Below are positions 1 to 64,000 of a stretch of 64,000 nucleotides of DNA, piece by piece. The notes under the pieces were generated by a model. That model was not told where the DNA came from. It ran no database searches and was given only the letters and a program-made list of their open reading frames with translations. The position numbers were made by a program, and so were the translations under genes. Source of the stretch: Leptolyngbya sp. KIOST-1 (lineage in GTDB: Bacteria; Cyanobacteriota; Cyanobacteriia; Phormidesmidales; Phormidesmidaceae); assembly GCF_000763385.1 (NCBI RefSeq), contig NZ_JQFA01000002.1, forward strand, positions 3,348,001 to 3,412,000, given 5' to 3'. Positions within the stretch are counted from its first letter, which is position 1; each line of letters starts with the position of its first letter.

Positions 1-604
<604 letters not shown>

Positions 605-610
605 AACGTT

Positions 611-644
611 AGACGTGTGCCTGAGAAAGACGTGTGCCTGAGAA
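611..644. repeat. Perfect 17-bp tandem duplication after katG
   Basis: The 17-mer AGACGTGTGCCTGAGAA occurs twice head to tail (611-627 and 628-644), just after the katG stop and before the hairpin. Probably a slippage duplication; no function is evident. Confidence 0.8.
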
Positions 645-646
645 GC

Positions 647-679
647 GCAGCCTCAGCCCGTGATTAGGGCTGAGGCTGC
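647..679 (+). terminator. 13-bp stem hairpin downstream of katG
   Basis: Perfect inverted repeat: GCAGCCTCAGCCC at 647-659, a 7-nt loop, and its complement at 667-679. It lies 43 bp after the katG stop. There is no long T run after it, so it may end transcription weakly or protect the mRNA 3' end. Confidence 0.6.
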
Positions 680-709
680 GTGCATTTGTGGGAAAAGGAC
701 ATGTTCGGC

Positions 710-738
710 GTAAGGGCATTGCAGTACAATGCCCCTAC
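710..738. repeat. REP-like hairpin (GTARGGGC...GCCCCTAC)
   Basis: Imperfect palindrome with a GGGCATT/AATGCCC stem and outer GTA/TAC ends. It lies between the convergent katG and sodC genes and resembles the GGGGCG-type dispersed hairpins at 28347, 30686, 43840 and 59987. A bidirectional transcription end is plausible. Confidence 0.45.
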
Positions 739-774
739 CAACTGACTGCTGCACTATCCAAATCTATTCATCAA

Positions 775-1314
775 TTACTGGATTACCGCACAGGCAATCC
801 GCCCGCCGGAGCCGCCAATGGGCTGCGAATAGTGGTCGTCTTTGTCGGTGTGGATGATCAGGGCGGTGCCATCGTCATCGAGCAGTTTGGCCGCTCCGGC
901 ATCGAGTGCCACCAGGTCGCTGTATAGCTCCACCTCCACCGTGCCATCGGCGGCCACCACCAGGTTGGGCAGGTTGCCCTCATGGGGACCGTCGGGGTTG
1001 CGAAACCCGTGGGGCGTATCGAAGGGATTGACGTGGCCCCCCGCCGATTTGAACGCCGCCAGATCCGAGCAGTCGCCCACGGCGTGGAAGTGCATGCCGT
1101 GGTAGCCGGGGGGCAGGCCGCGGGCCTTGAGGGTGATCAGCACCCCTTTGTGCCCCTGCTCGACCTCCACGGTGCCGATCGCGTTGCCGCTGTTGTCGAT
1201 CAGCTCAGTCTGGGTGGTGAGGGCGATCGCGGCGGCAGGGCAGGCCATCAGGGCCAGGCCGATCAGGCAAAGGGCCAGACCAAGGCGCTGGATTGAGTTG
1301 AGCAGAGCTGACAT
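775..1314 (-). CDS. sodC: Exported Cu/Zn superoxide dismutase
   Basis: 179 residues. The N-terminus is a signal peptide: hydrophobic GLALCLIGLALMACPAAAIA, with cleavage likely near residue 30. The mature part carries Cu/Zn SOD signatures. HGMHFHAVGDC holds copper-ligand histidines and the first disulfide Cys. GGHVNPFDTPHG and NPDGPHEGNLPNL hold bridging and zinc ligands. LIIHTDKDDHYSQPIGGSGGRIAC holds the last copper His, the active-site loop and the second Cys. It would dismutate superoxide in the periplasm or at the thylakoid lumen/cell surface. It is transcribed convergently with katG. Assignment is firm; export is inferred from the leader. Confidence 0.93.
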   Translation of the reverse strand: MSALLNSIQRLGLALCLIGLALMACPAAAIALTTQTELIDNSGNAIGTVEVEQGHKGVLITLKARGLPPGYHGMHFHAVGDCSDLAAFKSAGGHVNPFDTPHGFRNPDGPHEGNLPNLVVAADGTVEVELYSDLVALDAGAAKLLDDDGTALIIHTDKDDHYSQPIGGSGGRIACAVIQ

Positions 1315-1449
1315 GGGGCAATCTCCTGGGGTTTGCGGTTAGATCATAGTCGCGATCGCCCGGGGGTCGGGGTGGCCCTAAAGAAACGTTGAGGTTTGAC
1401 AAAGCGGCGATCGCGATTGATTAGGCTGGTACAGAGCGTGAGCATCGCC

Positions 1450-2205
1450 ATGACCCGTCAACCCAGCCCCAATTTACCCACCCAGCCGCGCCCCACCGCC
1501 CCGCCGGTGATCTTCTCGGCCCGTCAGCTGACCAAGACCTACACCATGGGTGAGGTGCAGGTGCAGGCGCTGCGATCGGTGGATCTGGACCTCTACGAGG
1601 GCGAGTTTGTGGTGCTGCTGGGGCCATCGGGCAGCGGCAAATCAACCCTGCTGAATATCCTGGGCGGGCTGGATGTGCCCACCAGCGGCGAGGTATTTTT
1701 CAAAGGCCAGAACCTGACGGCGGGGGGCGATCGCACTCTCACCCGCTTCCGCCGCGAGTCCATCGGCTTTATCTTTCAGTTCTACAACCTGATCCCCAGC
1801 CTGACGGCGAAGGAAAACGTGGCCCTGGTCACCGACATTGCCCCCCGGCCTATGGCCCCAGCGCAGGCCCTGGAGATGGTGGGATTGGGCGATCGCCTCG
1901 ACCACTTCCCCTCCCAGCTCTCAGGTGGGCAGCAGCAGCGGGTAGCGATCGCCCGGGCGATCGCCAAGCGACCCGAGGTGCTGTTCTGCGACGAACCCAC
2001 AGGAGCGCTGGACTTTAGCACCGGCAAGCGGGTGCTGGAGGTGCTGGCCCAGGTGAACCAGGAGCTGGGCACCACGGTGGTGGTGATCACCCACAATGCG
2101 GGGATTGGGGCCATGGGCGATCGCGTCATCACCATGCGCGACGGTCAGATCCACACCATCGATACCAACCCCCGCCGCGCCTCCCCCGACGAACTGGAGT
2201 GGTAA
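1450..2205 (+). CDS. ABC transporter ATP-binding protein (MacB/LolD/DevA-like)
   Basis: 251 residues from ATG 1450; an upstream in-frame TTG at 1396 would add 18 unconserved residues. All nucleotide-binding motifs are present: Walker [11 protein letters not shown]-loop [18 protein letters not shown], signature [14 protein letters not shown], Walker [13 protein letters not shown], and the H-loop in VVVITHN. Q-loop and signature sequences are typical of the MacB/LolD/DevA branch, which partners with FtsX-type permeases. The matching permease (3640) and membrane-fusion protein (6143) follow on the same strand, after two antisense genes. It should power export or extraction of an unknown substrate. 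Confidence 0.93.
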
Positions 2206-2214
2206 GGTAATCAT

Positions 2215-2844
2215 CTATAGCTTTTTCCTCAGCCAGGTGCGAAAGGCTTTGACCCAGCTGGTTTCACCCATGGTTTGGCTGGTTTGCAAAAAGTGCAGCA
2301 GATCTGCCTGGCTCAGCATGGGTAGAACCTGTGAGGTTTCCTGGGGGCGGTATTCTCCGTTGGTTAGGGCGTAGATAGTCAGGGTTTCTCCGTCAAAGCG
2401 CCAGATTTCAGGTACCCCCAGCGCGGCATAGATCGCCATTCGATTTAGGGAACTGCTGGTGTGGTCTACCTCGATGGCCAAATCGGGCGGTGGGTCGATG
2501 GTGAGGTCAATGTCATCTTTGCCCCGCACCGCTTGCTCATGCTGGATGTAGTAGCACTGGTCGGCCTCTAGCCCTTTTTGCAAATCCTCCCGATTCCAGG
2601 TGGTAGACCCCAAACTGCGGATTTCGGTGTCTGTCTCCTCAGTGATCACTTCCACCAGGCGGCCCATGAGTTTTTTATAGGCTTCGTGGGGTGGCAGCGG
2701 CACCCTAATTTCGAGGGTTCCCTGGTCGTAGGTGAGGCGGTTGCCGGGGGCCGCCTCTAAATCGCGAATTAACCCCTGGTAGGTCAGCCAGCTGACGCCA
2801 TACAAGACCACCTGAGGTTGCCGCGAGGTCACTAGAGTAGTCAT
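2215..2844 (-). CDS. Uma2 family (DUF820) protein
   Basis: 209 residues. The fold is that of PD-(D/E)XK-like Uma2 proteins, which are heavily multiplied in cyanobacteria and of unproven function. Visible motifs are the N-terminal MTTLVTSRQPQVVLYGVSWL, LTYDQGTLEI, and the core PPPDLAIEVDHTSSSLNRMAIYAALGVPEIWRFDG, whose D/E residues fit the nuclease-like site. Its stop is 9 bp from the convergent ABC ATPase stop. Its start is 2 bp after the stop of the DUF29 gene, so the two form a likely bicistronic unit. A nuclease role is a family-level guess. Confidence 0.88.
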   Translation of the reverse strand: MTTLVTSRQPQVVLYGVSWLTYQGLIRDLEAAPGNRLTYDQGTLEIRVPLPPHEAYKKLMGRLVEVITEETDTEIRSLGSTTWNREDLQKGLEADQCYYIQHEQAVRGKDDIDLTIDPPPDLAIEVDHTSSSLNRMAIYAALGVPEIWRFDGETLTIYALTNGEYRPQETSQVLPMLSQADLLHFLQTSQTMGETSWVKAFRTWLRKKL

Positions 2845-2846
2845 GG

Positions 2847-3317
2847 TCAGTCTCTTGGGTCAGTTAGCCAGAATGTTTGAGTAAGAAGCGCCTCTGGCTC
2901 TTGGCTAAAGGGCCATTGGTCGGGGAAACTGACCTGGGGATAGTCGTTGCGCACCTGTTTGAGGGCGCGCTGCCAGACCTCATCAAAGACAGATCCAAAG
3001 TAGGCGTGCAGACTAGGGGATTGGCTGAGGATGTCTTGCAGTTGCTCTCGCTGCTCATCAATGGTGTTTTCCCAGCTGCGATAGTATTCGGGACTCGCTA
3101 TATATATTCGTTTGAGTAGGTGGGCTAAGAGAACTTTGAGCCGATTTTTTAGCTCTCTGCGATCGCGGGCCGCCAAGCTTTCAATCTCCTCAATTAAATG
3201 GTCAATATCGAGGCCGTGCAATTCTCCAGCCTTGAGCTTAGCCAGGGTATCGGCATACCACAGGGCTAGGTCGCGATCGTAGAGCGTTGGGGTGGCAGGG
3301 GCGATGGGGGGCGTCAT
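2847..3317 (-). CDS. DUF29 family protein
   Basis: 156 residues starting from the ATG at 3315-3317. The frame stays open further upstream, but DUF29 homology begins at TLYDRDLALWYADTLAKLKAGEL. The conserved core DIDHLIEEIESLAARDRRELKNRLKVLLAHLLK follows, then a helical C-terminus. DUF29 proteins are small, helical, cyanobacteria-rich and of unknown function. The gene ends 2 bp before the Uma2 start, suggesting co-transcription. The pair sits antisense between the ATPase and the permease of an ABC system and looks like a later insertion. Confidence 0.88.
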   Translation of the reverse strand: MTPPIAPATPTLYDRDLALWYADTLAKLKAGELHGLDIDHLIEEIESLAARDRRELKNRLKVLLAHLLKRIYIASPEYYRSWENTIDEQREQLQDILSQSPSLHAYFGSVFDEVWQRALKQVRNDYPQVSFPDQWPFSQEPEALLTQTFWLTDPRD

Positions 3318-3639
3318 GGCGTCGGTGTTTTGTCCACGAGATTTCCATAGGCCTGCTCTTACCGTAGCACCTACAACCCCAGGGTAATCGAGCGTTGAAA
3401 TCTGCGTCTTGTCGGTTGGGCATTCTGCCTGACCATCTGGGCGGGGACAGCCGAGACGGCTATTCCACAAGCATCCCCCAACCCGTAACCCTGATTTCTG
3501 AGCAGGTAACCCTAAGAAAATCATCCTTTTATTGCGATCGCGCTCCCCCGCCCATTCCGCTATCTAGACTGGGAACAAACCCGATCTACGGTACGCTTGC
3601 AACCTGTGCCGATGGTTGGAGTGGGCGTTGCCTTCCATC

Positions 3640-6009
3640 ATGCAAACCCTCGATCTGAAGCTATTTCGCGATCTCAAGGGCCTGCGGGGCCAGGTGATTG
3701 CGATCGTGGTGATTGTGGCCTGCGGCATTGCCAGCCTGGTGACGATGGTGAGCACCTACCAGTCGCTGCTGCTGTCCCAGGAGCGCTACTACAGCCAGTA
3801 CCGCTTTGCCGATGTGTTTGGGCAGCTCAAGCGCGCCCCTAACGGCGTGATGGAGCGGATTTTGGAGATTCCGGGGGTGGGCCAGGGGCAGGCGCGGGTG
3901 GTGGCCACGGTGACCCTGGATGTGCCGGGGCTGGAGGATCCGGCCAGCGGGTGGCTGATCTCGATTCCCGAGCAGCGGCAGCCGATGCTGAACGACCTGG
4001 TGCTGCGATCGGGGCGCTACATTCAGCCGGGGCGGGCCGACGAGGTGATCGCCAGCGTGGCCTTTGTGGAGGCGAACCAGCTGGCTCTGGGGGACACCAT
4101 CAGCGCGGTGATCAATGGGCGCTGGCAGCCGCTGCGGATTGTGGGCACGGCGCTGTCGCCGGAGTACATCTACGAGATTAGCGGCACCGAGCTGCTGCCC
4201 GACAACCGCCGCTTTGGGGTGTTTTGGATGGGGCGCGAGGCCCTGGCCACGGCCTTTGACCTGGATGGGGCCTTTAACGATGTGGCTCTGACCCTGACCA
4301 CCGGGGCCAACGAGCAGGCGGTGATCTTTCGCCTCGACCAAATTTTGGATCGCTACGGCGGGCTGGGGGCCTACGGGCGCGAGAACCAGCTCTCCCACCG
4401 CTTCCTCTCCGACGACCTGGCCGGGTTGCAGGTGATGGCGCTGATTTTGCCGCTGATTTTCTTAGGCATTGCGGCGTTTTTGGTGAATCTGGTGCTGGCC
4501 CGGCTGGTCAGCACCCAGCGCGACCAGATTGCGGTGCTCAAGGCCTTTGGCTACGGCAACTGGGGGGTGGGGCTGCACTTTTTTAAGCTGGTGGCGGTGG
4601 TGGTGGGGCTGGGGTCGGCCTTCGGCATTGGGGTGGGGCGCTGGTGGGGGGCCAATTTCACCGAGTTCTACACGCAGTTTTACCAGTTTCCCTCGATTGA
4701 GTACCGGGCCGGGCTGGGGCTGATGCTGGGGGCGGTGGGGGTGAGCGCGATCGCCGCCGCCACCGGAGCCTTCAAAGCCGTGGCCGGAGCCGTCAGCTTG
4801 CCCCCCGCCGAGGCCATGCGGCCCGAACCCCCGGCCAGCTTCAAGCCGACGCTGATCGAGCACCTGGGGTTGCAGCGGTGGCTCTCCCCCGCCGGGCGGA
4901 TCATTCTGCGCAATGTGGAACGGCGGCCCGCCCAGGCGGCGATGGCGGTGCTGGGCATTGGTCTGGCGGTGGCGATGCTGGTGGTGGGCCGCTACTTCAG
5001 TGACGGCATCGACGCGATTATCGATGTGCAGTTTCGCACCGTGCAGCGCGAAGATGTCACCCTCACCTTTACCGAGCCGCTGCCGGGGCGGGTGCAGCAC
5101 GACCTGGCCCAGCTGCCGGGGGTGTTGCGGGTGGAGCCCTTTCGAAATGTGCCGGTGCGGCTGCGGTTCGAGCAGCGATCGCGCCTGGGGGGCATTGTCG
5201 GCCTCTCGTCGCCCAGCACCCTGCGGCGGCTGATCGACAGCGACTTGCAATCTGTGCCCCTGCCCGCCGATGGCCTGGTGCTGACTACCAAACTGGCGGA
5301 AATTTTGCAGGCCCAGGTGGGCGATCGCCTCACGGTAGAGGTGCTGGAGGGAGCGCGCCCAGTGCTCTCGGTGCCCCTGGTGGGTCTGGTGGATGAGCTG
5401 GTGGGACTGGCCATGTATATGGATGTCACCGCCCTGAACACGCTGATGCAGGAAGGCCCCACCTACTCCGGTGCCTACCTAACCGTGGACCTCTTGCAGA
5501 TGCCGTCCCTGTACGAGCAGATCAAGCAAATTCCAGCGGTGGCCAGCATGGCCCAGCGCGAAACCGCCCTGGCCCAGTTTGAAGATACCATCGCCGCCAC
5601 CTCTGGGGTGATGAACGCCATGATTTTGCTGTTTGCCTGCATCATCGCCGTGGGGGTGATCTACAACGCCGCCCGCATTGCCCTCTCCGAACGCAGCCGC
5701 GAACTGGCCACCCTGCGCATCATCGGCTTCACCCAGCGCGAGATCGCGTTCATTCTCCTGGGCGAACAGGGGGTACTGACCCTGGCGGCAATTCCGGTGG
5801 GCTGGGCCCTGGGCTACGGCCTGGCCTGGACCCTGAACCAGTCCCCAGCCCAGAACACCGAGCTGTTTCGGGTGCCCTTCATCATTCAGCCCGCCAGCTT
5901 TGTCTTTGCGGCGGTGGTGACGGGTGTGGCGGCGATCGCCTCCGGCCTGCTGATCGCCCGGCAGCTGGGGGGTTTGGATTTGATTGCGGTGTTGAAGACG
6001 AGGGAGTAG
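3640..6009 (+). CDS. ABC transporter permease with two FtsX domains
   Basis: 789 residues from ATG 3640 (MQTLDLKLFRDLKGLRGQ); an ATG 24 bp upstream is less likely. One N-terminal membrane helix (GQVIAIVVIVACGIASLV) precedes a large extracytoplasmic domain. A first FtsX block starts at VMALILPLIFLGIAAFLVNLVLARLV. A new helix follows near AQAAMAVLGIGLAVAMLVVG, then a second soluble domain. The final FtsX block spans IILLFACIIAVGVIYNAARI to SGLLIARQLGGLDLIAVLKTRE. This two-block layout resembles LolC/MacB-type mechanotransmission permeases. It is the likely partner of the ATPase at 1450 and the fusion protein at 6143. The substrate is unknown. Confidence 0.92.
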   Translation: MQTLDLKLFRDLKGLRGQVIAIVVIVACGIASLVTMVSTYQSLLLSQERYYSQYRFADVFGQLKRAPNGVMERILEIPGVGQGQARVVATVTLDVPGLEDPASGWLISIPEQRQPMLNDLVLRSGRYIQPGRADEVIASVAFVEANQLALGDTISAVINGRWQPLRIVGTALSPEYIYEISGTELLPDNRRFGVFWMGREALATAFDLDGAFNDVALTLTTGANEQAVIFRLDQILDRYGGLGAYGRENQLSHRFLSDDLAGLQVMALILPLIFLGIAAFLVNLVLARLVSTQRDQIAVLKAFGYGNWGVGLHFFKLVAVVVGLGSAFGIGVGRWWGANFTEFYTQFYQFPSIEYRAGLGLMLGAVGVSAIAAATGAFKAVAGAVSLPPAEAMRPEPPASFKPTLIEHLGLQRWLSPAGRIILRNVERRPAQAAMAVLGIGLAVAMLVVGRYFSDGIDAIIDVQFRTVQREDVTLTFTEPLPGRVQHDLAQLPGVLRVEPFRNVPVRLRFEQRSRLGGIVGLSSPSTLRRLIDSDLQSVPLPADGLVLTTKLAEILQAQVGDRLTVEVLEGARPVLSVPLVGLVDELVGLAMYMDVTALNTLMQEGPTYSGAYLTVDLLQMPSLYEQIKQIPAVASMAQRETALAQFEDTIAATSGVMNAMILLFACIIAVGVIYNAARIALSERSRELATLRIIGFTQREIAFILLGEQGVLTLAAIPVGWALGYGLAWTLNQSPAQNTELFRVPFIIQPASFVFAAVVTGVAAIASGLLIARQLGGLDLIAVLKTRE

Positions 6010-6078
6010 GGGTGTGGGCGGGTAGGTGGGTGGATGGGTGGGCGGGTGGATGGGTGGATGGGTGAATGAGTAGGGTGG
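6009..6078. repeat. G-rich heptanucleotide repeat tract (GGGTGGA/GGGTGGG)
   Basis: Degenerate 7-8 nt units such as GGGTGGAT and GGGTGGGC repeat through the gap between the permease and the membrane-fusion gene. The same family occurs at 28800, 30711, 36836, 37073, 37621, 43800 and 44857. It matches the short tandem heptamers known from filamentous cyanobacteria. Confidence 0.75.
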
Positions 6079-6142
6079 GCACTGCCCACCATGAGGGAAA
6101 CTGCGCCCTGAGGTTTAGTTTTGCAATCAGAGACGTAAATCA

Positions 6143-7537
6143 ATGACCAGCACAGAACCCACTAACGATCAACGTACCCTGGGCAACGGCACTGCCCCGG
6201 CCCCGCCGCCGAAACGTCGCCGCTGGCGGCCCTGGCTCTATGGCCTCGGCGGCCTCGGCCTGGTGGCGCTGATCGCCTACGCCGTGCGGCCCCAGCCGAT
6301 CGCGGTCGATCTGGCGACGGTGGAGCGGGGAGCGTTGCAGGTGACGGTGGGGGCCGAGGGGCAGACGCGGGTGCGCGATCGCTTCGTGGTCGCCGCCCCA
6401 GTAGATGGCGAACTCCAGCGGATTGACCTGCGCGCGGGGGATCCGGTGGCGGATGGGGCGATTGTGGCCCGCATTGACCCGCTGCCCCTGACCAGCCAGG
6501 TGGAGGCCACCCAGGCCCGCCGTCGGGCGGTGCAGGCCCAGATCGCCGGGGTCGATACCCAGCGGCCCAAGGCCGAGGCGCTGCGCCAGGCCGAAACCCG
6601 GATTCGCGCGGCTCAGGCGGGCCAGGGGCAGGCCCAGGCCCAGGTGACGGAAGCGGAGGCAGGGCTGGTGCAGGCCGAGCGGGATCGCGATCGCATGGCT
6701 AGTCTCTACAGCCAGGGGGCGATCCCTCGGCAACAGCTCGAAGCCATGGAACTGGCCGTCACCCAGCGCCAGCAGGCCCTGGCCACCGCCCGCCAGCAGG
6801 TAGCGGTGGCGGTGGCCGATGTGCAATCGGCCCAGGCCAACCTGGCGGTGCTTACCGCCGAGCAGCAGGATCCCGACTACCTGGTGGATGTCTATCAGGC
6901 GGAGCTGGCCGCCCTCGATGCTGAACTGGCCAGCCTCACTGACGATGCCCGCCGCGCCACCATCACTGCCCCCGCCGCTGGTCGGGTGCTGCAAGTGCTG
7001 GAGCCCAGCGCCCGGTTTGTGGCGGCGGGCACCCCCCTGCTCAGCCTGGGCGACCCCGACGGCCTGGAGCTGGTGATCGACATTCTCTCCACCGATGCGG
7101 TGCGGGTGTCGCCGGGGGATGCAGTGCAGATCGATCGCTGGGGCGGCGAGGAGAACTTGCAGGCGATCGTGCGCCAGGTGGAACCGGCGGCCTTTACCGA
7201 GGTGTCGGCCCTGGGGGTGGATGAGCAGCGGGTGAATGTGATCGCCGACTTCACCGACCCGGCGGTGCCCCTGGGGGATGGCTTTCGCGTCGATGCTCAG
7301 ATTGTGGTGTGGCAGAGCGACAATGTGCTGACGGTGCCGATCAGCGCTCTGTTTCGCTGCGACATCGCTTGGTGCGCCTTTGTGGCCGAGGACGGTCGCG
7401 CCCAGCGGCGGGAGGTGGCGATCGGCCCCCGCAGCGACTTTGCCGCCGTGGTCGAGGCGGGTCTGGCCGAGGGGGAGCAGGTGATCCTCTACCCCGGCGA
7501 CCAGATCGAAGCCGATGTCAGAATTCGGGGGCGTTAG
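6143..7537 (+). CDS. HlyD/RND-type periplasmic adaptor (membrane fusion protein)
   Basis: 464 residues. A basic, proline-rich cytoplasmic start leads into one membrane anchor (about residues 31-48, WLYGLGGLGLVALIAYAV). Next come the first lipoyl half (RDRFVVAAPVDGELQRIDLRAGDPV), a long Ala/Gln-rich alpha-helical hairpin (about residues 115-260), and the second lipoyl half (ATITAPAAGRVLQVLEPSARFVAAG). Beta-barrel and membrane-proximal domains close the protein (DNVLTVPISALFR to EGEQVILYPGDQIEADVRI). It should connect the inner-membrane ABC permease upstream to an outer-membrane channel. The 133-bp gap to the permease holds only repeats, so an operon is plausible. Confidence 0.92.
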   Translation: MTSTEPTNDQRTLGNGTAPAPPPKRRRWRPWLYGLGGLGLVALIAYAVRPQPIAVDLATVERGALQVTVGAEGQTRVRDRFVVAAPVDGELQRIDLRAGDPVADGAIVARIDPLPLTSQVEATQARRRAVQAQIAGVDTQRPKAEALRQAETRIRAAQAGQGQAQAQVTEAEAGLVQAERDRDRMASLYSQGAIPRQQLEAMELAVTQRQQALATARQQVAVAVADVQSAQANLAVLTAEQQDPDYLVDVYQAELAALDAELASLTDDARRATITAPAAGRVLQVLEPSARFVAAGTPLLSLGDPDGLELVIDILSTDAVRVSPGDAVQIDRWGGEENLQAIVRQVEPAAFTEVSALGVDEQRVNVIADFTDPAVPLGDGFRVDAQIVVWQSDNVLTVPISALFRCDIAWCAFVAEDGRAQRREVAIGPRSDFAAVVEAGLAEGEQVILYPGDQIEADVRIRGR

Positions 7538-7618
7538 TCGCCCATCTGCCTCCAGGCTCTCGATTTTTAGGAGCCAACCCGGTAAGATCATCCAAATCCG
7601 TGAAGCCAGGATACAGCC

Positions 7619-10600
7619 ATGCAGATCCTCCACGGCACCTGGATACCTCAGCCCGCTACCGACTTTGTGCAGACGGGGACGTTTTGCCTGTGGGGCGAAA
7701 CCGAGCAAAAGAGCCGTCGCAAGCTGCCGTCCCAGGCCCATCCCTTTCACCTGCCCGAGCCTGACCTGGTACCCCTGCTCAGCGACGAGCTGGGGCTAAA
7801 GTCTCCCGATCGCCGCTCCTTGGCCTCCTTCGTCGCCCCCCGCACCTTCCTGCTGCCCACGGTGGACGGTCAGCCGCTGCCCTCCCTGGAGCTTTCCCGC
7901 TACCTGGAGGTGGAAACCCCAGAGCGCTTTGACTGGCAGTACTGGCAGGTGGATTGCTACCAGATCCCCGAGCTGGCCGACGCGATCGCCCTGCTGAACA
8001 ACCTGCACTTTCTGGCCGTCTACAACCTGGCGGAGGTGCAGCTGGGGGCCGATCTGCTGTTTTGGTACCACTACACCCAGGCGTTCAAGCAGGTGATTCT
8101 GCGCGATCAGTACATTCCGGCACTCAAGTATCGGCAGATGGCGGCTCCCAAGGCATCCACCCGGCGCAAAGCAGCGGGAAGCAAGGCAGCGAGCAAGTCC
8201 CAGACGACTAAATCTAAATCCGCGCCGGAGTCAGGGTTTGAAATCTATCTGGGTTGGGAAATTATTGGCGATCGCTACCACGAGCACATTCAAACCTATA
8301 CCGACTACATGCCGCTGCTCTGCGTCGCCGGGTTTGAGGACGTTCCCAAAACACCTACCTTCTACGATCGCGCCACCCTACTCCGCCACTTTTCAGAATG
8401 CTTTGTCGATGAGCTGGTGCGGGGTACGGCCATGCCCCAAAGCTATCTCAAAACCGTTGAGAATACGCTAATTCAGGATTGCTTACAGGACAGTGCTCCA
8501 GGCAAATCGGCGGCCGATCTGGAGCGGTATCAGCAGTGGCAGGGATGGCGCGATCGCATCACCCGTTCCGAAACCGCCGCTCCCTTCCATATCGGCTTTC
8601 GATTGGAAGAACCTGTCACCCCCGACGCCCCCTGGCACATCCAGTTTCTCGTCGCCCCTAAGGACGATCCCTCGCTGCAAATTTCGCTGGAGGAGTTCTG
8701 GCAGTTGCGGGGTAAGCAGCAAACCCAGCTGCGCCAGCATCTGGGGGACAACTTCGAGCAGTACTTGTTGATGAACCTGGGTTACGCTGCCCGCATTTAC
8801 CCCAAATTTTGGGACGGGTTGGAAACCGACCAGCCTGTCGGCATTCCGGTCAACCTCGACACCGCCTTCACCTTCCTCAAAGAATCCGCCTGGGTGCTGG
8901 AGGATGCCGGGTACAAAGTGATCGTCCCCGCCTGGTGGACGCCCAAGGGCCGCCAGCGGGCCAAGGTGCGACTGCGGGCCAAGGGCAAATCCCTCGGCGG
9001 CAGCGACAAATCGAAGGGCTACTTTTCCTACGACACTCTGGTGCAGTACCAGTACGACCTGGCGATCGGCGACCAGCCCGTCACCGAGGCCGAGTGGCAG
9101 CAGCTGGTCAACGCCAAGTCGCCCCTGGTCAAGTTTCGCGGCCAGTGGATGGAGCTAGACCAGGACAAAATGCAGCAAATGCTGGAGTTTTGGCAGCAGC
9201 AGCAGGCCACCAACCCCGAGATGAGCCTGCTCGACTTCATGCGCCTGACCAGCGGCGAGGCCGACGACAGCCTGGAGGTGGAGTTCGATCGCGACGACGC
9301 CCTGGCCGCCATGCTCACCCAACTCAGCGACAAAACCCGCCTCGAACTCACCCCCGACCCCGACCAGCTCCAGGGCTCCCTGCGCGACTACCAAAAGCGC
9401 GGCCTCTCCTGGCTGCACTACCTGGAGAACCTCGGCCTGAACGGGTGCCTGGCCGACGACATGGGCCTGGGTAAAACGGTGCAGGTAATCGCTCGCCTGA
9501 TTCAAGAGCGAGAAGAAGCGGCTCAGAATGGCGGTCACAAACTGCTGCCCACCCTGCTGATCGCCCCCACATCCGTCGTCGGCAACTGGTACCACGAAGT
9601 TCAGAAGTTCGCGCCGCACCTGCGGGCGGTGGTGCACCACGGCGCAGAACGCAACTCCGACAGCAAAGCCTTCAAAGCAATCTGCCGCGACCACGATGTA
9701 ATCATCACCTCCTTCACCCTGGCCCGCAAAGACGCCAAGCTGCTAGAGGGCGTCACCTGGCACCGCATCGTGCTCGACGAAGCCCAAAACATCAAAAACC
9801 CCAAAACCGCCCAGACCAAGGCCATTCTCAAGCTCAACGCCAACCACCGCCTCGCCCTCACCGGCACCCCAGTCGAAAACCGCCTGATGGATCTGTGGTC
9901 GATTTTCAACTTTCTCAACCCCGGCTACCTGGGCACCCAGACCCAGTTTCGCAAGCAGTTCGAGCTGCCCATCCAAAAAGAAAACAGCCCCACCCGCTCC
10001 GCCACCCTGAAAAAACTGGTGGAACCCTTCATTCTGCGGCGGCTCAAAACCGACCAGGCCATCATCAAAGACCTGCCCGACAAGGTGGAGCAAAAGCTGT
10101 TCTGCAACCTCACCCCCGAGCAGGCATCGCTGTACGAAGCCGTGCTCAAGGATGTCACCGAACAGATCGACACCAGCGAGGGCATTCAGCGCCAGGGGCT
10201 AATTCTTGCCACCCTGACCAAGCTGAAGCAAATCTGCAACCACCCCCGCCAGTTTTTGCAGGATGAAAGCGAGTTCTCGCCGGAGCGATCGCACAAACTC
10301 AGCCGCCTGCTCGACATGCTCGACGAAGTGGTGGCCGAAGGCGAAAGCGCCCTGGTCTTCAGCCAGTTTCGCGAGATCGGCGATGCCCTAGAGCACCACC
10401 TGCGCCACACCTGCCGCTACAACACCTACTACATCCACGGCGGCACTAACCGTCAAAAGCGCGAGCAGATGATCGCCGAGTTTCAAGACCCCGACACCGA
10501 GCCCGCCATCTTTGTGCTGTCGCTAAAAGCCGCTGGAGTCGGCATCACCCTCACCCAGGCCAACCACGTTTTTCACTTCGATCGCTGGTGGAACCCCGCC

Positions 10601-10831
10601 GTCGAAGACCAGGCTACCGATCGCGCCTTCCGCATTGGCCAAAAGAAAAATGTCTTCGTCCACAAGTTCGTCGCCATGGGCACGCTGGAAGAACGCATCG
10701 ACCAGATGATTGAGGATAAGAAAAAGCTGGCGGGCGCGATCGTCGGGGCCGATGAATCGTGGCTGACGCAGCTAGACAACGACGCCTTTAAACAACTGAT
10801 CGCCCTCAACAAAAGCGCCATTATGGAGTAG
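7619..10831 (+). CDS. SNF2-family DEAD/DEAH-box helicase
   Basis: 1070 residues. The N-terminal half carries the bacterial SNF2-associated region, with LTPDPDQLQGSLRDYQKRGL leading into the motor. The helicase core starts near residue 600. It includes motif I DDMGLGKT, motif Ia LIAPTSVVGNW, motif II DEAQ (HRIVLDEAQNIKNPKT), motif III LTGTPVENRLMDLWSIFNFL, motif V SLKAAGVGITLTQANHVFH and motif VI DQATDRAFRIGQKKNVFVH. Such proteins are ATP-driven DNA translocases and occur widely in cyanobacteria; their role is unclear. A Lys/Ser-rich linker lies near residues 178-205. A second, unfinished family member starts at 61451. Confidence 0.95.
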   Translation: MQILHGTWIPQPATDFVQTGTFCLWGETEQKSRRKLPSQAHPFHLPEPDLVPLLSDELGLKSPDRRSLASFVAPRTFLLPTVDGQPLPSLELSRYLEVETPERFDWQYWQVDCYQIPELADAIALLNNLHFLAVYNLAEVQLGADLLFWYHYTQAFKQVILRDQYIPALKYRQMAAPKASTRRKAAGSKAASKSQTTKSKSAPESGFEIYLGWEIIGDRYHEHIQTYTDYMPLLCVAGFEDVPKTPTFYDRATLLRHFSECFVDELVRGTAMPQSYLKTVENTLIQDCLQDSAPGKSAADLERYQQWQGWRDRITRSETAAPFHIGFRLEEPVTPDAPWHIQFLVAPKDDPSLQISLEEFWQLRGKQQTQLRQHLGDNFEQYLLMNLGYAARIYPKFWDGLETDQPVGIPVNLDTAFTFLKESAWVLEDAGYKVIVPAWWTPKGRQRAKVRLRAKGKSLGGSDKSKGYFSYDTLVQYQYDLAIGDQPVTEAEWQQLVNAKSPLVKFRGQWMELDQDKMQQMLEFWQQQQATNPEMSLLDFMRLTSGEADDSLEVEFDRDDALAAMLTQLSDKTRLELTPDPDQLQGSLRDYQKRGLSWLHYLENLGLNGCLADDMGLGKTVQVIARLIQEREEAAQNGGHKLLPTLLIAPTSVVGNWYHEVQKFAPHLRAVVHHGAERNSDSKAFKAICRDHDVIITSFTLARKDAKLLEGVTWHRIVLDEAQNIKNPKTAQTKAILKLNANHRLALTGTPVENRLMDLWSIFNFLNPGYLGTQTQFRKQFELPIQKENSPTRSATLKKLVEPFILRRLKTDQAIIKDLPDKVEQKLFCNLTPEQASLYEAVLKDVTEQIDTSEGIQRQGLILATLTKLKQICNHPRQFLQDESEFSPERSHKLSRLLDMLDEVVAEGESALVFSQFREIGDALEHHLRHTCRYNTYYIHGGTNRQKREQMIAEFQDPDTEPAIFVLSLKAAGVGITLTQANHVFHFDRWWNPAVEDQATDRAFRIGQKKNVFVHKFVAMGTLEERIDQMIEDKKKLAGAIVGADESWLTQLDNDAFKQLIALNKSAIME

Positions 10832-10900
10832 TAAAGAAAAGATACACAATAACCACAGCGCAAAGGCCATCGCTATTTGGGGCACCCGCTTCCAGGGCTT

Positions 10901-11233
10901 TTACCGCGACTGCACCCGTCGTACTCCTTCTTGGAAGCCCTGGTCATAATCGATGGTGGCGCGAAAGTTGTCGTAGGGTAACCCGTTTAGAGCATCCTGG
11001 AGTCCGCGAAAGAATTCTTCTTCAGGGGTTACGGCTTGCTGGCGCTCAGCTTCGGTGGCCCGTTGCTCGGCTTCATTGGCTCGGCGATTGGAATTAATCA
11101 CCGCACTGGTGCCCGCAGCGGCCCCAACCCCCAGCATAAAGTTGCCAAAGCTAGCCTGGGCAACGCTAGTCATCGTTGCCAGCGATGCGATCGCGGCAAA
11201 GATAGATAACCCTACAGCTGTCGTTCTTTTCAT
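10901..11233 (-). CDS. Small exported protein, glycine-zipper-like segment
   Basis: 110 residues from the ATG at 11233 (MKRTTAVGLSIFAAIASLAT), preferred because it gives a clean signal peptide. After cleavage near AQA|SFG there is a short Gly/Ala stretch (FMLGVGAAAGTSAVINS). An Arg/Glu-rich helix (RRANEAEQRATEAERQQ) and a compact C-terminal part (FRGLQDALNGLPYDNFR, DYDQGFQEGVRRV) follow. No family is recognised. It lies head-to-tail with another exported protein at 11301. Confidence 0.7.
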   Translation of the reverse strand: MKRTTAVGLSIFAAIASLATMTSVAQASFGNFMLGVGAAAGTSAVINSNRRANEAEQRATEAERQQAVTPEEEFFRGLQDALNGLPYDNFRATIDYDQGFQEGVRRVQSR

Positions 11234-11300
11234 CATGTCATCCTTGTCATTGCACACTTTGCAGTTCCAACTAACGGCATTTTTGAAACCTGGCTGGGGA

Positions 11301-11852
11301 TCAATTTCCGGTAGGCCTTGGCGAAATCCAGCCGTCTACCGTGGCGGAGGTGACCAGTACCTGACCATTGACTCGCCCCAAGCGCAGCACGGTCTGACTG
11401 GCGGCTATCAACATCTCCCCCGCTGAGGTTTCAAAGTTTTCCATCTGATAGATTTTAGCGATGCCAAAATTATCATCAATGATGTCAATGGCGACGTAGT
11501 TCCTCAGGCTTTCTCGCCTCTGAACCTGACCAAACGTCTGCTCCAGCATTTGCCTGTGGGCCTCCACCCCTTCCAGACGGGTGGTCACCGTTGAAAGACC
11601 GTTCCCAGACTCAACGGTGACCACCGTTACCGCAAAAGGGGCTATCAGCGACAGGGTTCCCTCCACATCTCTGCTGTCCCGGGCCGCTTGCAGCCGATCG
11701 AGGACGGTCTGAACGTTGGCTTCGGTCAGCGGGGCCACCGCCTGGGCCAGGTTCCCGGGGGAAGCCGCTGGCATCGCTTTGGCCGACAGAGGAATGGCTG
11801 TGGTCGTCAGACAAAAAGCTAAAGCAGCGTAGACAAAAAACTTAGACTTCAT
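11301..11852 (-). CDS. Exported NTF2/SnoaL-like domain protein
   Basis: 183 residues from the ATG at 11852 (MKSKFFVYAALAFCLTTTAI). That start is favoured by a GGAG 9 nt upstream and by the signal peptide; in-frame ATGs at 11858, 11867 and 11876 are alternatives. The mature protein has an NTF2-like look: helical VQTVLDRLQAARDSRDVEGTLSLIAPFAVTVV, then alternating strands NYVAIDIIDDNFGIAKIYQMENFET and TVLRLGRVNGQVLVTSATVDG. Such folds bind small molecules or act as enzymes; which applies here cannot be told. Confidence 0.7.
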   Translation of the reverse strand: MKSKFFVYAALAFCLTTTAIPLSAKAMPAASPGNLAQAVAPLTEANVQTVLDRLQAARDSRDVEGTLSLIAPFAVTVVTVESGNGLSTVTTRLEGVEAHRQMLEQTFGQVQRRESLRNYVAIDIIDDNFGIAKIYQMENFETSAGEMLIAASQTVLRLGRVNGQVLVTSATVDGWISPRPTGN

Positions 11853-11965
11853 CCGCATAGTCTCCATCGATGACATAAGACACAAAGCCCCCTGGGGCCT
11901 TGATGGCCCGGGCCTGGGGTTATCCGGGCCGGGGACCGTGGGGAGCATGGTATGACCGCCTGGCC

Positions 11966-12979
11966 CTACCGTCGCTGCAGCGTCTGGGAGGGGGACTCGC
12001 CAAACAGCTGTTTGTAGTCCCTGGCAAAATGACCCAGGCTGACAAATCCCCACTGGTGGGCTAGCTGGCCAACGGTTTCGGGTTTGGGGTCGGCGCTGAG
12101 CAAAGCCCGGCGGATGCCGTGGAGCCGCTGCACTTTGACAAAGGCCATCGGCCCCATGCCCAGCATTTCCTGGAACCCGTATTGCAGCGATCGCTGGCTG
12201 GTGCAGACCGCCTGACAGATCTGGGCCAGGGTCAGGGGTTGATCCAGGTGGTCCATGATGTAGGCTTTGGCTGCGGTTACCAACTCGGCCCGACGGTAGG
12301 ATCGCGGAGCATCGGCCTGGTGGACCGGCGGCAGGGCGTCGATCAGCAGCGGCATCAGGTCCTCTTCCAGCAGGGTAGCGGCCAGGGGGGCGTGGCTCCA
12401 GGTGCGATCGCCTTCAGTGTCAAAGAGTTGGCGGAGGTAGGCACAGAGAGGAGAGACGCGATCTGCTGGGGGCGTGACCAGGTTGCGCTGGAGGAAGACT
12501 TCGTCCAGGTCGTAGCGCTGGGCCAGGGCGGCATAGTGCTGAAACAACGGCTGGGCGACCACAATCTGGCACTGATCCTGACCTTCAGGGGAGGTGATCA
12601 GATGGATGGGGCGCTGGTTGTCAAAGCCAGCGATGGCGTTTGCCGTCAGGCGTTTATCGTGGGCAAAGGCGGGGTGGGACTGCACTTGGAGCTGCACCAC
12701 AAAAATAAGGTGGTCGGGGCGTTTGTCGCCCATCACCTGGAGTGACTGGCTGGCCTGCTGCCGGGTCACCGTCAGGCCAGGGCTGACCACCCAGGAGGCC
12801 AAACGCCCCTGAAAGCTGCCCCGGCTGAGCTGGGTTAACTGGAGTCCGCCATGGGCGATCGCCTCGCCAAAGTGATCCACATCGTTAAAGGTAGCCTCCC
12901 GGTATTGCAGGCGATCGCCCACTGGTAAGCCAGGGGCCAATTGAGCAGAGCCATCGCGATTTCGGTCAAGTACATTCAC
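11966..12979 (-). CDS. AraC-family transcriptional regulator
   Basis: 337 residues starting at GTG 12979. The N-terminal two thirds is a ligand or sensing region without a recognised family (GSFQGRLASWVVSPGLTVTR, HLIFVVQLQVQSHPAFAHDK). The C-terminal ~100 residues are a double helix-turn-helix: PLTLAQICQAVCTSQRSLQYGFQEMLGMGP and TVGQLAHQWGFVSLGHFARDYKQLFGESPSQTLQRR, classical AraC/XylS signatures. It is divergent from the sulfatase island across a 730-bp gap with two copies of a direct-repeat element (13512, 13564), so control of that island is plausible but unproven. Confidence 0.92.
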   Translation of the reverse strand: MNVLDRNRDGSAQLAPGLPVGDRLQYREATFNDVDHFGEAIAHGGLQLTQLSRGSFQGRLASWVVSPGLTVTRQQASQSLQVMGDKRPDHLIFVVQLQVQSHPAFAHDKRLTANAIAGFDNQRPIHLITSPEGQDQCQIVVAQPLFQHYAALAQRYDLDEVFLQRNLVTPPADRVSPLCAYLRQLFDTEGDRTWSHAPLAATLLEEDLMPLLIDALPPVHQADAPRSYRRAELVTAAKAYIMDHLDQPLTLAQICQAVCTSQRSLQYGFQEMLGMGPMAFVKVQRLHGIRRALLSADPKPETVGQLAHQWGFVSLGHFARDYKQLFGESPSQTLQRR

Positions 12980-13511
12980 GCTTCACCTCATAGCAATGCT
13001 GACCATAGATTCCTTAGCGATAACATCCCTGAAATATGCGAAAACCATGGTTTAGCTACCTGGAGTCATACGTTTCATGTATCACAAAAAATATAAGGAA
13101 CTCGTATGGAAAAACAAATCTACTTACTTATATATTGAGTTTATTCAATGCCTATTGCCTGTACTGCCTGTATAGCTAGAGGCAGCACGAAAAGCTGGGC
13201 ACCTCAGTCAAAATCTCTGACAAAAGGGTGGCCTGTAACTGGACGGTTGAGATTCTGACTATGCGGTCAAATACTTGCTCAGGCCGCGATCGCGTCAGAT
13301 AGGGGTCCTTTTGCATGCTGGGTATGGAGGCTGAGCCCCAGCCGTGCAACCTATCTAGGCCCAGACAAGACATTAGAGAACAGCCATCCGCTTAGTCTGC
13401 GATCGCACTCAAAGCACTGCGCAGTAAGGAATGGCCGCAACGTGGTGTGTTGAATATACTCACTCAACATATAAAACGCTGCCGAGGAAAAGTAAAGCCG
13501 GAACCCGGGAA

Positions 13512-13532
13512 ACTTGCGTTTTTTGAATAGTG
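13512..13532 (+). promoter_or_regulatory. Direct-repeat element, copy 1 (upstream of sulfatase)
   Basis: Core TTGCGTTTTTTGAATAGTG, 178 bp before the sulfatase ATG at 13710. Identical to copy 2, which starts 52 bp (about five helical turns) later; a copy with one mismatch lies before the sulfatase at 22233. Similarity extends weakly 3' (G.GC.GAAAC). Placement on one helix face fits a dimeric or AraC-type activator site; the binding protein is unknown. Confidence 0.55.
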
Positions 13533-13563
13533 GCGCTGAAAACTTAACCTACAACTCGCCCAG

Positions 13564-13584
13564 ACTTGCGTTTTTTGAATAGTG
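13564..13584 (+). promoter_or_regulatory. Direct-repeat element, copy 2 (upstream of sulfatase)
   Basis: Same 21-bp sequence as at 13512, ending 125 bp before the sulfatase ATG at 13710. Confidence 0.55.
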
Positions 13585-13709
13585 AGAGCGGAACGTTAGA
13601 CCTAGGATCTACACAACTTTGTACTGAAGCATTTTTTGCCCCTCTCAGGAAAAAATATCTTTGCTCCAGCCATTTTCTCTGTACTTTAGCTGTACTCGTT
13701 AAGTAAGTC

Positions 13710-16064
13710 ATGGGTTCTCGGATTAGACTGCTTATCCTAACTTGGGCCATAATCGTCGCCCTTGTCTTTCAAGTTGCCGTGCCCCCGGCCCTGGCGCAAG
13801 CAACCCTACCTCGCCCCGAGCCCACCTTCCAGGGCCGCATTGGCGTCACCTACCAAGAGTCTCAGCCGGATACGGCCCTATTGCAGGCTACCCAAGCCCC
13901 CGAGGGTGCGCCCAACGTGTTGCTGGTGCTGATTGATGATGCGGGCTTTGGTTCAGCCAGCACCTTTGGCGGCCCCATTGCCACCCCCACCTTCGATCGC
14001 CTGGCGGCCAGCGGGCTGCGCTACAACACCTTCCACACCACGGCCCTGTGTTCGCCCACCCGCGCCGCCATCCTCACCGGGCGTAACCACCACTCGGTGG
14101 GGTCGGGCACCATTCAAGAACTGGCCACGGCCTATCCGGGCTATACGGGGTTGATTCCCCAAAGTACGGCAACCATCGGCCAAATCCTCCAGCGCAACGG
14201 CTATAGCACCGCCTGGTTTGGCAAAAACCACAATGTCCCCGACAACCAGACCACCAGCGTCGGCCCCTTCGATCGCTGGCCCAACGGTCTGGGCTTTGAC
14301 TATTTCTATGGGTTCATCGGTGGCGAAACCGACCAGTGGTATCCCACCCTGTACGAAAACCAAAAATTGGTCGAAACCCTGCCCCTGCCTGAGGAGGGCT
14401 ACAACCTCACCCATGATCTGGCCGACAGGGCGATCGCCTGGATCAACCAGGCCCAAACCACAGCCCCCGATCGCCCCTTCTTCGCCTACTTCGCCCCCGG
14501 TGCTGTCCATGCTCCCCACCAGCCCCCGGCGGAGTATGTGGCCAAGTACCAAGGCCAGTTTGATCAGGGCTGGGACAAACTGCGGGAGGAAACCTTTGCG
14601 CGGCAGAAAAAGCTGGGCGTGATTCCCGCCAACGCCGAACTCACCCCCCGGCCCGAACAAATGCCCGCCTGGGACAGCTTCAGCCCCGAAGATCAAAAAA
14701 TTCTGGCCCGCCAGATGGAAACCTACGCCGGGTTCCTCGACTACACCGACTACGAAATTGGCCGGGTGGTAGACGCCATTGCCGACCGGGGAGAACTGGA
14801 CAACACCCTGGTGATCTACATCAACGGCGACAACGGGGCCAGCGCCGAGGGCAGCTTGATCGGCAGTTGCAACGAAATAATGAACCTGAACGGGCTGAAC
14901 CTGACGATGGCGGACAATCGCCGCTGCTACGACATCTGGGGCAGTCCCGAAACCTCCCCCCACTACGCCGTGAGCTGGGCCTGGGCGATGGATAGCCCCT
15001 TCCAATGGACCAAGCAGGTGGCCTCCTACCTGGGGGGTATTCGCAACGGCATGGTGATCTCTTGGCCTGAAAAAATTAAGGAGAAGGGTGGACTGCGATC
15101 GCAGTTTAGCCATGTCATCGACATCGCCCCTACCATCCTCGAAGCCGCTGGCATTCCTGAGCCGGACATCTACAACGGCATTGCCCAAAAGCCCATGGAG
15201 GGCACCAGCCTGGTCTATACCTTTGAGCGGGGTGCGGCCACAACACCGGAACGTCACACCATCCAATACTTTGAGATGCTGGGCCACCGCGCCCTCTACA
15301 AAGACGGTATGATGGCCTCCGCCTTCCACAACCGTCTACCCTGGATTACCGCAGGCACCGTACCCTTTGACACCGATCAGTGGGAACTGTTCGACCTCAG
15401 CCAGGACTTCACCCAGGCCAAAGATCTCTCGGCGGCACAACCGGAAACCCTCCAGGAGCTTCAGGACTTGTTCCTGGCCGAAGCCGAGAAGTACAACGTG
15501 TTCCCCCTCGACGATCGCTTTGCCGAACGGGCCGATGTAAACCTCCGTCCCGGCTTCTTCACCGGGCGCAAGCACATCGAGTTTGCGGGTAATATGCCAT
15601 CGATTCCCGAAGGCAGCGCCCCCAGCACCAAAAATGCCTCCCACACTATTGATGTGGATCTGATGGTGCCGCCCCAGGGCGCGGAGGGGGTGATTGTCTC
15701 GGAGGGGGGCTTAACCAGCGGGTTTAGCCTCTATGTCAAAGACAACAAACTCATCTACGACTACAACTGGTTCGACCTGGAACGCACCTCCATTGCCGCC
15801 GCCACCCCCTTGCCCACGGGTAAGGTGCATGTGCGGTTTGACTTTGCCTACGACGGCGGCGGACCTGGGAAGGGTGGCACCGGCACCCTGTACATCAACA
15901 ACCGCAAGGTGGGCCAGGGCAAAATTCCTAAGACCGTGGCAGGCCGGTTTGGGGTCGAGGCGATGGACTTTGGCAAAGACTTGCAGTCGCCGGTAAGCCA
16001 GTCCTACCAGCCCCCCTTCGCCTTTACCGGGGTGGTGGAAAAGGTGGTGCTTGATATCAAGTAG
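13710..16064 (+). CDS. Secreted type I arylsulfatase
   Basis: 784 residues. The Sec signal peptide LLILTWAIIVALVFQVAVPPALAQ ends near residue 30. Metal-binding LLVLIDDAGFG is at about residues 71-81. The sulfatase signature CSPTR is at 114-118 inside TTALCSPTRAAILTGRNHH, with Cys114 the residue to become formylglycine. NGDNGAS (about residue 370) supplies further metal ligands. The C-terminal ~150 residues form a beta-rich extension, as in large AslA/BetC-like enzymes. It hydrolyses sulfate esters outside the cytoplasm; the substrate is unknown. A close paralogue is at 17585 and a maturing enzyme (FGE) at 30776. Two direct-repeat elements precede it and a perfect hairpin follows. Confidence 0.95.
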   Translation: MGSRIRLLILTWAIIVALVFQVAVPPALAQATLPRPEPTFQGRIGVTYQESQPDTALLQATQAPEGAPNVLLVLIDDAGFGSASTFGGPIATPTFDRLAASGLRYNTFHTTALCSPTRAAILTGRNHHSVGSGTIQELATAYPGYTGLIPQSTATIGQILQRNGYSTAWFGKNHNVPDNQTTSVGPFDRWPNGLGFDYFYGFIGGETDQWYPTLYENQKLVETLPLPEEGYNLTHDLADRAIAWINQAQTTAPDRPFFAYFAPGAVHAPHQPPAEYVAKYQGQFDQGWDKLREETFARQKKLGVIPANAELTPRPEQMPAWDSFSPEDQKILARQMETYAGFLDYTDYEIGRVVDAIADRGELDNTLVIYINGDNGASAEGSLIGSCNEIMNLNGLNLTMADNRRCYDIWGSPETSPHYAVSWAWAMDSPFQWTKQVASYLGGIRNGMVISWPEKIKEKGGLRSQFSHVIDIAPTILEAAGIPEPDIYNGIAQKPMEGTSLVYTFERGAATTPERHTIQYFEMLGHRALYKDGMMASAFHNRLPWITAGTVPFDTDQWELFDLSQDFTQAKDLSAAQPETLQELQDLFLAEAEKYNVFPLDDRFAERADVNLRPGFFTGRKHIEFAGNMPSIPEGSAPSTKNASHTIDVDLMVPPQGAEGVIVSEGGLTSGFSLYVKDNKLIYDYNWFDLERTSIAAATPLPTGKVHVRFDFAYDGGGPGKGGTGTLYINNRKVGQGKIPKTVAGRFGVEAMDFGKDLQSPVSQSYQPPFAFTGVVEKVVLDIK

Positions 16065-16075
16065 CTCTAGCTCAA

Positions 16076-16108
16076 AGATCCCAGGGTTCTTCAAGAACCC
16101 TGGGATCT
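16076..16108 (+). terminator. Perfect 16-bp-arm hairpin, short form of the 66-bp repeat
   Basis: AGATCCCAGGGTTCTT and its exact complement are separated by one base, 11 bp after the sulfatase stop. The same arms bound three 66-bp copies at 23947, 24027 and 30562, so this looks like a copy that lost its centre. It likely acts as a transcript end or mRNA 3' stabiliser between convergent genes. Confidence 0.65.
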
Positions 16109-16113
16109 GGCCG

Positions 16114-16758
16114 TCAGACCTCCTTCCCCTGGTCTTTCAGCTCTTGCCGAAAGGCTTTTGCCGCCGCTAACGGGTTCGGTTTTTGCAAGCAGCGGGTCAG
16201 CAACGCCAGATCCAAATCGGGCAAGACTTCGCTGTTTTGAATGGGTTCATACCCAGCGGTTTCGCCAAACTGGCCAGGGGTTTCTTCCCGCTGGTGATAC
16301 AGGTAAAGATGATTCTTTTGCCAGAACCACACTTCCCGCACCCCCAAACGACGGTACAGCTCCAGGCGATTGATGCTGCCGCTGGTCACAATCACCTCAA
16401 TCGCCAGATCGGGAAATTCTTTATCGGTGCCGATGCAGTAGCTTTCATCCGGTTCGCCCCCCGCCTGGTTTTCTGGCTTTTTCAGCGTCGTGGAACCCAT
16501 CGGGAAATATTCTGTTCCGGTTTCCAAAAAGTAGATCAGGAGCAAATCGCCGATTCGCGTCTTGCTGCTTTCGTGATTACGACTAGGAGCCAAGATCTCT
16601 AACACCCCATCTAAAAAATGCACCCGATAAGCAGAACCATCCCCCATGTCCGCCAGCAGCGCCTCGTACTGCGGCCACGACACCCGACTTAGCACCCGTC
16701 GTTCTTCCGGGTCATCCAGGGTGATGCGGTTCGTCAAATCGTTAAGGAGAATCATCAA
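16114..16758 (-). CDS. Uma2 family (DUF820) protein
   Basis: 214 residues. Motifs are SWPQYEALLADMGDGSAYRV, HFLDGVLEILAPSRNHESSK, and the core KEFPDLAIEVIVTSGSINRLELYRRLGVREVWFWQ, with the acidic residues of the PD-(D/E)XK-like fold. The C-terminus is Ala/Lys-rich. Convergent with the sulfatase and separated from it only by the hairpin. Nothing ties it functionally to the sulfatases; Uma2 genes are scattered over cyanobacterial genomes. Confidence 0.87.
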   Translation of the reverse strand: MMILLNDLTNRITLDDPEERRVLSRVSWPQYEALLADMGDGSAYRVHFLDGVLEILAPSRNHESSKTRIGDLLLIYFLETGTEYFPMGSTTLKKPENQAGGEPDESYCIGTDKEFPDLAIEVIVTSGSINRLELYRRLGVREVWFWQKNHLYLYHQREETPGQFGETAGYEPIQNSEVLPDLDLALLTRCLQKPNPLAAAKAFRQELKDQGKEV

Positions 16759-16880
16759 TCGCTACCTCGTCAATGTTCTGATTGCCCTGAAATTGCCTTA
16801 ATCAAATTCATCCTGTTTAGAGAAAACTGTTGTGCCGATGAATCCTCTCATACCCTCCATAAATGGCTCTAGACGACTAA

Positions 16881-17438
16881 TTAACTATCTAGACCTCGAT
16901 AAAGCTCAGCCATATCGAATTCAAGCCCCAGGCTTTGCAGGACCACAGTCTCTCCATCGTTATAAACAGTGGTTTCCCAGGTATTTTCAGCGGTGCGACG
17001 ACGACATTCGACCTGTTGAGTGTCTTGAAAGACAAGAACATATTCCTCCAGGGAGGAGAGTTTGCAATAATCTTCAAATTTCTTTCCCAGATCAAAAACC
17101 TGGGTGCTTTCAGACAGTACTTCAGCAACAAGTTTGGGATAACGCTTTACATAGCGATCCTGTCTATCCCGCGAGTCACAAGTCACAAATGCATCAGGGT
17201 AATAATAAAACTCTTCTTGATGGTTGACTTTGACATTGCCTGAGTAGAAGCGACAGTCTGACGTGTCACCAAGGTGATTGTCAATAAGTTTGAGTAGGTT
17301 AAAGGAAATGCGATCGTGATTATCAGTGCCCCCGGCCATGGCGTAAACCAGGCCATAACGATACTCATGGCGAACCTGGCTCTGTCGCTCAATGCTGAGG
17401 TACTCTTCGGCGCTGATGTAGTTGGGAACGGCAATCAT
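16881..17438 (-). CDS. Uma2 family (DUF820) protein
   Basis: 185 residues from ATG 17438 (MIAVPNYISAEEYLSIERQS); seven more residues are possible from an upstream ATG at 17459. Family features are YISAEEYLSIERQSQVRHEY, GLVYAMAGGTDNHDRISFNL, YYYPDAFVTCDSRDRQD and VAEVLSESTQVFDLGKKFED. The subfamily differs from the one at 16114 (ESTxxxDxxxKxxxY rather than TSSSLNR), so this is not a recent tandem duplicate. Its start lies 146 bp from the divergent sulfatase at 17585. Confidence 0.87.
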   Translation of the reverse strand: MIAVPNYISAEEYLSIERQSQVRHEYRYGLVYAMAGGTDNHDRISFNLLKLIDNHLGDTSDCRFYSGNVKVNHQEEFYYYPDAFVTCDSRDRQDRYVKRYPKLVAEVLSESTQVFDLGKKFEDYCKLSSLEEYVLVFQDTQQVECRRRTAENTWETTVYNDGETVVLQSLGLEFDMAELYRGLDS

Positions 17439-17584
17439 CGACTTCGCCTGCCACTGCAATGGGTTGACTCCATTCTAAGGGGGCAATTCCCCAAACAGGT
17501 TTCTCGGGGTTGGGGGGACGGCATCGGGAGTACAGGGTTTGGATTGGGTATCCCACAACATTTTCTAACTTTTAAGAGGTAACT

Positions 17585-19948
17585 ATGCTCAAACGACTGC
17601 TGCGGGGCGCTTTTGTAGGGTTGCTAACCGCCGCCCTTGTGCTTCAATCCGCCGTACCCCCGGCCCTGGCCCAGGAAATTTTGCCCCATCCCGACAAGCC
17701 TTTTGCTGGCAAAATTGGGCTGACCTATAAAACATCCGAACCGGTCAAAAGCCAGCTCAAACTGCCCAGCACCTACGGCATTGAAAACGCCCCTAACGTG
17801 CTGCTGGTGCTGATTGACGATGTGGGCTTTGGCCAGTTCAGCAGCTTTGGCGGCAGCATTCCCACCCCCACCATGGATCGGGTGGTGAAAAACGGGTTGC
17901 AGTTTACCCAGTTCCACACCACCGCCCTCTGTTCTCCCACCCGCGCGGCCCTGCTCACTGGGCGCAACCACCATTCCGTCGGTAACGGCGTGATTACCGA
18001 AGCCGGGACGGGTTTTCCGGGATACACCGGGGTAATTCCAGACAACACCGCCACCTTTGCCCAAATCTTGCAGGCCTACGGCTACGCCACCGCCTGGTTT
18101 GGCAAAAACCACAATGTGCCCGACTGGGAGAGCAGCATGGCTGGTCCCTTCGATCGCTGGCCGCGCGGTCTGGGCTTTGACTACTTCTACGGGTTTGTCG
18201 GCGGCGACACCGACCAGTTCCACCCCGCCCTGGTGGAAAACACCACCCGCATTGAGCCGCCAGAAACCAATGCCGATGGCACACCCTACCACCTCAGCAC
18301 CGACCTGGCCGACCACGCCATCAACTACATTCGTCAGGTGAATGCCGTCTCTCCCGAAAAGCCCTTCTTTGTGTATTTATCGCCGGGTGCAACCCATGCC
18401 CCTCACCAGGCTCCCCAGGAGTGGACCAACAAATTCAAGGGCCAGTTCGACATGGGCTGGGACCAGTACCGCATTGACACCTTCGAGCGACAAAAGAAGC
18501 TGGGGGTAATTCCCGCTGACGCCAAGCTCACCCCCCGACCCACAGCGCTGGCCGCCTGGGATTCCCTCTCCCCTGAAGAACAGCGGGTCTATGCCCGGAT
18601 GATGGAGGTGTTCGCCGGATTCACCGCCCATGTGGATCATGAGGTGGGTCGCGTGGTGGATGCGATCGCCCAGATTGGCGAGCTGGACAACACCCTGGTT
18701 ATCTATATCGCTGGTGACAACGGCTCCAGCGCCGAGGGGGGCTTCAACGGTCTGCTGAACGAAATGACCTTCTTCAACGGTCTACCCGAAAACCTGGAAG
18801 ACAAGGTGGCAGCGGTCAATGACCTGGGCGGCCCCATGTACTACAACCACTTCCCCTCGGCCTGGGCCTGGGCGATGGATTCCCCCTTCCAGTGGACCAA
18901 GCAGATTGCCTCCCACTTTGGCGGTACCCGCAACGGCATGGCCATGGCCTGGCCGGCGGGCATCAAAGACAAGGGCGGCAAGCGCTTTCAGTTCAGCCAT
19001 GTGATCGACATTGCCCCCACGATTTTGGAGGCGGCAGGCATCGCCCAACCCGTGCAGGTGAACGGCATCACTCAGAAACCTATCGAAGGCACCAGCCTGG
19101 TCTATACCTTTGATGACGCCAAAGCCCCTAACCGCCACACCACCCAATACTTCGAGATGGCGGGCAACCAGGGCATTTACAGCGACGGCTGGATGGCCAG
19201 CGCTTTATGGAGCGAACCCTGGGTGCCGGAACCGCCGCCGGGTAAGGACATTCTGAACCTGGATTGGGAGCTGTACCACATCGACGAAGACTTCACCCAG
19301 GCGGTGGATCTGGCGGATCAGATGCCCGCCAAGCTCCAGGAAATGAAAGACCTGTTCTACGCCGAAGCTGCCAAATACAACGTGCTGCCCCTGGATGGTC
19401 GCAAAACCGCTCGGCTCAACGTTGCCAACCGTCCCAGTCTGACGGCAGGTCGCACCCACTTTGCCTATCCACAGGGCATCCGCATCCCGGAAGGCTCGTC
19501 TCCTGACCTGAAGCACATCAACCACACCATTACTGCCAATGTGGAAATCCCTTCCCAGGGTGCAGAAGGCATGTTGATGACCCTGGGCGGACGATTCGCC
19601 GGGTATGGCCTATTTGTGAAGGACGGCAAACTTGTTTACCACTACAACCTGGCCGGGGTCGAGCGGTACAACATCGAGTCAGATACGCGAATTCCTACTG
19701 GGAAAGTAGCGCTGAAGGCCGAGTACAAAAGCGATGCTAACCAACCCTATGCCGGAGCAACGGTAACGCTCTATGCCAACAACAAAAAAATCGGTCAGGG
19801 CCGGGTTGAAAAAAGCATTCCCAACCGCGTCACCCTGGATGAAACTCTGGATATCGGCTTCGATACGGGGACGCCAGTAACGGAATCCTACGAGCTACCT
19901 TTTGCCTTTACCGGCAAGCTCGATGAGGTGGCCATTGACCTGAATTAA
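17585..19948 (+). CDS. Secreted type I arylsulfatase (paralogue)
   Basis: 787 residues with a Sec signal peptide (GLLTAALVLQSAVPPALAQ, cleavage near 30). The layout matches the 13710 gene: LLVLIDDVGFG metal site, CSPTR at 116-120 within TTALCSPTRAALLTGRNHH, AGDNGSS metal ligands and a beta-rich C-terminal extension ending in ELPFAFTGKLDEVAIDLN. The two are clearly duplicates that have diverged, most around the loop after the AGDNG site (NGLLNEMTFFNGLPENLEDK here), which may alter substrate choice. RBS AAGAGG lies just before the ATG. No direct-repeat element was seen upstream, so control may differ. Confidence 0.95.
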   Translation: MLKRLLRGAFVGLLTAALVLQSAVPPALAQEILPHPDKPFAGKIGLTYKTSEPVKSQLKLPSTYGIENAPNVLLVLIDDVGFGQFSSFGGSIPTPTMDRVVKNGLQFTQFHTTALCSPTRAALLTGRNHHSVGNGVITEAGTGFPGYTGVIPDNTATFAQILQAYGYATAWFGKNHNVPDWESSMAGPFDRWPRGLGFDYFYGFVGGDTDQFHPALVENTTRIEPPETNADGTPYHLSTDLADHAINYIRQVNAVSPEKPFFVYLSPGATHAPHQAPQEWTNKFKGQFDMGWDQYRIDTFERQKKLGVIPADAKLTPRPTALAAWDSLSPEEQRVYARMMEVFAGFTAHVDHEVGRVVDAIAQIGELDNTLVIYIAGDNGSSAEGGFNGLLNEMTFFNGLPENLEDKVAAVNDLGGPMYYNHFPSAWAWAMDSPFQWTKQIASHFGGTRNGMAMAWPAGIKDKGGKRFQFSHVIDIAPTILEAAGIAQPVQVNGITQKPIEGTSLVYTFDDAKAPNRHTTQYFEMAGNQGIYSDGWMASALWSEPWVPEPPPGKDILNLDWELYHIDEDFTQAVDLADQMPAKLQEMKDLFYAEAAKYNVLPLDGRKTARLNVANRPSLTAGRTHFAYPQGIRIPEGSSPDLKHINHTITANVEIPSQGAEGMLMTLGGRFAGYGLFVKDGKLVYHYNLAGVERYNIESDTRIPTGKVALKAEYKSDANQPYAGATVTLYANNKKIGQGRVEKSIPNRVTLDETLDIGFDTGTPVTESYELPFAFTGKLDEVAIDLN

Positions 19949-20094
19949 TTCTTACTGTGTCCCCAGTTTGGTCCTGGAACCTGGTCTGGGGGCGCAGTTA
20001 ACTCACATGTTTTACACAGTGGAGCTGAAGCGCTCAGCAGATAATTTGGCTGGCTGTTAGCCCCATGGACTGGAGTGATTGGGGGTTGATCCCG

Positions 20095-22008
20095 ATGGAA
20101 AGTCTTGAACTCGATCGCCGCACCTTTTTGCAAACGTCTCTGGCTGTAGCGCCTGCCATGCTTTCGTTCAATGCCCCAAAAGATGCCCCAAAAGACACCC
20201 TGGTATCTACCTCTGATAAACAAGTTTTTACCATCCTCCATACCAACGACATGCACTCTAACGTGGTGGGGGTGGGGCCGTTGCGAGACTACACGCCCTT
20301 GCGGTTGGGGGATGACCAGACCAGGGGCGGCTATGCCCGCCTGGGAGCGTTGATTGCTCAGCGTAAAGCCGCACTAGAACAACTCGGCCCCGTCCTGGTG
20401 CTGGATGCGGGGGACTTTAGCATGGGCACCGCCGTGGCCGCCGCCTGTCGCGAACTGGGGGCCGAGCTGCAACTGATGGCAGCCATGGGCTACGACGCCA
20501 CTACCTTTGGCAACCACGAGTTTGACCTGGGGCCGGATGGCCTGGGTCAGGCGATCAAGCAGGCGGCCAATGCCGGCCCTGTCCCGGCCATTGTGGTGAC
20601 GAATAGCGATGTCAGCGCCGACTCCGATCGCCTCGCCGATCTGCAAGCGCTGGCCCAGCGGGGGGTGCTTCAGCCCTACCGGGTGATTGAACGGGGTGGC
20701 CTACGGTTTGGCCTGGTGGGCATCATTGGCTACGATGCGTTTAAGTATTCAACCGATCCCGGAGAGGTTGTCTTTGGCGACCCGATCGCAACGGCCAAGG
20801 CAGCGGTGCAACGGCTGAAGCGGGAAGAACAGGTCGATGTGGCGATCGCCCTTAGCCACGGTGGCGTGGTCAAGCAGCCCGATGGGTCGTTCCAGGGGGA
20901 AGACCTGGCCCTGCTCGATGCCATCCCAGAATTAGATGTGGTGATTGGTGGCCATACCCACAGCGAATTGCGGGAGCCGCTCTTGGTCGATCATCGCCCG
21001 GTGGTGCAGACCGGCAAGTACGGCGAACACCTGGGTGAACTGGTGCTCAGTCTGGAGGATGGCCGGGTGCAGGTAGAGTCTTACCGGCTCATTCCTGTAG
21101 ATGACCAAATTCAGGGCGATCGCGCCCTTCAGAACCGGGTAGACCACTTTTTGCGCCGGGCGGGAGAGGTTACCTTTGCCCCCCGCGGCTACGCCACCAC
21201 CCAACCCCTGGTAATGATCACCGAAGACTGGCCCATGGACTACGCCGACATAGAGTCGGGCACACCCCTGGCCAATGTGGTGACGGACGCCCTGCGCCTT
21301 GCCACCAACAGCCAGATTGCCTTTACAGCCAATGGGGCCATCCGGGCCGGGCTGACCCAGGGCAAAACCGGGGTGCAAACGGTGTACGACATCTTTGCCC
21401 TGGCCCCCCTCGGCAACGGCATTGTGGACCCCACTGCCGGGAGTGCTCTGGTCAAAGGCTATTTCACGGCGGCGGAAATCAAAAACATCCTGGAATTTTT
21501 GCTGATGGACGACCCCAACCATCCCGGCGAATACTACCCCAGGACATCGGGTCTGCGGTTTTACTACGACCCCAGCCGCCCCCGGTTTGATCAGGTTACC
21601 AACCTAGAGCTGGGCAATCTGGACAACGGTTATCAACCCCTCGATCTAGACGCCCCTACCCTCTATAGCTTTGCCACCAGTTTGTACGTGGGCTCGATTC
21701 TGGTTTACATTCCCCAACTCAGCAAAGGTGCGTTGCCCCTCCAGCCTAAAAAGGCCGATGGCAGCCCCCTGACCACCAAGGCTGAAGCGATCGTTGACCC
21801 CAGGGAATCGACCAGTCCCTATGTCTTACCGGCGACAACCCATCTCAATGCCGACCTGGCTGCGATCAATGCAGCGAGCCGAGAAATTAAAGAGTGGCAG
21901 GCGATTATGGACTACCTCATGAGCTTGCCCCACAAAAACCCAGATGGCATTTCCGTCTTGCTCAAAGATGCCCGTGCCCGTGAGGTACGCGGCATTAAGT
22001 TCTATTAA
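20095..22008 (+). CDS. Tat-exported 5'-nucleotidase / metallophosphatase (UshA-like)
   Basis: 637 residues from ATG 20095 (MESLELDRRTFLQTSLAVAP), which places a twin-arginine motif DRRTFLQ at the N-terminus; an in-frame ATG at 20065 is less likely. The catalytic domain has FTILHTNDMHS (metal D and H), VLDAGDFSMG, TTFGNHEFDLG and VVIGGHTHSE. The C-terminal substrate domain includes GTPLANVVTDALRLATNSQIAFTANGAIRAGL. Family members release phosphate from nucleotides or related esters outside the cytoplasm, using metals loaded before Tat export. It lies between sulfatase genes on the same strand, so combined sulfate and phosphate scavenging is suggested. Confidence 0.93.
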   Translation: MESLELDRRTFLQTSLAVAPAMLSFNAPKDAPKDTLVSTSDKQVFTILHTNDMHSNVVGVGPLRDYTPLRLGDDQTRGGYARLGALIAQRKAALEQLGPVLVLDAGDFSMGTAVAAACRELGAELQLMAAMGYDATTFGNHEFDLGPDGLGQAIKQAANAGPVPAIVVTNSDVSADSDRLADLQALAQRGVLQPYRVIERGGLRFGLVGIIGYDAFKYSTDPGEVVFGDPIATAKAAVQRLKREEQVDVAIALSHGGVVKQPDGSFQGEDLALLDAIPELDVVIGGHTHSELREPLLVDHRPVVQTGKYGEHLGELVLSLEDGRVQVESYRLIPVDDQIQGDRALQNRVDHFLRRAGEVTFAPRGYATTQPLVMITEDWPMDYADIESGTPLANVVTDALRLATNSQIAFTANGAIRAGLTQGKTGVQTVYDIFALAPLGNGIVDPTAGSALVKGYFTAAEIKNILEFLLMDDPNHPGEYYPRTSGLRFYYDPSRPRFDQVTNLELGNLDNGYQPLDLDAPTLYSFATSLYVGSILVYIPQLSKGALPLQPKKADGSPLTTKAEAIVDPRESTSPYVLPATTHLNADLAAINAASREIKEWQAIMDYLMSLPHKNPDGISVLLKDARAREVRGIKFY

Positions 22009-22030
22009 AAAATGCCCCCAACCTGCTGCC

Positions 22031-22098
22031 GGAGCCATCGTGACGCTCGTTGGCGCAGCCCTTTATAGGCTAAATCTCGCCCCGCAAGCGATGGCTCC
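22031..22098. repeat. 10-bp inverted repeat after the nucleotidase
   Basis: GGAGCCATCG (22031-22040) and its complement CGATGGCTCC (22089-22098) are 48 bp apart, between the nucleotidase stop and the next sulfatase. Could fold in RNA; no T tract. Function unknown. Confidence 0.35.
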
Positions 22099-22120
22099 CT
22101 GTCTCTGGAGGGATGCAAAA

Positions 22121-22141
22121 ACTTGCGTTTTTTGAACAGTG
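22121..22141 (+). promoter_or_regulatory. Direct-repeat element, copy 3 (upstream of third sulfatase)
   Basis: TTGCGTTTTTTGAACAGTG core, one mismatch from the copies at 13512 and 13564, ending 91 bp before the ATG at 22233. The following bases (AGGCCGAAACGGTC) resemble those after the other copies. Sharing between two separate sulfatase promoters suggests a common regulator. Confidence 0.55.
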
Positions 22142-22232
22142 AGGCCGAAACGGTCAGCGTACAATCCTCCCAATACCTTTGATTTGAGCATGTTTGTTGA
22201 TTTAAGAACCTTGAAATGGAGCTACTAGCCCT

Positions 22233-23918
22233 ATGAGAAAACCCCCTTCTCAGGACTGGCGCAGCGGGATATTTGGCCTCCCTCGCCTCTTGACTCGATT
22301 GATTGCCGGAGCGTTGGTTGGCGCGATCGCACTGGCCCCTTCCGCTTGGCTGGGACTAGGGACTGGTGAGGCGATCGCAGCCCCCTTCTCTTCGACCAGT
22401 GCTGCCCCCGCCTCGGCGGCGACAGCGGCCCCCACCAAGCCCAACATCGTGGTGATCTGGGGCGATGACATCGGCCAGAGCGACCTCAGCGCCTACACCA
22501 AAGGGCTAATGGGCTTCCATACCCCCAACATCGATCGCATCGCCGAGGAAGGGGTGCTCTTTACCGACTACTACGGTGAACAAAGCTGCACCGCCGGACG
22601 CGCCGCCTTCATCACCGGGCAGAGCGTGTTTCGCACCGGGCTGAGCAAAGTCGGTCTACCCGGTGCCGATCTGGGGCTGCGTTCCGAAGACCCCACCATT
22701 GCCGAACTGCTGAAGGCCCAGGGCTACGCCACGGCCCAGTTTGGCAAAAATCACCTGGGCGACAAGGACGAATTTTTGCCCACAGCCCACGGCTTCGATG
22801 AATTCTACGGCAACCTCTACCACCTCAATGCCGAAGAAGAGCCGGAACTGCCTGACTACCCCAGCTCCAAGGATTTTCCCAACTTTGCCAAGCGCTTTGG
22901 CCCCCGGGGGGTGCTGCACACCTTCGCCGATGGCCGCATAGAAGACACCGGCCCCCTGACCAAAAAGCGGATGGAAACCATCGACGACGACATCGCCGAT
23001 CGCTCTGTGGAGTACCTGAAAAAGCAGGCGGCAGCGGGGCAACCCTTCTTTATGTGGACGAACTTCACCCACATGCACTTCCGCACCCACCCCAAGGCCG
23101 AAAGCGTGGGGCAGGCCGGACGCTGGCAATCGCCCTACCACGATGTGATGGTGGACCACGATCAGAACGTTGGACAGATCCTAGATGCGTTAGATGAACT
23201 GGGACTGGCCGAAAACACCATTGTCTTTTACAGCACCGACAACGGCCCCCACATGAACTCCTGGCCCGATGCCGCCATGACCCCCTTCCGCAATGAGAAA
23301 AACTCCGGCTGGGAAGGGGCGTTTCGGATTCCTGCCATGGTGCGCTGGCCGGGGCACATCGAACCGGGCACCGTGTCGAACGACATCATGTCTCACCTGG
23401 ACTGGATGCCCACCTTCCTGGCCGCCGCCGGAGCCCCAGACGTGAAGGACAAGCTGCTCAACGGGTACAAGGCCGCTGGTCGCAACTTCAAGGTGCATTT
23501 AGACGGCTATAACCAGTTGCCTTACCTGACCGGCCAAACCCGCGAAAACCCCCGCCAGGAGTTCTTTTATTTCTCGGACGACGGCGATCTGCTGGCCATG
23601 CGCTACGACAACTGGAAGCTGCATTTCAAAGTGCAGGATGCCCCCGGTACCCTGGATGTCTGGCAGCGGGACTTTCGGCCCCTGCGCTTTCCCTACATCT
23701 TTAACCTGAGGACAGATCCCTACGAACGGGCGACCTTGACCTCAAACACCTACTGGGACTGGATTTTGGATCACATCTTCCTGCTGGTGCCCGCCCAGGG
23801 CAAGGTGGCAGAATTTCTCTCCACCTTTAAGCAGTATCCGCCCCGCCAAAAAGCCGCCAGCTTCACGGTGGATCAGGTGCTAGAGCAACTGCAATCCATT
23901 CCCCCCGGCAGCAGCTAA
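22233..23918 (+). CDS. Secreted type I sulfatase (AslA-like, CTAGR active site)
   Basis: 561 residues. A long leader has a hydrophobic segment at about residues 20-50 (LIAGALVGAIALAPSAWLGL) and an Ala/Thr/Pro-rich linker to residue 70. Metal motif IVVIWGDDIGQSDL follows, then CTAGR at residues 119-123, fitting the C-x-(P/A)-x-R consensus. FYSTDNGPHMN (metal ligands) and GKNHLGD lie downstream. Unlike the two 780-residue enzymes it lacks the long beta extension and belongs to another subfamily, so its substrate probably differs. Preceded by the shared 21-bp element and followed by two 66-bp hairpin repeats. Confidence 0.94.
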   Translation: MRKPPSQDWRSGIFGLPRLLTRLIAGALVGAIALAPSAWLGLGTGEAIAAPFSSTSAAPASAATAAPTKPNIVVIWGDDIGQSDLSAYTKGLMGFHTPNIDRIAEEGVLFTDYYGEQSCTAGRAAFITGQSVFRTGLSKVGLPGADLGLRSEDPTIAELLKAQGYATAQFGKNHLGDKDEFLPTAHGFDEFYGNLYHLNAEEEPELPDYPSSKDFPNFAKRFGPRGVLHTFADGRIEDTGPLTKKRMETIDDDIADRSVEYLKKQAAAGQPFFMWTNFTHMHFRTHPKAESVGQAGRWQSPYHDVMVDHDQNVGQILDALDELGLAENTIVFYSTDNGPHMNSWPDAAMTPFRNEKNSGWEGAFRIPAMVRWPGHIEPGTVSNDIMSHLDWMPTFLAAAGAPDVKDKLLNGYKAAGRNFKVHLDGYNQLPYLTGQTRENPRQEFFYFSDDGDLLAMRYDNWKLHFKVQDAPGTLDVWQRDFRPLRFPYIFNLRTDPYERATLTSNTYWDWILDHIFLLVPAQGKVAEFLSTFKQYPPRQKAASFTVDQVLEQLQSIPPGSS

Positions 23919-23946
23919 TGGCCCAGAGAGAGCCCAGGCCCAGGAA

Positions 23947-24012
23947 AGATCCCAGGGTTCTTCCTGCATAATGACGCCATGGTTTGTGGTTAGGCAAAGA
24001 ACCCTGGGATCT
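23947..24012. repeat. 66-bp hairpin repeat, copy A
   Basis: 16-bp arms AGATCCCAGGGTTCTT/complement enclose a 34-nt centre. Tandem with copy B 14 bp later, and nearly identical in the centre. It lies 28 bp after the sulfatase stop. Confidence 0.75.
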
Positions 24013-24026
24013 GGGCACCCCAGGAG

Positions 24027-24092
24027 AGATCCCAGGGTTCTTCCTGCATAATGACGCCATGGTTTATGGCTTGGCCAAGAACCCTGGGATCT
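24027..24092. repeat. 66-bp hairpin repeat, copy B
   Basis: Same arms and length as copy A; the centre differs at only a few bases. Ends 11 bp before the next gene's ATG. The copy at 30562 has the same arms and length but a different centre. Confidence 0.75.
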
Positions 24093-24103
24093 GAGCCACC
24101 TCC

Positions 24104-24817
24104 ATGATGGCCTTTCACCCCGACGCTCCCCCCATGACATCCGATACCCCGCTTCCCCCCCGCCCTCGCCTCAGAGCCCCCAAAGCTGCGGCCATTGCCG
24201 GGATTTTGTTTTCGGTTTTGCTGATCGTCAGTTCGGCTCTGATCTTGCTGGCGACCCCACCCACACCCCTGGGCACTGAGACCGGACTGCTGAGCCAAAC
24301 GCCCGCCGTGCTGCTGGCGCTAAACCTGGTGCCCTTTGCTGGCATTGCCTTCCTGTGGTTTATGGGGGTGGTGCGCGACGTGCTGGGGGAGCGGGAAGAC
24401 CAATTCTTTGCCACGGTGTTTCTGGGCAGCGGCCTGCTATTTGTGGCCATGCTGTTTGTCAGCTCAGCGGTGACCGGCAGTCTGCTTTTGCTCACCAGCC
24501 GACTCTCCGAAGGAGAACTGCTTACGGTCTACGACCTAGGCCGCCTCATCGCCCGCGAAACCCTCAGCACCTACAGTATTCGCATGGCCGGGGTGTTTAT
24601 GATTTCTAGCTGCACCCTGTTTCTGCGCACGGGGGTTATTCCCCGCTGGACGGCCTGGTTGGGCTTTGGGTTCGCCGCCATCATGCTGCTTAGAATTGGC
24701 TACATCAACAGCTTGGGCTGGGTAATGCTGCTGTTCCCCCTGTGGGTGCTGCTGGTCAGCCTCCACATTCTGACGGAAAGCTACACCCATCGCTCCGACA
24801 ATTTTTCCCAGGGTTAG
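24104..24817 (+). CDS. Multispanning membrane protein, unknown function
   Basis: 237 residues (ATG 24104; ATG 24134, giving MTSDTPLPPRPR, is equally possible and neither has a clear RBS). About six hydrophobic helices are visible: AAIAGILFSVLLIVSSALIL, AVLLALNLVPFAGIAFLWFM, FATVFLGSGLLFVAMLFVSS, a segment at SIRMAGVFMISSCTLF, WLGFGFAAIMLLRIGYI and WVMLLFPLWVLLVSLHIL. No signature of a named transporter family is recognised. It is the first of several small membrane-protein genes on the same strand after the sulfatase at 22233. Confidence 0.75.
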   Translation: MMAFHPDAPPMTSDTPLPPRPRLRAPKAAAIAGILFSVLLIVSSALILLATPPTPLGTETGLLSQTPAVLLALNLVPFAGIAFLWFMGVVRDVLGEREDQFFATVFLGSGLLFVAMLFVSSAVTGSLLLLTSRLSEGELLTVYDLGRLIARETLSTYSIRMAGVFMISSCTLFLRTGVIPRWTAWLGFGFAAIMLLRIGYINSLGWVMLLFPLWVLLVSLHILTESYTHRSDNFSQG

Positions 24818-24906
24818 AGCAAGTCCATCGGTGGCCGTAGATTTTGTTAGGTTCCGCTTTGCTCACCTAACCTACAGATCGACAGATCACTAACCTCAAT
24901 CCATCT

Positions 24907-25482
24907 ATGCTCGACCCTTCCCCATCTCCCCACCCGATAACCACCATGCCCCGCTTGGTCATGGCGATCCGCTGGACTCGTTTTATGAGCGTGCTGGCGG
25001 TGATCTCATCCTTGATTGGAGCCTTGCTGATGTTTTGGATTGGCACGGTCAACACCCTAAAAGCCGTTCTGTTAGTCATTAATGCCGAGGAATCGATGGT
25101 AGAGGGGAGCCGCATTTCCACCACCGAACTCGCCACCCTGGAGCTATTGGAATGCCTGGACAGCTTTCTGGTAGGGCTTGCATTTTTATACTTCGCCTAT
25201 GGCATTTACTCGCTGTTTATTCAGCTTGGCAAATCTGATACGGATTCGGGTACTTGGACCAAGCTGGGGGGAATCAGCACCCTAAAAAAGACCTTGATGG
25301 AGGTGCTGATTGTGCTGCTAACGGTGGTTTTTGTGAAGGGCCTGCTAGAACGGCTATCGTTTCGGGGGCTGGAGTGGACGTATATGGTAATTCCCCTCTC
25401 GATTTTGGCCCTGGCTGCCAGTACCCGCCTGCTGCAATTTGAAGGCGCTGAGGCGGCGAAGACAAAGGAGGCTGACGAATGA
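24907..25482 (+). CDS. UPF0114/YqhA family membrane protein
   Basis: 191 residues. UPF0114 features are an N-terminal helix after WTRFMSVLAVISSLIGALLM, a loop, the conserved LLECLDSFLVGLAFLYFAYGIYSLFI, STLKKTLMEVLIVLLTVVFVK, and a final helix. Family function is unknown. The stop overlaps the start of the MFS gene by 4 bp (ATGA), indicating translational coupling with it. Confidence 0.85.
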   Translation: MLDPSPSPHPITTMPRLVMAIRWTRFMSVLAVISSLIGALLMFWIGTVNTLKAVLLVINAEESMVEGSRISTTELATLELLECLDSFLVGLAFLYFAYGIYSLFIQLGKSDTDSGTWTKLGGISTLKKTLMEVLIVLLTVVFVKGLLERLSFRGLEWTYMVIPLSILALAASTRLLQFEGAEAAKTKEADE

Positions 25483-26939
25483 TGGCAACCGTTGCCCCCA
25501 GTTCCTTTGAACAGCGGTTGGACAATGCCCCCCTGACCCGGGCCATGGGGCTGCTGTGGCTGCTGTCGGCGGGGCTGATTGCATTGGATGGCTTTGACTT
25601 TTTCGTCATCGGCGTTGCCCTGCCCTTTCTCAAGCGGGATTTTGGCCTGGATGCGGTGACCGTGGGGGCGGTGGCCACGGCAGCGGTGGTGGGGTCGCTG
25701 GTGGGGTCGCTCACCCTGGGGCCAATCACCGATCGCGTGGGGCGCAAGCCGATGCTGATCGTCGATGTGGTGCTGTTTGTGGTGGCCACGGCGGGCACGG
25801 CCCTGGCCTGGAATGCCGCTTCGCTGATCGCCTTTCGGTTTTTGGTGGGGGTGGCGATCGGGGCCGATTACCCGATCAGCGTTGCCTACATCACCGAGAA
25901 CGTGCCCGCCCGGTGGCGGGGGCGCCTGGTGATTGGGGCCTTTACCTTTCAGGCGGTGGGGGCCATGGTGGGGGCGCTGACGGGGGTGGTGGTGATTCAC
26001 CTGTTTCAGGTGCTGTACGCCGACCCAGAACCGCTGGCGGTGCAGTATGCCTGGCGCTGGATGCTGGGGGTGGGGGTGGCCCTGGCGGTTGTCGTCGCGG
26101 CGGTGCGGCTGGCGGTACAGCTCGAAAGCCCCCGCTACTACATCAGCCGAGGTGAGTATGCCGAGGCTTCGGCCGCGGCCAGCCAGCTTTTGGGGGAACC
26201 CGTTGTGATCACCGCCGAGCATGAACCACCCCCCGAGACCGAACCGGCGAGCCTGGCCACGCTGTTTACCCCCCTCCATCGGCGCAGCACCCTATTGGCC
26301 TCGCTGCCCTGGTTTTTGCAGGACATCGCCACCTACGGCATCGGCATCTTTACCCCCACCATCATTGCCCTGCTGGCCCTGGCCACGGAAACCGACTTCA
26401 TGGCCAGGGAAATGGCCTCGGCCCAGGGGGCGGCTGTGGTGGATGTGTTTTTGATTGTCGGTTTTCTCTGCGCCGTGGCTCTGGTGGAACGGCTGGGGCG
26501 GATCCGCTTGCAAATCATCGGCTTTGGGGGCATGGCCGTGGGGCTGTTGCTGCTGGCGGCCTCGGGGCTGGTGACTTCGGGTAGCGGGGCGGAAATCGGG
26601 CTGGTGTTGGCCGGGTTTCTGGTGTTCAACCTGTTGATGAACGCTGGCCCCAACGCCACCACCTTTCTGCTGTCGGGGGAGGTGTTTCCCACCCGTCTGC
26701 GAGCTACCGGGGCGGGGTTTGCGGCGGCCTTTGCCAAGGCGGGGGCGGTGCTGGGCACCTTTGTGCTGCCCGTTTTAGGTAAATCTTGGGGGCTGCCGCC
26801 CCTGCTGGCGGGACTGGCGGTGGTTTGTGGGCTGGCGGCGGTGCTCACCTACCGCTTCCGCATTGAAACCACCGGTCAATCCTTAGAGGCGGTGCAGGAC
26901 TGGGAGCGATCGCTATCCTTTACCCCCCCAGGAGGTTAA
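25479..26939 (+). CDS. MFS transporter (sugar/phosphate:H+ symporter-like)
   Basis: 486 residues with about 12 membrane helices. MFS signatures are GPITDRVGRKPMLIVDV after helix 2 (the loop 2-3 D-R-x-G-R-K motif), RFLVGVAIGADYPISVAYI and PARWRGRLVIGAFTFQAVGAM, typical of the sugar-porter and phosphate:proton branches. VFPTRLRATGAGFAAAFAKAG lies near the C-terminal half. The substrate cannot be read from sequence. Coupled by overlap to UPF0114 upstream; DUF1622 follows after 3 bp. Location within the sulfatase island suggests uptake of a desulfated or dephosphorylated product, but that is inference. Confidence 0.9.
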   Translation: MMATVAPSSFEQRLDNAPLTRAMGLLWLLSAGLIALDGFDFFVIGVALPFLKRDFGLDAVTVGAVATAAVVGSLVGSLTLGPITDRVGRKPMLIVDVVLFVVATAGTALAWNAASLIAFRFLVGVAIGADYPISVAYITENVPARWRGRLVIGAFTFQAVGAMVGALTGVVVIHLFQVLYADPEPLAVQYAWRWMLGVGVALAVVVAAVRLAVQLESPRYYISRGEYAEASAAASQLLGEPVVITAEHEPPPETEPASLATLFTPLHRRSTLLASLPWFLQDIATYGIGIFTPTIIALLALATETDFMAREMASAQGAAVVDVFLIVGFLCAVALVERLGRIRLQIIGFGGMAVGLLLLAASGLVTSGSGAEIGLVLAGFLVFNLLMNAGPNATTFLLSGEVFPTRLRATGAGFAAAFAKAGAVLGTFVLPVLGKSWGLPPLLAGLAVVCGLAAVLTYRFRIETTGQSLEAVQDWERSLSFTPPGG

Positions 26940-26942
26940 ACC

Positions 26943-27404
26943 ATGCCCTGGTTAGAGCCCCTTGAAACCCTTTCCGTTACCTTGGCCACCCTAGGGGGAA
27001 GCCTGCTGGAATTCTTGGGTATACTCTGCATTTTTGTGGGCATTTTTGCCACCGCTCGGCTGGCGATCAAAATCCTGCGACACCGCAAACGGGTGGTGCT
27101 GCCCTTTGTGCAAATTCGACTGAAGTTTGGCCTGTGGCTGGCCCTGGCGCTGGAATTTCAGCTGGGGGCCGATATCTTGAGTACTGCGATCGCCCCCAGC
27201 AACGACGCCCTGATTCGCCTCTCGGTGATTGCGGTCATCCGAACCTTCCTAAACTACTTTTTGAATAAAGAAATTGAGGCTCAACTGGAATTTCGTGAAC
27301 GGGCGATCGCCCACAACCATCCACCCCTATTTTTGATCGATAGCCCGACGGAGTTTATGGAAATTCCTCGGGATGACAGTAAGCCCCACTCTCCCCAACC
27401 ATGA
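26943..27404 (+). CDS. DUF1622 family membrane protein
   Basis: 153 residues. Family features are an N-terminal helix LLEFLGILCIFVGIFATARL, the basic loop ILRHRKRVVL, IRLKFGLWLALALEFQLGADIL and SVIAVIRTFLNYFLNKEIEAQL. Family function is unknown. An AGGAGG RBS overlaps the end of the MFS gene, and the stop overlaps the next DUF202 reading frame, so 24907-27790 reads as one operon. Confidence 0.87.
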   Translation: MPWLEPLETLSVTLATLGGSLLEFLGILCIFVGIFATARLAIKILRHRKRVVLPFVQIRLKFGLWLALALEFQLGADILSTAIAPSNDALIRLSVIAVIRTFLNYFLNKEIEAQLEFRERAIAHNHPPLFLIDSPTEFMEIPRDDSKPHSPQP

Positions 27405-27412
27405 CTGTTACA

Positions 27413-27790
27413 ATGACCGATTTCAACCCCCAAGACGAACTGGCCCGCGAGCGCAACCACCTAGCCGCCGATCGATCGCTGCTGTCCTTTGTGCGCAGCA
27501 GCCTCACCTTGATCGGTATTGGGGTGGCGGTGGATCAAGTGGTCAGTGCCATCGCCCCCAGCGGACGTTTTATTGATATCTGGGCCTACATCCTTAGTCT
27601 GCTGCTGCTGGGTTTGGGCGTCGTTACCCTGGCCCTCGCCATCCGTGACCACCAGGGCGAAATGCAACGGCTAAAAGCCCCAGTGTATCGCTATACTCCC
27701 CGCTGGCCTCTGGGGGCGACCACGGGCCTCCTGACGCTGATCATCGGCACTTTGGCCTTCTTCTGGTTAGGGTTTCAGCTATGGCTATGA
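27413..27790 (+). CDS. DUF202 family membrane protein (YidH-like)
   Basis: 125 residues from ATG 27413 (MTDFNPQDELARERNHLAAD); an in-frame ATG at 27401 overlaps the DUF1622 stop (ATGA). The family signature is the charged LARERNHLAADRSLLSFVRSSLTLIGIGVAVDQVV, followed by two more helices. First of four DUF202-containing genes within 3.2 kb. Function unknown. Confidence 0.85.
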   Translation: MTDFNPQDELARERNHLAADRSLLSFVRSSLTLIGIGVAVDQVVSAIAPSGRFIDIWAYILSLLLLGLGVVTLALAIRDHQGEMQRLKAPVYRYTPRWPLGATTGLLTLIIGTLAFFWLGFQLWL

Positions 27791-27807
27791 AGCACGGCTG
27801 TAGGGCC

Positions 27808-28221
27808 CTAAATCAAAAATAGGACGGTCACCAGCCCGGCGATGCCCAAAATCACAATGCCGGTGACGACGATTTGGTTCATCTCCTTCACTGATAGCAT
27901 TAAATAATCGGGGTTTTCAATGCTTTTAATCGCCAACCGATGTTGTATTAACCCTATGGCCAGAAGGACTAAGCCCACCCCCACAAAACCCATTCCAATC
28001 AGCGTTGCGGTCTCTCTGGTGATGGCCGGTTCCATGGCGGGAAATCGCCACCGCAGGCTGCGAAAAATCTGGTCGAAGGCAACCCCAAAACCGATCAAGC
28101 TGAGACAAATTCCCAACCAGGCATTGATAGTTCTTTCCGCTGCCGCCCGATTGCGCTCCTTCGCCAATTCGTTAGTTGGATTCAGTGGTTTTTGAGGCAT
28201 CGGATTGGCCATCGCGCTCAT
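27808..28221 (-). CDS. DUF202 family membrane protein
   Basis: 137 residues, on the opposite strand from its neighbours. N-terminal signature NELAKERNRAAAERTINAWL leads into the helix ICLSLIGFGVAFDQIF, then ETATLIGMGFVGVGLVLLAI and a C-terminal helix VTGIVILGIAGLVTVLFLI. The third residue after the AERT motif differs from the common MAWIRT form. Convergent with the DUF202 gene at 27413 (18-bp gap). Confidence 0.85.
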   Translation of the reverse strand: MSAMANPMPQKPLNPTNELAKERNRAAAERTINAWLGICLSLIGFGVAFDQIFRSLRWRFPAMEPAITRETATLIGMGFVGVGLVLLAIGLIQHRLAIKSIENPDYLMLSVKEMNQIVVTGIVILGIAGLVTVLFLI

Positions 28222-28346
28222 TCTCCTGGCTGGTCAGAAATCACATTTCTAGTTGTCCTGAGAATAGCCCAAATTTTCCCTGACTCAAAAATTCAGCGTT
28301 CAAAATTCAAAATTCAAAGTCTCCCACCACCCCCATTCCCCCCCTA

Positions 28347-28368
28347 GGGCGGACACACGGGTCCGCCC
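28347..28368. repeat. GGGCGGAC...GTCCGCCC hairpin
   Basis: 8-bp arms, loop ACACGG; the identical 22-mer plus flank (CCTACG) recurs at 30686. Lies 35 bp before the DUF202 gene at 28403. Confidence 0.6.
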
Positions 28369-28402
28369 CTACGTCCCCACCACCCCACCACCCCATCACC
28401 CC

Positions 28403-28792
28403 ATGACCCAGCCCAACCCCGCCACCGAACTCGCCAAAGAACGCAACCGCGCTGCCGCAGAACGCACCCTGATGGCCTGGATTCGCACCTCCCTGGCCCT
28501 GATTGGCTTTGGCTTTGGGATTGAGCGGATTGTCGCCGCGATCTACGCAGCCCTGGGCGATGTCGTCAACCCGCTGCGGCTGTCGCGCATTTTGGGCCTC
28601 TCCTTCGTGGCTTTGGGCACCTTTGCCATGCTGTTCGCCGCCCTCGACCACCAGCGCCAGCTCAAACGCATCCAGCGCAACGACTTAATCTACCAATCCC
28701 GCCAGTCCCCTTCCCTGGTGGTGGCTTACGTGCTCACCGGGTTGGGGGCGATCGCCTTCCTCGGCATACTGATCAGCCCGCTGATTACTTAG
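28403..28792 (+). CDS. DUF202 family membrane protein
   Basis: 129 residues. Starts with TELAKERNRAAAERTLMAWI, then helix SLALIGFGFGIERIVAAIY, helix LGLSFVALGTFAMLFAAL, a basic loop, and helix VVAYVLTGLGAIAFLGILI. Its first 40 residues closely match the DUF202 part of the fusion protein that starts 322 bp downstream, suggesting the fusion's N-terminal domain arose by tandem duplication of such a gene. Confidence 0.87.
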   Translation: MTQPNPATELAKERNRAAAERTLMAWIRTSLALIGFGFGIERIVAAIYAALGDVVNPLRLSRILGLSFVALGTFAMLFAALDHQRQLKRIQRNDLIYQSRQSPSLVVAYVLTGLGAIAFLGILISPLIT

Positions 28793-28799
28793 TGAGGGG

Positions 28800-29114
28800 G
28801 GGGATGGGTGTATGAGTGGATGAGTGGATGAGTGGATGAGTGGATGAGTGGATGAGTGGATGAGTGGATGCCACCCAGAGACAGCCCGAAACACCCCTCA
28901 CTCTTCACCCTTCACCTATCACTCTTCACCCTTCACCTATCACTCTTCACCCTTCACCTCTTCACTCCTTCACCTCTTCACCCCCTACCCATCCACCCCC
29001 TTGCCCACCCACCCATCCACCCCCTACCCATCCACCCCCTACCCATCCACCCCCTACCCATCCACCCCCTACCCATCCACCCCCTACCCATCCACCCCCT
29101 ACCCATCCACCCCC
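28800..29114. repeat. Composite tandem-repeat tract before the DUF202-SBF gene
   Basis: Three tandem arrays in a row. GATGAGTG-type units run from about 28808 to 28868. CACTCTTCACCCTTCACCTAT-like 21-bp units lie at about 28898-28965. CACCCCCTACCCATC 15-bp units run from about 28990 to 29112. All stay open in the downstream reading frame (PSTPYPSTP...), so an ATG at 28848 is technically possible, but low complexity argues that translation starts at 29115. Confidence 0.8.
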
Positions 29115-30557
29115 ATGCTCCCCACCGAACCCCCGACCCCTCTACCGAGTAACAATGAGCTGGCCATGCAGCGGACCGTCATGGCCGAAAAACGAACAGA
29201 ACTGGCCGAAAACCGGACAACCATGGCGGAACAGCGCACCGACCTGGCCGAAAAGCGGACGGGCCTTTCCATGGAGCGCACCGACCTGGCTGAGCTACGG
29301 ACCGAACTGGCTAAGGAACGCACCCGCGCCGCCGAGGAACGCACCCTGATGGCCTGGATTCGTACCGCCCTGTCGATGATTAGCTTCGGCTTTGGCATCG
29401 ATCGCCTGTTCAGCTACCTCGATCGCACCGAGACCGCCCTCAGCATCAACCGTCTGACCGAGGAGCGGGTGCTGGGGCTGAGCCTGATGACCCTGGGGCT
29501 GGTGACGCTGGTGATGGCGATTGTCAACCACTGGACAACGCTGAAAACTATTGAATCCGACGATTACAAGTATGGCCCCACCTGGTCGCAGGGCTTGGTG
29601 GTGGCTACGGTGTTGTTGTTTTTAGGGCTGGCGGCCTTCATTCCCCTGGTGGTGGGGGGCGTGCAAATGGCGGAGGTGTTCACCCTCAACAGTCGGGTGA
29701 TTACCACCCTGGCGGCCCTGATCGTGTTTATTTTGATGCTCAGCCTGGGGGCGCAAACCTCGCCTAGCAGCTTTGCCACCCTGTGGCGGCAGCCCAGCCT
29801 ATTGGGGCGATCGCTGCTGGCCACCCTGGTGCTGTTCCCCGTGGGGGCGGCAGTAATTGGCTATCTGGTGCTCAGTGGCGGGCATCCGGGGGTAGGGCGG
29901 GTGGCCTTGGGGTTGGCGGTATTGGCGGCGGCTCCGGGGGCACCGCTGCTGTCTCGGCGGGCCTCCATGGCGGGCAGCAATCCAGAGGTGGCCATTAGCC
30001 TACAAGTGACCCTGGCCATACTGGCGATTGTCACCACACCGCTAACGCTGTGGGTGCTGACCCAACTGTTTGCCCCCATTGACGCCAGTGCCGACTATGG
30101 GGCCATTGCCAAGCAGGTCCTCCTCGCCCAAGTTTTACCCCTAGGGCTGGGGCTAGCCCTTCGCCAATTCAGCGGCGAGCAAGCGGAAAACGTCGGCCAA
30201 CTGCTGTCTACCATTGCCAGCACTCTGTTTGCGGTACTGCTAGTGTTTGCCCTAGGCATCAGCATCGTAGTGCTGCCCACCATTGCCTGGCGCGGTCTGG
30301 TGGCCATCCCGCTGATTGTGATATTCGGCCTCGCCTGCGGCCACTTTCTGGGCGGGCCCGAGATCTCGGTACGTTCCGCCATTGCCACCGGCACCATCGC
30401 CCGCAATGCCGGACTTGCCCTGTTCCTCCTCGCCGCCAATGGGGCCGGAAATGCCATTCCCACGGTGATCGCCTACGTGGTGATCGGGGCAGTGACAGCC
30501 TTCCCCTACAACGTTTGGGCCAAGCGACAACGGCAAACCGCAGAGAACCCAGCTTAG
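29115..30557 (+). CDS. DUF202-SBF fusion: heptad-repeat tail, DUF202 domain and bile-acid:Na+ symporter-like domain
   Basis: 480 residues from ATG 29115. Residues 14-76 are nine heptads of the form T-x-(L/M)-A-E-x-R (for example TELAENR, TDLAEKR). They run into the DUF202 signature AAEERTLMAWIRTALSMISF (about 71-90), and the DUF202 helices end near 195. The rest (about 200-470) has some nine helices and resembles SBF/SLC10-like carriers: LMLSLGAQTS, VALGLAVLAAAPGAPLLSR, PEVAISLQVTLAILAIVTTP and RSAIATGTIARNAGLALFLL. It probably carries an organic anion, perhaps Na+-coupled. The heptads could form a coiled coil. I know of no described DUF202-SBF fusion with this tail. Followed by a 66-bp hairpin. 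Confidence 0.85.
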   Translation: MLPTEPPTPLPSNNELAMQRTVMAEKRTELAENRTTMAEQRTDLAEKRTGLSMERTDLAELRTELAKERTRAAEERTLMAWIRTALSMISFGFGIDRLFSYLDRTETALSINRLTEERVLGLSLMTLGLVTLVMAIVNHWTTLKTIESDDYKYGPTWSQGLVVATVLLFLGLAAFIPLVVGGVQMAEVFTLNSRVITTLAALIVFILMLSLGAQTSPSSFATLWRQPSLLGRSLLATLVLFPVGAAVIGYLVLSGGHPGVGRVALGLAVLAAAPGAPLLSRRASMAGSNPEVAISLQVTLAILAIVTTPLTLWVLTQLFAPIDASADYGAIAKQVLLAQVLPLGLGLALRQFSGEQAENVGQLLSTIASTLFAVLLVFALGISIVVLPTIAWRGLVAIPLIVIFGLACGHFLGGPEISVRSAIATGTIARNAGLALFLLAANGAGNAIPTVIAYVVIGAVTAFPYNVWAKRQRQTAENPA

Positions 30558-30561
30558 TCGG

Positions 30562-30627
30562 AGATCCCAGGGTTCTCAAGTCCCTTGGCCAATGGCAAAA
30601 CCTCCCTTAGTTAGAACCCTGGGATCT
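30562..30627. repeat. 66-bp hairpin repeat, copy C
   Basis: Arms as in copies A and B but with an unrelated 36-nt centre; starts 5 bp after the DUF202-SBF stop. The 3' arm ends in GGGATCTTTAA, so it may serve as a weak terminator. Confidence 0.7.
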
Positions 30628-30685
30628 TTAAGACCAATTTGCCTCCTTGTCTATTTTCCATCCACCTCCGCTACCATTCCTGCCC

Positions 30686-30707
30686 GGGCGGACACACGGG
30701 TCCGCCC
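30686..30707. repeat. GGGCGGAC...GTCCGCCC hairpin, second copy
   Basis: Exact copy of the hairpin at 28347, again followed by CCTACG and by heptamer repeats that lead to a start codon. Confidence 0.6.
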
Positions 30708-30710
30708 CTA

Positions 30711-30775
30711 CGCCCACCCATCCACCCGCCCACCCATCCACCCGCCCACCCATCCACCCATCCACTCATCCACCC
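30711..30775. repeat. Heptamer repeats CACCCATC/CACCCGCC before the FGE gene
   Basis: C-rich strand of the heptamer family, running directly into the ATG at 30776; no Shine-Dalgarno sequence is visible inside it. Confidence 0.7.
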
Positions 30776-31762
30776 ATGCCTCTCCCCCGCTCCCTCACCC
30801 TCCTCACCCTCCTCACCCTTCTACTCTTCCCCCTCCCCTCCCTCGCGGACTCTTACCCCTGCCCTGGGGATATGGTCTACATCCCTGGGGGCACGTTCAC
30901 CATGGGGGCTGAAGACTCGGACTTTGTGGAGGAAAAAATTGCCGAGGATGTCTTCGTCAGCAGTTTTTGCATCGAACCCCATGAGGTCACGAATGCCCAG
31001 TTTGCCGCCTTTGTGGCGGATACAGGCTATGTCACCGTGGCGGAGCGGCCCCTGTCTGGGGCGGAATTTTCTGATTTGTCTGAGGAGGAGCGATCGCCGG
31101 GTTCCCTGGTGTTTCAGCCGCCGGAGGAGGGCCTTCAGCAGGTGGCCTACCTGAGCTGGTGGCATTGGGTGCCGGGGGCCAACTGGCGACACCCCTACGG
31201 CCCCGATAGCGATTTGCAAGGTAAGGAGAATCATCCCGTGGTTCACATTGCCTACGAGGATGCCACGGCCTATGCCGCTTGGGCCGATCGCCAACTGCCC
31301 ACCGAGGCCCAGTGGGAGTACGCCGCCAGGGGCGGGGCCGAGGGCTGGACCTACACCTGGGGCGAGCAGTACTCCGCTAAACAGGCCAATACCTGGCAGG
31401 GGTTGTTTCCCTTTTTCAACACCAAGGCCGATGGCCACCTGGGCACCGCTCCGGTGATGTCCTACCCGGCCAATGGCTATGGCCTCTACGATATGGCGGG
31501 GAATGTGTGGGAGCTGACCTCCAGCTGGTACACCGTGCTCCACGACGACCTGGCCCACCAGCATGACCCCATCGGCCCTGCCCAGGCGGCCAGCTACGAT
31601 CCTAAAAAGCCCCAGGACGGAGCCACCCATGTGATCAAAGGGGGCTCTTACCTATGCGCCAAGAACTATTGCAGCCGTTACCGCCCCGCTGCCCGGGAAT
31701 CCCAAGCGGTGGATACCGGTACTACCCATGTGGGGTTTCGGTTGGTGAAGGCGATCGCCTAA
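30776..31762 (+). CDS. Secreted formylglycine-generating enzyme (FGE/SUMF1 family)
   Basis: 328 residues from ATG 30776, giving a signal peptide SLTLLTLLTLLLFPLPSLAD; the frame is open further upstream through repeats only. FGE features are MVYIPGGTFTMGAEDSDF, FCIEPHEVTNAQFAAFV, NHPVVHIAYEDATAYAAWAD, LPTEAQWEYAARGG, YGLYDMAGNVWELTSSWY and, decisively, KGGSYLCAKNYCSRYRPAAR. Cys294 and Cys299 in that last motif are spaced as the copper-binding catalytic pair of aerobic FGEs, and many FGE-sulfatase superfamily members lack them. It oxidises the signature Cys of sulfatases to formylglycine, matching the three C-x-(P/A)-x-R sulfatases upstream. The leader suggests action during or after export. 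Confidence 0.93.
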   Translation: MPLPRSLTLLTLLTLLLFPLPSLADSYPCPGDMVYIPGGTFTMGAEDSDFVEEKIAEDVFVSSFCIEPHEVTNAQFAAFVADTGYVTVAERPLSGAEFSDLSEEERSPGSLVFQPPEEGLQQVAYLSWWHWVPGANWRHPYGPDSDLQGKENHPVVHIAYEDATAYAAWADRQLPTEAQWEYAARGGAEGWTYTWGEQYSAKQANTWQGLFPFFNTKADGHLGTAPVMSYPANGYGLYDMAGNVWELTSSWYTVLHDDLAHQHDPIGPAQAASYDPKKPQDGATHVIKGGSYLCAKNYCSRYRPAARESQAVDTGTTHVGFRLVKAIA

Positions 31763-31987
31763 ATCGCCCTCTCCGGCAGGCCACCTGAGGCACATCCAAC
31801 CGTCTATACTCTCGGTTGAATCGTCATCGTTGGCAGGTTTGGCCGTTTCAGATATTCACTCTGTCCCTGTCGAGGCGCTCAAACCTTCATGACTTCGTTT
31901 AATGTGGTAAGCCCAAAGACCTTCATGGATGCGATCGTACCCAGCGTTCAATCGCTAAATGCTTTAAAACGTACGCTTTTCAGGGGA

Positions 31988-32061
31988 TGGACGTAACTGG
32001 ACTCGAACCAGTGACCCCCACGATGTCAACGTGGTGCTCTAACCAACTGAGCTATACGTCC
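31988..32061 (-). tRNA. tRNA-Val (anticodon GAC)
   Basis: 74-nt cloverleaf on the minus strand. Acceptor stem GGACGTA/TACGTCC, D arm GCTC-AGTTGGTTA-GAGC, anticodon stem CCACG with loop TTGACAT, and T arm ACTGG-TTCGAGT-CCAGT. Discriminator A; CCA is not encoded. Loop TTGACAT gives anticodon GAC. Its 5' half plus upstream flank is duplicated 1.9 kb away. Confidence 0.93.
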
Positions 32062-32104
32062 GGGCAGACATAGAAAGTAGCATATCGGGCAGGGCGATCG
32101 CAAC
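32014..32104. repeat. 91-bp direct repeat, left copy (tRNA 5' half plus flank)
   Basis: Matches 33907-33997 with three mismatches. Covers nucleotides 1-48 of tRNA-Val and 43 bp upstream of it. Confidence 0.85.
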
Positions 32105-32441
32105 CTTTTCCAGGCAGGGCGGTTGGCGAAATTGCTGGAGTAAGTGTTGGAAGCTGAGAAAACAGGCATTTCAGGAGAGCAATAAGAGATATGGCTGGCA
32201 AGCGTTCTCCCAAGGAGTCGGTGTCCGTACAAGCATTGCGTGGCTGGCTGTGACTGGTATAGACGTACCAAGGGAGGCGACAGTTTGTTTATCTAGGGTT
32301 GCCCGACGATCCGATGAACAGACCTATCCGCTATAGCGATCTGCCATGATTACTGAAGAGAAGGAGAACTAAAAGCTCTGTCTGGCCAGGATGCTTATTT
32401 CACAAATCAAATAGGATTGCCGTATATCGCTAGTCAAACAA

Positions 32442-32480
32442 AAATCCCTCTCTATGTTTTGAAGCTTCGGAGAGGGATTT
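32442..32480. terminator. Hairpin AAATCCCTCTC...GAGAGGGATTT
   Basis: Perfect 11-bp arms with a 17-nt loop; A/T bases at the stem ends give short T runs on either strand. No gene lies directly upstream on the plus strand, so an unannotated small transcript from this AT-rich gap is possible. Confidence 0.5.
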
Positions 32481-32680
32481 AGGTGAAAGTGTCATTTTCT
32501 AGGAGCAAGAGGCAAGGTGGGTTTCCTTAGCTCTTGTAATCAATATATCAATACTGATTATTGCGATCGTATGTATATGGCTACTCAAAAGGTTATAGGT
32601 TTCACACTACACCTAACTCGAATGAAAGTCGCTATAGTGTAAAATTTACATTTCCAATTGAAGCAGACTATAAGTAGAAA

Positions 32681-32718
32681 CCCCTCAGAATACGCTCGCA
32701 ACACCTGAGGGGTTTTTA
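32681..32718. terminator. Rho-independent terminator, possibly bidirectional
   Basis: CCCCTCAG (32681-32688) and CTGAGGGG (32705-32712) followed by TTTTTAT on the plus strand and TTTC on the minus strand. It lies 25 bp after the stop of the minus-strand gene at 32743. Confidence 0.75.
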
Positions 32719-32742
32719 TCTGTCAGGGAGGGACTAGCTCTA

Positions 32743-33153
32743 CTAATAGAGCACTAATTCATTCAAGATGGCAACCGTCTCAGGAACTAACTGTCGCATC
32801 AATCTAGGATTATTTATATTTGGCATACCACTGGGGTTAGGAATCATTCGGGCATCATCATTAACATAAACATAGCCAACAATTTGTTCAGTCTCTAAAT
32901 CGATAGCAAAGAATATATTGCTATTAACTCCAAGCCTAACGCCGCCGAGTCCGATACGACCTTGGTATCCGCTGGGTATGGAATATAGTGATGGATTGCC
33001 ATCAATGCGATCGTGGCAGATATAGTTAATGATGATACCGGGGCACCCATCAACTGGATAAGGCTCAAAGCTCTGTGCCTGAACCGGAGCAGCGATCGCG
33101 AGAGTGGCTAAGAACGTAGTTGCGATCGCACTACCCATTAAAGTTTTCAACAT
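32743..33153 (-). CDS. Small exported protein, unknown
   Basis: 136 residues with a signal peptide (MLKTLMGSAIATTFLATLAI, cleavage after PVQA). The mature part has two Cys (DGCPGIIINYICHDRIDG) that could form a disulfide, then beta-prone GRIGLGGVRLGVNSNIFFAIDLETEQIVGYVYV. No family recognised. Lies in the AT-rich islet after tRNA-Val, 27 bp downstream of a second exported-protein gene; the two may be co-transcribed. Confidence 0.7.
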   Translation of the reverse strand: MLKTLMGSAIATTFLATLAIAAPVQAQSFEPYPVDGCPGIIINYICHDRIDGNPSLYSIPSGYQGRIGLGGVRLGVNSNIFFAIDLETEQIVGYVYVNDDARMIPNPSGMPNINNPRLMRQLVPETVAILNELVLY

Positions 33154-33180
33154 ATATTTTTCTCCACAAAGTGGTAATAA

Positions 33181-33675
33181 TCAGAAATTTAGTAGTGTCC
33201 GAAAAGCCGGATACATTTCATTAGTTTCTACATTGATAATCTGTGGTTCATTTAGGTATCGACCAAAATCAGTCAGCACTGTTACTCTGGCTTTTAGATA
33301 GTTGTGACCAATTGAATAAGACCACACATCGGTATAACCCATTGAATCCCGTGTAGCGTTATATCTGAGGATTCTAGATTCTTGATTTAATCGCATATAG
33401 TAAAGGACGTTGCCATCGGCGGCTGTTTGCTTTGTGATTCTGACGACAGAACCATCGTCTCCGAAAACCCCCCTTGCTCCATCTGGCCACCTATAAGTTG
33501 TAGGATTTTCGTAGAGGCCTCTAATATTTCGCCCAATCGTTAAATAATCTATTCCTTGGGAATGGGTAGTGTATTGAGAGAGCTGGCGCTGATAATTGAC
33601 TTGCGTATAGGCAGGGCTAACACTGCCCCAAATACAAACCAAAGCAGTACCAAGAACCAATGGGAGTTTGAGCAT
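33181..33675 (-). CDS. Small exported protein, unknown
   Basis: 164 residues with a signal peptide (MLKLPLVLGTALVCIWGSVSPAYTQ). The mature part is Tyr/Arg-rich and beta-prone: GIDYLTIGRNIRGLYENPTTY, GVFGDDGSVVRITKQTA, YYMRLNQESRILRYNATRDS. It has no cysteine pair. The N-terminus begins MLK like its neighbour, but the mature parts are not obviously homologous. No family recognised. Confidence 0.7.
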   Translation of the reverse strand: MLKLPLVLGTALVCIWGSVSPAYTQVNYQRQLSQYTTHSQGIDYLTIGRNIRGLYENPTTYRWPDGARGVFGDDGSVVRITKQTAADGNVLYYMRLNQESRILRYNATRDSMGYTDVWSYSIGHNYLKARVTVLTDFGRYLNEPQIINVETNEMYPAFRTLLNF

Positions 33676-33906
33676 ACTGAGTCAAGCGAGTGCTTATACT
33701 CAAGTCTTCCCAAACGGTTCTGATGGATCAGGGCAGAAATATTGATCTTTATCAAATTAATACTTTCGCGTCAAACTCCCCTGCCGAGCAAACGGGAGAG
33801 GAGATGAGGATTTATTAAAGAGAGGCGCTTTAGAGATGCAACTGAGATACGCTAGTCGCTGTACAAAACCTGAAACGCTTCATTCTCAAGCATCTAAGAG
33901 ATTACT

Positions 33907-33954
33907 ACCCCCACGATGTCAACGTGGTGCTCTAACCAACTGAGCTATACGTCC
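33907..33954 (-). pseudogene. tRNA-Val remnant (5' half only)
   Basis: Nucleotides 1-48 of tRNA-Val(GAC), including the D arm and anticodon arm. The T arm and 3' acceptor strand are missing and replaced by unrelated sequence, so no functional tRNA can form. Confidence 0.85.
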
Positions 33955-33997
33955 GGGCAGACATAGAAAGTGGCACATCGGGCAGGACGATCGCAAC
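33907..33997. repeat. 91-bp direct repeat, right copy
   Basis: Second copy of 32014-32104 (three mismatches). Its last base is the first base of the SpoIID-like gene's stop codon (CTA on the plus strand, 33997-33999). Confidence 0.85.
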
Positions 33998-35241
33998 TAT
34001 AGCCCTTGAATTGAAAAAGCGGCCCTGGGTTGAAGCACCACCAGGGGCCCTGGACCCAGGGGACGCTGCGGCTCGGAGAGCTGAGCCACGCGGGCGTTGG
34101 CGAGGGCGGTGCCCTGGTAATAGTGGGTCAAAATTTGCTGGTGGTTGTGGCCGCGCAGGGCCAGTCCCCGCGCTCCCCACTGACTCATCCCCAGACCGTG
34201 GCCGAAGCCCCGGCCATCGATGCGGATGGAGTCACCGGCTATGTTGAACGAAACCAGAGTGCTGCGGAGGCCGAGGGCCTGGCGCAGTTCGGGGCCGGTG
34301 AGGGTGCGGCTGCCCTGGGTCCCCTGGAGGCGAATGGAGACCACTCGGCCCCGGGGGGTGGTGCGTTCGGTGGCGACGCTTTGCAGGTGGCCAATGCCGG
34401 TAATCCGCTGGGCCAATTGCTGGGCCGAGAATGTTTCCGACCAGCGAAACACGGGTGCCTCCTGGTCGAAGTCGGCGACGCCGCGCAGGTAGGGGCTGGG
34501 GCGCTGCCAGATGTCTTCAGAATTTTCGGTGTGACCGCCGGAGGAGGAGTGGAACACCGCCTCAACGATGCGGCCTCCGTGGGTGAGCACCTGACCCCGG
34601 GTGGCGTTCACCGCCGCCTGCACCGAAGCGGCTTCGCCTGCCAGCCCCTTGTAGACCTGGTGGGCCGTAGTGCTGCCCACATCGAACAGGTCGTTTTGAG
34701 TGCGATCGCGCCGATACAGTGCGTAGGACCGGGCCGCCACCGCCTGGGCCTTGAGCGCTTCCTGGGGCCAGCTGGCGGGCATTTCACTGCCGACCACCCC
34801 GTAGAGGTACGCTTCGATATCCACCCAATTGATGGCCGTTACTCTGCCCTCCATGGGCACGACCAGCACCCGGCCCCGGTACCATTTGTCGTTGATGAAG
34901 ACGTAACCACCAACCGTAGGCTCTACCCAAAACGCCTGCCCCTGCCAGTCCGCCAGCCGCAGCCCACTCCCCGAGGGCGTAATAGTGATCGCTCGTCCCT
35001 GGGGAATTTGGCCCACCCCCTGACCCGCGCCGTTTTTGATGATTGCTGGGGTGGAGCTGCCGACTACGGCCTGGTTGAGGCGATCGCCTACGGCTACCCG
35101 CATTTCGACCGCCAGGGCTGGCAGCGCGATCAGCCACCACAGGATTGACAGGCTGAGGCTGTGCTTGAGCCCCAACCGCAGCAGCAGGAGGGCACGGCTG
35201 ACCAGCAGCCCAGGGACGAGAGGTTGACGAAGTAGAGTCAT
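33997..35241 (-). CDS. SpoIID/LytB-domain protein
   Basis: 414 residues. Hydrophobic N-terminal signal/anchor (SLSLSILWWLIALPALAVE at about residues 29-47). The SpoIID domain spans about 120-385: RGRVLVVPMEGRVTAINWVD, DIEAYLYGVVGSEMPASWPQEALKAQAVAARSYAL with the conserved E-M-P, VFHSSSGGHTENSEDIW, and the C-terminal GRGFGHGLGMSQWGARGLA. SpoIID proteins are peptidoglycan lytic transglycosylases; in cyanobacteria they are thought to act on septal or cell-wall glycan. The neighbouring gene is a muramoyl amidase on the same strand. Confidence 0.92.
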   Translation of the reverse strand: MTLLRQPLVPGLLVSRALLLLRLGLKHSLSLSILWWLIALPALAVEMRVAVGDRLNQAVVGSSTPAIIKNGAGQGVGQIPQGRAITITPSGSGLRLADWQGQAFWVEPTVGGYVFINDKWYRGRVLVVPMEGRVTAINWVDIEAYLYGVVGSEMPASWPQEALKAQAVAARSYALYRRDRTQNDLFDVGSTTAHQVYKGLAGEAASVQAAVNATRGQVLTHGGRIVEAVFHSSSGGHTENSEDIWQRPSPYLRGVADFDQEAPVFRWSETFSAQQLAQRITGIGHLQSVATERTTPRGRVVSIRLQGTQGSRTLTGPELRQALGLRSTLVSFNIAGDSIRIDGRGFGHGLGMSQWGARGLALRGHNHQQILTHYYQGTALANARVAQLSEPQRPLGPGPLVVLQPRAAFSIQGL

Positions 35242-35432
35242 CGTTGGGTGAGAAACGAATTGAACAATCGGCCTGTTCCAGGGGCTGGCATCAATTAGCT
35301 GCTGAATACCCGCAAGTCAACGGTATCATCGATGCCCAAATCCAGAACATCAGGATCCATACCCCCATGACTGTGCCGCTGTTCCCAAGTTGCTTTCCCT
35401 GAGCCAGCTTTTAAAGTGGCCCTAAAGCCGGC

Positions 35433-36791
35433 CTAGGGGGGCAGCACCGAGTCGTAAAGCCGCCGCAAAAAGGCCAAGATTTTGCGACCATACTCGGGGT
35501 CAGCGCTCCAGCGCCCGCTGAGCTGATCGACCAGGGGGGCGACCCCTCGCACCACAAACTGAAAGCGCGGATCGACCTGACGCTGCACCAGCGGGTCGAG
35601 GCTGGCGTAGGCTTTAAGGTGCTGAATCTGGGCCCGGACTCCCACTCGCGCACTGGGGAACGAGGCTCCCTCCATGCCGCCCGTGGGGGAACCAATGCCG
35701 CCAAAGTTGTTTTGGGCCGGGTTGAGGCTGCCGCCAAAGTTGAGGGAATTGGTTTCGACCAGCATTTGGCAAAAGGCAATGTCGTGGTTGGCTCCCTCGA
35801 CCGCTGCCTCTTCGCGGTAGAGTTTGGGCAAATCGCCATAGGTATTGACGGCGGACGGGTTAACGCTTTGCAGAAACAACCTCAGCTGAGTCTCGGTGGT
35901 GCTGCCAATGCCCATAATGCGGTCCATGGCACCGGGGCAAAACTGCATGCCCGTGCGCGATCGCAGCCGCAGGGTGCGCGTGGCCGCGTCCCACCCCACC
36001 GACACGTTGTAGGTTTGCAGATCCACCGCTTTGATGTACACCACATTGGCGTAGCGAATGCGGGTGATATTGGGGGAGGTGGCTGCATTGATTCCCAGCA
36101 GATCGGCAATATCAATGGGGATATAGGAATTGTTGTTGACTATGATGCCGGTCTCTGGGTAAATGCCGCCGTTGAGGTTAATTCTAATCTCCGGCAGGTT
36201 AGTCCCTGGGGTGGTTGGAATGTCGCTGCCCACCGCCCGACTCCAAGAGGCCAGCCCGTCGGCAATGCCCAGGGCTACGTCGCGCCGCTGTCGCTGAATA
36301 ATCGCCAGATCCTGGGGGTTGCTCAGGTAGCCCACCTCCATCAGCAGCGAGGGGCAGCCCAGGTTACGACAGAAGGGCAGCATCCCCGTGGGTGACTCGG
36401 TGTCGGGCCTCACACCCCGGCTAGGCAGCGAGGGCACCCGCCGCACCAGGGCCAGCAGCAGCAGTTCGGCGTGGGTGCGGCGCACCTCGTTTCTGGCAAT
36501 GTAAAACACCGATGCCCCCCGCACTGACGGATCGCTAAAGGCTCCGGCATGGATCTCCAGGGCCACATCCCCAGGCCGGCAGCGGGCATTGATCCAGGCC
36601 AGGGTTTGGGCGGCACTGAGGTCGTCGGGCACAGACAGCACGGCAAAGCTGCGCGACCTGAGCTCAGCCACCACCAGATCGCGAATCTGGATCATCTCCG
36701 CCGCCTCAGTGGTTCCCGGCAGCACAATCCCAGGGTCTACCACCCCATCTTCAAACCCCCCGTGACCCGCTGAGATAAAAATCTGTGCCAT
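35433..36791 (-). CDS. N-acetylmuramoyl-L-alanine amidase with stalk and glucosaminidase domains
   Basis: 452 residues from ATG 36791 (MAQIFISAGHGGFEDG); an ATG 12 bp upstream is possible. The Amidase_3 domain spans about 1-190: SAGHGG zinc His, ALEIHAGAF second His, and LLMEVGYLSNPQDLAIIQ with the catalytic Glu. A copper-amine-oxidase-like beta stalk follows at about 215-290 (EIRINLNGGIYPETGIIVNN to VGWDAATRTLRLRSRTGM). A C-terminal glucosaminidase-like domain runs from about 300 to the end, with HDIAFCQMLVETNSLNFGG and FGGIGSPTGGMEGASFPSAR. One protein could thus cut both peptide and glycan bonds of murein. No signal peptide is visible, so export is unexplained. Confidence 0.88.
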   Translation of the reverse strand: MAQIFISAGHGGFEDGVVDPGIVLPGTTEAAEMIQIRDLVVAELRSRSFAVLSVPDDLSAAQTLAWINARCRPGDVALEIHAGAFSDPSVRGASVFYIARNEVRRTHAELLLLALVRRVPSLPSRGVRPDTESPTGMLPFCRNLGCPSLLMEVGYLSNPQDLAIIQRQRRDVALGIADGLASWSRAVGSDIPTTPGTNLPEIRINLNGGIYPETGIIVNNNSYIPIDIADLLGINAATSPNITRIRYANVVYIKAVDLQTYNVSVGWDAATRTLRLRSRTGMQFCPGAMDRIMGIGSTTETQLRLFLQSVNPSAVNTYGDLPKLYREEAAVEGANHDIAFCQMLVETNSLNFGGSLNPAQNNFGGIGSPTGGMEGASFPSARVGVRAQIQHLKAYASLDPLVQRQVDPRFQFVVRGVAPLVDQLSGRWSADPEYGRKILAFLRRLYDSVLPP

Positions 36792-36835
36792 ATGGAACCG
36801 CATGCTTAGACGCTCTGGCCAGAATCATATCTAGG

Positions 36836-36908
36836 AAATGGGTAAGTGGGGTGGATGGTAGGAGGGTGGATGGGTAGGAGGGTAGGAGGGTAGGAGGGTG
36901 GATGGGTG
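36836..36908. repeat. Heptamer repeats GGTAGGAGGGT/GGATGGGT
   Basis: Tandem 7-8 nt G-rich units upstream of the amidase. The rest of the gap to 37128 holds a triple AGGTGTC-type repeat (about 36976-37004) and CCACTCAT repeats; no gene is seen. Confidence 0.7.
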
Positions 36909-37072
36909 AAGGCCACTCACAATCTCAGCCTAGTACTGCCTGGCAGAAATATGGCCACCGTTTCTGAGGATGTCAGGTCTCGGGTGTCAGGTGTCAGGTG
37001 TCAGGAATGGTTGGCTGACTTATGCCTCAGGGTACTAGCCATATATCCACCCCACTCATTTCCCCGGCCTTC

Positions 37073-37118
37073 CCTGCCCATCCACTCATCCACTCATCCA
37101 CTCATCCACTCGCGCCCT
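37073..37118. repeat. CCACTCAT tandem repeats
   Basis: Four consecutive CATCCACT units just beyond the 3' end of the GNAT gene, complementary to the GATGAGTG units at 28808. Confidence 0.65.
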
Positions 37119-37128
37119 CGCCTACTCC

Positions 37129-37620
37129 CTACATTTCCCCAAACGCCGCCAGCGCCTCCCCCGTCACCCGGCAGATCTGCCACTCGGGCTTAATCTCAGC
37201 GCCCATGCTCTGGTAAAACGCGATCGCGGGGGCATTCCAATCGAGCACACTCCACTCAAAGCGGCCGCAGCCCCGTTCAAGAGCCAGGTTGCCCACGTGT
37301 CGCAGCAGGGCTTTACCGATGCCCTGGCCCCGGTAGTCGGGCTGTACGAACAGGTCTTCCAGGTAGATTCCTGGCTGCATTAAAAAAGTGGAAAAGTTGT
37401 GGAAAAACAGGGCCATGCCCACGGGGGTGTCCTCGATCCAGGCGAGGACAGCCTCGGCGTAGGGACGGGGGCCAAACAGCGCCTGCTCCAGGTCCTCTGG
37501 TTTACCGGTGACTTCGTGGGCCAGCTTTTCGTAGTCGGCCAGGGCTTTGATCAGGTTTACCAGGGCAGGGATATCGGCGGGGGTGGCGGGGTGGATTTTG
37601 AGGGGGGTGGGGGTGGGCAT
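37129..37620 (-). CDS. GNAT family N-acetyltransferase
   Basis: 163 residues. N-terminal KIHPATPADIPALVNLIKAL is typical of the fold. The acetyl-CoA motif A is FVQPDYRGQGIGKALLRHVG (R/Q-x-x-G-x-G/A), preceded by YLEDL and followed by CGRFEWSVLDWNAPAIAFYQSMGAE, as in diamine/spermidine acetyltransferase-like proteins. The acceptor is unknown. Heptamer repeats flank both ends. Confidence 0.88.
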   Translation of the reverse strand: MPTPTPLKIHPATPADIPALVNLIKALADYEKLAHEVTGKPEDLEQALFGPRPYAEAVLAWIEDTPVGMALFFHNFSTFLMQPGIYLEDLFVQPDYRGQGIGKALLRHVGNLALERGCGRFEWSVLDWNAPAIAFYQSMGAEIKPEWQICRVTGEALAAFGEM

Positions 37621-37668
37621 GGGTGAAGGGATGGATGGGTAAGGGGTGGATGGGTAAGGGGTGGACTG
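37621..37668. repeat. Heptamer repeats (GGATGGGTAAGGGGT)
   Basis: Tandem 15-bp units directly upstream of the GNAT start. Confidence 0.65.
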
Positions 37669-37763
37669 CTGTAGTATACGTGTACCCCAGCATCCCAGGG
37701 ATTAGGCTTTTGACTAATTGGGATGGGTGGGGCGGGGGCTAGTCTAGAAGAAAGGGGAGGCCA

Positions 37764-39284
37764 GTGACGATCGGCATTATTTTAGGCGGCATTACTGTAG
37801 GGCTGGTGCTTGGGGCGGGGGTAACGGCGCTGCTGCTAGCCAGCCGCCTGCAAACCGTGCGGGAGCGTACCAGGGCCGAGATGGCGGGCGATCGCGCCAG
37901 TCTGATCGAGCGACTGCGCCACCAGGACCAGCACATCGAGGAGCTGCGGGCTGGGCAGCGCGATATGCAGGCCCAGCTCGACTACAGCCGCCACGAGCTG
38001 CGCGACGAAGCGGCTCGCCGCGCCACCGCCGAGGCCCAGCTGAGCCGCCTAGGGGAACTGGAGAAAATGCTGGGCGATCGCGCCAGCCACCTGGCCCAAA
38101 CCCAGCAGGAAAATTCTCTGCTGCGGGCCAAACTGGCCGAGCTGCAAACCCAGCTGGCCCACGCCCACAGCGCTACCCAGGAAAAAGTCGCCCTGCTCGA
38201 CCAGGCCCAGCAGCGGCTGGCCCACACCTTCCAGGCGCTGTCTGCCGATGCCCTGCAGCGCAACAACCAGTCGTTTCTGGAGCTGGCCCAGGCCACGCTG
38301 TCGAGCTTTCAGACCCAGGCGGAGGGCAGCCTGCATCTGCGGCAGCAGGCGATCGACTCGCTGGTCAGCCCGCTGCGAGAGGCGCTGGACAAGGTGGACG
38401 GCAAGCTGCAAGCCCTGGAGCGCGATCGCGTGTCGGCCTACGCCAGCCTCACCGAGCAGGTCAAATCCCTGGCCATCAGCCAGAACCAGCTCCAGGGCGA
38501 AACCGCCAACCTGGTCAAGGCGCTGCGGGCACCCCAGGTGCGGGGGCGCTGGGGCGAAATGCAGCTGCGCCGCGTGGTCGAAATGGCGGGCATGATCGAA
38601 TACTGCGACTTTGTGGAGCAGCCCACGGTGGAGGCCGAGGGTGGGCGGCTGCGTCCCGACATGGTGATCAAGCTGCCCAATGGACGGCAGATTATTGTTG
38701 ACTCAAAAGCGCCGTTGCAGGGGTATCTGGAGTCGCTGGAAGCCACCGATGAGGGAGCCCGGCGCGATCGCCTCGTCGCCCACGCCCGCCAGGTGCGCAC
38801 CCACCTCACCCAACTGGGGGCCAAGGCCTACTGGGATCAGTTCGATGACTCGCCGGAGTTTGCGGTGCTGTTCTTACCGGGGGAAACCTTCTTTAGTGCC
38901 GCCCTGGAGCACGACCCCCAACTGATCGAGTACGGCGTCAGCCAGAGCGTGATTTTGGCTACACCCACTACGCTGATTGCGCTGCTGAAAGCGATCGCCT
39001 ACGGCTGGCGGCACGAAAAAATGGCCGAAAATGCCCAGATGGTCAGCGCCCTGGGCCGCGAACTGTACGATCGCATGGCCGTGCTCACCAGCCATATGGT
39101 GAAGCTGCGGCGGGGGCTCGATGCCTCGGTGAAAGCGTTTAACCAGACGGCAGGCTGCCTGGAGAGTCGGGTGCTGGTGACGACCCGCAAGTTCAAGGAG
39201 CTGGGGGCCGCCAGTGGGGAGCCGATTGAAACGCTGGAGGGGTGCGATCGCATCCCCCGCCGCCTCACAGGTGAACCGACGGAG

Positions 39285-39290
<6 letters not shown>
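37764..39290 (+). CDS. rmuC: RmuC family DNA recombination protein
   Basis: 508 residues starting at GTG 37764 with AGGGGAGG just upstream. N-terminal membrane helix (IGIILGGITVGLVLGAGVTALLLA), then a long coiled coil (about residues 35-230). The RmuC domain spans about 245-460: APQVRGRWGEMQLRRVVEMAGM, RLRPDMVIKLPNGRQIIVDSKAPL with PD-(D/E)XK-like residues, and FLPGETFFSAALEHDPQLIEYG. RmuC limits rearrangements at inverted repeats in E. coli, and membrane-anchored forms are common. Its last codons are the first bases of an 863-bp segment repeated at 46051. Confidence 0.93.
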
Positions 39291-40147
<857 letters not shown>

Positions 40148-40198
40148 TTTAACGAAGGCTTAGGGATTTTGGGCTAGGAGTCCCGGTAAGGTGAAGCG

Positions 40199-40499
40199 AT
40201 GAGCGACGAGATCGAGATAGCTGGAATCCGAGTTCCGAGGGCCGACTGGGAAGCGACCCCCGCTAGCATCCAAATGTTAGTGCGGGTTCTGAGTGAGCGG
40301 CTGATGGCGTTGGAAGAGAAAGTCAATCAGAATTCACAGAATTCATCAAAACCACCGTCAACGGATGGCTTTGGCAAAGGTGTTAAAGCCAAAGGGAAAG
40401 GCAAGAAAGCCCCGCGAGAGCAGAGCGGGAAAACTGCTCCTCGCGAAGCTCGAAAACTATATCCCGCCGAAGATTGTCGAGCCGTCCATGAGGTGATTC
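40199..40499 (+). pseudogene. IS66 transposase, N-terminal fragment
   Basis: Identical to the first 100 codons of the transposase at 53804 (leucine-rich LVRVLSERLMALEEKVNQNS, then the Ser/Pro/Lys linker). At 40500 it runs into an inverted copy of the IS left end, so the frame closes after a short nonsense tail. Confidence 0.85.
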
Positions 40500-40591
40500 C
40501 AGCTATCTCGATCTCGTCGCTCATCGCTTCACCTTACCGGGACTCCTAGCCCAAAATCCCTAAGCCTTCGTTAAATTCCTGGGACGGTTAC
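40495..40591. repeat. Inverted 97-bp copy of the IS66 left end
   Basis: Exact reverse complement of 40132-40228. The join shares GATTCC with both partners, a 6-bp microhomology, so 40132-40591 is a palindromic 460-bp unit with identical inverted ends. Confidence 0.88.
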
Positions 40592-40845
40592 GGTAATTCT
40601 ATTGAGGGAGAGCGCAATGAGATAGTAAGACATTATATAGATAGTGTTTCTATTGAGTCAACGCTGGTAGAAAGGAATGAACTACACCAAGCAATCCCTA
40701 GAATTCTGAGCGAAAAGTTGAAGTTTTATAATCGATCACAAATAGTTGTTGATCTAACCAATGGAGACAAATATATTTCAAGCACTCTGTATGCATCTGC
40801 AAGTTTGTACGATACCTACGAACTTAGAGCCGAAGCCATCTCTGT
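40592..40845 (+). pseudogene. CARF-like CRISPR-associated protein fragment
   Basis: Open from the IS border with no start codon of its own. The segment IVVDLTNGDKYISSTLYASA is like the ligand-binding region of CARF (CRISPR-associated Rossmann fold) ancillary proteins of type III systems. It is joined in frame to the Csx10-like fragment near 40845; the exact junction is uncertain. Both ends are missing. Confidence 0.5.
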
Positions 40846-41392
40846 CTTGCCCGTCACGGCGCTGAGTTCTAAAACTGACGGTGGCTTCAAGCCCGGCAAA
40901 GCAGGCGTGTTTGACTCGCTCATCGACAGCTACTGCGCTAAAGAGCATGGCTTGTTTTATGAACCTAATGACATAACGGGCAATCGCGTAGAACCCTTTA
41001 GCGGTTTCTACAGCAAATCGGGCACCTCCCACGCTACCCACTCGGTTAACAAGCGCCTGTTGACACGGGTAGGCATCAACCGCCAACGGGCCACCGCCCA
41101 AGATGAAATTCTCTACAGCCTGGAGGTGTTGAATGAAACCCAGGGAAAACAGCAGCCAGTGCCCTCGGTCTACCGCAGCACCATTTTGGTGAATGACGAT
41201 GCGCTGGCTGAGCAACTGTTGGCGTTTATTCAGGGCAATGGCGACCGCATTCGGCTGGGCGGCTCCGCCTCACGGGGGCTGGGTCAGGTAAGCATTGCAG
41301 CAACTCTTGCTGAAGAACCAGCAAACTCTCTGCCCCATAGGGTTACGGCCTTTAATACCAAGTTACAAGAGCGCTGGGCGCTATGGAAGTAG
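40846..41392 (+). pseudogene. Csx10-like RAMP (type III-D CRISPR) C-terminal fragment
   Basis: About 180 residues. Motifs are THSVNKRLLTRVGINRQRAT followed by AQDEILYSLEVLNE, and the Gly-rich RAMP loop IRLGGSASRGLGQVSI. These suit Csx10, an RNA-binding subunit of cyanobacterial type III-D effector complexes. The N-terminal RAMP part is absent. The frame ends at an abrupt join with a cas1 fragment on the other strand. Confidence 0.65.
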
Positions 41393-41741
41393 GGGACTGG
41401 GTCGCGGGCATCGGGGTGGTGGAGGGTGGTCATGATGCGGTCTTCAAAGGCTTGCAGGTAGCGGCGGCGGGCGTCGTCGGTGAGGTAGACGGCTCCGTTG
41501 GCCTTGGGCGGTAGAAAGGCATCGGGCTTGAGCACCTGCTGGTTTAGCAGCGTCAGCACCAGCGTATCGACGATGGGCGAGCGAAATTCTTCCATCAGGT
41601 CAAAGGCCAGGTGGGCTTCGTGGCGATCATTTCGGTGCAGGTTGCCTAGGTAGGGGTTGAGCCCCTCCAGGTGCAACAGACTGAGCACATTGTTAAACAG
41701 CAGCGTGTAGCCAAAGCTCAGCAGGGCGTTGACCGGGCGAA
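41393..41741 (-). pseudogene. cas1: cas1 fragment (C-terminal half)
   Basis: The reverse strand reads RPVNALLSFGYTLLFNNVLS, then LEGLNPYLGNLHRNDRHEAHLAFDLMEEFRSPIVDTLVLTLLNQ and YLQAFEDRIMTTLHHP. These are characteristic of Cas1 integrase, including metal-site residues (H in GxLH, D in AFDLMEEFR). The N-terminal domain is missing and replaced by IS66; the C-terminus is truncated at the Csx10-like join. No repeat array is seen nearby. Confidence 0.8.
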
Positions 41742-42110
41742 AAGACGCCGCTAGCTAAAACCATCCGCACCTGCCAGCAACTCTTACAGGTAGAACCCGC
41801 CCTTTGGACGTTTGTGCAGACCCCAGGGGTGGAGCCGACCAACAATGCTGCTGAGCGGGCGTTGCGTCCAGCGGTGATCTGGCGGCGCACCAGTTTTGGC
41901 TCCCAGTCTCATGGAGGAAGTCAGTTTGTCTCGCGCATGCTGACGGTGGTCACCTCCTTGAAGGCTCAGCATCGCAATGTCTTGGCCTTCCTCAGTCAAA
42001 CCTGTGCCGCCGCTCGGTTGAACCGGCCCGCGCCATCTTTACTTCCTCAATTTGAGCCCGAGCAGGAGGACTCTCTGGAGGCTCATGGTCAGCCTCTCTC
42101 TCTAGCTTAG
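41742..42110 (+). pseudogene. IS66 transposase, C-terminal fragment
   Basis: About 122 codons without a start: KTPLAKTIRTCQQLLQVEPA, then PGVEPTNNAAERALRPAVIW, the conserved IS66 C-terminal motif with the catalytic Glu (NNAAERALRP). Ends 23 bp before the IS right end. Confidence 0.85.
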
Positions 42111-42320
42111 AAAGTTCGATGAGGGACGCTTACGAATAAGTTTATGAATTGGGGTTTTACCAAATCGGATTTTGGATTAGATGTGGGAGAACGGGGGTTT
42201 GATGGTGGGCAGTAACCCCTCTACTTACCTCGAAATATGCCGCAAGGTAGACCGAAAAAAATGAGAGAACCTGCCATAATCCCGGAATCACCATTATTTT
42301 CCTAAAAGGATTCTACGGGT

Positions 42321-43799
42321 ATGTCAGAGCCTAACGGCGTGATGATGCAGTATTTTCATTGGTACATTGAACCTGACGGCAACCTGTGGAACGAGTTCGC
42401 TAAAAATGTCAAAGACCTGGCCGAGGTCGGCATTACTGCCGTCTGGCTGCCGCCCGCCTATAAAGGCACCGCTGGCGGCTTGGACGTAGGTTACAGCGTT
42501 TACGACCTGTACGACCTGGGCGAATTTGACCAAAAGGGCAGTGTTCGCACCAAGTACGGCACCAAAGACGAGTACATTCAGGCGGTCAAGGCGGCCAAAG
42601 CAGTCGGGGTTCGCGTCTACGCCGACGTGGTCTTTAACCACATGATGGGGGCCGATGCCCTCGAAGAGGTCGAAGCTACCCCCATGAGCCACGACAACCG
42701 CCACGAGCAAATTGGCGAAAACCGGATGGTCAAGGTTTGGACACACTTTAAATTCCCCGGTCGCCAGGGCAAATATTCCGACATGGAGTGGCACTGGTGG
42801 CATTTTGACGCCGTCGACTACGACGAAAACGACCCTGCCTACGACGCGGTTTACCTGTTCAAAGGCAAACAGTTTGATGAACATGTAGACCTCGAAAAAG
42901 GGGCCTTTGACTACCTGATGGGCTGCGACCTCGACATGGAATCGGAGGAGGTGCGCCATGCTCTCCAGGATTGGGGCGCATGGTATGTCGATACCGTTGA
43001 CGTCGATGGCTTTCGATTTGATGCGGTGAAGCACGTGCGGGCGGGCTTTTTTCCCCAGTGGCTGAACCACTGTCGTCGCCATGCTGGGCGCAGGCTGTTT
43101 GCGGTGGGCGAGTACTGGTCCTACGAGATCGAGGCGCTGCACCATTTCATCGATGTCACCGGGGGCGATGTGCACCTGTTCGATGCCCCACTGCACTACA
43201 ACTTCTGCGAAGCCAGCAAAGCCGGGGGCGACTACGACCTCACCACCATTTTCGACAACACCCTGGTGCAGCAGCAGCCCGCCCTCGCCGTCACCCTGGT
43301 GGACAACCACGATTCCCAGCCGCTGCAATCGCTCGAATCGGTGGTGGAACCCTGGTTCAAGCCCCTGGCCTACGCGCTGATTTTGCTGCGTCAAGATGGC
43401 TACCCCTGTATCTTCTACGCCGACTACTACGGCGCTCACTACAAAGACACGGGCAACGATGGCGGCGAGTACGAAATCTGGCTCGACAGCCACCAGTGGC
43501 TGATTGACAAGTTTTTGTATGCCCGCCGCACCTACGCCTTTGGCGACCAGTACGACTACTTTGACCACCCCAGCACCATCGGCTGGACCCGCCTCGGCAC
43601 CGAAGCCAACCCCGGTGGGATGGCGGTGGTGCTCACCAACGGTGAGGACGGCCATAAGTGGATGGAGGTGGGCCAGCCCAACTGCACCTACTACGACATC
43701 ACCGAGCACATCAGCGAGCCCGTCACCACCAATGACGAAGGCTGGGCCGAGTTTAGCTGCCAGGCGGGGTCGGTTTCGGTGTGGGTGCCGAAGGAGTAG
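42321..43799 (+). CDS. Cytoplasmic alpha-amylase (GH13)
   Basis: 492 residues, no signal peptide. GH13_5-like blocks are VMMQYFHWYIEPDGNLWNEF, GITAVWLPPAYKG, VYADVVFNHMMGAD (region I), VDVDGFRFDAVKH with nucleophile Asp234, FAVGEYW with acid/base Glu264, and TLVDNHDSQPLQ with Asp331. These match the cytosolic amylases (AmyS/AmyA type) that cut alpha-1,4-glucans to maltodextrins. Start ATG 42321 lies 180 bp after the IS66 target duplication. It probably acts on glycogen breakdown products. Confidence 0.95.
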   Translation: MSEPNGVMMQYFHWYIEPDGNLWNEFAKNVKDLAEVGITAVWLPPAYKGTAGGLDVGYSVYDLYDLGEFDQKGSVRTKYGTKDEYIQAVKAAKAVGVRVYADVVFNHMMGADALEEVEATPMSHDNRHEQIGENRMVKVWTHFKFPGRQGKYSDMEWHWWHFDAVDYDENDPAYDAVYLFKGKQFDEHVDLEKGAFDYLMGCDLDMESEEVRHALQDWGAWYVDTVDVDGFRFDAVKHVRAGFFPQWLNHCRRHAGRRLFAVGEYWSYEIEALHHFIDVTGGDVHLFDAPLHYNFCEASKAGGDYDLTTIFDNTLVQQQPALAVTLVDNHDSQPLQSLESVVEPWFKPLAYALILLRQDGYPCIFYADYYGAHYKDTGNDGGEYEIWLDSHQWLIDKFLYARRTYAFGDQYDYFDHPSTIGWTRLGTEANPGGMAVVLTNGEDGHKWMEVGQPNCTYYDITEHISEPVTTNDEGWAEFSCQAGSVSVWVPKE

Positions 43800-43839
43800 A
43801 TGGGTGTATGGGTAGGCGGGTGAATGGGTAGGTGGGTAG
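43800..43839. repeat. Heptamer repeats after the amylase gene
   Basis: GGGTAGGCGGGTGAATGGGTAGGTGGGTA-type units, starting at the stop codon. Confidence 0.65.
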
Positions 43840-43858
43840 GGGCGAATGCCATTCGCCC
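43840..43858. repeat. GGGCGAAT-GCC-ATTCGCCC hairpin
   Basis: 8-bp perfect arms, 3-nt loop, between convergent amylase and truB genes. Same style as other GGGGCG hairpins in the window; possible bidirectional terminator. Confidence 0.5.
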
Positions 43859-43925
43859 AATGCAATCGCTTTGGCCTTCAGTCAGAGAATGATTTGGACG
43901 AGGGTGATGACGAGCCCCTACCCAC

Positions 43926-44813
43926 CTACAGCACCATCTTGGCTTTGAGAATGGGGCCTTCGTCGCGGTCTTCGAGCTGGGCGATGCCTAAAAAGTCCCC
44001 GCTGGCGTCGCTGAGGACGCGGTAGGGCGTGTGGGGCAAAATTGTCTCCGGGGGTGGAAACTTCTGTCCCTGCTGCCAGCGGCGGGCCACCTCTGGGGAA
44101 AGGGCGATCGCAGGCAGATGCCCCAATGCCACTGCTGGGGTCACCAGCTCCAGCGCCTGCTTTTCGACTAAATCTGTCACCTCTTGTGGCGTCAGGCTGT
44201 GCTCGGCGCTGAAGCCGCCGCTGCGGGTGCGGGTGAGGTGGGCCAGGGTGGCTCCGGTGCCGAGGCGATCGCCCAAATCCCGCGCGATCGAGCGAATGTA
44301 GGTGCCGGGGCCGCAATCTATATCGAGCGTTAGCTCCGGCTGTGCCCCCGGCTGCCAGTGCTGCACCCTGAGGCTGTGAATCACAACCTTACGGGACGGT
44401 GGGGTGACGGCTCGCCCCTTGCGGGCCAGGTCGTAGAGCCGCTGCCCCTGCACCTGAATGGCGCTAAAGGCTGGCGGAACCTGGGCGATCGCCCCTTCAA
44501 ACTCGGGTAGACAGGCGGTGATGTCGTCTACGGTAAGGCGATCGGCGGCCTGCTGGGTCAGAACTTCGCCTTCCAGGTCATCGGTGGTGGTGGTGAGGCC
44601 AAAGCGAACGATCGCCCGGTAGGCCTTGCCCTCGGGCAGGTAGGGCAGCAGCCGCGTGGCGCGACCCACGGCGATCGGCAGCACGCCCTCAGCTAAGGGA
44701 TCCAGCGTGCCACCGTGGCCCACTTTTTTAATGCCCGTCAGCCGTCGCACCGCCCCCACGCAGTCGTGGGAACTCATGCCCTGGGGCTTGTAGAAGTTCA
44801 GAAATCCTTGCAC
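43926..44813 (-). CDS. truB: tRNA pseudouridine(55) synthase TruB
   Basis: 295 residues. GFLNFYKPQGMSSHDCVGAV at the start; catalytic motif VGHGGTLDPLAEGVLP with Asp38; KAYRAIVRFGLTTTTDDLEG; PPAFSAIQVQGQRLYDLARKG; and CGPGTYIRSIARDLGDRLG. Isomerises U55 in the T loop of tRNAs. The C-terminal 60 residues form the usual cyanobacterial extension. Its start and the msrA stop are separated by 70 bp with CCATCCAC repeats. Confidence 0.96.
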   Translation of the reverse strand: MQGFLNFYKPQGMSSHDCVGAVRRLTGIKKVGHGGTLDPLAEGVLPIAVGRATRLLPYLPEGKAYRAIVRFGLTTTTDDLEGEVLTQQAADRLTVDDITACLPEFEGAIAQVPPAFSAIQVQGQRLYDLARKGRAVTPPSRKVVIHSLRVQHWQPGAQPELTLDIDCGPGTYIRSIARDLGDRLGTGATLAHLTRTRSGGFSAEHSLTPQEVTDLVEKQALELVTPAVALGHLPAIALSPEVARRWQQGQKFPPPETILPHTPYRVLSDASGDFLGIAQLEDRDEGPILKAKMVL

Positions 44814-44883
44814 GGTAGTCGGTGTATGTTTTGGATTTTAGGTTTCCGGCTTTAGTCATCCACCCATCCACCCATCCACTCGC

Positions 44884-45543
44884 CTACTCCCCACTGCCCC
44901 AAACTTCGGCCAGGCGGCGATCGCGCCCGCAGGCCGTGCGGTAGTACTTGTACCGCAGCGGGTGCTTGAGGTAGTAGTCCTGGTGGTAGTCTTCGGCCGG
45001 GTAGAAGGTTTGGGCGGGCTCGATCGCGGTGACGATGGGGGTTTTCTGGAACTGCTTGAGGACGCTGAGGGTGGTCTTAGACTCCTCCGCCAGGGCCTGC
45101 TGCTCGTCGGTGTGGACAAAGATGCGCGAGGTGTACTGGCTGCCTTTATCGCAAAACTGACCCCGGCTATCTACCGGATCCACATTCTGCCAAAAGACCT
45201 CCAGCAGCCTGTCGTAGCTGACTTTGCTGGGGTCGTAGACTACCTGCACCGCCTCCACGTGGCCGGTGCCTCCGCCAGAGACTTCGGCGTAGGTGGGGTC
45301 AACTTTGGTGCCGCCGGTATAGCCGGAGGTGGTGGAGACCACGCCGTCCAGGTGGTCAAAGGGGCCTTCCATGCACCAGAAGCAGCCCCCCGCAAAGGTG
45401 GCGGTGGCCAGGTTTGGGTCGCTCGCCTGCCCAGGCGACTCGGGCATGGAGTCGGCGGTGGCGTAGAAGGGGAGGGCATCCCACATTAGCCCCAGGGCGG
45501 CGACCAGCAGCAGGCCAAAAAACAACTGACGCAGAGTTTGCAT
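44884..45543 (-). CDS. msrA: Peptide methionine sulfoxide reductase MsrA (membrane-anchored or exported)
   Basis: 219 residues. An N-terminal hydrophobic leader (QLFFGLLLVAALGLMWDALP) sets it apart from cytosolic MsrA. Active-site GGCFWCMEG has catalytic Cys54 and a second Cys57. Also present are YAEVSGGGTGHVEAVQVVYDP, FWQNVDPVDSRGQFCDKGSQY and a C-terminal HQDYYLKHP block. Reduces methionine-S-sulfoxide in oxidised proteins, here probably in the periplasm or lumen. Same strand as truB, which lies downstream. Confidence 0.95.
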   Translation of the reverse strand: MQTLRQLFFGLLLVAALGLMWDALPFYATADSMPESPGQASDPNLATATFAGGCFWCMEGPFDHLDGVVSTTSGYTGGTKVDPTYAEVSGGGTGHVEAVQVVYDPSKVSYDRLLEVFWQNVDPVDSRGQFCDKGSQYTSRIFVHTDEQQALAEESKTTLSVLKQFQKTPIVTAIEPAQTFYPAEDYHQDYYLKHPLRYKYYRTACGRDRRLAEVWGSGE

Positions 45544-45659
45544 AGCGATCCGTTACGTTGCTTAACTATTCCTAGCTTACGCCACCAGCCCCGGCGCTCA
45601 ACCCCCGGCAGCCCGGAAAAGCACCCGTGAAAATGGCGGTCCAAGAACGCAGACTGTCT

Positions 45660-46050
45660 TCAGTTCACCCCGGCGCTGTGGCTGATTACGCCGTACCAGT
45701 CGGGGTTGTCGGTGGCCGAGGCGGCGGCATCGGTGGCGTAGTTGTCAATGAAGGTGGGAAGTCGGCCCAGGGCGCGGGCCTGGGGCAACAGGTGCAGACC
45801 GCGATCGCCCCCAGCTTGGGAATAGGCTGCCTGGAGCGTCTCGGCATCGGGCACGAAAATTGCGCCGCCTTTGCCCATGCCGGGGTTCGCCCCTGCGCCC
45901 GCCGTGGCGCTGTTGCCCTCAAACACGGTGTTGTGCAAAATCAGCCGCCCCGCCTGGAGAAAGATCGCGCCGCCCAGGCCGCCGCCGCCGCCGCCCTGCC
46001 CTACCGCCGCGTCGCCGCCGCCGAAGCCACCGATGCCCGGCTGGCCTGGA
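45660..46050 (-). pseudogene. DUF4347/Gly-rich exported protein, C-terminal fragment
   Basis: About 130 codons reading PGQPGIGGFGGGDAAVGQGG, then GGAIFLQAGRLILHNTVFEGNSA and a C-terminus GVISHSAGVN. The pattern continues the Gly-rich and right-handed beta-helix-like sequence (polymorphic outer-membrane-type GGAIF...NxF.GN) of the N-terminal part at 46914. The 863-bp repeat separates the two halves. Deleting 46050-46913 (864 bp) restores one frame. Confidence 0.8.
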
Positions 46051-46913
<863 letters not shown>

Positions 46914-48368
46914 GCCGCCGCGCCCGCCGTTGCCCGCGTTGCCCACGCCGCCCAGGCCGCCGCCGCCGCTAAAGCTGGCCACGCCCATGGTGCCCAGGTC
47001 ACCCGCCGGGTTGCTGCCGCCAAAAATGCCGATACCGCCGTTGCCGCCGTCGCCACCGTTGCCGCCATTGCCCCCCTCCGCCCCGCCGTTGCCACCGTTG
47101 CCGCCGTTGCCCGCATTGCCCAGCCCGCCAAAGCCGCCGCCCCCCGCAAAGGCGATGGTGCCAATGCCGCCGACGCCAATGCCGTTGATCCCCGCCATCG
47201 CGCCCCGATTGGCGTTGATGCGATCGTCTACGGTGTCGATAGTGAGGCCCTTGGGGGAAGATGGCAGGGTGTCAGTCTGGTGAATGCCAATGCCGTTGAC
47301 CCCCGCGATCGCGCCCCGATTCAGGGTATATTTTTGCTTTTCCAGCCGAATTGCCGTATTTTCGGGTTCCTGGCGGGGTATGCTGCTGCCCCCCACCGCC
47401 TGGTTATCGACAAAGTGCATGTTGGTCAGGGTCACCTTGCCGCCTTTGATCAGCAGTCCACCCCCCAGGCCGGCGCTGCCTCCGGCTCCCGCCAGCCCGT
47501 TGTCGCCCGCTGCCAGCCCGTCGGCCACGGTCAGGTCACGCAGGGTGACATCCCCCGCCTCGACCACCAGCACCCGGTGGAACCGCTGGCCGCTGAGAAT
47601 GTCGTCGCCATCACCCACCAGAAACAGGCCGCTGCGAATGGCGGGCAGAGTGCTCTCCAGGGCAATGGTGCCGCTGACGGCGGCCAGGGAGACCAGGTCG
47701 TCTTCGGGGGTTTGGTTGGCGATGTCCAGGGCTTCCCGCAGGCTGCCGGGACCGCGATCGCCCGTGGAGGTCACCGTGATCTGCCGCAGCACCCCAACCA
47801 GCGGTGCCGTGACCCAGGGCACCGGAGTCTCGATAGGGCCGAGACGGCGTTCCAGCCGCCAGTCGCCTCCCTGTTCGGGGTTACCCGTGGGGGTGGTGGA
47901 GGCGGCCACATCCGCCCCGGTCAGGCGCTGCAGCTGCTGTAGAAAGGCTTGCCCCTCCTGTCCCTGGCCGAGCTCACAGCCGTAGAGCAGTAGATCGGCC
48001 CCCGCTGGCAGGGCGTTGTGCCAGGTCGTCAACTCCTGACGATAGGCGTTTAGACTGGCTGTGTTCAGAGTGGCATTTCCCAGCAGGATCTGGCCGGGGC
48101 TGCCGTGGCTGACCAAGTGTAGAGCCTGGGGATGGTAGCGCTCCAGGGCACGGGTGATGGGGGCCAGTTCGTCTTGAACGATCACCAGGTGCTGGTGAGG
48201 GGCCAGGCGCGATCGCCACGCGGCCCCGGTGTCGGTCAGCAGGGCGCCATCGATCGCCACCACCTCAGATTGCCCAGACCACAACCCCAACCCAGGCCAG
48301 ACCAGCACCGCGATCGCCACGGCAAGCCACAGGCCGTGCCACAGCCATTTACCTTCCCTACTTGCCAC
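46914..48368 (-). pseudogene. DUF4347 exported Gly-rich protein, N-terminal part
   Basis: About 485 codons. Signal/anchor WLWHGLWLAVAIAVLVWPGL; the DUF4347 domain (about residues 40-165) with LHLVSHGSPGQILLGNATLN and ADLLLYGCELGQGQEGQAFL; then ITVTSTGDRGPGSLREALDIAN, a beta-helix-type adhesin motif. A Gly/Asn-rich region (GGNGGNGG) runs up to residue 485. DUF4347 proteins of cyanobacteria are large secreted or surface proteins, and the SHG...GCE pattern suggests a caspase-like fold. The gene is cut by the 863-bp repeat; the rest is at 45660. Confidence 0.82.
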
Positions 48369-48564
48369 TACTCAACCCCTGCTTGCCCACAGCTCAAGGA
48401 AAACCTATTCTCACCGCTAAAAATACTAAGCTCCCGCCGCTACGCAAAGCTGAAGTTGAGCCATTCTTTAGTTATCGCGACTTTGTAGCAAGATTTCTGC
48501 CCCTTGAGAACTTTCTCAACCCTCTTTAAGGGCCAACTTTGTATGATTAGGAAGTATTGCTGTT

Positions 48565-49341
48565 GTGGCCGCCATGGGCGTCACGGCTGTCTCATCGGCC
48601 AGTGTTCCACCTGCGCCAGAGGTTAAACCCCCTGTGATTCTATCCTCTTCACCGATCATCAACCGCAGCAAGTCGCTCTACGAGCAGGTGTACCACGCGC
48701 TGCGTTCGGCGATTTTGACCGGCGACCTCTCCCCAGGCGATCGCCTGGTTGAAACCCAGTTGGCCGAGTGGCTGCAGGTGAGCCGCACCCCCCTGCGCGA
48801 GGCGCTGCGCCAGCTCCAGCAGGACGGGCTGGTTACCGCCGATGTCAGCGGCGGGCTGCGGGTGACCACCATTACTGCCGCCGATGCCGAAGAACTCTAC
48901 GACTGTCGGCTGGCCCTGGAGGCCCTGGCGGTGGCCGGGGCCTGTACCCACGCCACAGCGGAGCAGCTGGAGGCAATTGCCCTCTGCGTGGCCCAGGCCG
49001 AGGGGGCCACCGCCAACAGCCACGGCAGCCTCTCCCCCGAAGGGCTGCTCAACGTGGACTACCAGTTTCACCACCTGATTGCCGAAAGCTCGGGCAATCG
49101 GCGGCTGGTGTCGCTGCTCGATTCACTGTTTGACGCCATGGCCCTGCTGCGGATCCAGACCCTCCAGCAAAACCCCAACGTGCTCGATATTCGCCTGGAG
49201 CACCGCCAGATCTACGAGGCCATCCTCAGCCGCAACTCGGAGGTGGCCGTCAGCGCCATCACCCAGCACCTGCGGGCCAGCAAAACCCGCGTGGTCAAAG
49301 AAATTGAGGGCCATCAGCCGGTTGCGGCGGTTCCGTCCTGA
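48565..49341 (+). CDS. GntR-family (FadR/FCD) transcriptional regulator
   Basis: 258 residues from GTG 48565 (ATG 48574 also possible). The winged helix spans about 35-100: SLYEQVYHALRSAILTGDLS, then PGDRLVETQLAEWLQVSRTPLREALRQLQQDGLV. The C-terminal FCD helical domain (about 110-245) has metal-binding-type residues in DVDYQFHHLIAESSGNRRLV and HRQIYEAILSRN. FadR-type regulators sense small carboxylates. Nearby mmsA (51267) is a plausible but unproven target. No operator was recognised. Confidence 0.92.
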   Translation: MAAMGVTAVSSASVPPAPEVKPPVILSSSPIINRSKSLYEQVYHALRSAILTGDLSPGDRLVETQLAEWLQVSRTPLREALRQLQQDGLVTADVSGGLRVTTITAADAEELYDCRLALEALAVAGACTHATAEQLEAIALCVAQAEGATANSHGSLSPEGLLNVDYQFHHLIAESSGNRRLVSLLDSLFDAMALLRIQTLQQNPNVLDIRLEHRQIYEAILSRNSEVAVSAITQHLRASKTRVVKEIEGHQPVAAVPS

Positions 49342-49397
49342 CGACGGGGATCGCGGTCTGGTAGGATCTTGAGACGATTCACCTAGCAGAAACCGCC

Positions 49398-49685
49398 ATG
49401 TCTCAGACTCCCACCACCGGGGCCGATGCCGTTGATGCCGCGATCGCAGCCGGCATCGATCTCGACGGCACCCCCATTCCCCCTGCCAAGCTCGACCTCT
49501 ACCACCAGGTAATGGCGAAAGAAGCCGGGCGGCAGCGCAGCGGTGTCTCCAACTCCATGCGATCGCGGATTGTGCGAATTGGGGCCAAGCATTTTTCCCA
49601 GGATGAGCTGAACGCCATGCTGGCTGCCGCCGACTTTGCCCCTCTCAAAGACAAAGAGATCGCCTATTTCTACGGCGGCAAGTAG
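49398..49685 (+). CDS. Conserved small cyanobacterial protein, unknown
   Basis: 95 residues, soluble: Ala-rich start (TGADAVDAAIAAGIDLDGTP), then a basic helical part (YHQVMAKEAGRQRSGVSNSM) and FSQDELNAMLAAADFAPLKDKEIAYFYGGK. No named family recognised. It follows the GntR gene after 57 bp on the same strand. Confidence 0.7.
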   Translation: MSQTPTTGADAVDAAIAAGIDLDGTPIPPAKLDLYHQVMAKEAGRQRSGVSNSMRSRIVRIGAKHFSQDELNAMLAAADFAPLKDKEIAYFYGGK

Positions 49686-50197
49686 TTTTATCTAGGGCAG
49701 CGTCAAGCCCAAAAATTTGGGCTCTCGGAGGTTGGGTGAACCCTGCCTTTCACCCAACAGCAACAACCCTGATTGGATTCTGCTGGCGCGTCATCCGACC
49801 GACAAATTGAGGATTGCCAGACTACAGGTTTTATCGCTGGTCAAACCTCGGTTCGCCCTGCCGCTGAATTTTGGTGCAGGGCTTTTTCATCCCGGCCAGA
49901 GCCGTTCATGCCTTTGCCGGGGAGCCCTTTGGGGGCTGAGTCAAAAATAGTTGGGCAATAGGGACAGTGGACCCGGCCATTTGGGAACAATGGGTCTGAA
50001 TTTACCCAATCCGGGACAAGCGGACCTGTTGCTACTCTAGGTGTAGCAGATGTTACCTTCTGATCTTGGGCCGCGATGCTACAGCTGGAAAAATATGACC
50101 GATGAGTGTTGCAAAGCGTAGCGATACGTGCGCTATCTCCGGAAACAGGCCAACTACGGGTGTATTTGATGACGGAACACACCACACCTGCCGCCCT
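49686..50197. other. 512-bp gap with two hairpins
   Basis: Contains AGCCCAAA-AA-TTTGGGCT (49706-49723) and GTTGGGTGAA...TTCACCCAAC (49731-49758, 8-nt loop), placed as transcript ends of the 49398 gene. Further on, GGGACAGTGGACC and GGGACAAGCGGACC look like a degenerate pair near 49961 and 50015. No gene is seen. Confidence 0.55.
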
Positions 50198-51136
50198 ATG
50201 CTGAAGCTTGACAACCTGCAACTTGGCCAAAAATTTACCCTGCTGCTGCTGCTCGTATTTTTGGGCGGTATCGTGGCCAGCAGTGTCGCTCTGTCCTCTG
50301 TGCTCAATCACAACTCCCAGGCGCAGCTGACCACCAAAGCCCTGATGCTGATGGAAACGATGAACTCAGTGCGGGATTACACCACCAATCACATCAATCC
50401 CCAGCTGGTCGATCGGCTCAGTACCGAATTTTTGCCCGAAACGGTGCCCGCCTATTCCGCCCGTGAAGTATTTGAAACCTTCCGCAGTAACCCCATCTAT
50501 GCCGATTTCTTTTACAAAGAAGCCACCCTCAACCCCACTAACCTGAGAGATAAGGCCGATGGCTTTGAGGCCCAGCTGGTCGAGCAATTTAAACAGCAGA
50601 GCGCAGTCCAGCAAACCAGCGGCTTTCGACCCACGCCAGCAGGTGACCTTTACTACATTGCCCGCCCGATTAAGATTACCCAGGCCAGCTGTTTGGAGTG
50701 CCACAGCACCCCTGCCGTCGCCCCCGCCAGCCTGATCGAGCGCTACGGTTCCAGCAATGGCTTTGGCTGGAGTCTGAATGAAATTGTGGGGGCGCAGATG
50801 ATTTCGGTGCCGGCGGCTAAGGTGCTGAGAAGTGCGCGTCAGTCCCTGCTGCTGATCCTGGGCATTTTTGTAATGGCCTTTTCCCTGGCGATCGTGATGG
50901 TCAACCTCTGGCTTAAGCGCTACGTTGTGCGTCCCCTCAACCGGATGGCCCTGGCCGCCGAAGCTGCCAGTATGGGCAAGCCTGGGGCCGATTTCACGGT
51001 CAAGTCCAAGGACGAGGTGGGCCAGCTGGCCGAGGCGTTTAACCGCATGCAGATGAGTTTGCAGATGGCCATGCAGCGCCTGGAGCGCTACCGTGAAGGT
51101 CGCCGCAACTCAGGCGATTTCTCCAATAAGCTGTAA
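50198..51136 (+). CDS. Membrane sensor with Tll0287-like (DUF3365) c-type haem domain and HAMP
   Basis: 312 residues from ATG 50198 (MLKLDNLQLGQKFTLLLLLV); the frame is open 96 bp upstream, but without homology. First membrane helix at about 13-35, then an extracytoplasmic DUF3365 domain (about 50-215). Its haem-binding motif CLECH at 165-169 sits in the typical YYIARPIKITQASCLECHST context. Second helix SLLLILGIFVMAFSLAIVMV, then HAMP KRYVVRPLNRMALAAEAASM through VGQLAEAFNRMQMSL. There is no kinase or methyl-acceptor output, so it may signal through partners. It would sense redox or gas ligands at the cell surface. Confidence 0.88.
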   Translation: MLKLDNLQLGQKFTLLLLLVFLGGIVASSVALSSVLNHNSQAQLTTKALMLMETMNSVRDYTTNHINPQLVDRLSTEFLPETVPAYSAREVFETFRSNPIYADFFYKEATLNPTNLRDKADGFEAQLVEQFKQQSAVQQTSGFRPTPAGDLYYIARPIKITQASCLECHSTPAVAPASLIERYGSSNGFGWSLNEIVGAQMISVPAAKVLRSARQSLLLILGIFVMAFSLAIVMVNLWLKRYVVRPLNRMALAAEAASMGKPGADFTVKSKDEVGQLAEAFNRMQMSLQMAMQRLERYREGRRNSGDFSNKL

Positions 51137-51266
51137 GTCCAGCGGTCCCGTCTAAAACCATCTGCGGCTGAATTTGGTTTTGGCAGACGCCCTCTGCCCC
51201 CCACAGACAGCCATCGGTTGGGCAGAGCAGCGCCTATGATGCTAATGAGCAGTAATAGGCACCGCT

Positions 51267-52745
51267 ATGACGCAATCGGGGATTTTGAAGAACTACATCA
51301 ACGGTCAGTGGGTGCCCTCTGTGGCAGGGGAGGTGCTCACGGTCGACAATCCGGCCACGGGTGAGGTGCTGGGGCAAGTGCCTGTGTCCCCCCAAGATGA
51401 AGTCGATCAGGCGGCCCGCGCTGCCGCCATAGCCTTTGAAGACTGGCGACGAGTGCCGCCACCCCAGCGGGTGCAGCCCCTGTTTAAGCTCAAAGACCTG
51501 CTGGAAACTCACCTGGAGGAACTGGCTCAGATTGTCACCCAGGAGTGCGGCAAAACCCTGGCGGAATCTAAGGGCGAGCTGCGACGGGCGATTGAGAATG
51601 TGGAGGTGGCCTGCGGCATTCCGATGATGATGCAGGGCACGGTGCTGGAGGACATCGCCAGCGGCATCGATGAGTTTATGATTCGCCAACCGCTGGGAGT
51701 GGCGGCGGCGATCGCCCCCTTCAACTTCCCAGCCATGATCCCCTTCTGGTTTATGCCCTACGCCCTGGCCTGCGGCAACACCTACATCGTCAAACCCTCC
51801 GAAAAAGTGCCCCTGACCCTACAGCGCATCTTCGAGCTGCTGGATGCGGCGGGCTTTCCCCCCGGCGTGGTGAACCTGGTGCATGGTGCTAAGGAAACGG
51901 TAGATGCCATTCTGGAACACCCCACCATTCGGGCGATCAGCTTTGTTGGGTCTTCCCCGGTCGCCAAATACATCTATGCCCAGGCGGCAGCCCACGGCAA
52001 GCGGGTGCAGTGCCAGGGCGGAGCTAAAAACCCGGTGATTGTGCTGCCCGACGCCGATCGCACCATGACCACCCGCATCGTCGCCGACAGTGCCTTTGGC
52101 TGTGCCGGTCAGCGCTGCCTGGCGGCGTCTCTGGCGGTGACGGTGGGGGAGGCCAGCGAGTGGTTTACGGAGGCGATCGCCCACACCGCCGCCACCCGCA
52201 CCGTGGGCAACGGCCTCGACCCCGAGGTGCAGATGGGGCCAGTGATCACCGCCCAGAGTCGGCAGCGGATCGAGAGCCTGATTCAAACCGGCGCGGACGA
52301 GGGAGCAACGGTGCTGGTGGACGGTCGTAATGCCAAGATCCCTGACCTGGCGGCAGGTCACTTCGTTAAACCCACGGTGCTGCAAAAGGTGCCCCCCACG
52401 GGAGAAATTGCCCAGACCGAAATCTTTGGCCCGGTGCTGGGGCTGATGGCAGTGGATACGGTGGAGGACGCGATCGCCCTGGTGAACCAGAGCCCCTGGG
52501 GCAACATGGCCTGCCTGTTCACCAACAGCGGGGCCGCCGCCCGCAAGTTTCGCCACGAGGCCACCGCAGGCAACATCGGCATCAACATCGGCGTAGCCGC
52601 CCCTATGGCCTTCTTCCCCTTCAGCGGCTGGAAAGACAGCTTCTTCGGCGATCTCCACGGCCAGGGAGCCCACGCGGTGGAATTTTTCACCCAGACCAAG
52701 GTGGTCGTCGAGCGCTGGCCCAAAGAATGGAGCCGCCAGTTTTGA
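51267..52745 (+). CDS. mmsA: CoA-acylating methylmalonate-semialdehyde dehydrogenase
   Basis: 492 residues. Aldehyde dehydrogenase fold: [20 protein letters not shown], the cofactor region [30 protein letters not shown] and [13 protein letters not shown]. The catalytic motif [10 protein letters not shown] has Cys284, the GQRCMA-type signature of MmsA rather than ordinary ALDHs. The end block [19 protein letters not shown] is also MmsA-like. Converts malonate/methylmalonate semialdehyde plus CoA to acetyl/propionyl-CoA in valine, thymine or inositol breakdown. No other gene of those pathways is nearby. Confidence 0.94.
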
Positions 52746-52846
52746 TAGTAAGGGACTGCACGAGAATTCATCACTAGATCAGCTTTGCCATAATGGCGAT
52801 AAGGCCTTGATCGACGACTGCAAGCACGGAGGAGGGGAAAATCACG

Positions 52847-53455
52847 ATGGTGCAGGCCAATCCAAAACTGCTGAATGTTGACGACTTTATTGCCAACCAT
52901 GGCGATCAGGATCGCTATGAGCTAATCGATGGGGAGCTAATCGATTTGGAACCGACGGGATTGCATGAGCAGGTGATCGGTTTCGTGGTGCGAAAGCTCA
53001 GCGTTGAAATCGATCGCCTGGACTTGCCCTACATCATTCCCCACCGCTGCTTGGTTCGGTTCTCAGACGATACGGCTTTTCGCCCCGATGTGATTGTGCT
53101 GGACAAAACTCAACTGGTTCACGAACCGCTGTGGAGAACTCAGCCTGTTGTGACAACCAATGCGGCAATTAAACTGATTGCCGAGGTAGTCAGCACCAAC
53201 TGGCAGAACGATTATGCCCGCAAAGTAGAAGACTATGCGCTGTTTGGAGTGCCGGAATACTGGATTACAGACTATCTGGCGCTAGGGGGCAGAGAATACA
53301 TTGGGCAACCGAAACAGCCAACAGTAACGGTCTGTCAGCTCACCGGGGGGTTCTACGATAAGCAGCTGTTTCAGCACGATAATCAGTTAATCTCGCCAAC
53401 ATTTCCAGAGCTGCGGATTCAGGCGAGTGCTATTTTTGCGGCTGGGCAACTGTAG
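52847..53455 (+). CDS. Uma2 family (DUF820) protein
   Basis: 202 residues. MLNVDDFIANHGDQDRYELI-like start (true start MVQANPKLLNVDDF), GELIDLEPTGLHEQVIGFVV, FSDDTAFRPDVIVLDKTQLV with the nuclease-like Asp, IKLIAEVVSTNWQNDYARKV with the Glu, and EYWITDYLALGG. A good RBS (GGAGGGG) precedes the ATG. It belongs to a different subfamily from the 2215 copy. Role unknown. Confidence 0.88.
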   Translation: MVQANPKLLNVDDFIANHGDQDRYELIDGELIDLEPTGLHEQVIGFVVRKLSVEIDRLDLPYIIPHRCLVRFSDDTAFRPDVIVLDKTQLVHEPLWRTQPVVTTNAAIKLIAEVVSTNWQNDYARKVEDYALFGVPEYWITDYLALGGREYIGQPKQPTVTVCQLTGGFYDKQLFQHDNQLISPTFPELRIQASAIFAAGQL

Positions 53456-53523
53456 AAAACGATCCAGTGGGTGACTGCTGACATATCACCGTGGCGAGGG
53501 CAGCATTCAAGCTCAATCATCAC

Positions 53524-53736
53524 TTACTCCCTCAAGCTCTGTGCTATTAACCAATCATTTGTCCATGCCGCATCAGCTTCACCCAGCGGTGGCACCGGGT
53601 CATAGCTGTAGTCAATCGCCAAATCATAGCTAGCGCGATCGTGGACCCCATTTACTAGATCTTGAAGATCGACCCACGTCGGTGGGTCTTGGGGCTGAAG
53701 GGGGACTGGAAAAGGGGGAATTGCATCGCTCAGATT
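53524..53736 (-). pseudogene. DUF4058 gene, C-terminal fragment (cut by IS66)
   Basis: 70 codons starting NLSDAIPPFPVPLQPQDPPT and containing DLQDLVNGVHDRASYDLAID, the typical DUF4058 end block; stop at 53524-53526. Directly continues the N-terminal part at 55660 across the IS66 target duplication CTCAGATT. Confidence 0.88.
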
Positions 53737-53803
53737 GTAACCGTCCCAGGAATTTAACGAAGGCTTAGGGATTTTGGGCTAGGAGTCCCGGTAAGGTGAA
53801 GCG

Positions 53804-54907
53804 ATGAGCGACGAGATCGAGATAGCTGGAATCCGAGTTCCGAGGGCCGACTGGGAAGCGACCCCCGCTAGCATCCAAATGTTAGTGCGGGTTCTGAGTG
53901 AGCGGCTGATGGCGTTGGAAGAGAAAGTCAATCAGAATTCACAGAATTCATCAAAACCACCGTCAACGGATGGCTTTGGCAAAGGTGTTAAAGCCAAAGG
54001 GAAAGGCAAGAAAGCCCCGCGAGAGCAGAGCGGGAAAACTGCTCCTCGCGAAGCTCGAAAACTATATCCCGCCGAAGATTGTCGAGCCGTCCATGAGGTG
54101 ATTCCCCCGGCCTGCGACGCCTGTGGAGCTAGCTTATCAGGCCACGATTCTCATCCTCACCGCCATCAAGTGATAGAAGTGCCACCGGTTAAACCCGAGG
54201 TGGTGGAGTATCGATTGCATGGCCTGAGGTGCCCGTGCTGCGACACGGTAACCCGCGCCGAGCTGCCGTCGGGGGTCTCTGCCCTGGGCTATGGTGAACG
54301 ACTGACGGCGATGGTGGCCTTGCTGAGTGGGGGGTACCGGCTGAGCTATCGGCAGGTGTGTGCGGTGATGGACGACCTCTTCGGGGTGCGCCTCTCTCGT
54401 GGTGGCATCGGGCGTTTGCGGCAAGAAATCAGTGACGCGGTGAGTCCGGCGGTGGAGGAGGCCAAGGCCTACGTGCAGAGCCAACCCGTGATGCATAGTG
54501 ATGAAACCAGTTACCCCCAAGGCAATCGAGACGGGGGAAATCCCCAGCGCACTAAAGGCTGGCTATGGGTGCTGGTGACGCCGCTGGTGAGTTTTTTCGA
54601 GGTGGTGCTCAGTCGGTCACAGGCGACTGCTAAAGCCCTGATTGGTGAAGAGTTTTCAGGAATTGTCACCTCTGACCGCTACAGCGCCTACCGGTGGATT
54701 GAGGTGACCCGATGGCAGGTGTGCTGGGCGCATCTGAAGCGAGACTTCACCGCCATGGCAGACCGTAGCGGCGTCTCGCGTGAGATTGGCGAGGCGCTGC
54801 TGAGGCGGCAGCGGCGATTATTTCGCTGGTGGCACCGGGTGCGTGATGGCACCTTGGTACGCTCCGACTTTATCGAGTTCGTCAAACCCTTGCGGGCTGG
54901 CTTTAAC
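53804..54907 (+). pseudogene. IS66 transposase, truncated
   Basis: 368 codons of a normal ~500-residue protein. N-terminal leucine-rich helix, a Lys/Gly linker, the zinc finger (CDACGA ... CPCC), the IS66 core with YGERLTAMVALLSGGYRLSY, the first catalytic Asp in VMHSDETSYPQG, and the second in GIVTSDRYSAYRW. After RAGFN it passes into antisense nadD sequence, losing the catalytic Glu region. Cannot be active as read. Confidence 0.88.
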
Positions 54908-55263
54908 AGGTCGGCCCCGACCACCAGCGCAAACCTGGCCCCCGGCCAAATTTGCCGCGCCCGCTCCAGGGTGACGACGGTGCGCCGGTGGCTGAGTTCG
55001 GGGTGCACCTGCACCCGCTGGGGCGGGGCGTCTAGCTCGTCAATCAGCAGCTCCAGCATGCGAAAGCGATCGCCCAGGTCGGTCTGGTGGGCTTTAAACG
55101 GGTTGTTGGCCGTCCACACCGCCACGTGGTCAAACTGGGTGGCCAGCCAGGCCAAAATGGCTGCGTGTCCCCGATGGGGCGGGTCGGCGCTGGTGCCAAA
55201 CAGGGCAACGTGGAGCCCGGTGGCGCGATCGGTGGAACGTTCCGGTGAGGTCATGGCGGCCAT
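54906..55263 (-). pseudogene. nadD: Nicotinate-nucleotide adenylyltransferase fragment (N-terminal)
   Basis: About 119 codons from ATG 55263 (55254 alternative). GLHVALFGTSADPPHRGHAA holds the nucleotidylyltransferase GT-x-x-P-x-H-x-G-H type signature. ANNPFKAHQTDLGDRFRMLE, VVTLERARQIWPGARFALVV and GADL follow, then the frame enters IS66 sequence. The C-terminal third (including the ISSTxxR motif) is missing. The intact gene is presumably elsewhere, since NAD synthesis is essential. Confidence 0.8.
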
Positions 55264-55265
55264 CC

Positions 55266-55364
55266 TCAGGACTGGGACTGGGGCTGCGGGCCGCGACGGG
55301 TGCGCGCCGTCAGCTCGGCTAGGGCATCGGAGAGGGCGACGGGGTAGGCGGCGGGCTGCTCCAG
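55266..55364 (-). pseudogene. 3' tail of an upstream gene, perhaps pncB
   Basis: The reverse strand reads LEQPAAYPVALSDALAELTA and ends QPQSQS, with the stop 2 bp before the nadD start. In cyanobacteria nicotinate phosphoribosyltransferase (pncB) often precedes nadD, and the YPVxLSxxLxxLT end fits, but the piece is too short to be sure. Confidence 0.45.
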
Positions 55365-55368
55365 AGAA

Positions 55369-55560
55369 CCCTTCAAGGATCGCTACGAGACCTACTACCG
55401 GCAGCGCATGCTGCAGAAGTTGGGATTTGAGCAGCTAGACGCCGATCTGGCCACCGCCCTGGTCAATCAGACGATCGACCTGCTCAGTGCCGTCCAGGTG
55501 GGCTACCACGACTTCTTTTTTGCCCTCACTGAGCAGTTTTCCCCCCGCTGGCGTGAGCAG
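55369..55560 (+). pseudogene. SelO/YdiU (protein AMPylase) internal fragment
   Basis: 64 codons, no start or stop: PFKDRYETYYRQRMLQKLGF and VNQTIDLLSAVQVGYHDFFF, then LTEQFSPRW, matching the C-terminal half of SelO-type pseudokinases. Bounded by the pncB-like tail and the IS66 right end. Confidence 0.65.
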
Positions 55561-55659
55561 ATCTTTACTTCCTCAATTTGAGCCCGAGCAGGAGGACTCT
55601 CTGGAGGCTCATGGTCAGCCTCTCTCTCTAGCTTAGAAAGTTCGATGAGGGACGCTTAC

Positions 55660-56234
55660 CTCAGATTGAACCCATACAGGGCAGCCAGGGGGCGTTGCTC
55701 TACCCGGCTGACCAGAATGCGATAGAGGCTGCTCACTCCCGCGCCGCGCAGGGGCAGGGGGCCAAAGGCGCGAATTAGATCAACTTCGATCAGGTGAGTT
55801 TGGCTGCCCAAGACTTTTAACCGCTTTTCTTCGTACAGTTGCCGCCCTTTGCCCGATCGTTTGTTACTGGGAGAGATTAGTTCAAGGGTGGTAATGACCT
55901 CGCCTGTACCAACTTCACGAATTTCTAGAAATCGCTCTGTAATTTCCTCGGGCATGGGTAATTCGACCATGACGGGCTCTACCAACACCTGTCCGTGTCG
56001 TTGGGTCGTGACATTTTGCTTGGGTAAGGCCCGAAATACCGCTGCGTCGGGACGGCCAATTTGCAAATCCGCCGCTGCATACTGGTAGACACGCTTTTCG
56101 ATCGCGACTCGGTACTTAAGCCGTAGCTGTGGCCCTAGCGCATCGGCAATAGCCACCAGCAGCCGATTGTGGAACTCGGGCCACAGCCCTGGCTGCTCAA
56201 GGTACGGATCCATGCCTGGGAAAGGGGATGGCAT
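55660..56234 (-). pseudogene. DUF4058 gene, N-terminal part (cut by IS66)
   Basis: About 191 codons: MPSPFPGMDPYLEQPGLWPE, YQYAAADLQIGRPDAAVF and LELISPSNKRSGKGRQLYEE are DUF4058 hallmarks. The frame closes on an accidental stop in the IS end. Together with 53524-53736 it would encode about 262 residues. DUF4058 is a cyanobacteria-rich family of unknown function. Confidence 0.9.
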
Positions 56235-56333
56235 CGGCAGAGGTTACGCTGGGGTTAGCTTGAATTTTAGGCGATCGCGCTCTTGTAGCGAGGCTGGGCA
56301 CACTCTGCTTTACCCGTCCTCCAGAGAACTATC

Positions 56334-56522
56334 ATGAAGGTTAGAGCGGTTATCAACCTAATCGAGCAAGATGGATGGTATCTGGCGCGCACCCGTGGCA
56401 GTCATCGGCAGTATAAGCATTCTACCAAGCCAGGAATTGTGACAGTACCGGGTAAGCTGAGCGACGATCTGGCCAGAGGCACCCTCAACAGCATTTTCAA
56501 ACAGGCGGGAATTAAGTCGTGA
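56334..56522 (+). CDS. hicA: HicA-family mRNA interferase toxin
   Basis: 62 residues: VINLIEQDGWYLARTRGSHRQYKHSTKPGIV with the catalytic His24 in the G-S-H motif, then TVPGKLSDDLARGTLNSIFKQAGI, a dsRBD-like fold. Cleaves mRNA when free. Stop overlaps the HicB start (GTGA). The stretch just upstream is the divergent DUF4058 remnant. Confidence 0.92.
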   Translation: MKVRAVINLIEQDGWYLARTRGSHRQYKHSTKPGIVTVPGKLSDDLARGTLNSIFKQAGIKS

Positions 56523-56734
56523 CTCAATATTTGATCGTCATTGAACCAACTGAGACAGGCTTTTCGGCCTATTCCCCCGATTTACCGGGCTGTATTTCGA
56601 CTGGGACGACTCGGGCTGAGGTAGAAAGCAACATGCGTGAAGCGATCGAGTTTCATCTCGAAAGCCTCAAGCTAGAAGGCTTAGACGTTCCGCAACCTTC
56701 TACCACCTCCGCCTACATTGAAGTCGCCGCATAG
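56519..56734 (+). CDS. hicB: HicB-family antitoxin
   Basis: 71 residues starting at GTG 56519. Partial RNase-H-like fold: YLIVIEPTETGFSAYSPDLPGCISTGTTRAEVESNMREAI. Ends shortly after, with no added DNA-binding domain, so autoregulation may rely on a partner. Toxin first, antitoxin second is the usual hicAB order. Confidence 0.92.
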   Translation: MTQYLIVIEPTETGFSAYSPDLPGCISTGTTRAEVESNMREAIEFHLESLKLEGLDVPQPSTTSAYIEVAA

Positions 56735-56995
56735 CGCCTTAGCCCCAGGCACCATGCCCTGGGGATAGCGCAAGAAGGGTTGGGTGTCTATAGAAATTCA
56801 GTACACTGGGCTAAACCTCCAGTGCGGTGGGAAGGCTATGGCGCTAAACCTGTCTCGGCTAGACCTGGCGACCCTCTACGATCGCGATCCCGAGTGTGGC
56901 TATAGCTGGGAACAGGTACTCGATGACAGCTTTTTCCCCTAGAGTCTAAATCGGTCGCCGTGGCAAAGACGGTGGTATGAGACTATCGGGGGCCT
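56735..56995. other. 261-bp gap with a 34-codon reading frame
   Basis: ATG 56838 to TAG 56942 reads MALNLSRLDLATLYDRDPEC and ends DDSFFP. The LYDRD string recalls DUF29 starts, so this may be a remnant of such a gene; too short to call. Nothing else is seen. Confidence 0.35.
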
Positions 56996-57886
56996 ATGGA
57001 AATTTTGATTTCGGCGATGCTGCCCGTTGCCCTGGTGGCCCTGGTGGGGTTTGGGGTGGGGCGCAGCTTTGAGCTAGACATGCAAACCCTGACGCGGCTG
57101 AACATCTACGCCCTGCTGCCGGCGCTGGTGTTGACCAGCCTGGCCCAGACCACGCTGGCTCTGGGCAGTGCGATCGCGATCGTCGCCAGCTTTTTGCTCA
57201 ATACCGTGGTGCTGTACCTGCTGGCGGTGGGGCTGAGCCGTCGCCTCGACTTCTCGGTGGATGAGCAAAAGGGTCTGATTGCCATTGTGATGTTTTCAAA
57301 CGTGGGCAACCTGGGCCTGCCCTTCATCTTGTTTGCGTTGGGCGAGACTGGGCTAGAGCGGGCGGTGGTGTACCTGGTCGGCTCTAGCGTGATGATCGCC
57401 AGCGTGTTCCCCATTGTGCTGAAGGGGGCGGGGCTGAGGGCGGGGCTTAACGTCACCCTGCGGCTGCCCGTGTTTTGGGCTGCTCTGGTGGGGCTAGGCC
57501 TCCAGGCGGTGCAGGGCGCGTTTCCGCTGCCGCTGGAGCGGGGCATGGCGCTGCTGGGGGAGGGCGCAATTCCGGTGGCGCTGCTGACCCTGGGGGTACA
57601 GCTGGCGCGAACGGAGCTGGTCTTTGGCCGCTATGAACTGCTCGGCGCGGGGCTGCGGCTGGGGGTGGCCCCCCTGCTGGCCTACGGCATTGGCACAGCG
57701 GTAGGTTTACAGGGGTTAGACCGGCAGGTGCTGGTGCTCCAGGCGGCCATGCCCGTGGCGGTGAACTCGCTGATCTGGGTGACGGAGCTGGGGGGCGATC
57801 GCACTCGGGTAGCCCGCACCATCGTGCTGTCAACCTTTTGCAGTGTGTTTACTCTGCCGGTGGTGCTGTGGTTGAGCGGTCGGTGA
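56996..57886 (+). CDS. AEC family (auxin efflux carrier-like) transporter
   Basis: 296 residues, ten predicted helices in two halves. Family features are MLPVALVALVGFGVGRSFEL, LNIYALLPALVLTSLAQTTL, the first-half LIAIVMFSNVGNLGLPFILF (N-x-G-x-x-G-x-P) and the second-half MPVAVNSLIWVTELGGDRTRVARTIVLST. AEC proteins move organic anions or hydrophobic compounds. It has clean boundaries; AlkA follows 44 bp later. Confidence 0.92.
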   Translation: MEILISAMLPVALVALVGFGVGRSFELDMQTLTRLNIYALLPALVLTSLAQTTLALGSAIAIVASFLLNTVVLYLLAVGLSRRLDFSVDEQKGLIAIVMFSNVGNLGLPFILFALGETGLERAVVYLVGSSVMIASVFPIVLKGAGLRAGLNVTLRLPVFWAALVGLGLQAVQGAFPLPLERGMALLGEGAIPVALLTLGVQLARTELVFGRYELLGAGLRLGVAPLLAYGIGTAVGLQGLDRQVLVLQAAMPVAVNSLIWVTELGGDRTRVARTIVLSTFCSVFTLPVVLWLSGR

Positions 57887-57930
57887 GCCAATTTTGGATT
57901 GTGGATTTTAGAGTTGGGGTGATTGTTGCG

Positions 57931-58587
57931 ATGGCGCCGAGTGATGCAGCCAAAACCTTAGACAGTGAGCTAATGCCGCCCAGCGCTGGGCTGCGGCGGG
58001 CGGTGGCGGTGGTGTGCGATCGCGACCCCAGCTTCCTTCGCATTGAGGCCGAAGCGGGCTCCCTCACGGTGCGTGCCTGGTCGCCGGGCTTTGCTTCGCT
58101 AGTGCGAATTATTCTGGGGCAGCAGTTGTCATCGAAAGCTGCTCAAGCCATTTTTCAGCGGCTACAGGCAGCGCTGGAGCTGACCCCTGGGGCGATCGCC
58201 ACTGCCCCAGACCTCACCCTTCAGCGGGTCGGGCTCAGTCGCGCCAAAATTGCCACCTGTCGGCGGCTATCGGCAGCTCTGCAATCAGACCAGCTCGATC
58301 TCGACAGCCTGGCGGCCCTACCCGATGGCGACGCCGTGGCCCAGCTCACCCAAATCAAAGGTATCGGGGTTTGGACAGCAGAAGTGTACCTGCTGTTCTG
58401 CCTTCAGCGGTTGAGCAGCTTTCCGGCCTCAGACCTTGCCGTGCAGGTGGCTTACCAGCGGCTGCAAAACTTGGCAAATCGTCCTACACGCCGGGAACTG
58501 TTGGCCTGCACAGAGCCGCTGCATCCCTACCGTGGGGCTGTCGCCCACCTGCTGTGGCACTACTACCGTCGCCTAGCCCAGCAGTGA
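57931..58587 (+). CDS. DNA-3-methyladenine glycosylase II (AlkA-like)
   Basis: 218 residues from ATG 57931 (MAPSDAAKTL); the frame is open upstream into the AEC gene without homology. HhH-GPD core: FASLVRIILGQQLSSKAAQAIFQRL, the helix-hairpin-helix LTQIKGIGVWTAEVYLLFCL, and the catalytic Asp in FPASDLAVQVAYQRL. Removes alkylated bases from DNA. It lacks the C-terminal Fe-S cluster Cys motif of Nth/MutY. The 3' end overlaps the convergent fur gene by 15 bp. Confidence 0.92.
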   Translation: MAPSDAAKTLDSELMPPSAGLRRAVAVVCDRDPSFLRIEAEAGSLTVRAWSPGFASLVRIILGQQLSSKAAQAIFQRLQAALELTPGAIATAPDLTLQRVGLSRAKIATCRRLSAALQSDQLDLDSLAALPDGDAVAQLTQIKGIGVWTAEVYLLFCLQRLSSFPASDLAVQVAYQRLQNLANRPTRRELLACTEPLHPYRGAVAHLLWHYYRRLAQQ

Positions 58588-59046
58588 CTGGCAGCTGGGG
58601 CAAATGCCGTAGACCGTAAACTGACAGTTGAGCAGCGAGAACCCCCGCAAGGCGCTCTCGCTGCTGCCCACCTGGGTCATGGTGGCGTCCTCAAACTCCT
58701 GCACCGCTCCACAGTGAACGCATACGAGGTGGTGGTGCTGCTCCATGAACGGAGTATTGAGTTCGTAGTATTTGCGGCCCTCGGCTAGCTCTAGCTCCTG
58801 CAAAAGCCCCAGCCGCACCATCACGTGCAGCGCTCGATAGATGGTAGAAAAGCTAATTTTTTCCCCTCGATCCAACAGCTGCTGATGAATTTCCTCCGCA
58901 TTGAGGTGGTGGCCCAGGGCCGCAGACTGAAACAGATCCAGAATCTTTTGCCGCTGGCTCGTGAACCGAAATCCTTCTTTATTGAGAACGGTTTTAAGTA
59001 GTTCTGGCTCTTGATTTGAATCTGGCAAGGCTAGGTCAGGCTCCAT
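58573..59046 (-). CDS. fur: Fur family metalloregulator
   Basis: 157 residues from ATG 59046 (MEPDLALPDSNQEP); an ATG at 59088 would add 14. Winged helix: LNKEGFRFTSQRQKILDLFQ, GEKISFSTIYRALHVMVRLG. Metal-site region: MEQHHHLVCVHCGAVQEFED, with a CxxC zinc motif, and a second CPSC motif near the end. The HHHLVC string matches cyanobacterial Fur, but a PerR/Zur assignment cannot be excluded. A Fur-box-like palindrome lies between it and the divergent Dps gene. Confidence 0.9.
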   Translation of the reverse strand: MEPDLALPDSNQEPELLKTVLNKEGFRFTSQRQKILDLFQSAALGHHLNAEEIHQQLLDRGEKISFSTIYRALHVMVRLGLLQELELAEGRKYYELNTPFMEQHHHLVCVHCGAVQEFEDATMTQVGSSESALRGFSLLNCQFTVYGICPSCQSLLG

Positions 59047-59198
59047 CGCTGTTTTGCTGTATTTGAAAAAGGGTATAAAGCTGGCCATATAAATTGAATT
59101 CTGTCATCTAACGAAGGGCATGTTGAAAGGTGCTGATGAGCCAACTGGCTGAGCTATTGCCGACCTGACTGCTACAGCTAGATTTAAAGTTCAGTCGG

Positions 59199-59234
59199 GT
59201 CTTTTGGTCTGTCTTTTGGTCTGTCTTTTGGTCT
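59199..59234. repeat. Three perfect 12-bp tandem repeats
   Basis: GTCTTTTGGTCT three times head to tail, in the fur-dps intergenic region. Not a recognised operator; could be a phase-variable spacer. Confidence 0.8.
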
Positions 59235-59271
59235 ATCGCAAATGGTTTTCGATACAGGATTTTAGAGCTAT

Positions 59272-59286
59272 TGAAAATCATTTTCG
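59272..59286. promoter_or_regulatory. Fur-box-like palindrome
   Basis: TGAAAATCATTTTCG, a 7-1-7 inverted repeat close to the Fur consensus (TGATAATnATTATCA). It lies 226 bp before fur and 147 bp before dps. Fits iron-dependent control of either gene. Confidence 0.55.
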
Positions 59287-59432
59287 GTATCCTTGTCGAC
59301 AATTAAATTCTGTATTTCTCTATCCGCTTTATCCCAATAAAGGTATTAGCTAGATTCAAAAAAATAAGGTAGGCTCAATAAGCAACCCTGAAAGGCTAGG
59401 GCTGCTTTCACTGCTGAAAAGAGGGGATGCTT

Positions 59433-59969
59433 ATGCCTATTACTGAGACTCTGCTGCAAACCTATGGTGAGATTGCAGACAACCCAATTCTGCTGGAGAA
59501 GTCGATTACAGAGCCTGTTGTTGATGGGCTGGCGACGGTCTATGCCAGCTTTGTGGCCCTGACATTGCAATACCAAAAGCACCACTTTGTGGTGGAAGGT
59601 TCGGAGTATTACATGCTCCACGAATACTTCTCGGAGAGCTACGAGGCCACCCAGGAGCATGCCCATGATGTGGGTGAGCGTCTGCACGGGCTGGGAGGGA
59701 TCCCACCGCTGAGCTTTGGCAAGCTGTCTGAGCTGTGCTGCTTCGAAATGGAAAACGACGACACCTACCGCTGCCGCATCATGATCGACCACGACCTGAA
59801 GGCTGAGCAGGCGCTGGTCGATCTGATTCGGCGACTGGCGGCTCAGGCTGAAAGCCTGGGCGATCGCGCTACCCGCTACCTGTACGAGCAAATTTTGCTG
59901 AAGACTGAGGAGCGGGCCTACCATTTACAGCACTTCCTCACACCGGATAGTTTGAAACTGGGGTGGTAG
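59433..59969 (+). CDS. dps: Dps family ferritin-like protein
   Basis: 178 residues from ATG 59433, chosen because GAGGGG lies 8 nt before it; ATG 59427 is too close to the RBS. Dps signatures are VVDGLATVYASFVALTLQYQ, HHFVVEGSEYYMLHEYFSES with ferroxidase-site H/D/E positions, and HDVGERLHGLGGIPPLSFGK. The C-terminal half has an added CCFEMENDD stretch. Stores iron and protects DNA from peroxide in the cytoplasm. Divergent from fur. Confidence 0.9.
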   Translation: MPITETLLQTYGEIADNPILLEKSITEPVVDGLATVYASFVALTLQYQKHHFVVEGSEYYMLHEYFSESYEATQEHAHDVGERLHGLGGIPPLSFGKLSELCCFEMENDDTYRCRIMIDHDLKAEQALVDLIRRLAAQAESLGDRATRYLYEQILLKTEERAYHLQHFLTPDSLKLGW

Positions 59970-59986
59970 ATCACCTGTTTCAGTCC

Positions 59987-60028
59987 CTAGGGGCGAACAA
60001 CCGTTTGCCCCTAGAGGGTTGACTTTTT
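59987..60028 (+). terminator. Terminator after dps
   Basis: CTAGGGGCGAAC-AACC-GTTTGCCCCTAG stem (one internal mispair), with TTTTTT 8 bp later. Same hairpin style as the REP-like copies elsewhere. Confidence 0.65.
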
Positions 60029-60104
60029 TGAGCAACGTTGCTGCACCGAGCTGTTGCGTCCGCCCCCAAATTTCCCACAACCAACGCTTGCTCACGCTCA
60101 TCTC

Positions 60105-60212
60105 CTACGATTCGAGATAGACCTTCCAAATAATCCAGCCTGATAGCGCTACAAACGTGACAATGACTAGCCAGTGATCCCACCGCTGGGGGTCAAACGC
60201 TTGGCTCGTCAT
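60105..60212 (-). CDS. 35-residue single-helix membrane peptide
   Basis: MTSQAFDPQRWDHWLVIVTF followed by VALSGWIIWKVYLES; one membrane helix (about residues 14-31) with polar ends. Start ATG overlaps the upstream gene's stop by 4 bp (ATGA), strong evidence of translational coupling. No family recognised. Size and shape recall small photosystem or cytochrome subunits, but nothing identifies it as one. Confidence 0.65.
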   Translation of the reverse strand: MTSQAFDPQRWDHWLVIVTFVALSGWIIWKVYLES

Positions 60213-60802
60213 TGTGGCCTCACCCGAGATAGGGCTTCGCCTGGCGTGGGGTTGTGCAGCATTCGGCCATTGGGCAGCCGCAGATTGGGCCCATGTTTGC
60301 AGGCTTTCATGCAGCCCGTGGCTTTTATGGATACGTGGCTTAGCTCGGGGTCACTGTCTACGGCATTTTGCAGTGCGCTGTGGATTTGGCGACCGCCCTG
60401 CTTGTAGCACTTGCCCTTGGTACACACTTCGATACAGAGGCGCTTTTGCTTGGGGTGGGCCTCGGCCGCAGGAGATGGCAATGGCGAAAATGCGGCCCAA
60501 CGCTGCCGTAGCGTTTCGGACTCGCACTCGGGCAGGGGCAGAACGTTGATGGCCCGCCAGCGATCGTCTTCGGCGTAAGCCCACACCTGAACAAACTCCC
60601 CAGGCGACAACTCGCGCACCAGCATGGGGCGCAGGTACTTGGGCAACTTGATGGTGTATTCGGTGGTCCCGGCCTGTAGCAGCAGCCCTTTGATCTTGCC
60701 CTTGTCGGAGCGGTAGACCCCGGCATACTGGCCTTTGAGCACCTGCCCGGTGGGCGATGCCGCCTGCAGGTTTGCTTCAGCGGTTTCGTAAAGGGTTTTC
60801 AT
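60209..60802 (-). CDS. Thioredoxin-like [2Fe-2S] domain protein
   Basis: 197 residues. N-terminal domain (about 1-95) of unknown type with GVYRSDKGKIKGLLLQAG and VREL SPGEFVQVWAYAE blocks. C-terminal thioredoxin-like ferredoxin domain (about 118-197) has Cys ligands in CIEVCTKGKCYKQGG and the second pair in ATGCMKACKHGPNLR, followed by PNGRMLHNPTPGEA. Probably binds a [2Fe-2S] cluster and serves in redox transfer. Middle gene of a three-gene operon; both boundaries are 4-bp overlaps. Confidence 0.88.
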   Translation of the reverse strand: MKTLYETAEANLQAASPTGQVLKGQYAGVYRSDKGKIKGLLLQAGTTEYTIKLPKYLRPMLVRELSPGEFVQVWAYAEDDRWRAINVLPLPECESETLRQRWAAFSPLPSPAAEAHPKQKRLCIEVCTKGKCYKQGGRQIHSALQNAVDSDPELSHVSIKATGCMKACKHGPNLRLPNGRMLHNPTPGEALSRVRPQ

Positions 60803-61086
60803 CGCAGGCTCCTTTGCTGCCAGCAGCGCTCCAGGTGGTCAGTGAGAGAGAGCTTTGATTGGGTGGTGGCCTGCACCACGCTCCAGACTTGTAGAGCGGC
60901 AGCGGGGGTATCGATCGCGACGCTCAGGGGGCGATCGCAGCCGCAATCACAGGCCAGACCCAATGCTTGCAGGCGATGGTAGACCGTCCACCGATTGATG
61001 CGGTCCAGTTCAACTACGGTTTTGGCTGGGGCAATGGTGTACAGGTCGGGCCCGAACTCGGCGTAGTCTGACTTTAAAGCTTGCAT
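60799..61086 (-). CDS. Small cyanobacterial protein, Asr1405/Asl0597-like
   Basis: 95 residues from ATG 61086 (MQALKSDYAEFGPDLYTIAP); the frame is open upstream. Central VVELDRINRWTVYHRLQALGLACDCGCDRPLSVAIDTPAAALQVWSVVQ, with Cys residues in CDCGCD, resembles the Asr1405/Asl0597 family of cyanobacterial small proteins. That assignment is from memory of the pattern and moderately sure. Its stop overlaps the [2Fe-2S] gene start (ATGA). Confidence 0.6.
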   Translation of the reverse strand: MQALKSDYAEFGPDLYTIAPAKTVVELDRINRWTVYHRLQALGLACDCGCDRPLSVAIDTPAAALQVWSVVQATTQSKLSLTDHLERCWQQRSLR

Positions 61087-61450
61087 ATTAACTCGACTGA
61101 CTCTCCATAGCGGTGACCCCAGGGGGCCTGAACTTATTGAAATTAACTCTAGACTAGGCGCTTGCAGGTGCCGAGAGAGTAGGAGAGCGAAAGGCCAAAA
61201 GCCCCTGCCAGCCAAGGTTTCAGCACGCTTTGGTAATTTTCTTAGCTCGACTTCACCGCGACAAGTCTGTCATTGCTATTGACTCTCGTTTTTACTAAGA
61301 TACCCAAGCTCGGAGATTAATGCAACAAATTTTCAATAAGAAGGCGCTGTTGCCACTAACTCAACCCGGCATTTGGTCACGGGACGCAGACTGGACCAGC
61401 GATCGCTAATACACTGGGTTTAACGATCAGTTTGCTGCGATCGCCGAACC
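61087..61450. other. 364-bp divergent intergenic region
   Basis: Separates the three-gene minus-strand operon from the plus-strand SNF2 gene and must hold both promoters. AT-rich at about 61220-61350. TTGACT at 61282 has no well-spaced -10, so no promoter is called. No gene is seen. Confidence 0.5.
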
Positions 61451-64000
61451 ATGCCATCTTCCCCAACCGCCGCCGCCCTCCGCGCCAATCTGGTGCAGTC
61501 CTACCAAAAGCTTGCCGACCGCGAGCGCGAGTTGGTGCAGCTGTATTCCATCATTTATGCCCCGATCGGCAAGGCAAAGCTGCTCGACTGCCTCAACCTC
61601 TATTTTGAGAGCGCCGAAAAGCCCAGCCTTGCGGGGCCGCATCTGCTCAACCCGCTCATAACTCGCCTGAACGGCAAACGCCTGCTGGTTACCCACACCA
61701 CCTACGGCCCTCAGTGCCACCCGCTGCTGGTCGAAATTGCTACCCGCGACGCCATTCACCAGGGTCGCTTTGAGCCCATGGTCAGGGCGGTGCAGACCAG
61801 GCTACCGATTCGCACCCACGGCTGGAACCAGAGCCTGCGCTATTTTCAAACCGAGGACGAGTTTCTGCGCGAGGTCCGCATCGGCCTTTACCGCCACGAC
61901 TGGGACTACATCGAGCAGCAGTTTGACGCCTACTACAGCAACCCCTACACCTCGGGCCGCATATCCATGGCCCAGGTGTTTGATCTGATTTGCAACAACC
62001 CCTTCGATCGCGACTGGTTCCTCACCCTCAAGCAGGAGCCCAACCTCTACGAGGCCGCCCTGGGCAGCCTCTGCTCTAACTCGCTGATGGCCCTGACCCC
62101 AGCGGCAGAAGCCACAGCCCTGCTGCATCAAGAATGCACCCAGCCCAACTCCACCGTCTCCGATCGCCTGAAGGGCATCTGGATTGAGCAACTGATCGCC
62201 CAGGGGCAATTGGAGGAGGCCGATACCGCTCTGCAAACCTTCGCCGACGAAGACCCGATCGAGGTGCTGCTGCACCAGAGTTGGCTGAGCTGCCTGCAGG
62301 GCGACTACGACCACACCGTTCAGGCTGGCGCTGTCGCCCTCAAGCTGCTCAAGAAAAGCACCGGCAAGCGCAAAATCTACTTCGACACCGTGCCCGGTCT
62401 GTTTCTCTTGCTGGCGCTCATTCAAGAGGGATCCTCCGCCAGCCTCAAAGAAGCCGAGGGCCACGCCCACATCATTGCTGAGCAGGGCTATCGCCACTGG
62501 ATGAGCGTGATCTATAGCTGTCTGGAGAAAGTTGCCCAGGTGCTCCAGGGCAACACGGCGGCCAAGCGCTACCTGACCAACACCCCCGTCAGCAGCCTCG
62601 ACAACGCCAGCAGCTTTGAAACGCTGATCGACATGCTGTGCCTCTACTGGGTCGATCTGGAGAATGCCCGGGAACGGTTGCCCGACATTGCCAAGGAGTT
62701 TTACCAGGCCGCCATCGCCGCCGGGTACGACTGGCTTGCCCTGGAGGCCGCCGAGCTGCTGGCCCGTCTGACTGAGGACGATAGCTACGCCCAGAAAGTA
62801 GCGGAACTGCGCCAAAAAACGGGCCTTCGCCCTCTGATTGACATTGTTACCCCCAAGCAGCCCTGGGAGCTGTCGCTAACGGCGCTGATGGGCCTCAGCC
62901 CCACCCCATCCTCTACCCCGACGAAGGCGGCCCCTAGCGAGTATCGGCTGGCCTGGTTTTTGACCATCTATTCCGCCGAGACCTGGCTGCTCCAGCCCAA
63001 GGAGCAAAAGATCAGCGTGAAGGGCGGCTGGAGCAAAGGCCGCGCGATCGCCCTCAAGCGCCTCAAGTACGAAGCCGATAAGCTCGGCTACCTCACCCCC
63101 CAGGATCGCGACATCTGCGCTCACCTCACCACCGATCCCTACAGCTACGGCTACGACAACTACACCTTCAAGCACCAGGCGCTGCTGGCCCTGGTTGGGC
63201 ACCCGCTGGTGTTCTGGGAAGACTCGCCCACCACTCGGGTGGACGTGGTGAAGGGAGAACCGGCCCTGCTGGTGCGTCAGACCCGAGCGGGCAAGCTGGC
63301 GATTTCGCTGACGCCGGAAGCGGTGGGAAAAAATGCGATCGCCCTGGTCAAAGAGACCCCCACCCGGCTCAAGGTGGTTGAGTTTACTGCCCAGCACCAC
63401 CGCATTGCCGAAGTGCTGGGGCCAAAAAACGCCCTGGAGGTGCCCGAAAGCGCCAAAGAGCAGGTGCTCGCCGCCATCAACGCCGTCGCAGGCCTGGTTA
63501 CCGTGCATTCCGACATCGGTGGCGGCGTGGCCGATGCCGAAGAGGTCGAAGCCCAGCCCCAGCCCCACCTGCACCTGCTGCCCGCTGGTGAAGGGCTCAA
63601 GGTTTCCCTGCTTACCCGGCCCTTTGGCGAGGACGGTCCCTACTACCGACCGGGCACAGGCGGCGAAATGGTGATTGCCGAAATCGACGGTCGCCGTCTG
63701 CAAACCCACCGCAACTTGCAAGCAGAGAAAAAAATGGCCCGCGCCCTGGAAAAGGCCTGCCCCACCCTGCAACGGCTGGAGGACACCGACGGCGAGTGGC
63801 TGATCGACAGTCCGGAGGACTGCCTGGAACTGCTGGTGGAACTCCAGGAGGTGGGTGACCTGGCCGTCGTGGAATGGCCCGAAGGGGAAAAAATGCGGAT
63901 CGCCAGCCGGGTTGGCCTCAGCCAGTTCAAGGTGCAAATTCAGCGCCAGCGCGACTGGTTTGCCGCCAGCGGCGAGCTGCAAATCAGCGATGACGAGGTG
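61451..64000 (+). CDS. Second SNF2-type helicase, N-terminal 850 residues
   Basis: ATG 61451 (MPSSPTAAALRANLVQSYQK), open to the window end. The visible part is the long N-terminal region typical of large bacterial SNF2 proteins: helical repeats with FDLICNNPFDRDWFLTLKQE, then a beta-rich SNF2-associated section (YNFKH-like YDNYTFKHQALLALVGHPLV). It ends on the junction motif RDWFAASGELQISDDEV that normally precedes the ATPase motor. The motor itself lies beyond the window, so this is an inference from family layout. Clearly different from the 7619 protein. Confidence 0.82.
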   Translation, partial: MPSSPTAAALRANLVQSYQKLADRERELVQLYSIIYAPIGKAKLLDCLNLYFESAEKPSLAGPHLLNPLITRLNGKRLLVTHTTYGPQCHPLLVEIATRDAIHQGRFEPMVRAVQTRLPIRTHGWNQSLRYFQTEDEFLREVRIGLYRHDWDYIEQQFDAYYSNPYTSGRISMAQVFDLICNNPFDRDWFLTLKQEPNLYEAALGSLCSNSLMALTPAAEATALLHQECTQPNSTVSDRLKGIWIEQLIAQGQLEEADTALQTFADEDPIEVLLHQSWLSCLQGDYDHTVQAGAVALKLLKKSTGKRKIYFDTVPGLFLLLALIQEGSSASLKEAEGHAHIIAEQGYRHWMSVIYSCLEKVAQVLQGNTAAKRYLTNTPVSSLDNASSFETLIDMLCLYWVDLENARERLPDIAKEFYQAAIAAGYDWLALEAAELLARLTEDDSYAQKVAELRQKTGLRPLIDIVTPKQPWELSLTALMGLSPTPSSTPTKAAPSEYRLAWFLTIYSAETWLLQPKEQKISVKGGWSKGRAIALKRLKYEADKLGYLTPQDRDICAHLTTDPYSYGYDNYTFKHQALLALVGHPLVFWEDSPTTRVDVVKGEPALLVRQTRAGKLAISLTPEAVGKNAIALVKETPTRLKVVEFTAQHHRIAEVLGPKNALEVPESAKEQVLAAINAVAGLVTVHSDIGGGVADAEEVEAQPQPHLHLLPAGEGLKVSLLTRPFGEDGPYYRPGTGGEMVIAEIDGRRLQTHRNLQAEKKMARALEKACPTLQRLEDTDGEWLIDSPEDCLELLVELQEVGDLAVVEWPEGEKMRIASRVGLSQFKVQIQRQRDWFAASGELQISDDEV

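Follow-up and report, generated by a model that had tools for sequence, protein, structure and literature searches.

A gene block in the cyanobacterium Leptolyngbya sp. KIOST-1 was found to encode three sulfatases, their maturation enzyme FGE and a DUF202-joined SBF carrier, a grouping that recurs across the class. On balance, we lean toward reading the block as a conserved organosulfate-processing module, in which activation of the sulfatases by FGE would be extracytoplasmic and their substrate or product would be moved by an anion carrier. The block lies in a window of 64,000 nucleotides, which is the whole stretch of DNA that was analysed (Table 1).

Table 1. Genes of the KIOST-1 block, with positions in the window
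Feature	Position	Strand	Evidence and remarks
AraC-type regulator	11966..12979	-	PF12833 1.3e-19; divergent from sulfatase A
Sulfatase A, 784 aa	13710..16064	+	PF00884 1.5e-70; signal peptide, CSPTR
Two Uma2 genes	16114-16758 and 16881-17459	-	PF05685 Pfam match
Sulfatase B, 787 aa	17585..19948	+	PF00884 1.2e-59; signal peptide, CSPTR
5'-Nucleotidase/UshA-superfamily enzyme	20065..22008	+	PF02872, PF00149; Tat-like N-terminus
Sulfatase C, 561 aa	22233..23918	+	PF00884 7.5e-53; signal peptide, CTAGR
237-aa membrane protein	24104..24817	+	no Pfam or NCBIfam match
UPF0114 membrane protein	24907..25482	+	PF03350 1.5e-18
MFS carrier	25479..26939	+	PF00083 1.5e-55; sugar/aromatic acid/phosphate symporter-like
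DUF1622 membrane protein	26943..27404	+	PF07784 2.1e-23
DUF202 triplet	27401-27790, 27808-28221, 28403-28792	+, -, +	PF02656
DUF202-SBF fusion (likely start)	29115..30557	+	PF02656, PF01758; heptad array, DUF202, then Arg-type SBF carrier
FGE (likely start)	30776..31762	+	PF03781 5.1e-77; signal peptide, catalytic Cys294/Cys299

The gene set of a preliminary description made from the sequence (AraC regulator at the block edge, three sulfatases, 5'-nucleotidase, MFS carrier, DUF202-SBF carrier and FGE) was borne out in position and strand, and all of these genes matched their named families above the Pfam cut-offs. That description had left out three more DUF202 genes (one on the minus strand), the DUF1622, UPF0114 and 237-aa membrane proteins and the two minus-strand Uma2 genes. 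In all, four genes exceeded the gathering score for the DUF202 domain (44.6 to 63.6 bits against 23.4). Open reading frames of the DUF202-SBF fusion and of FGE begin at 28848 and 30647, respectively, and we judged both starts to be too far upstream, since translation from them runs through short tandem repeats. The Uma2 genes are probably passengers; in L057 and L060, too, both separate sulfatase A from sulfatase B, and Uma2a alone is kept in L063 and in L068, there upstream of sulfatase B. The 237-aa membrane protein recurs beside FGE or sulfatases in 7 of 60 stretches from the class. A relative of the AraC gene occupies the equivalent position in L057, in L063 and on a plasmid of Leptolyngbya sp. 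BL0902. A promoter scan returned six candidates, no more than the 7.5 in shuffled sequence. NCBIfam matches shown for the MFS carrier all fell below cut-off.

All three sulfatases combine PF00884 with an intact C-x-P/A-x-R motif (CSPTR, CSPTR and CTAGR), as had been described, and their N-termini are Sec-like; signal peptides of the sulfatases and of FGE were assessed by visual inspection and home-made rules. The metal-binding Asp pair, the Lys and His of GKxH, and DNG belong, besides the motif Cys, to the catalytic site of type I sulfatases. These residues are present, in alignments read by eye, in sulfatase A versus 1HDH and in sulfatase C versus its nearest structure in the PDB, 7AJ0 (9e-64). 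Sulfatase A has as its nearest solved structures the arylsulfatases 4CXK and 1HDH (2e-69), the latter being Pseudomonas aeruginosa AtsA, which is listed in an excerpt of PMC5066984 as subfamily S1_4. In comparison to AtsA, sulfatase A is longer, as the match is confined to residues 67-586 of its 784 and it carries a signal peptide as well as ~200 additional C-terminal residues.

The exported sulfatases could instead trim the organism's own sulfated polysaccharide, with the carrier serving an envelope role and bringing no nutrient gain. The signal peptides of the KIOST-1 sulfatases fit this explanation, as do excerpts of a study of Shark Bay mats (PMC9723792), according to which sulfated EPS is produced by cyanobacteria and signal peptides were predicted on every sulfatase analysed in the Cyanobacteria MAGs. 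We nevertheless regard it as unlikely, given that the closest solved relative of sulfatase A is an arylsulfatase of S1_4, that none of the 20 proteins scanned matched a glycoside hydrolase or lyase family, and that relatives keep the carrier with signal-less sulfatases, for which EPS is an unlikely substrate.

The 5'-nucleotidase has the Metallophos and 5_nucleotid_C domains of the UshA family, and its N-terminus includes a Tat-like motif, DRRTFLQ, that by eye agrees with the Tat export proposed earlier. The scavenger role once assigned to it is unsupported, as the block of relative G042 yielded no match to it and its NCBIfam matches were below every cut-off listed.

SUMF1-type FGEs use copper and O2 to oxidise a sulfatase Cys to formylglycine. 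The FGE of the block has a full-length PF03781 domain (259.4 bits, cut-off 23.3) and, when ATG 30776 is taken as the start, the signal peptide and Cys294/Cys299 pair noted in the preliminary description. This C-x4-C near the C-terminus was kept in all 14 aligned relatives and aligned to the Cys pair of the FGE 6S07 (match 2.4e-88). The pairing of FGE with sulfatases is already known; of the 71 named loci whose FGE has the Cys pair, 27 showed a C-x-P/A-x-R sulfatase in the fetched stretch, a resemblance to aerobic bacterial neighbourhoods to which KIOST-1 adds a membrane-carrier partner. Among 80 named, mostly non-cyanobacterial FGE loci, SBF was found at 2, DUF202 at 2 and DUF1622 at 0, a rarity that counts against the module reading. 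The signal peptide of the KIOST-1 FGE is not unique to it, as 36 of the 71 named Cys-pair FGEs were called exported by a home-made rule. Among open-licence PMC papers, those found on periplasmic FGE concerned human SUMF1/FGE disease and a gut Bacteroides strain.

No second FGE and no anSME (E <= 0.001) were found in the KIOST-1 genome, so that the search for a housekeeping FGE elsewhere left the earlier proposal standing. One other PF03781 match was rejected as a second FGE, since it is EgtB beside EgtD (named by eye). The genome encodes two further Cys-type sulfatases outside the block, CTPSR with a signal peptide and CAPTR without, and the block FGE was the only one found for them; "self-contained", as the island had been called, is therefore too narrow. 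That the only FGE found is exported, yet the CAPTR sulfatase has no signal peptide, counts against the module reading. The same is true of G123 and G366, in which a cytoplasmic sulfatase C lies beside an exported FGE and no anSME was found at E <= 1e-60.

Because the three sulfatases and FGE carry Sec-type signal peptides, maturation is most likely extracytoplasmic. In the periplasm, or in some other extracytoplasmic space, FGE would oxidise the motif Cys to formylglycine on newly exported, still unfolded sulfatases, and the mature sulfatases would go on to hydrolyse sulfate esters there. The DUF202-joined Arg-type SBF carrier may carry an organic anion through the inner membrane; its cargo in KIOST-1 would probably be the product or a substrate that has lost part of its sulfate, and in relatives whose sulfatases are cytoplasmic it may be the intact sulfate ester. 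Control of the block probably lies with the divergent AraC protein. We infer the maturation site, the transport, its direction and cargo, and the regulation, and likewise any part played by the DUF202, DUF1622, UPF0114, 237-aa and MFS proteins.

Matching of FGE and sulfatase compartments across loci gave counts of 25, 1, 0 and 16 (Fisher p 1e-10), with L228 scored as discordant although its sulfatase N-terminus appears frame-shifted, and with a signal-peptide rule that was relaxed after its first version miscalled the FGEs of L197-L200, L205, L211 and L215 as unexported. We discount this p value as proof, because the FGE tree shows only 4 changes in export and a paired comparison of independent pairs on that tree gave no support for compartment matching. 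The matching reflects few evolutionary events and is tied to shared ancestry. Of the 11 FGEs in the named set that were called unexported, 4 adjoin a signal-bearing sulfatase, two of these calls (L079, L087) being probable misses of the home-made rule. The KIOST-1 block was left out of the compartment tables because its nearest sulfatase is > 6 kb from FGE.

The block was found to recur in 9 further genomes of two genera (G042, G026, G043, G034, G038, G036, G002, G004 and G003), and the linkage in relatives on which the earlier proposal depended is thus conserved. Among 63 genomes of the family, FGE (one partial copy; identity at least 79%) and the DUF202-SBF gene (one partial copy; at least 64%) each occurred in 12; both were present in 11, and they were adjacent in all 10 genomes that carry them on one contig. 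In L075 and L076 the DUF202 triplet is present and no close FGE was found. The shared gene order, together with an FGE-SBF link far above expectation (below), indicates that the grouping is more than chance.

Such a block could also have formed because its genes travel together on plasmids without any joint function. In BL0902 it is on a 93.5-kb plasmid (NZ_CP046157.1), adjoins ParA/ParB and CyRepA1 genes and is interrupted by a transposase and an AAA-ATPase gene; a Sphaerospermopsis plasmid typed as conjugative holds an SBF-sulfatase pair. On a Nostoc plasmid with an SBF gene (H8, a PLSDB match), no sulfatase was found in the annotated stretch, a point against the module reading. Hitchhiking of this kind is nonetheless improbable in our estimation, as the SBF gene, often with DUF202 or DUF1622, stays with a sulfatase though gene order, sulfatase type and even maturase vary by lineage, and as the DUF202-SBF fusion unites genes that elsewhere are separate neighbors.

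The distribution of SBF genes also argues against hitchhiking and for a functional module. Across 57 further cyanobacteria with an FGE, 32 of 55 weak-scoring SBF genes were within 15 kb of a listed FGE (0.46 expected), versus 0 of 73 stronger-scoring ones, with the cut of 1e-23 between them chosen after the list was seen. Treating all SBF genes as a single group was rejected, because the 73 strong ones were never this close to a listed FGE. The proposed grouping of SBF and DUF202 with FGE and sulfatases recurs across the class. Against the module reading, the other 23 weak genes lay away from a listed FGE; for 19 of them (4 were left out) the stretch was fetched, and it held a sulfatase in 6, DUF202 in 5, DUF1622 in 4 and no sulfatase in 13. 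The 20th test stretch, from a strong gene (L256), had no sulfatase. In 20 control stretches all three counts were 0, these controls being other SBF-family genes that are not proven bile-acid symporters; only 12 of the 20 were matched by our own SBF profile, and by motif these look like arsenite carriers.

DUF202 or DUF1622 recurs near SBF-sulfatase loci, sometimes with an anSME replacing FGE; Paraburkholderia (once) and several cyanobacteria keep a sulfatase and/or anSME with DUF202, DUF1622 or SBF. The anSME loci have a radical-SAM maturase in the place that FGE takes in KIOST-1. DUF1622 is often elsewhere, which counts against the module reading, with 16 near FGE and 6 near anSME among the 150 matches listed. 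An outer-membrane barrel beside the carriers, seen by eye in L001, L069, L219, L253 and L296, is not claimed, as its Pfam matches were all below cut-off. Open-licence PMC papers yielded none on a carrier-sulfatase partnership and none joining any two of DUF202, DUF1622 and sulfatase (whole words, "arylsulfatase" excluded).

The carrier begins with a heptad array (R-T/N every 7 residues). Its SBF part was modeled with a BASS fold (pLDDT 92.2; VIA-align Z 29.1 and rmsd 2.9 over 277 residues versus 6LGZ), and the model of the whole fusion was poor (pLDDT 48.6). Fold and Pfam SBF are shared with the bile acid:sodium symporters ASBT_NM (3ZUX/8OYG), ASBT_Yf (4N7W) and NTCP (7WSI), and the carrier scored 51.7 bits against the 326.3 cut-off of NCBIfam TIGR00841. 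In BASS proteins, Glu and Gln of the crossover helix bind Na+. Versus ETGCQN of NTCP, the sulfatase-linked carriers have a small or hydrophobic residue and Arg at these positions, which in KIOST-1 are Gly and Arg (codon at 30402-30404); near sulfatases or FGE, Arg replaces Gln in 46 of 49 carriers and Glu is kept in 1 of 49. As the Na+ ligands are replaced, the sequence makes it unlikely that the carrier is an ordinary Na+ symporter.

This loss, which would remove the usual driving force for uptake, raises the question of whether the carrier is an exporter that clears sulfate or a toxic desulfated product, and its presence beside sulfatases without signal peptides is in keeping with such a role. 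Exported sulfatases, however, release their product outside the cytoplasm, so that no exporter is needed, yet the carrier is kept; we consider export doubtful and prefer an anion carrier within an organosulfate-processing module.

More broadly, we tentatively hypothesize that Na+-independent, Arg-based BASS-fold carriers, coupled to DUF202 (often with DUF1622, and fused in some lineages), may be a distinct class that regularly accompanies formylglycine sulfatases in cyanobacteria and now and then in other bacteria, whichever maturase is used, and that together they may form a transferable module for organosulfate use that crosses between chromosome and plasmid. Organic sulfate use by cyanobacteria is little described in the excerpts of the papers found: those of a Synechocystis sulfur-starvation study (PMC2491639) mention arylsulfatase solely for Chlamydomonas and in a reference, and those of the Shark Bay study map sulfatase and FGE genes per MAG. 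The idea is directly testable, because BL0902 carries the block on its plasmid and is described as genetically tractable in an excerpt of PMC11298460. Carriers that are positionally linked to sulfatases and bear an Arg signature offer a handle on the cargo of such modules and provide bacterial DUF202 and DUF1622 with a context.

The window spans positions 3348001-3412000 of contig C2. Gene calling and Pfam matches confirmed in it every gene named in the preliminary description. They also added to the block a DUF1622 gene, a UPF0114 gene, two Uma2 genes, a further three DUF202 genes and a gene for a 237-aa membrane protein that matches nothing in Pfam even at E = 1. Read from its best start, the formylglycine-generating enzyme (FGE) begins with a hydrophobic segment resembling a signal peptide, and its Cys pair is C294/C299; a profile built from 14 of its relatives matched the solved FGE 6S07 at 2.4e-88. 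Alignments of sulfatase A to 1HDH and of sulfatase C to 7AJ0 show the Cys motif and the remaining residues of the active site intact. ORFs are artificially long owing to short tandem repeats (see table); a translated stretch resembling these repeats sits upstream of EgtD elsewhere in KIOST-1 (L004).

Coordinates of features in the window, elsewhere in KIOST-1 and on BL0902 plasmid 2
Feature	Coordinates	Observation
Core similar to AGATCCCAGGGTTCT inverted repeat	window 24002-24025	
237-aa membrane protein	window 24104-24817	other cyanobacterial families also have it next to FGE or sulfatase C
Short intergenic tandem repeats	window 28800-29111 and 30650-30775	GGATGAGT- and CCCATCCAC-like
R-T/N heptad array	window 29112-29400	every 7 residues; opens DUF202-SBF fusion; copy number varies among relatives
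15-base inverted repeat AGATCCCAGGGTTCT with loop	window 30558-30630	3' of fusion gene
FGE best start	window 30776	
Second KIOST-1 sulfatase region (L001, L251)	C4 1387707-1400466	named by eye: AraC-like, Arg-type SBF, two transposase ORFs (identical N-terminal sequence), DUF1254-like, CAPTR sulfatase, DUF1254-like
Genes splitting BL0902 block	L252 15285-19830	transposase, NTF2-like, AAA-ATPase
Second row, BL0902 plasmid 2	L296 3133-11193	AraC / SBF / DUF2092 / DUF6515 / sulfatase (CTSSR, not C-x-P/A-x-R)

The linkage proposed earlier holds in relatives. Among 63 genomes of the organism's own family, 12 have a close FGE (at least 79% identity; partial in G035), 12 have the DUF202-SBF gene (at least 64% identity; partial in G040) and 11 have both, and the two genes adjoin in all ten genomes that carry both on one contig. 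The fusion alone in G027 and the FGE alone in G035 each lie at a contig edge, and some relatives' contigs stop within the block. G022 and G037 carry less similar FGEs (49-62%), and G043 has one in addition to its close FGE. All nine further genomes have sulfatase C within the block; five of them (G042, G026, G043, G003, G002) also have sulfatase B there, and four of these five have sulfatase A as well. Searches returned no nucleotidase or MFS match in the G042 block and no sulfatase A or B match in the stretch from Leptolyngbya sp. BL0902 (G038). The G036 fusion is without most of its DUF202 part, and the DUF202 triplet is also present without a close FGE (L075, L076). In BL0902 the block is on plasmid 2 (NZ_CP046157.1, 93,510 bases), adjoined by ParA/ParB and CyRepA1 genes; two of that genome's three PF00884 genes at E <= 1e-10 are on this plasmid.

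Across the class, 86 of 388 genomes have an FGE (E <= 1e-60), 14 of them from the own family. Profile searches of 60 FGE stretches, fetched from 57 of the 72 FGE-bearing genomes outside the family, found SBF in 26, DUF202 in 12 and DUF1622 in 8; the same profiles at 80 named, mostly non-cyanobacterial FGE loci gave 2, 2 and 0. The SBF genes of these 57 genomes were divided at E = 1e-23, a cut set after the list had been seen, into 73 strong and 55 weak genes. A listed FGE is no more than 15 kb away for 32 of the weak genes, against a chance expectation of 0.46, and for none of the strong ones. The grouping of FGE, sulfatase and SBF/DUF202 in the preliminary description recurs in other cyanobacteria. 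The FGE-sulfatase pairing within it is established knowledge and not new; for the carrier-sulfatase partnership no paper was found in open-licence PMC full text, a scope outside which most subscription papers fall.

Surroundings were fetched for 19 of the 23 weak SBF genes away from a listed FGE: six have a sulfatase nearby, five DUF202 and four DUF1622, 13 have no sulfatase in the stretch, and one (L263) has an FGE missed by the class listing. Twenty control stretches around strong SBF genes contained no sulfatase, DUF202 or DUF1622. When 76 carriers were placed on a tree, the controls grouped apart on a long branch; many forks elsewhere were unsupported. L193 and the clade of the window have DUF202 and SBF fused into one gene, and L191, L192 and L253 have them as separate adjoining genes.

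The carrier also accompanies the radical-SAM alternative maturase, anSME. A sulfatase C relative in Paraburkholderia caribensis MBA4, which lacks a signal peptide, adjoins anSME (TIGR03942, 466.6 bits; cut-off 349.45), DUF202 and SBF, and L257 combines anSME, DUF1622, DUF202, SBF and sulfatase C. Of the 388 class genomes, 11 contain anSME, 10 of them above the cut-off; in six of the 11, including the sub-cut-off G015, a DUF1622 gene lies no more than 15 kb away. DUF1622 is not exclusive to such loci: among the 150 matches listed, 16 are near FGE and 6 near anSME. This suggests that the carrier is partnered with the sulfatase, not with FGE.

The SBF part of the fusion gave a predicted model (mean pLDDT 92.2). 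Among solved structures it comes closest to bacterial bile-acid symporters: 8OYG by Foldseek (1.5e-9) and 6LGZ (Z 29.1, rmsd 2.9 over 277 residues). Where NTCP has ETGCQN, the related carrier L219 aligns with no Glu and with Arg replacing Gln. Of 49 carriers close to a sulfatase or FGE, 46 have this Arg (the others have His, a gap or Gln). So do all but one of 15 carriers whose stretch shows neither; the one without it is L256, which scores as a strong gene. None of the 12 controls has Arg; their residue there is Asn. In the model, Arg243 sits at a break that separates helices 230-241 and 245-254, and we take this predicted break as the crossover. In ASBT/NTCP the Glu and Gln at these positions bind Na+; we infer that the Arg-type SBF would be an anion-binding carrier, not a Na+-driven one.

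A housekeeping FGE had been raised as an alternative activator. In the KIOST-1 genome (6,320,123 bases, 13 contigs), PF03781 matched only the window FGE and one split match, which reads as EgtB adjoining EgtD and was rejected as a second FGE; no anSME was found. Three of six PF00884 matches lie outside the block: a CTPSR sulfatase that bears a signal peptide and has a divergent AraC gene to itself, a CAPTR sulfatase without signal peptide, and a protein in which Thr replaces the motif Cys. With a sole maturase found, the window FGE must serve beyond the block, or those enzymes are unmodified. DUF1254-like proteins, often several, are also seen near FGE or sulfatase genes in L191, L192, L219 and L243.

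Signal-bearing FGEs are widespread among the named loci (36 of 71 Cys-pair FGEs exported by the signal-peptide rule), so an exported FGE is not new by itself. By the same rule, pairs of a Cys-pair FGE and the nearest same-strand sulfatase within 6 kb were both exported in 25, both unexported in 16 and discordant in 1 of 42 class pairs. The export table read 11, 1, 4, 7 for 23 pairs at named loci and 3, 0, 0, 1 in the own family. The FGE tree has two cyanobacterial groups and only 4 export changes, which makes this compartment matching a matter of few events. The KIOST-1 CAPTR enzyme and sulfatase C of G123 and G366 are exceptions.

Overall, we consider it just about probable that the block serves organosulfate use, in which sulfatases would be exported, then activated outside the cytoplasm, and would free sulfate, while the Arg-type SBF carrier would transport an organic anion. 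Because sulfatase A is close to 1HDH, small esters are more likely substrates than long polysaccharides, though with low certainty. That the carrier occurs alongside sulfatases with and without a signal peptide fits a small anion as its cargo.
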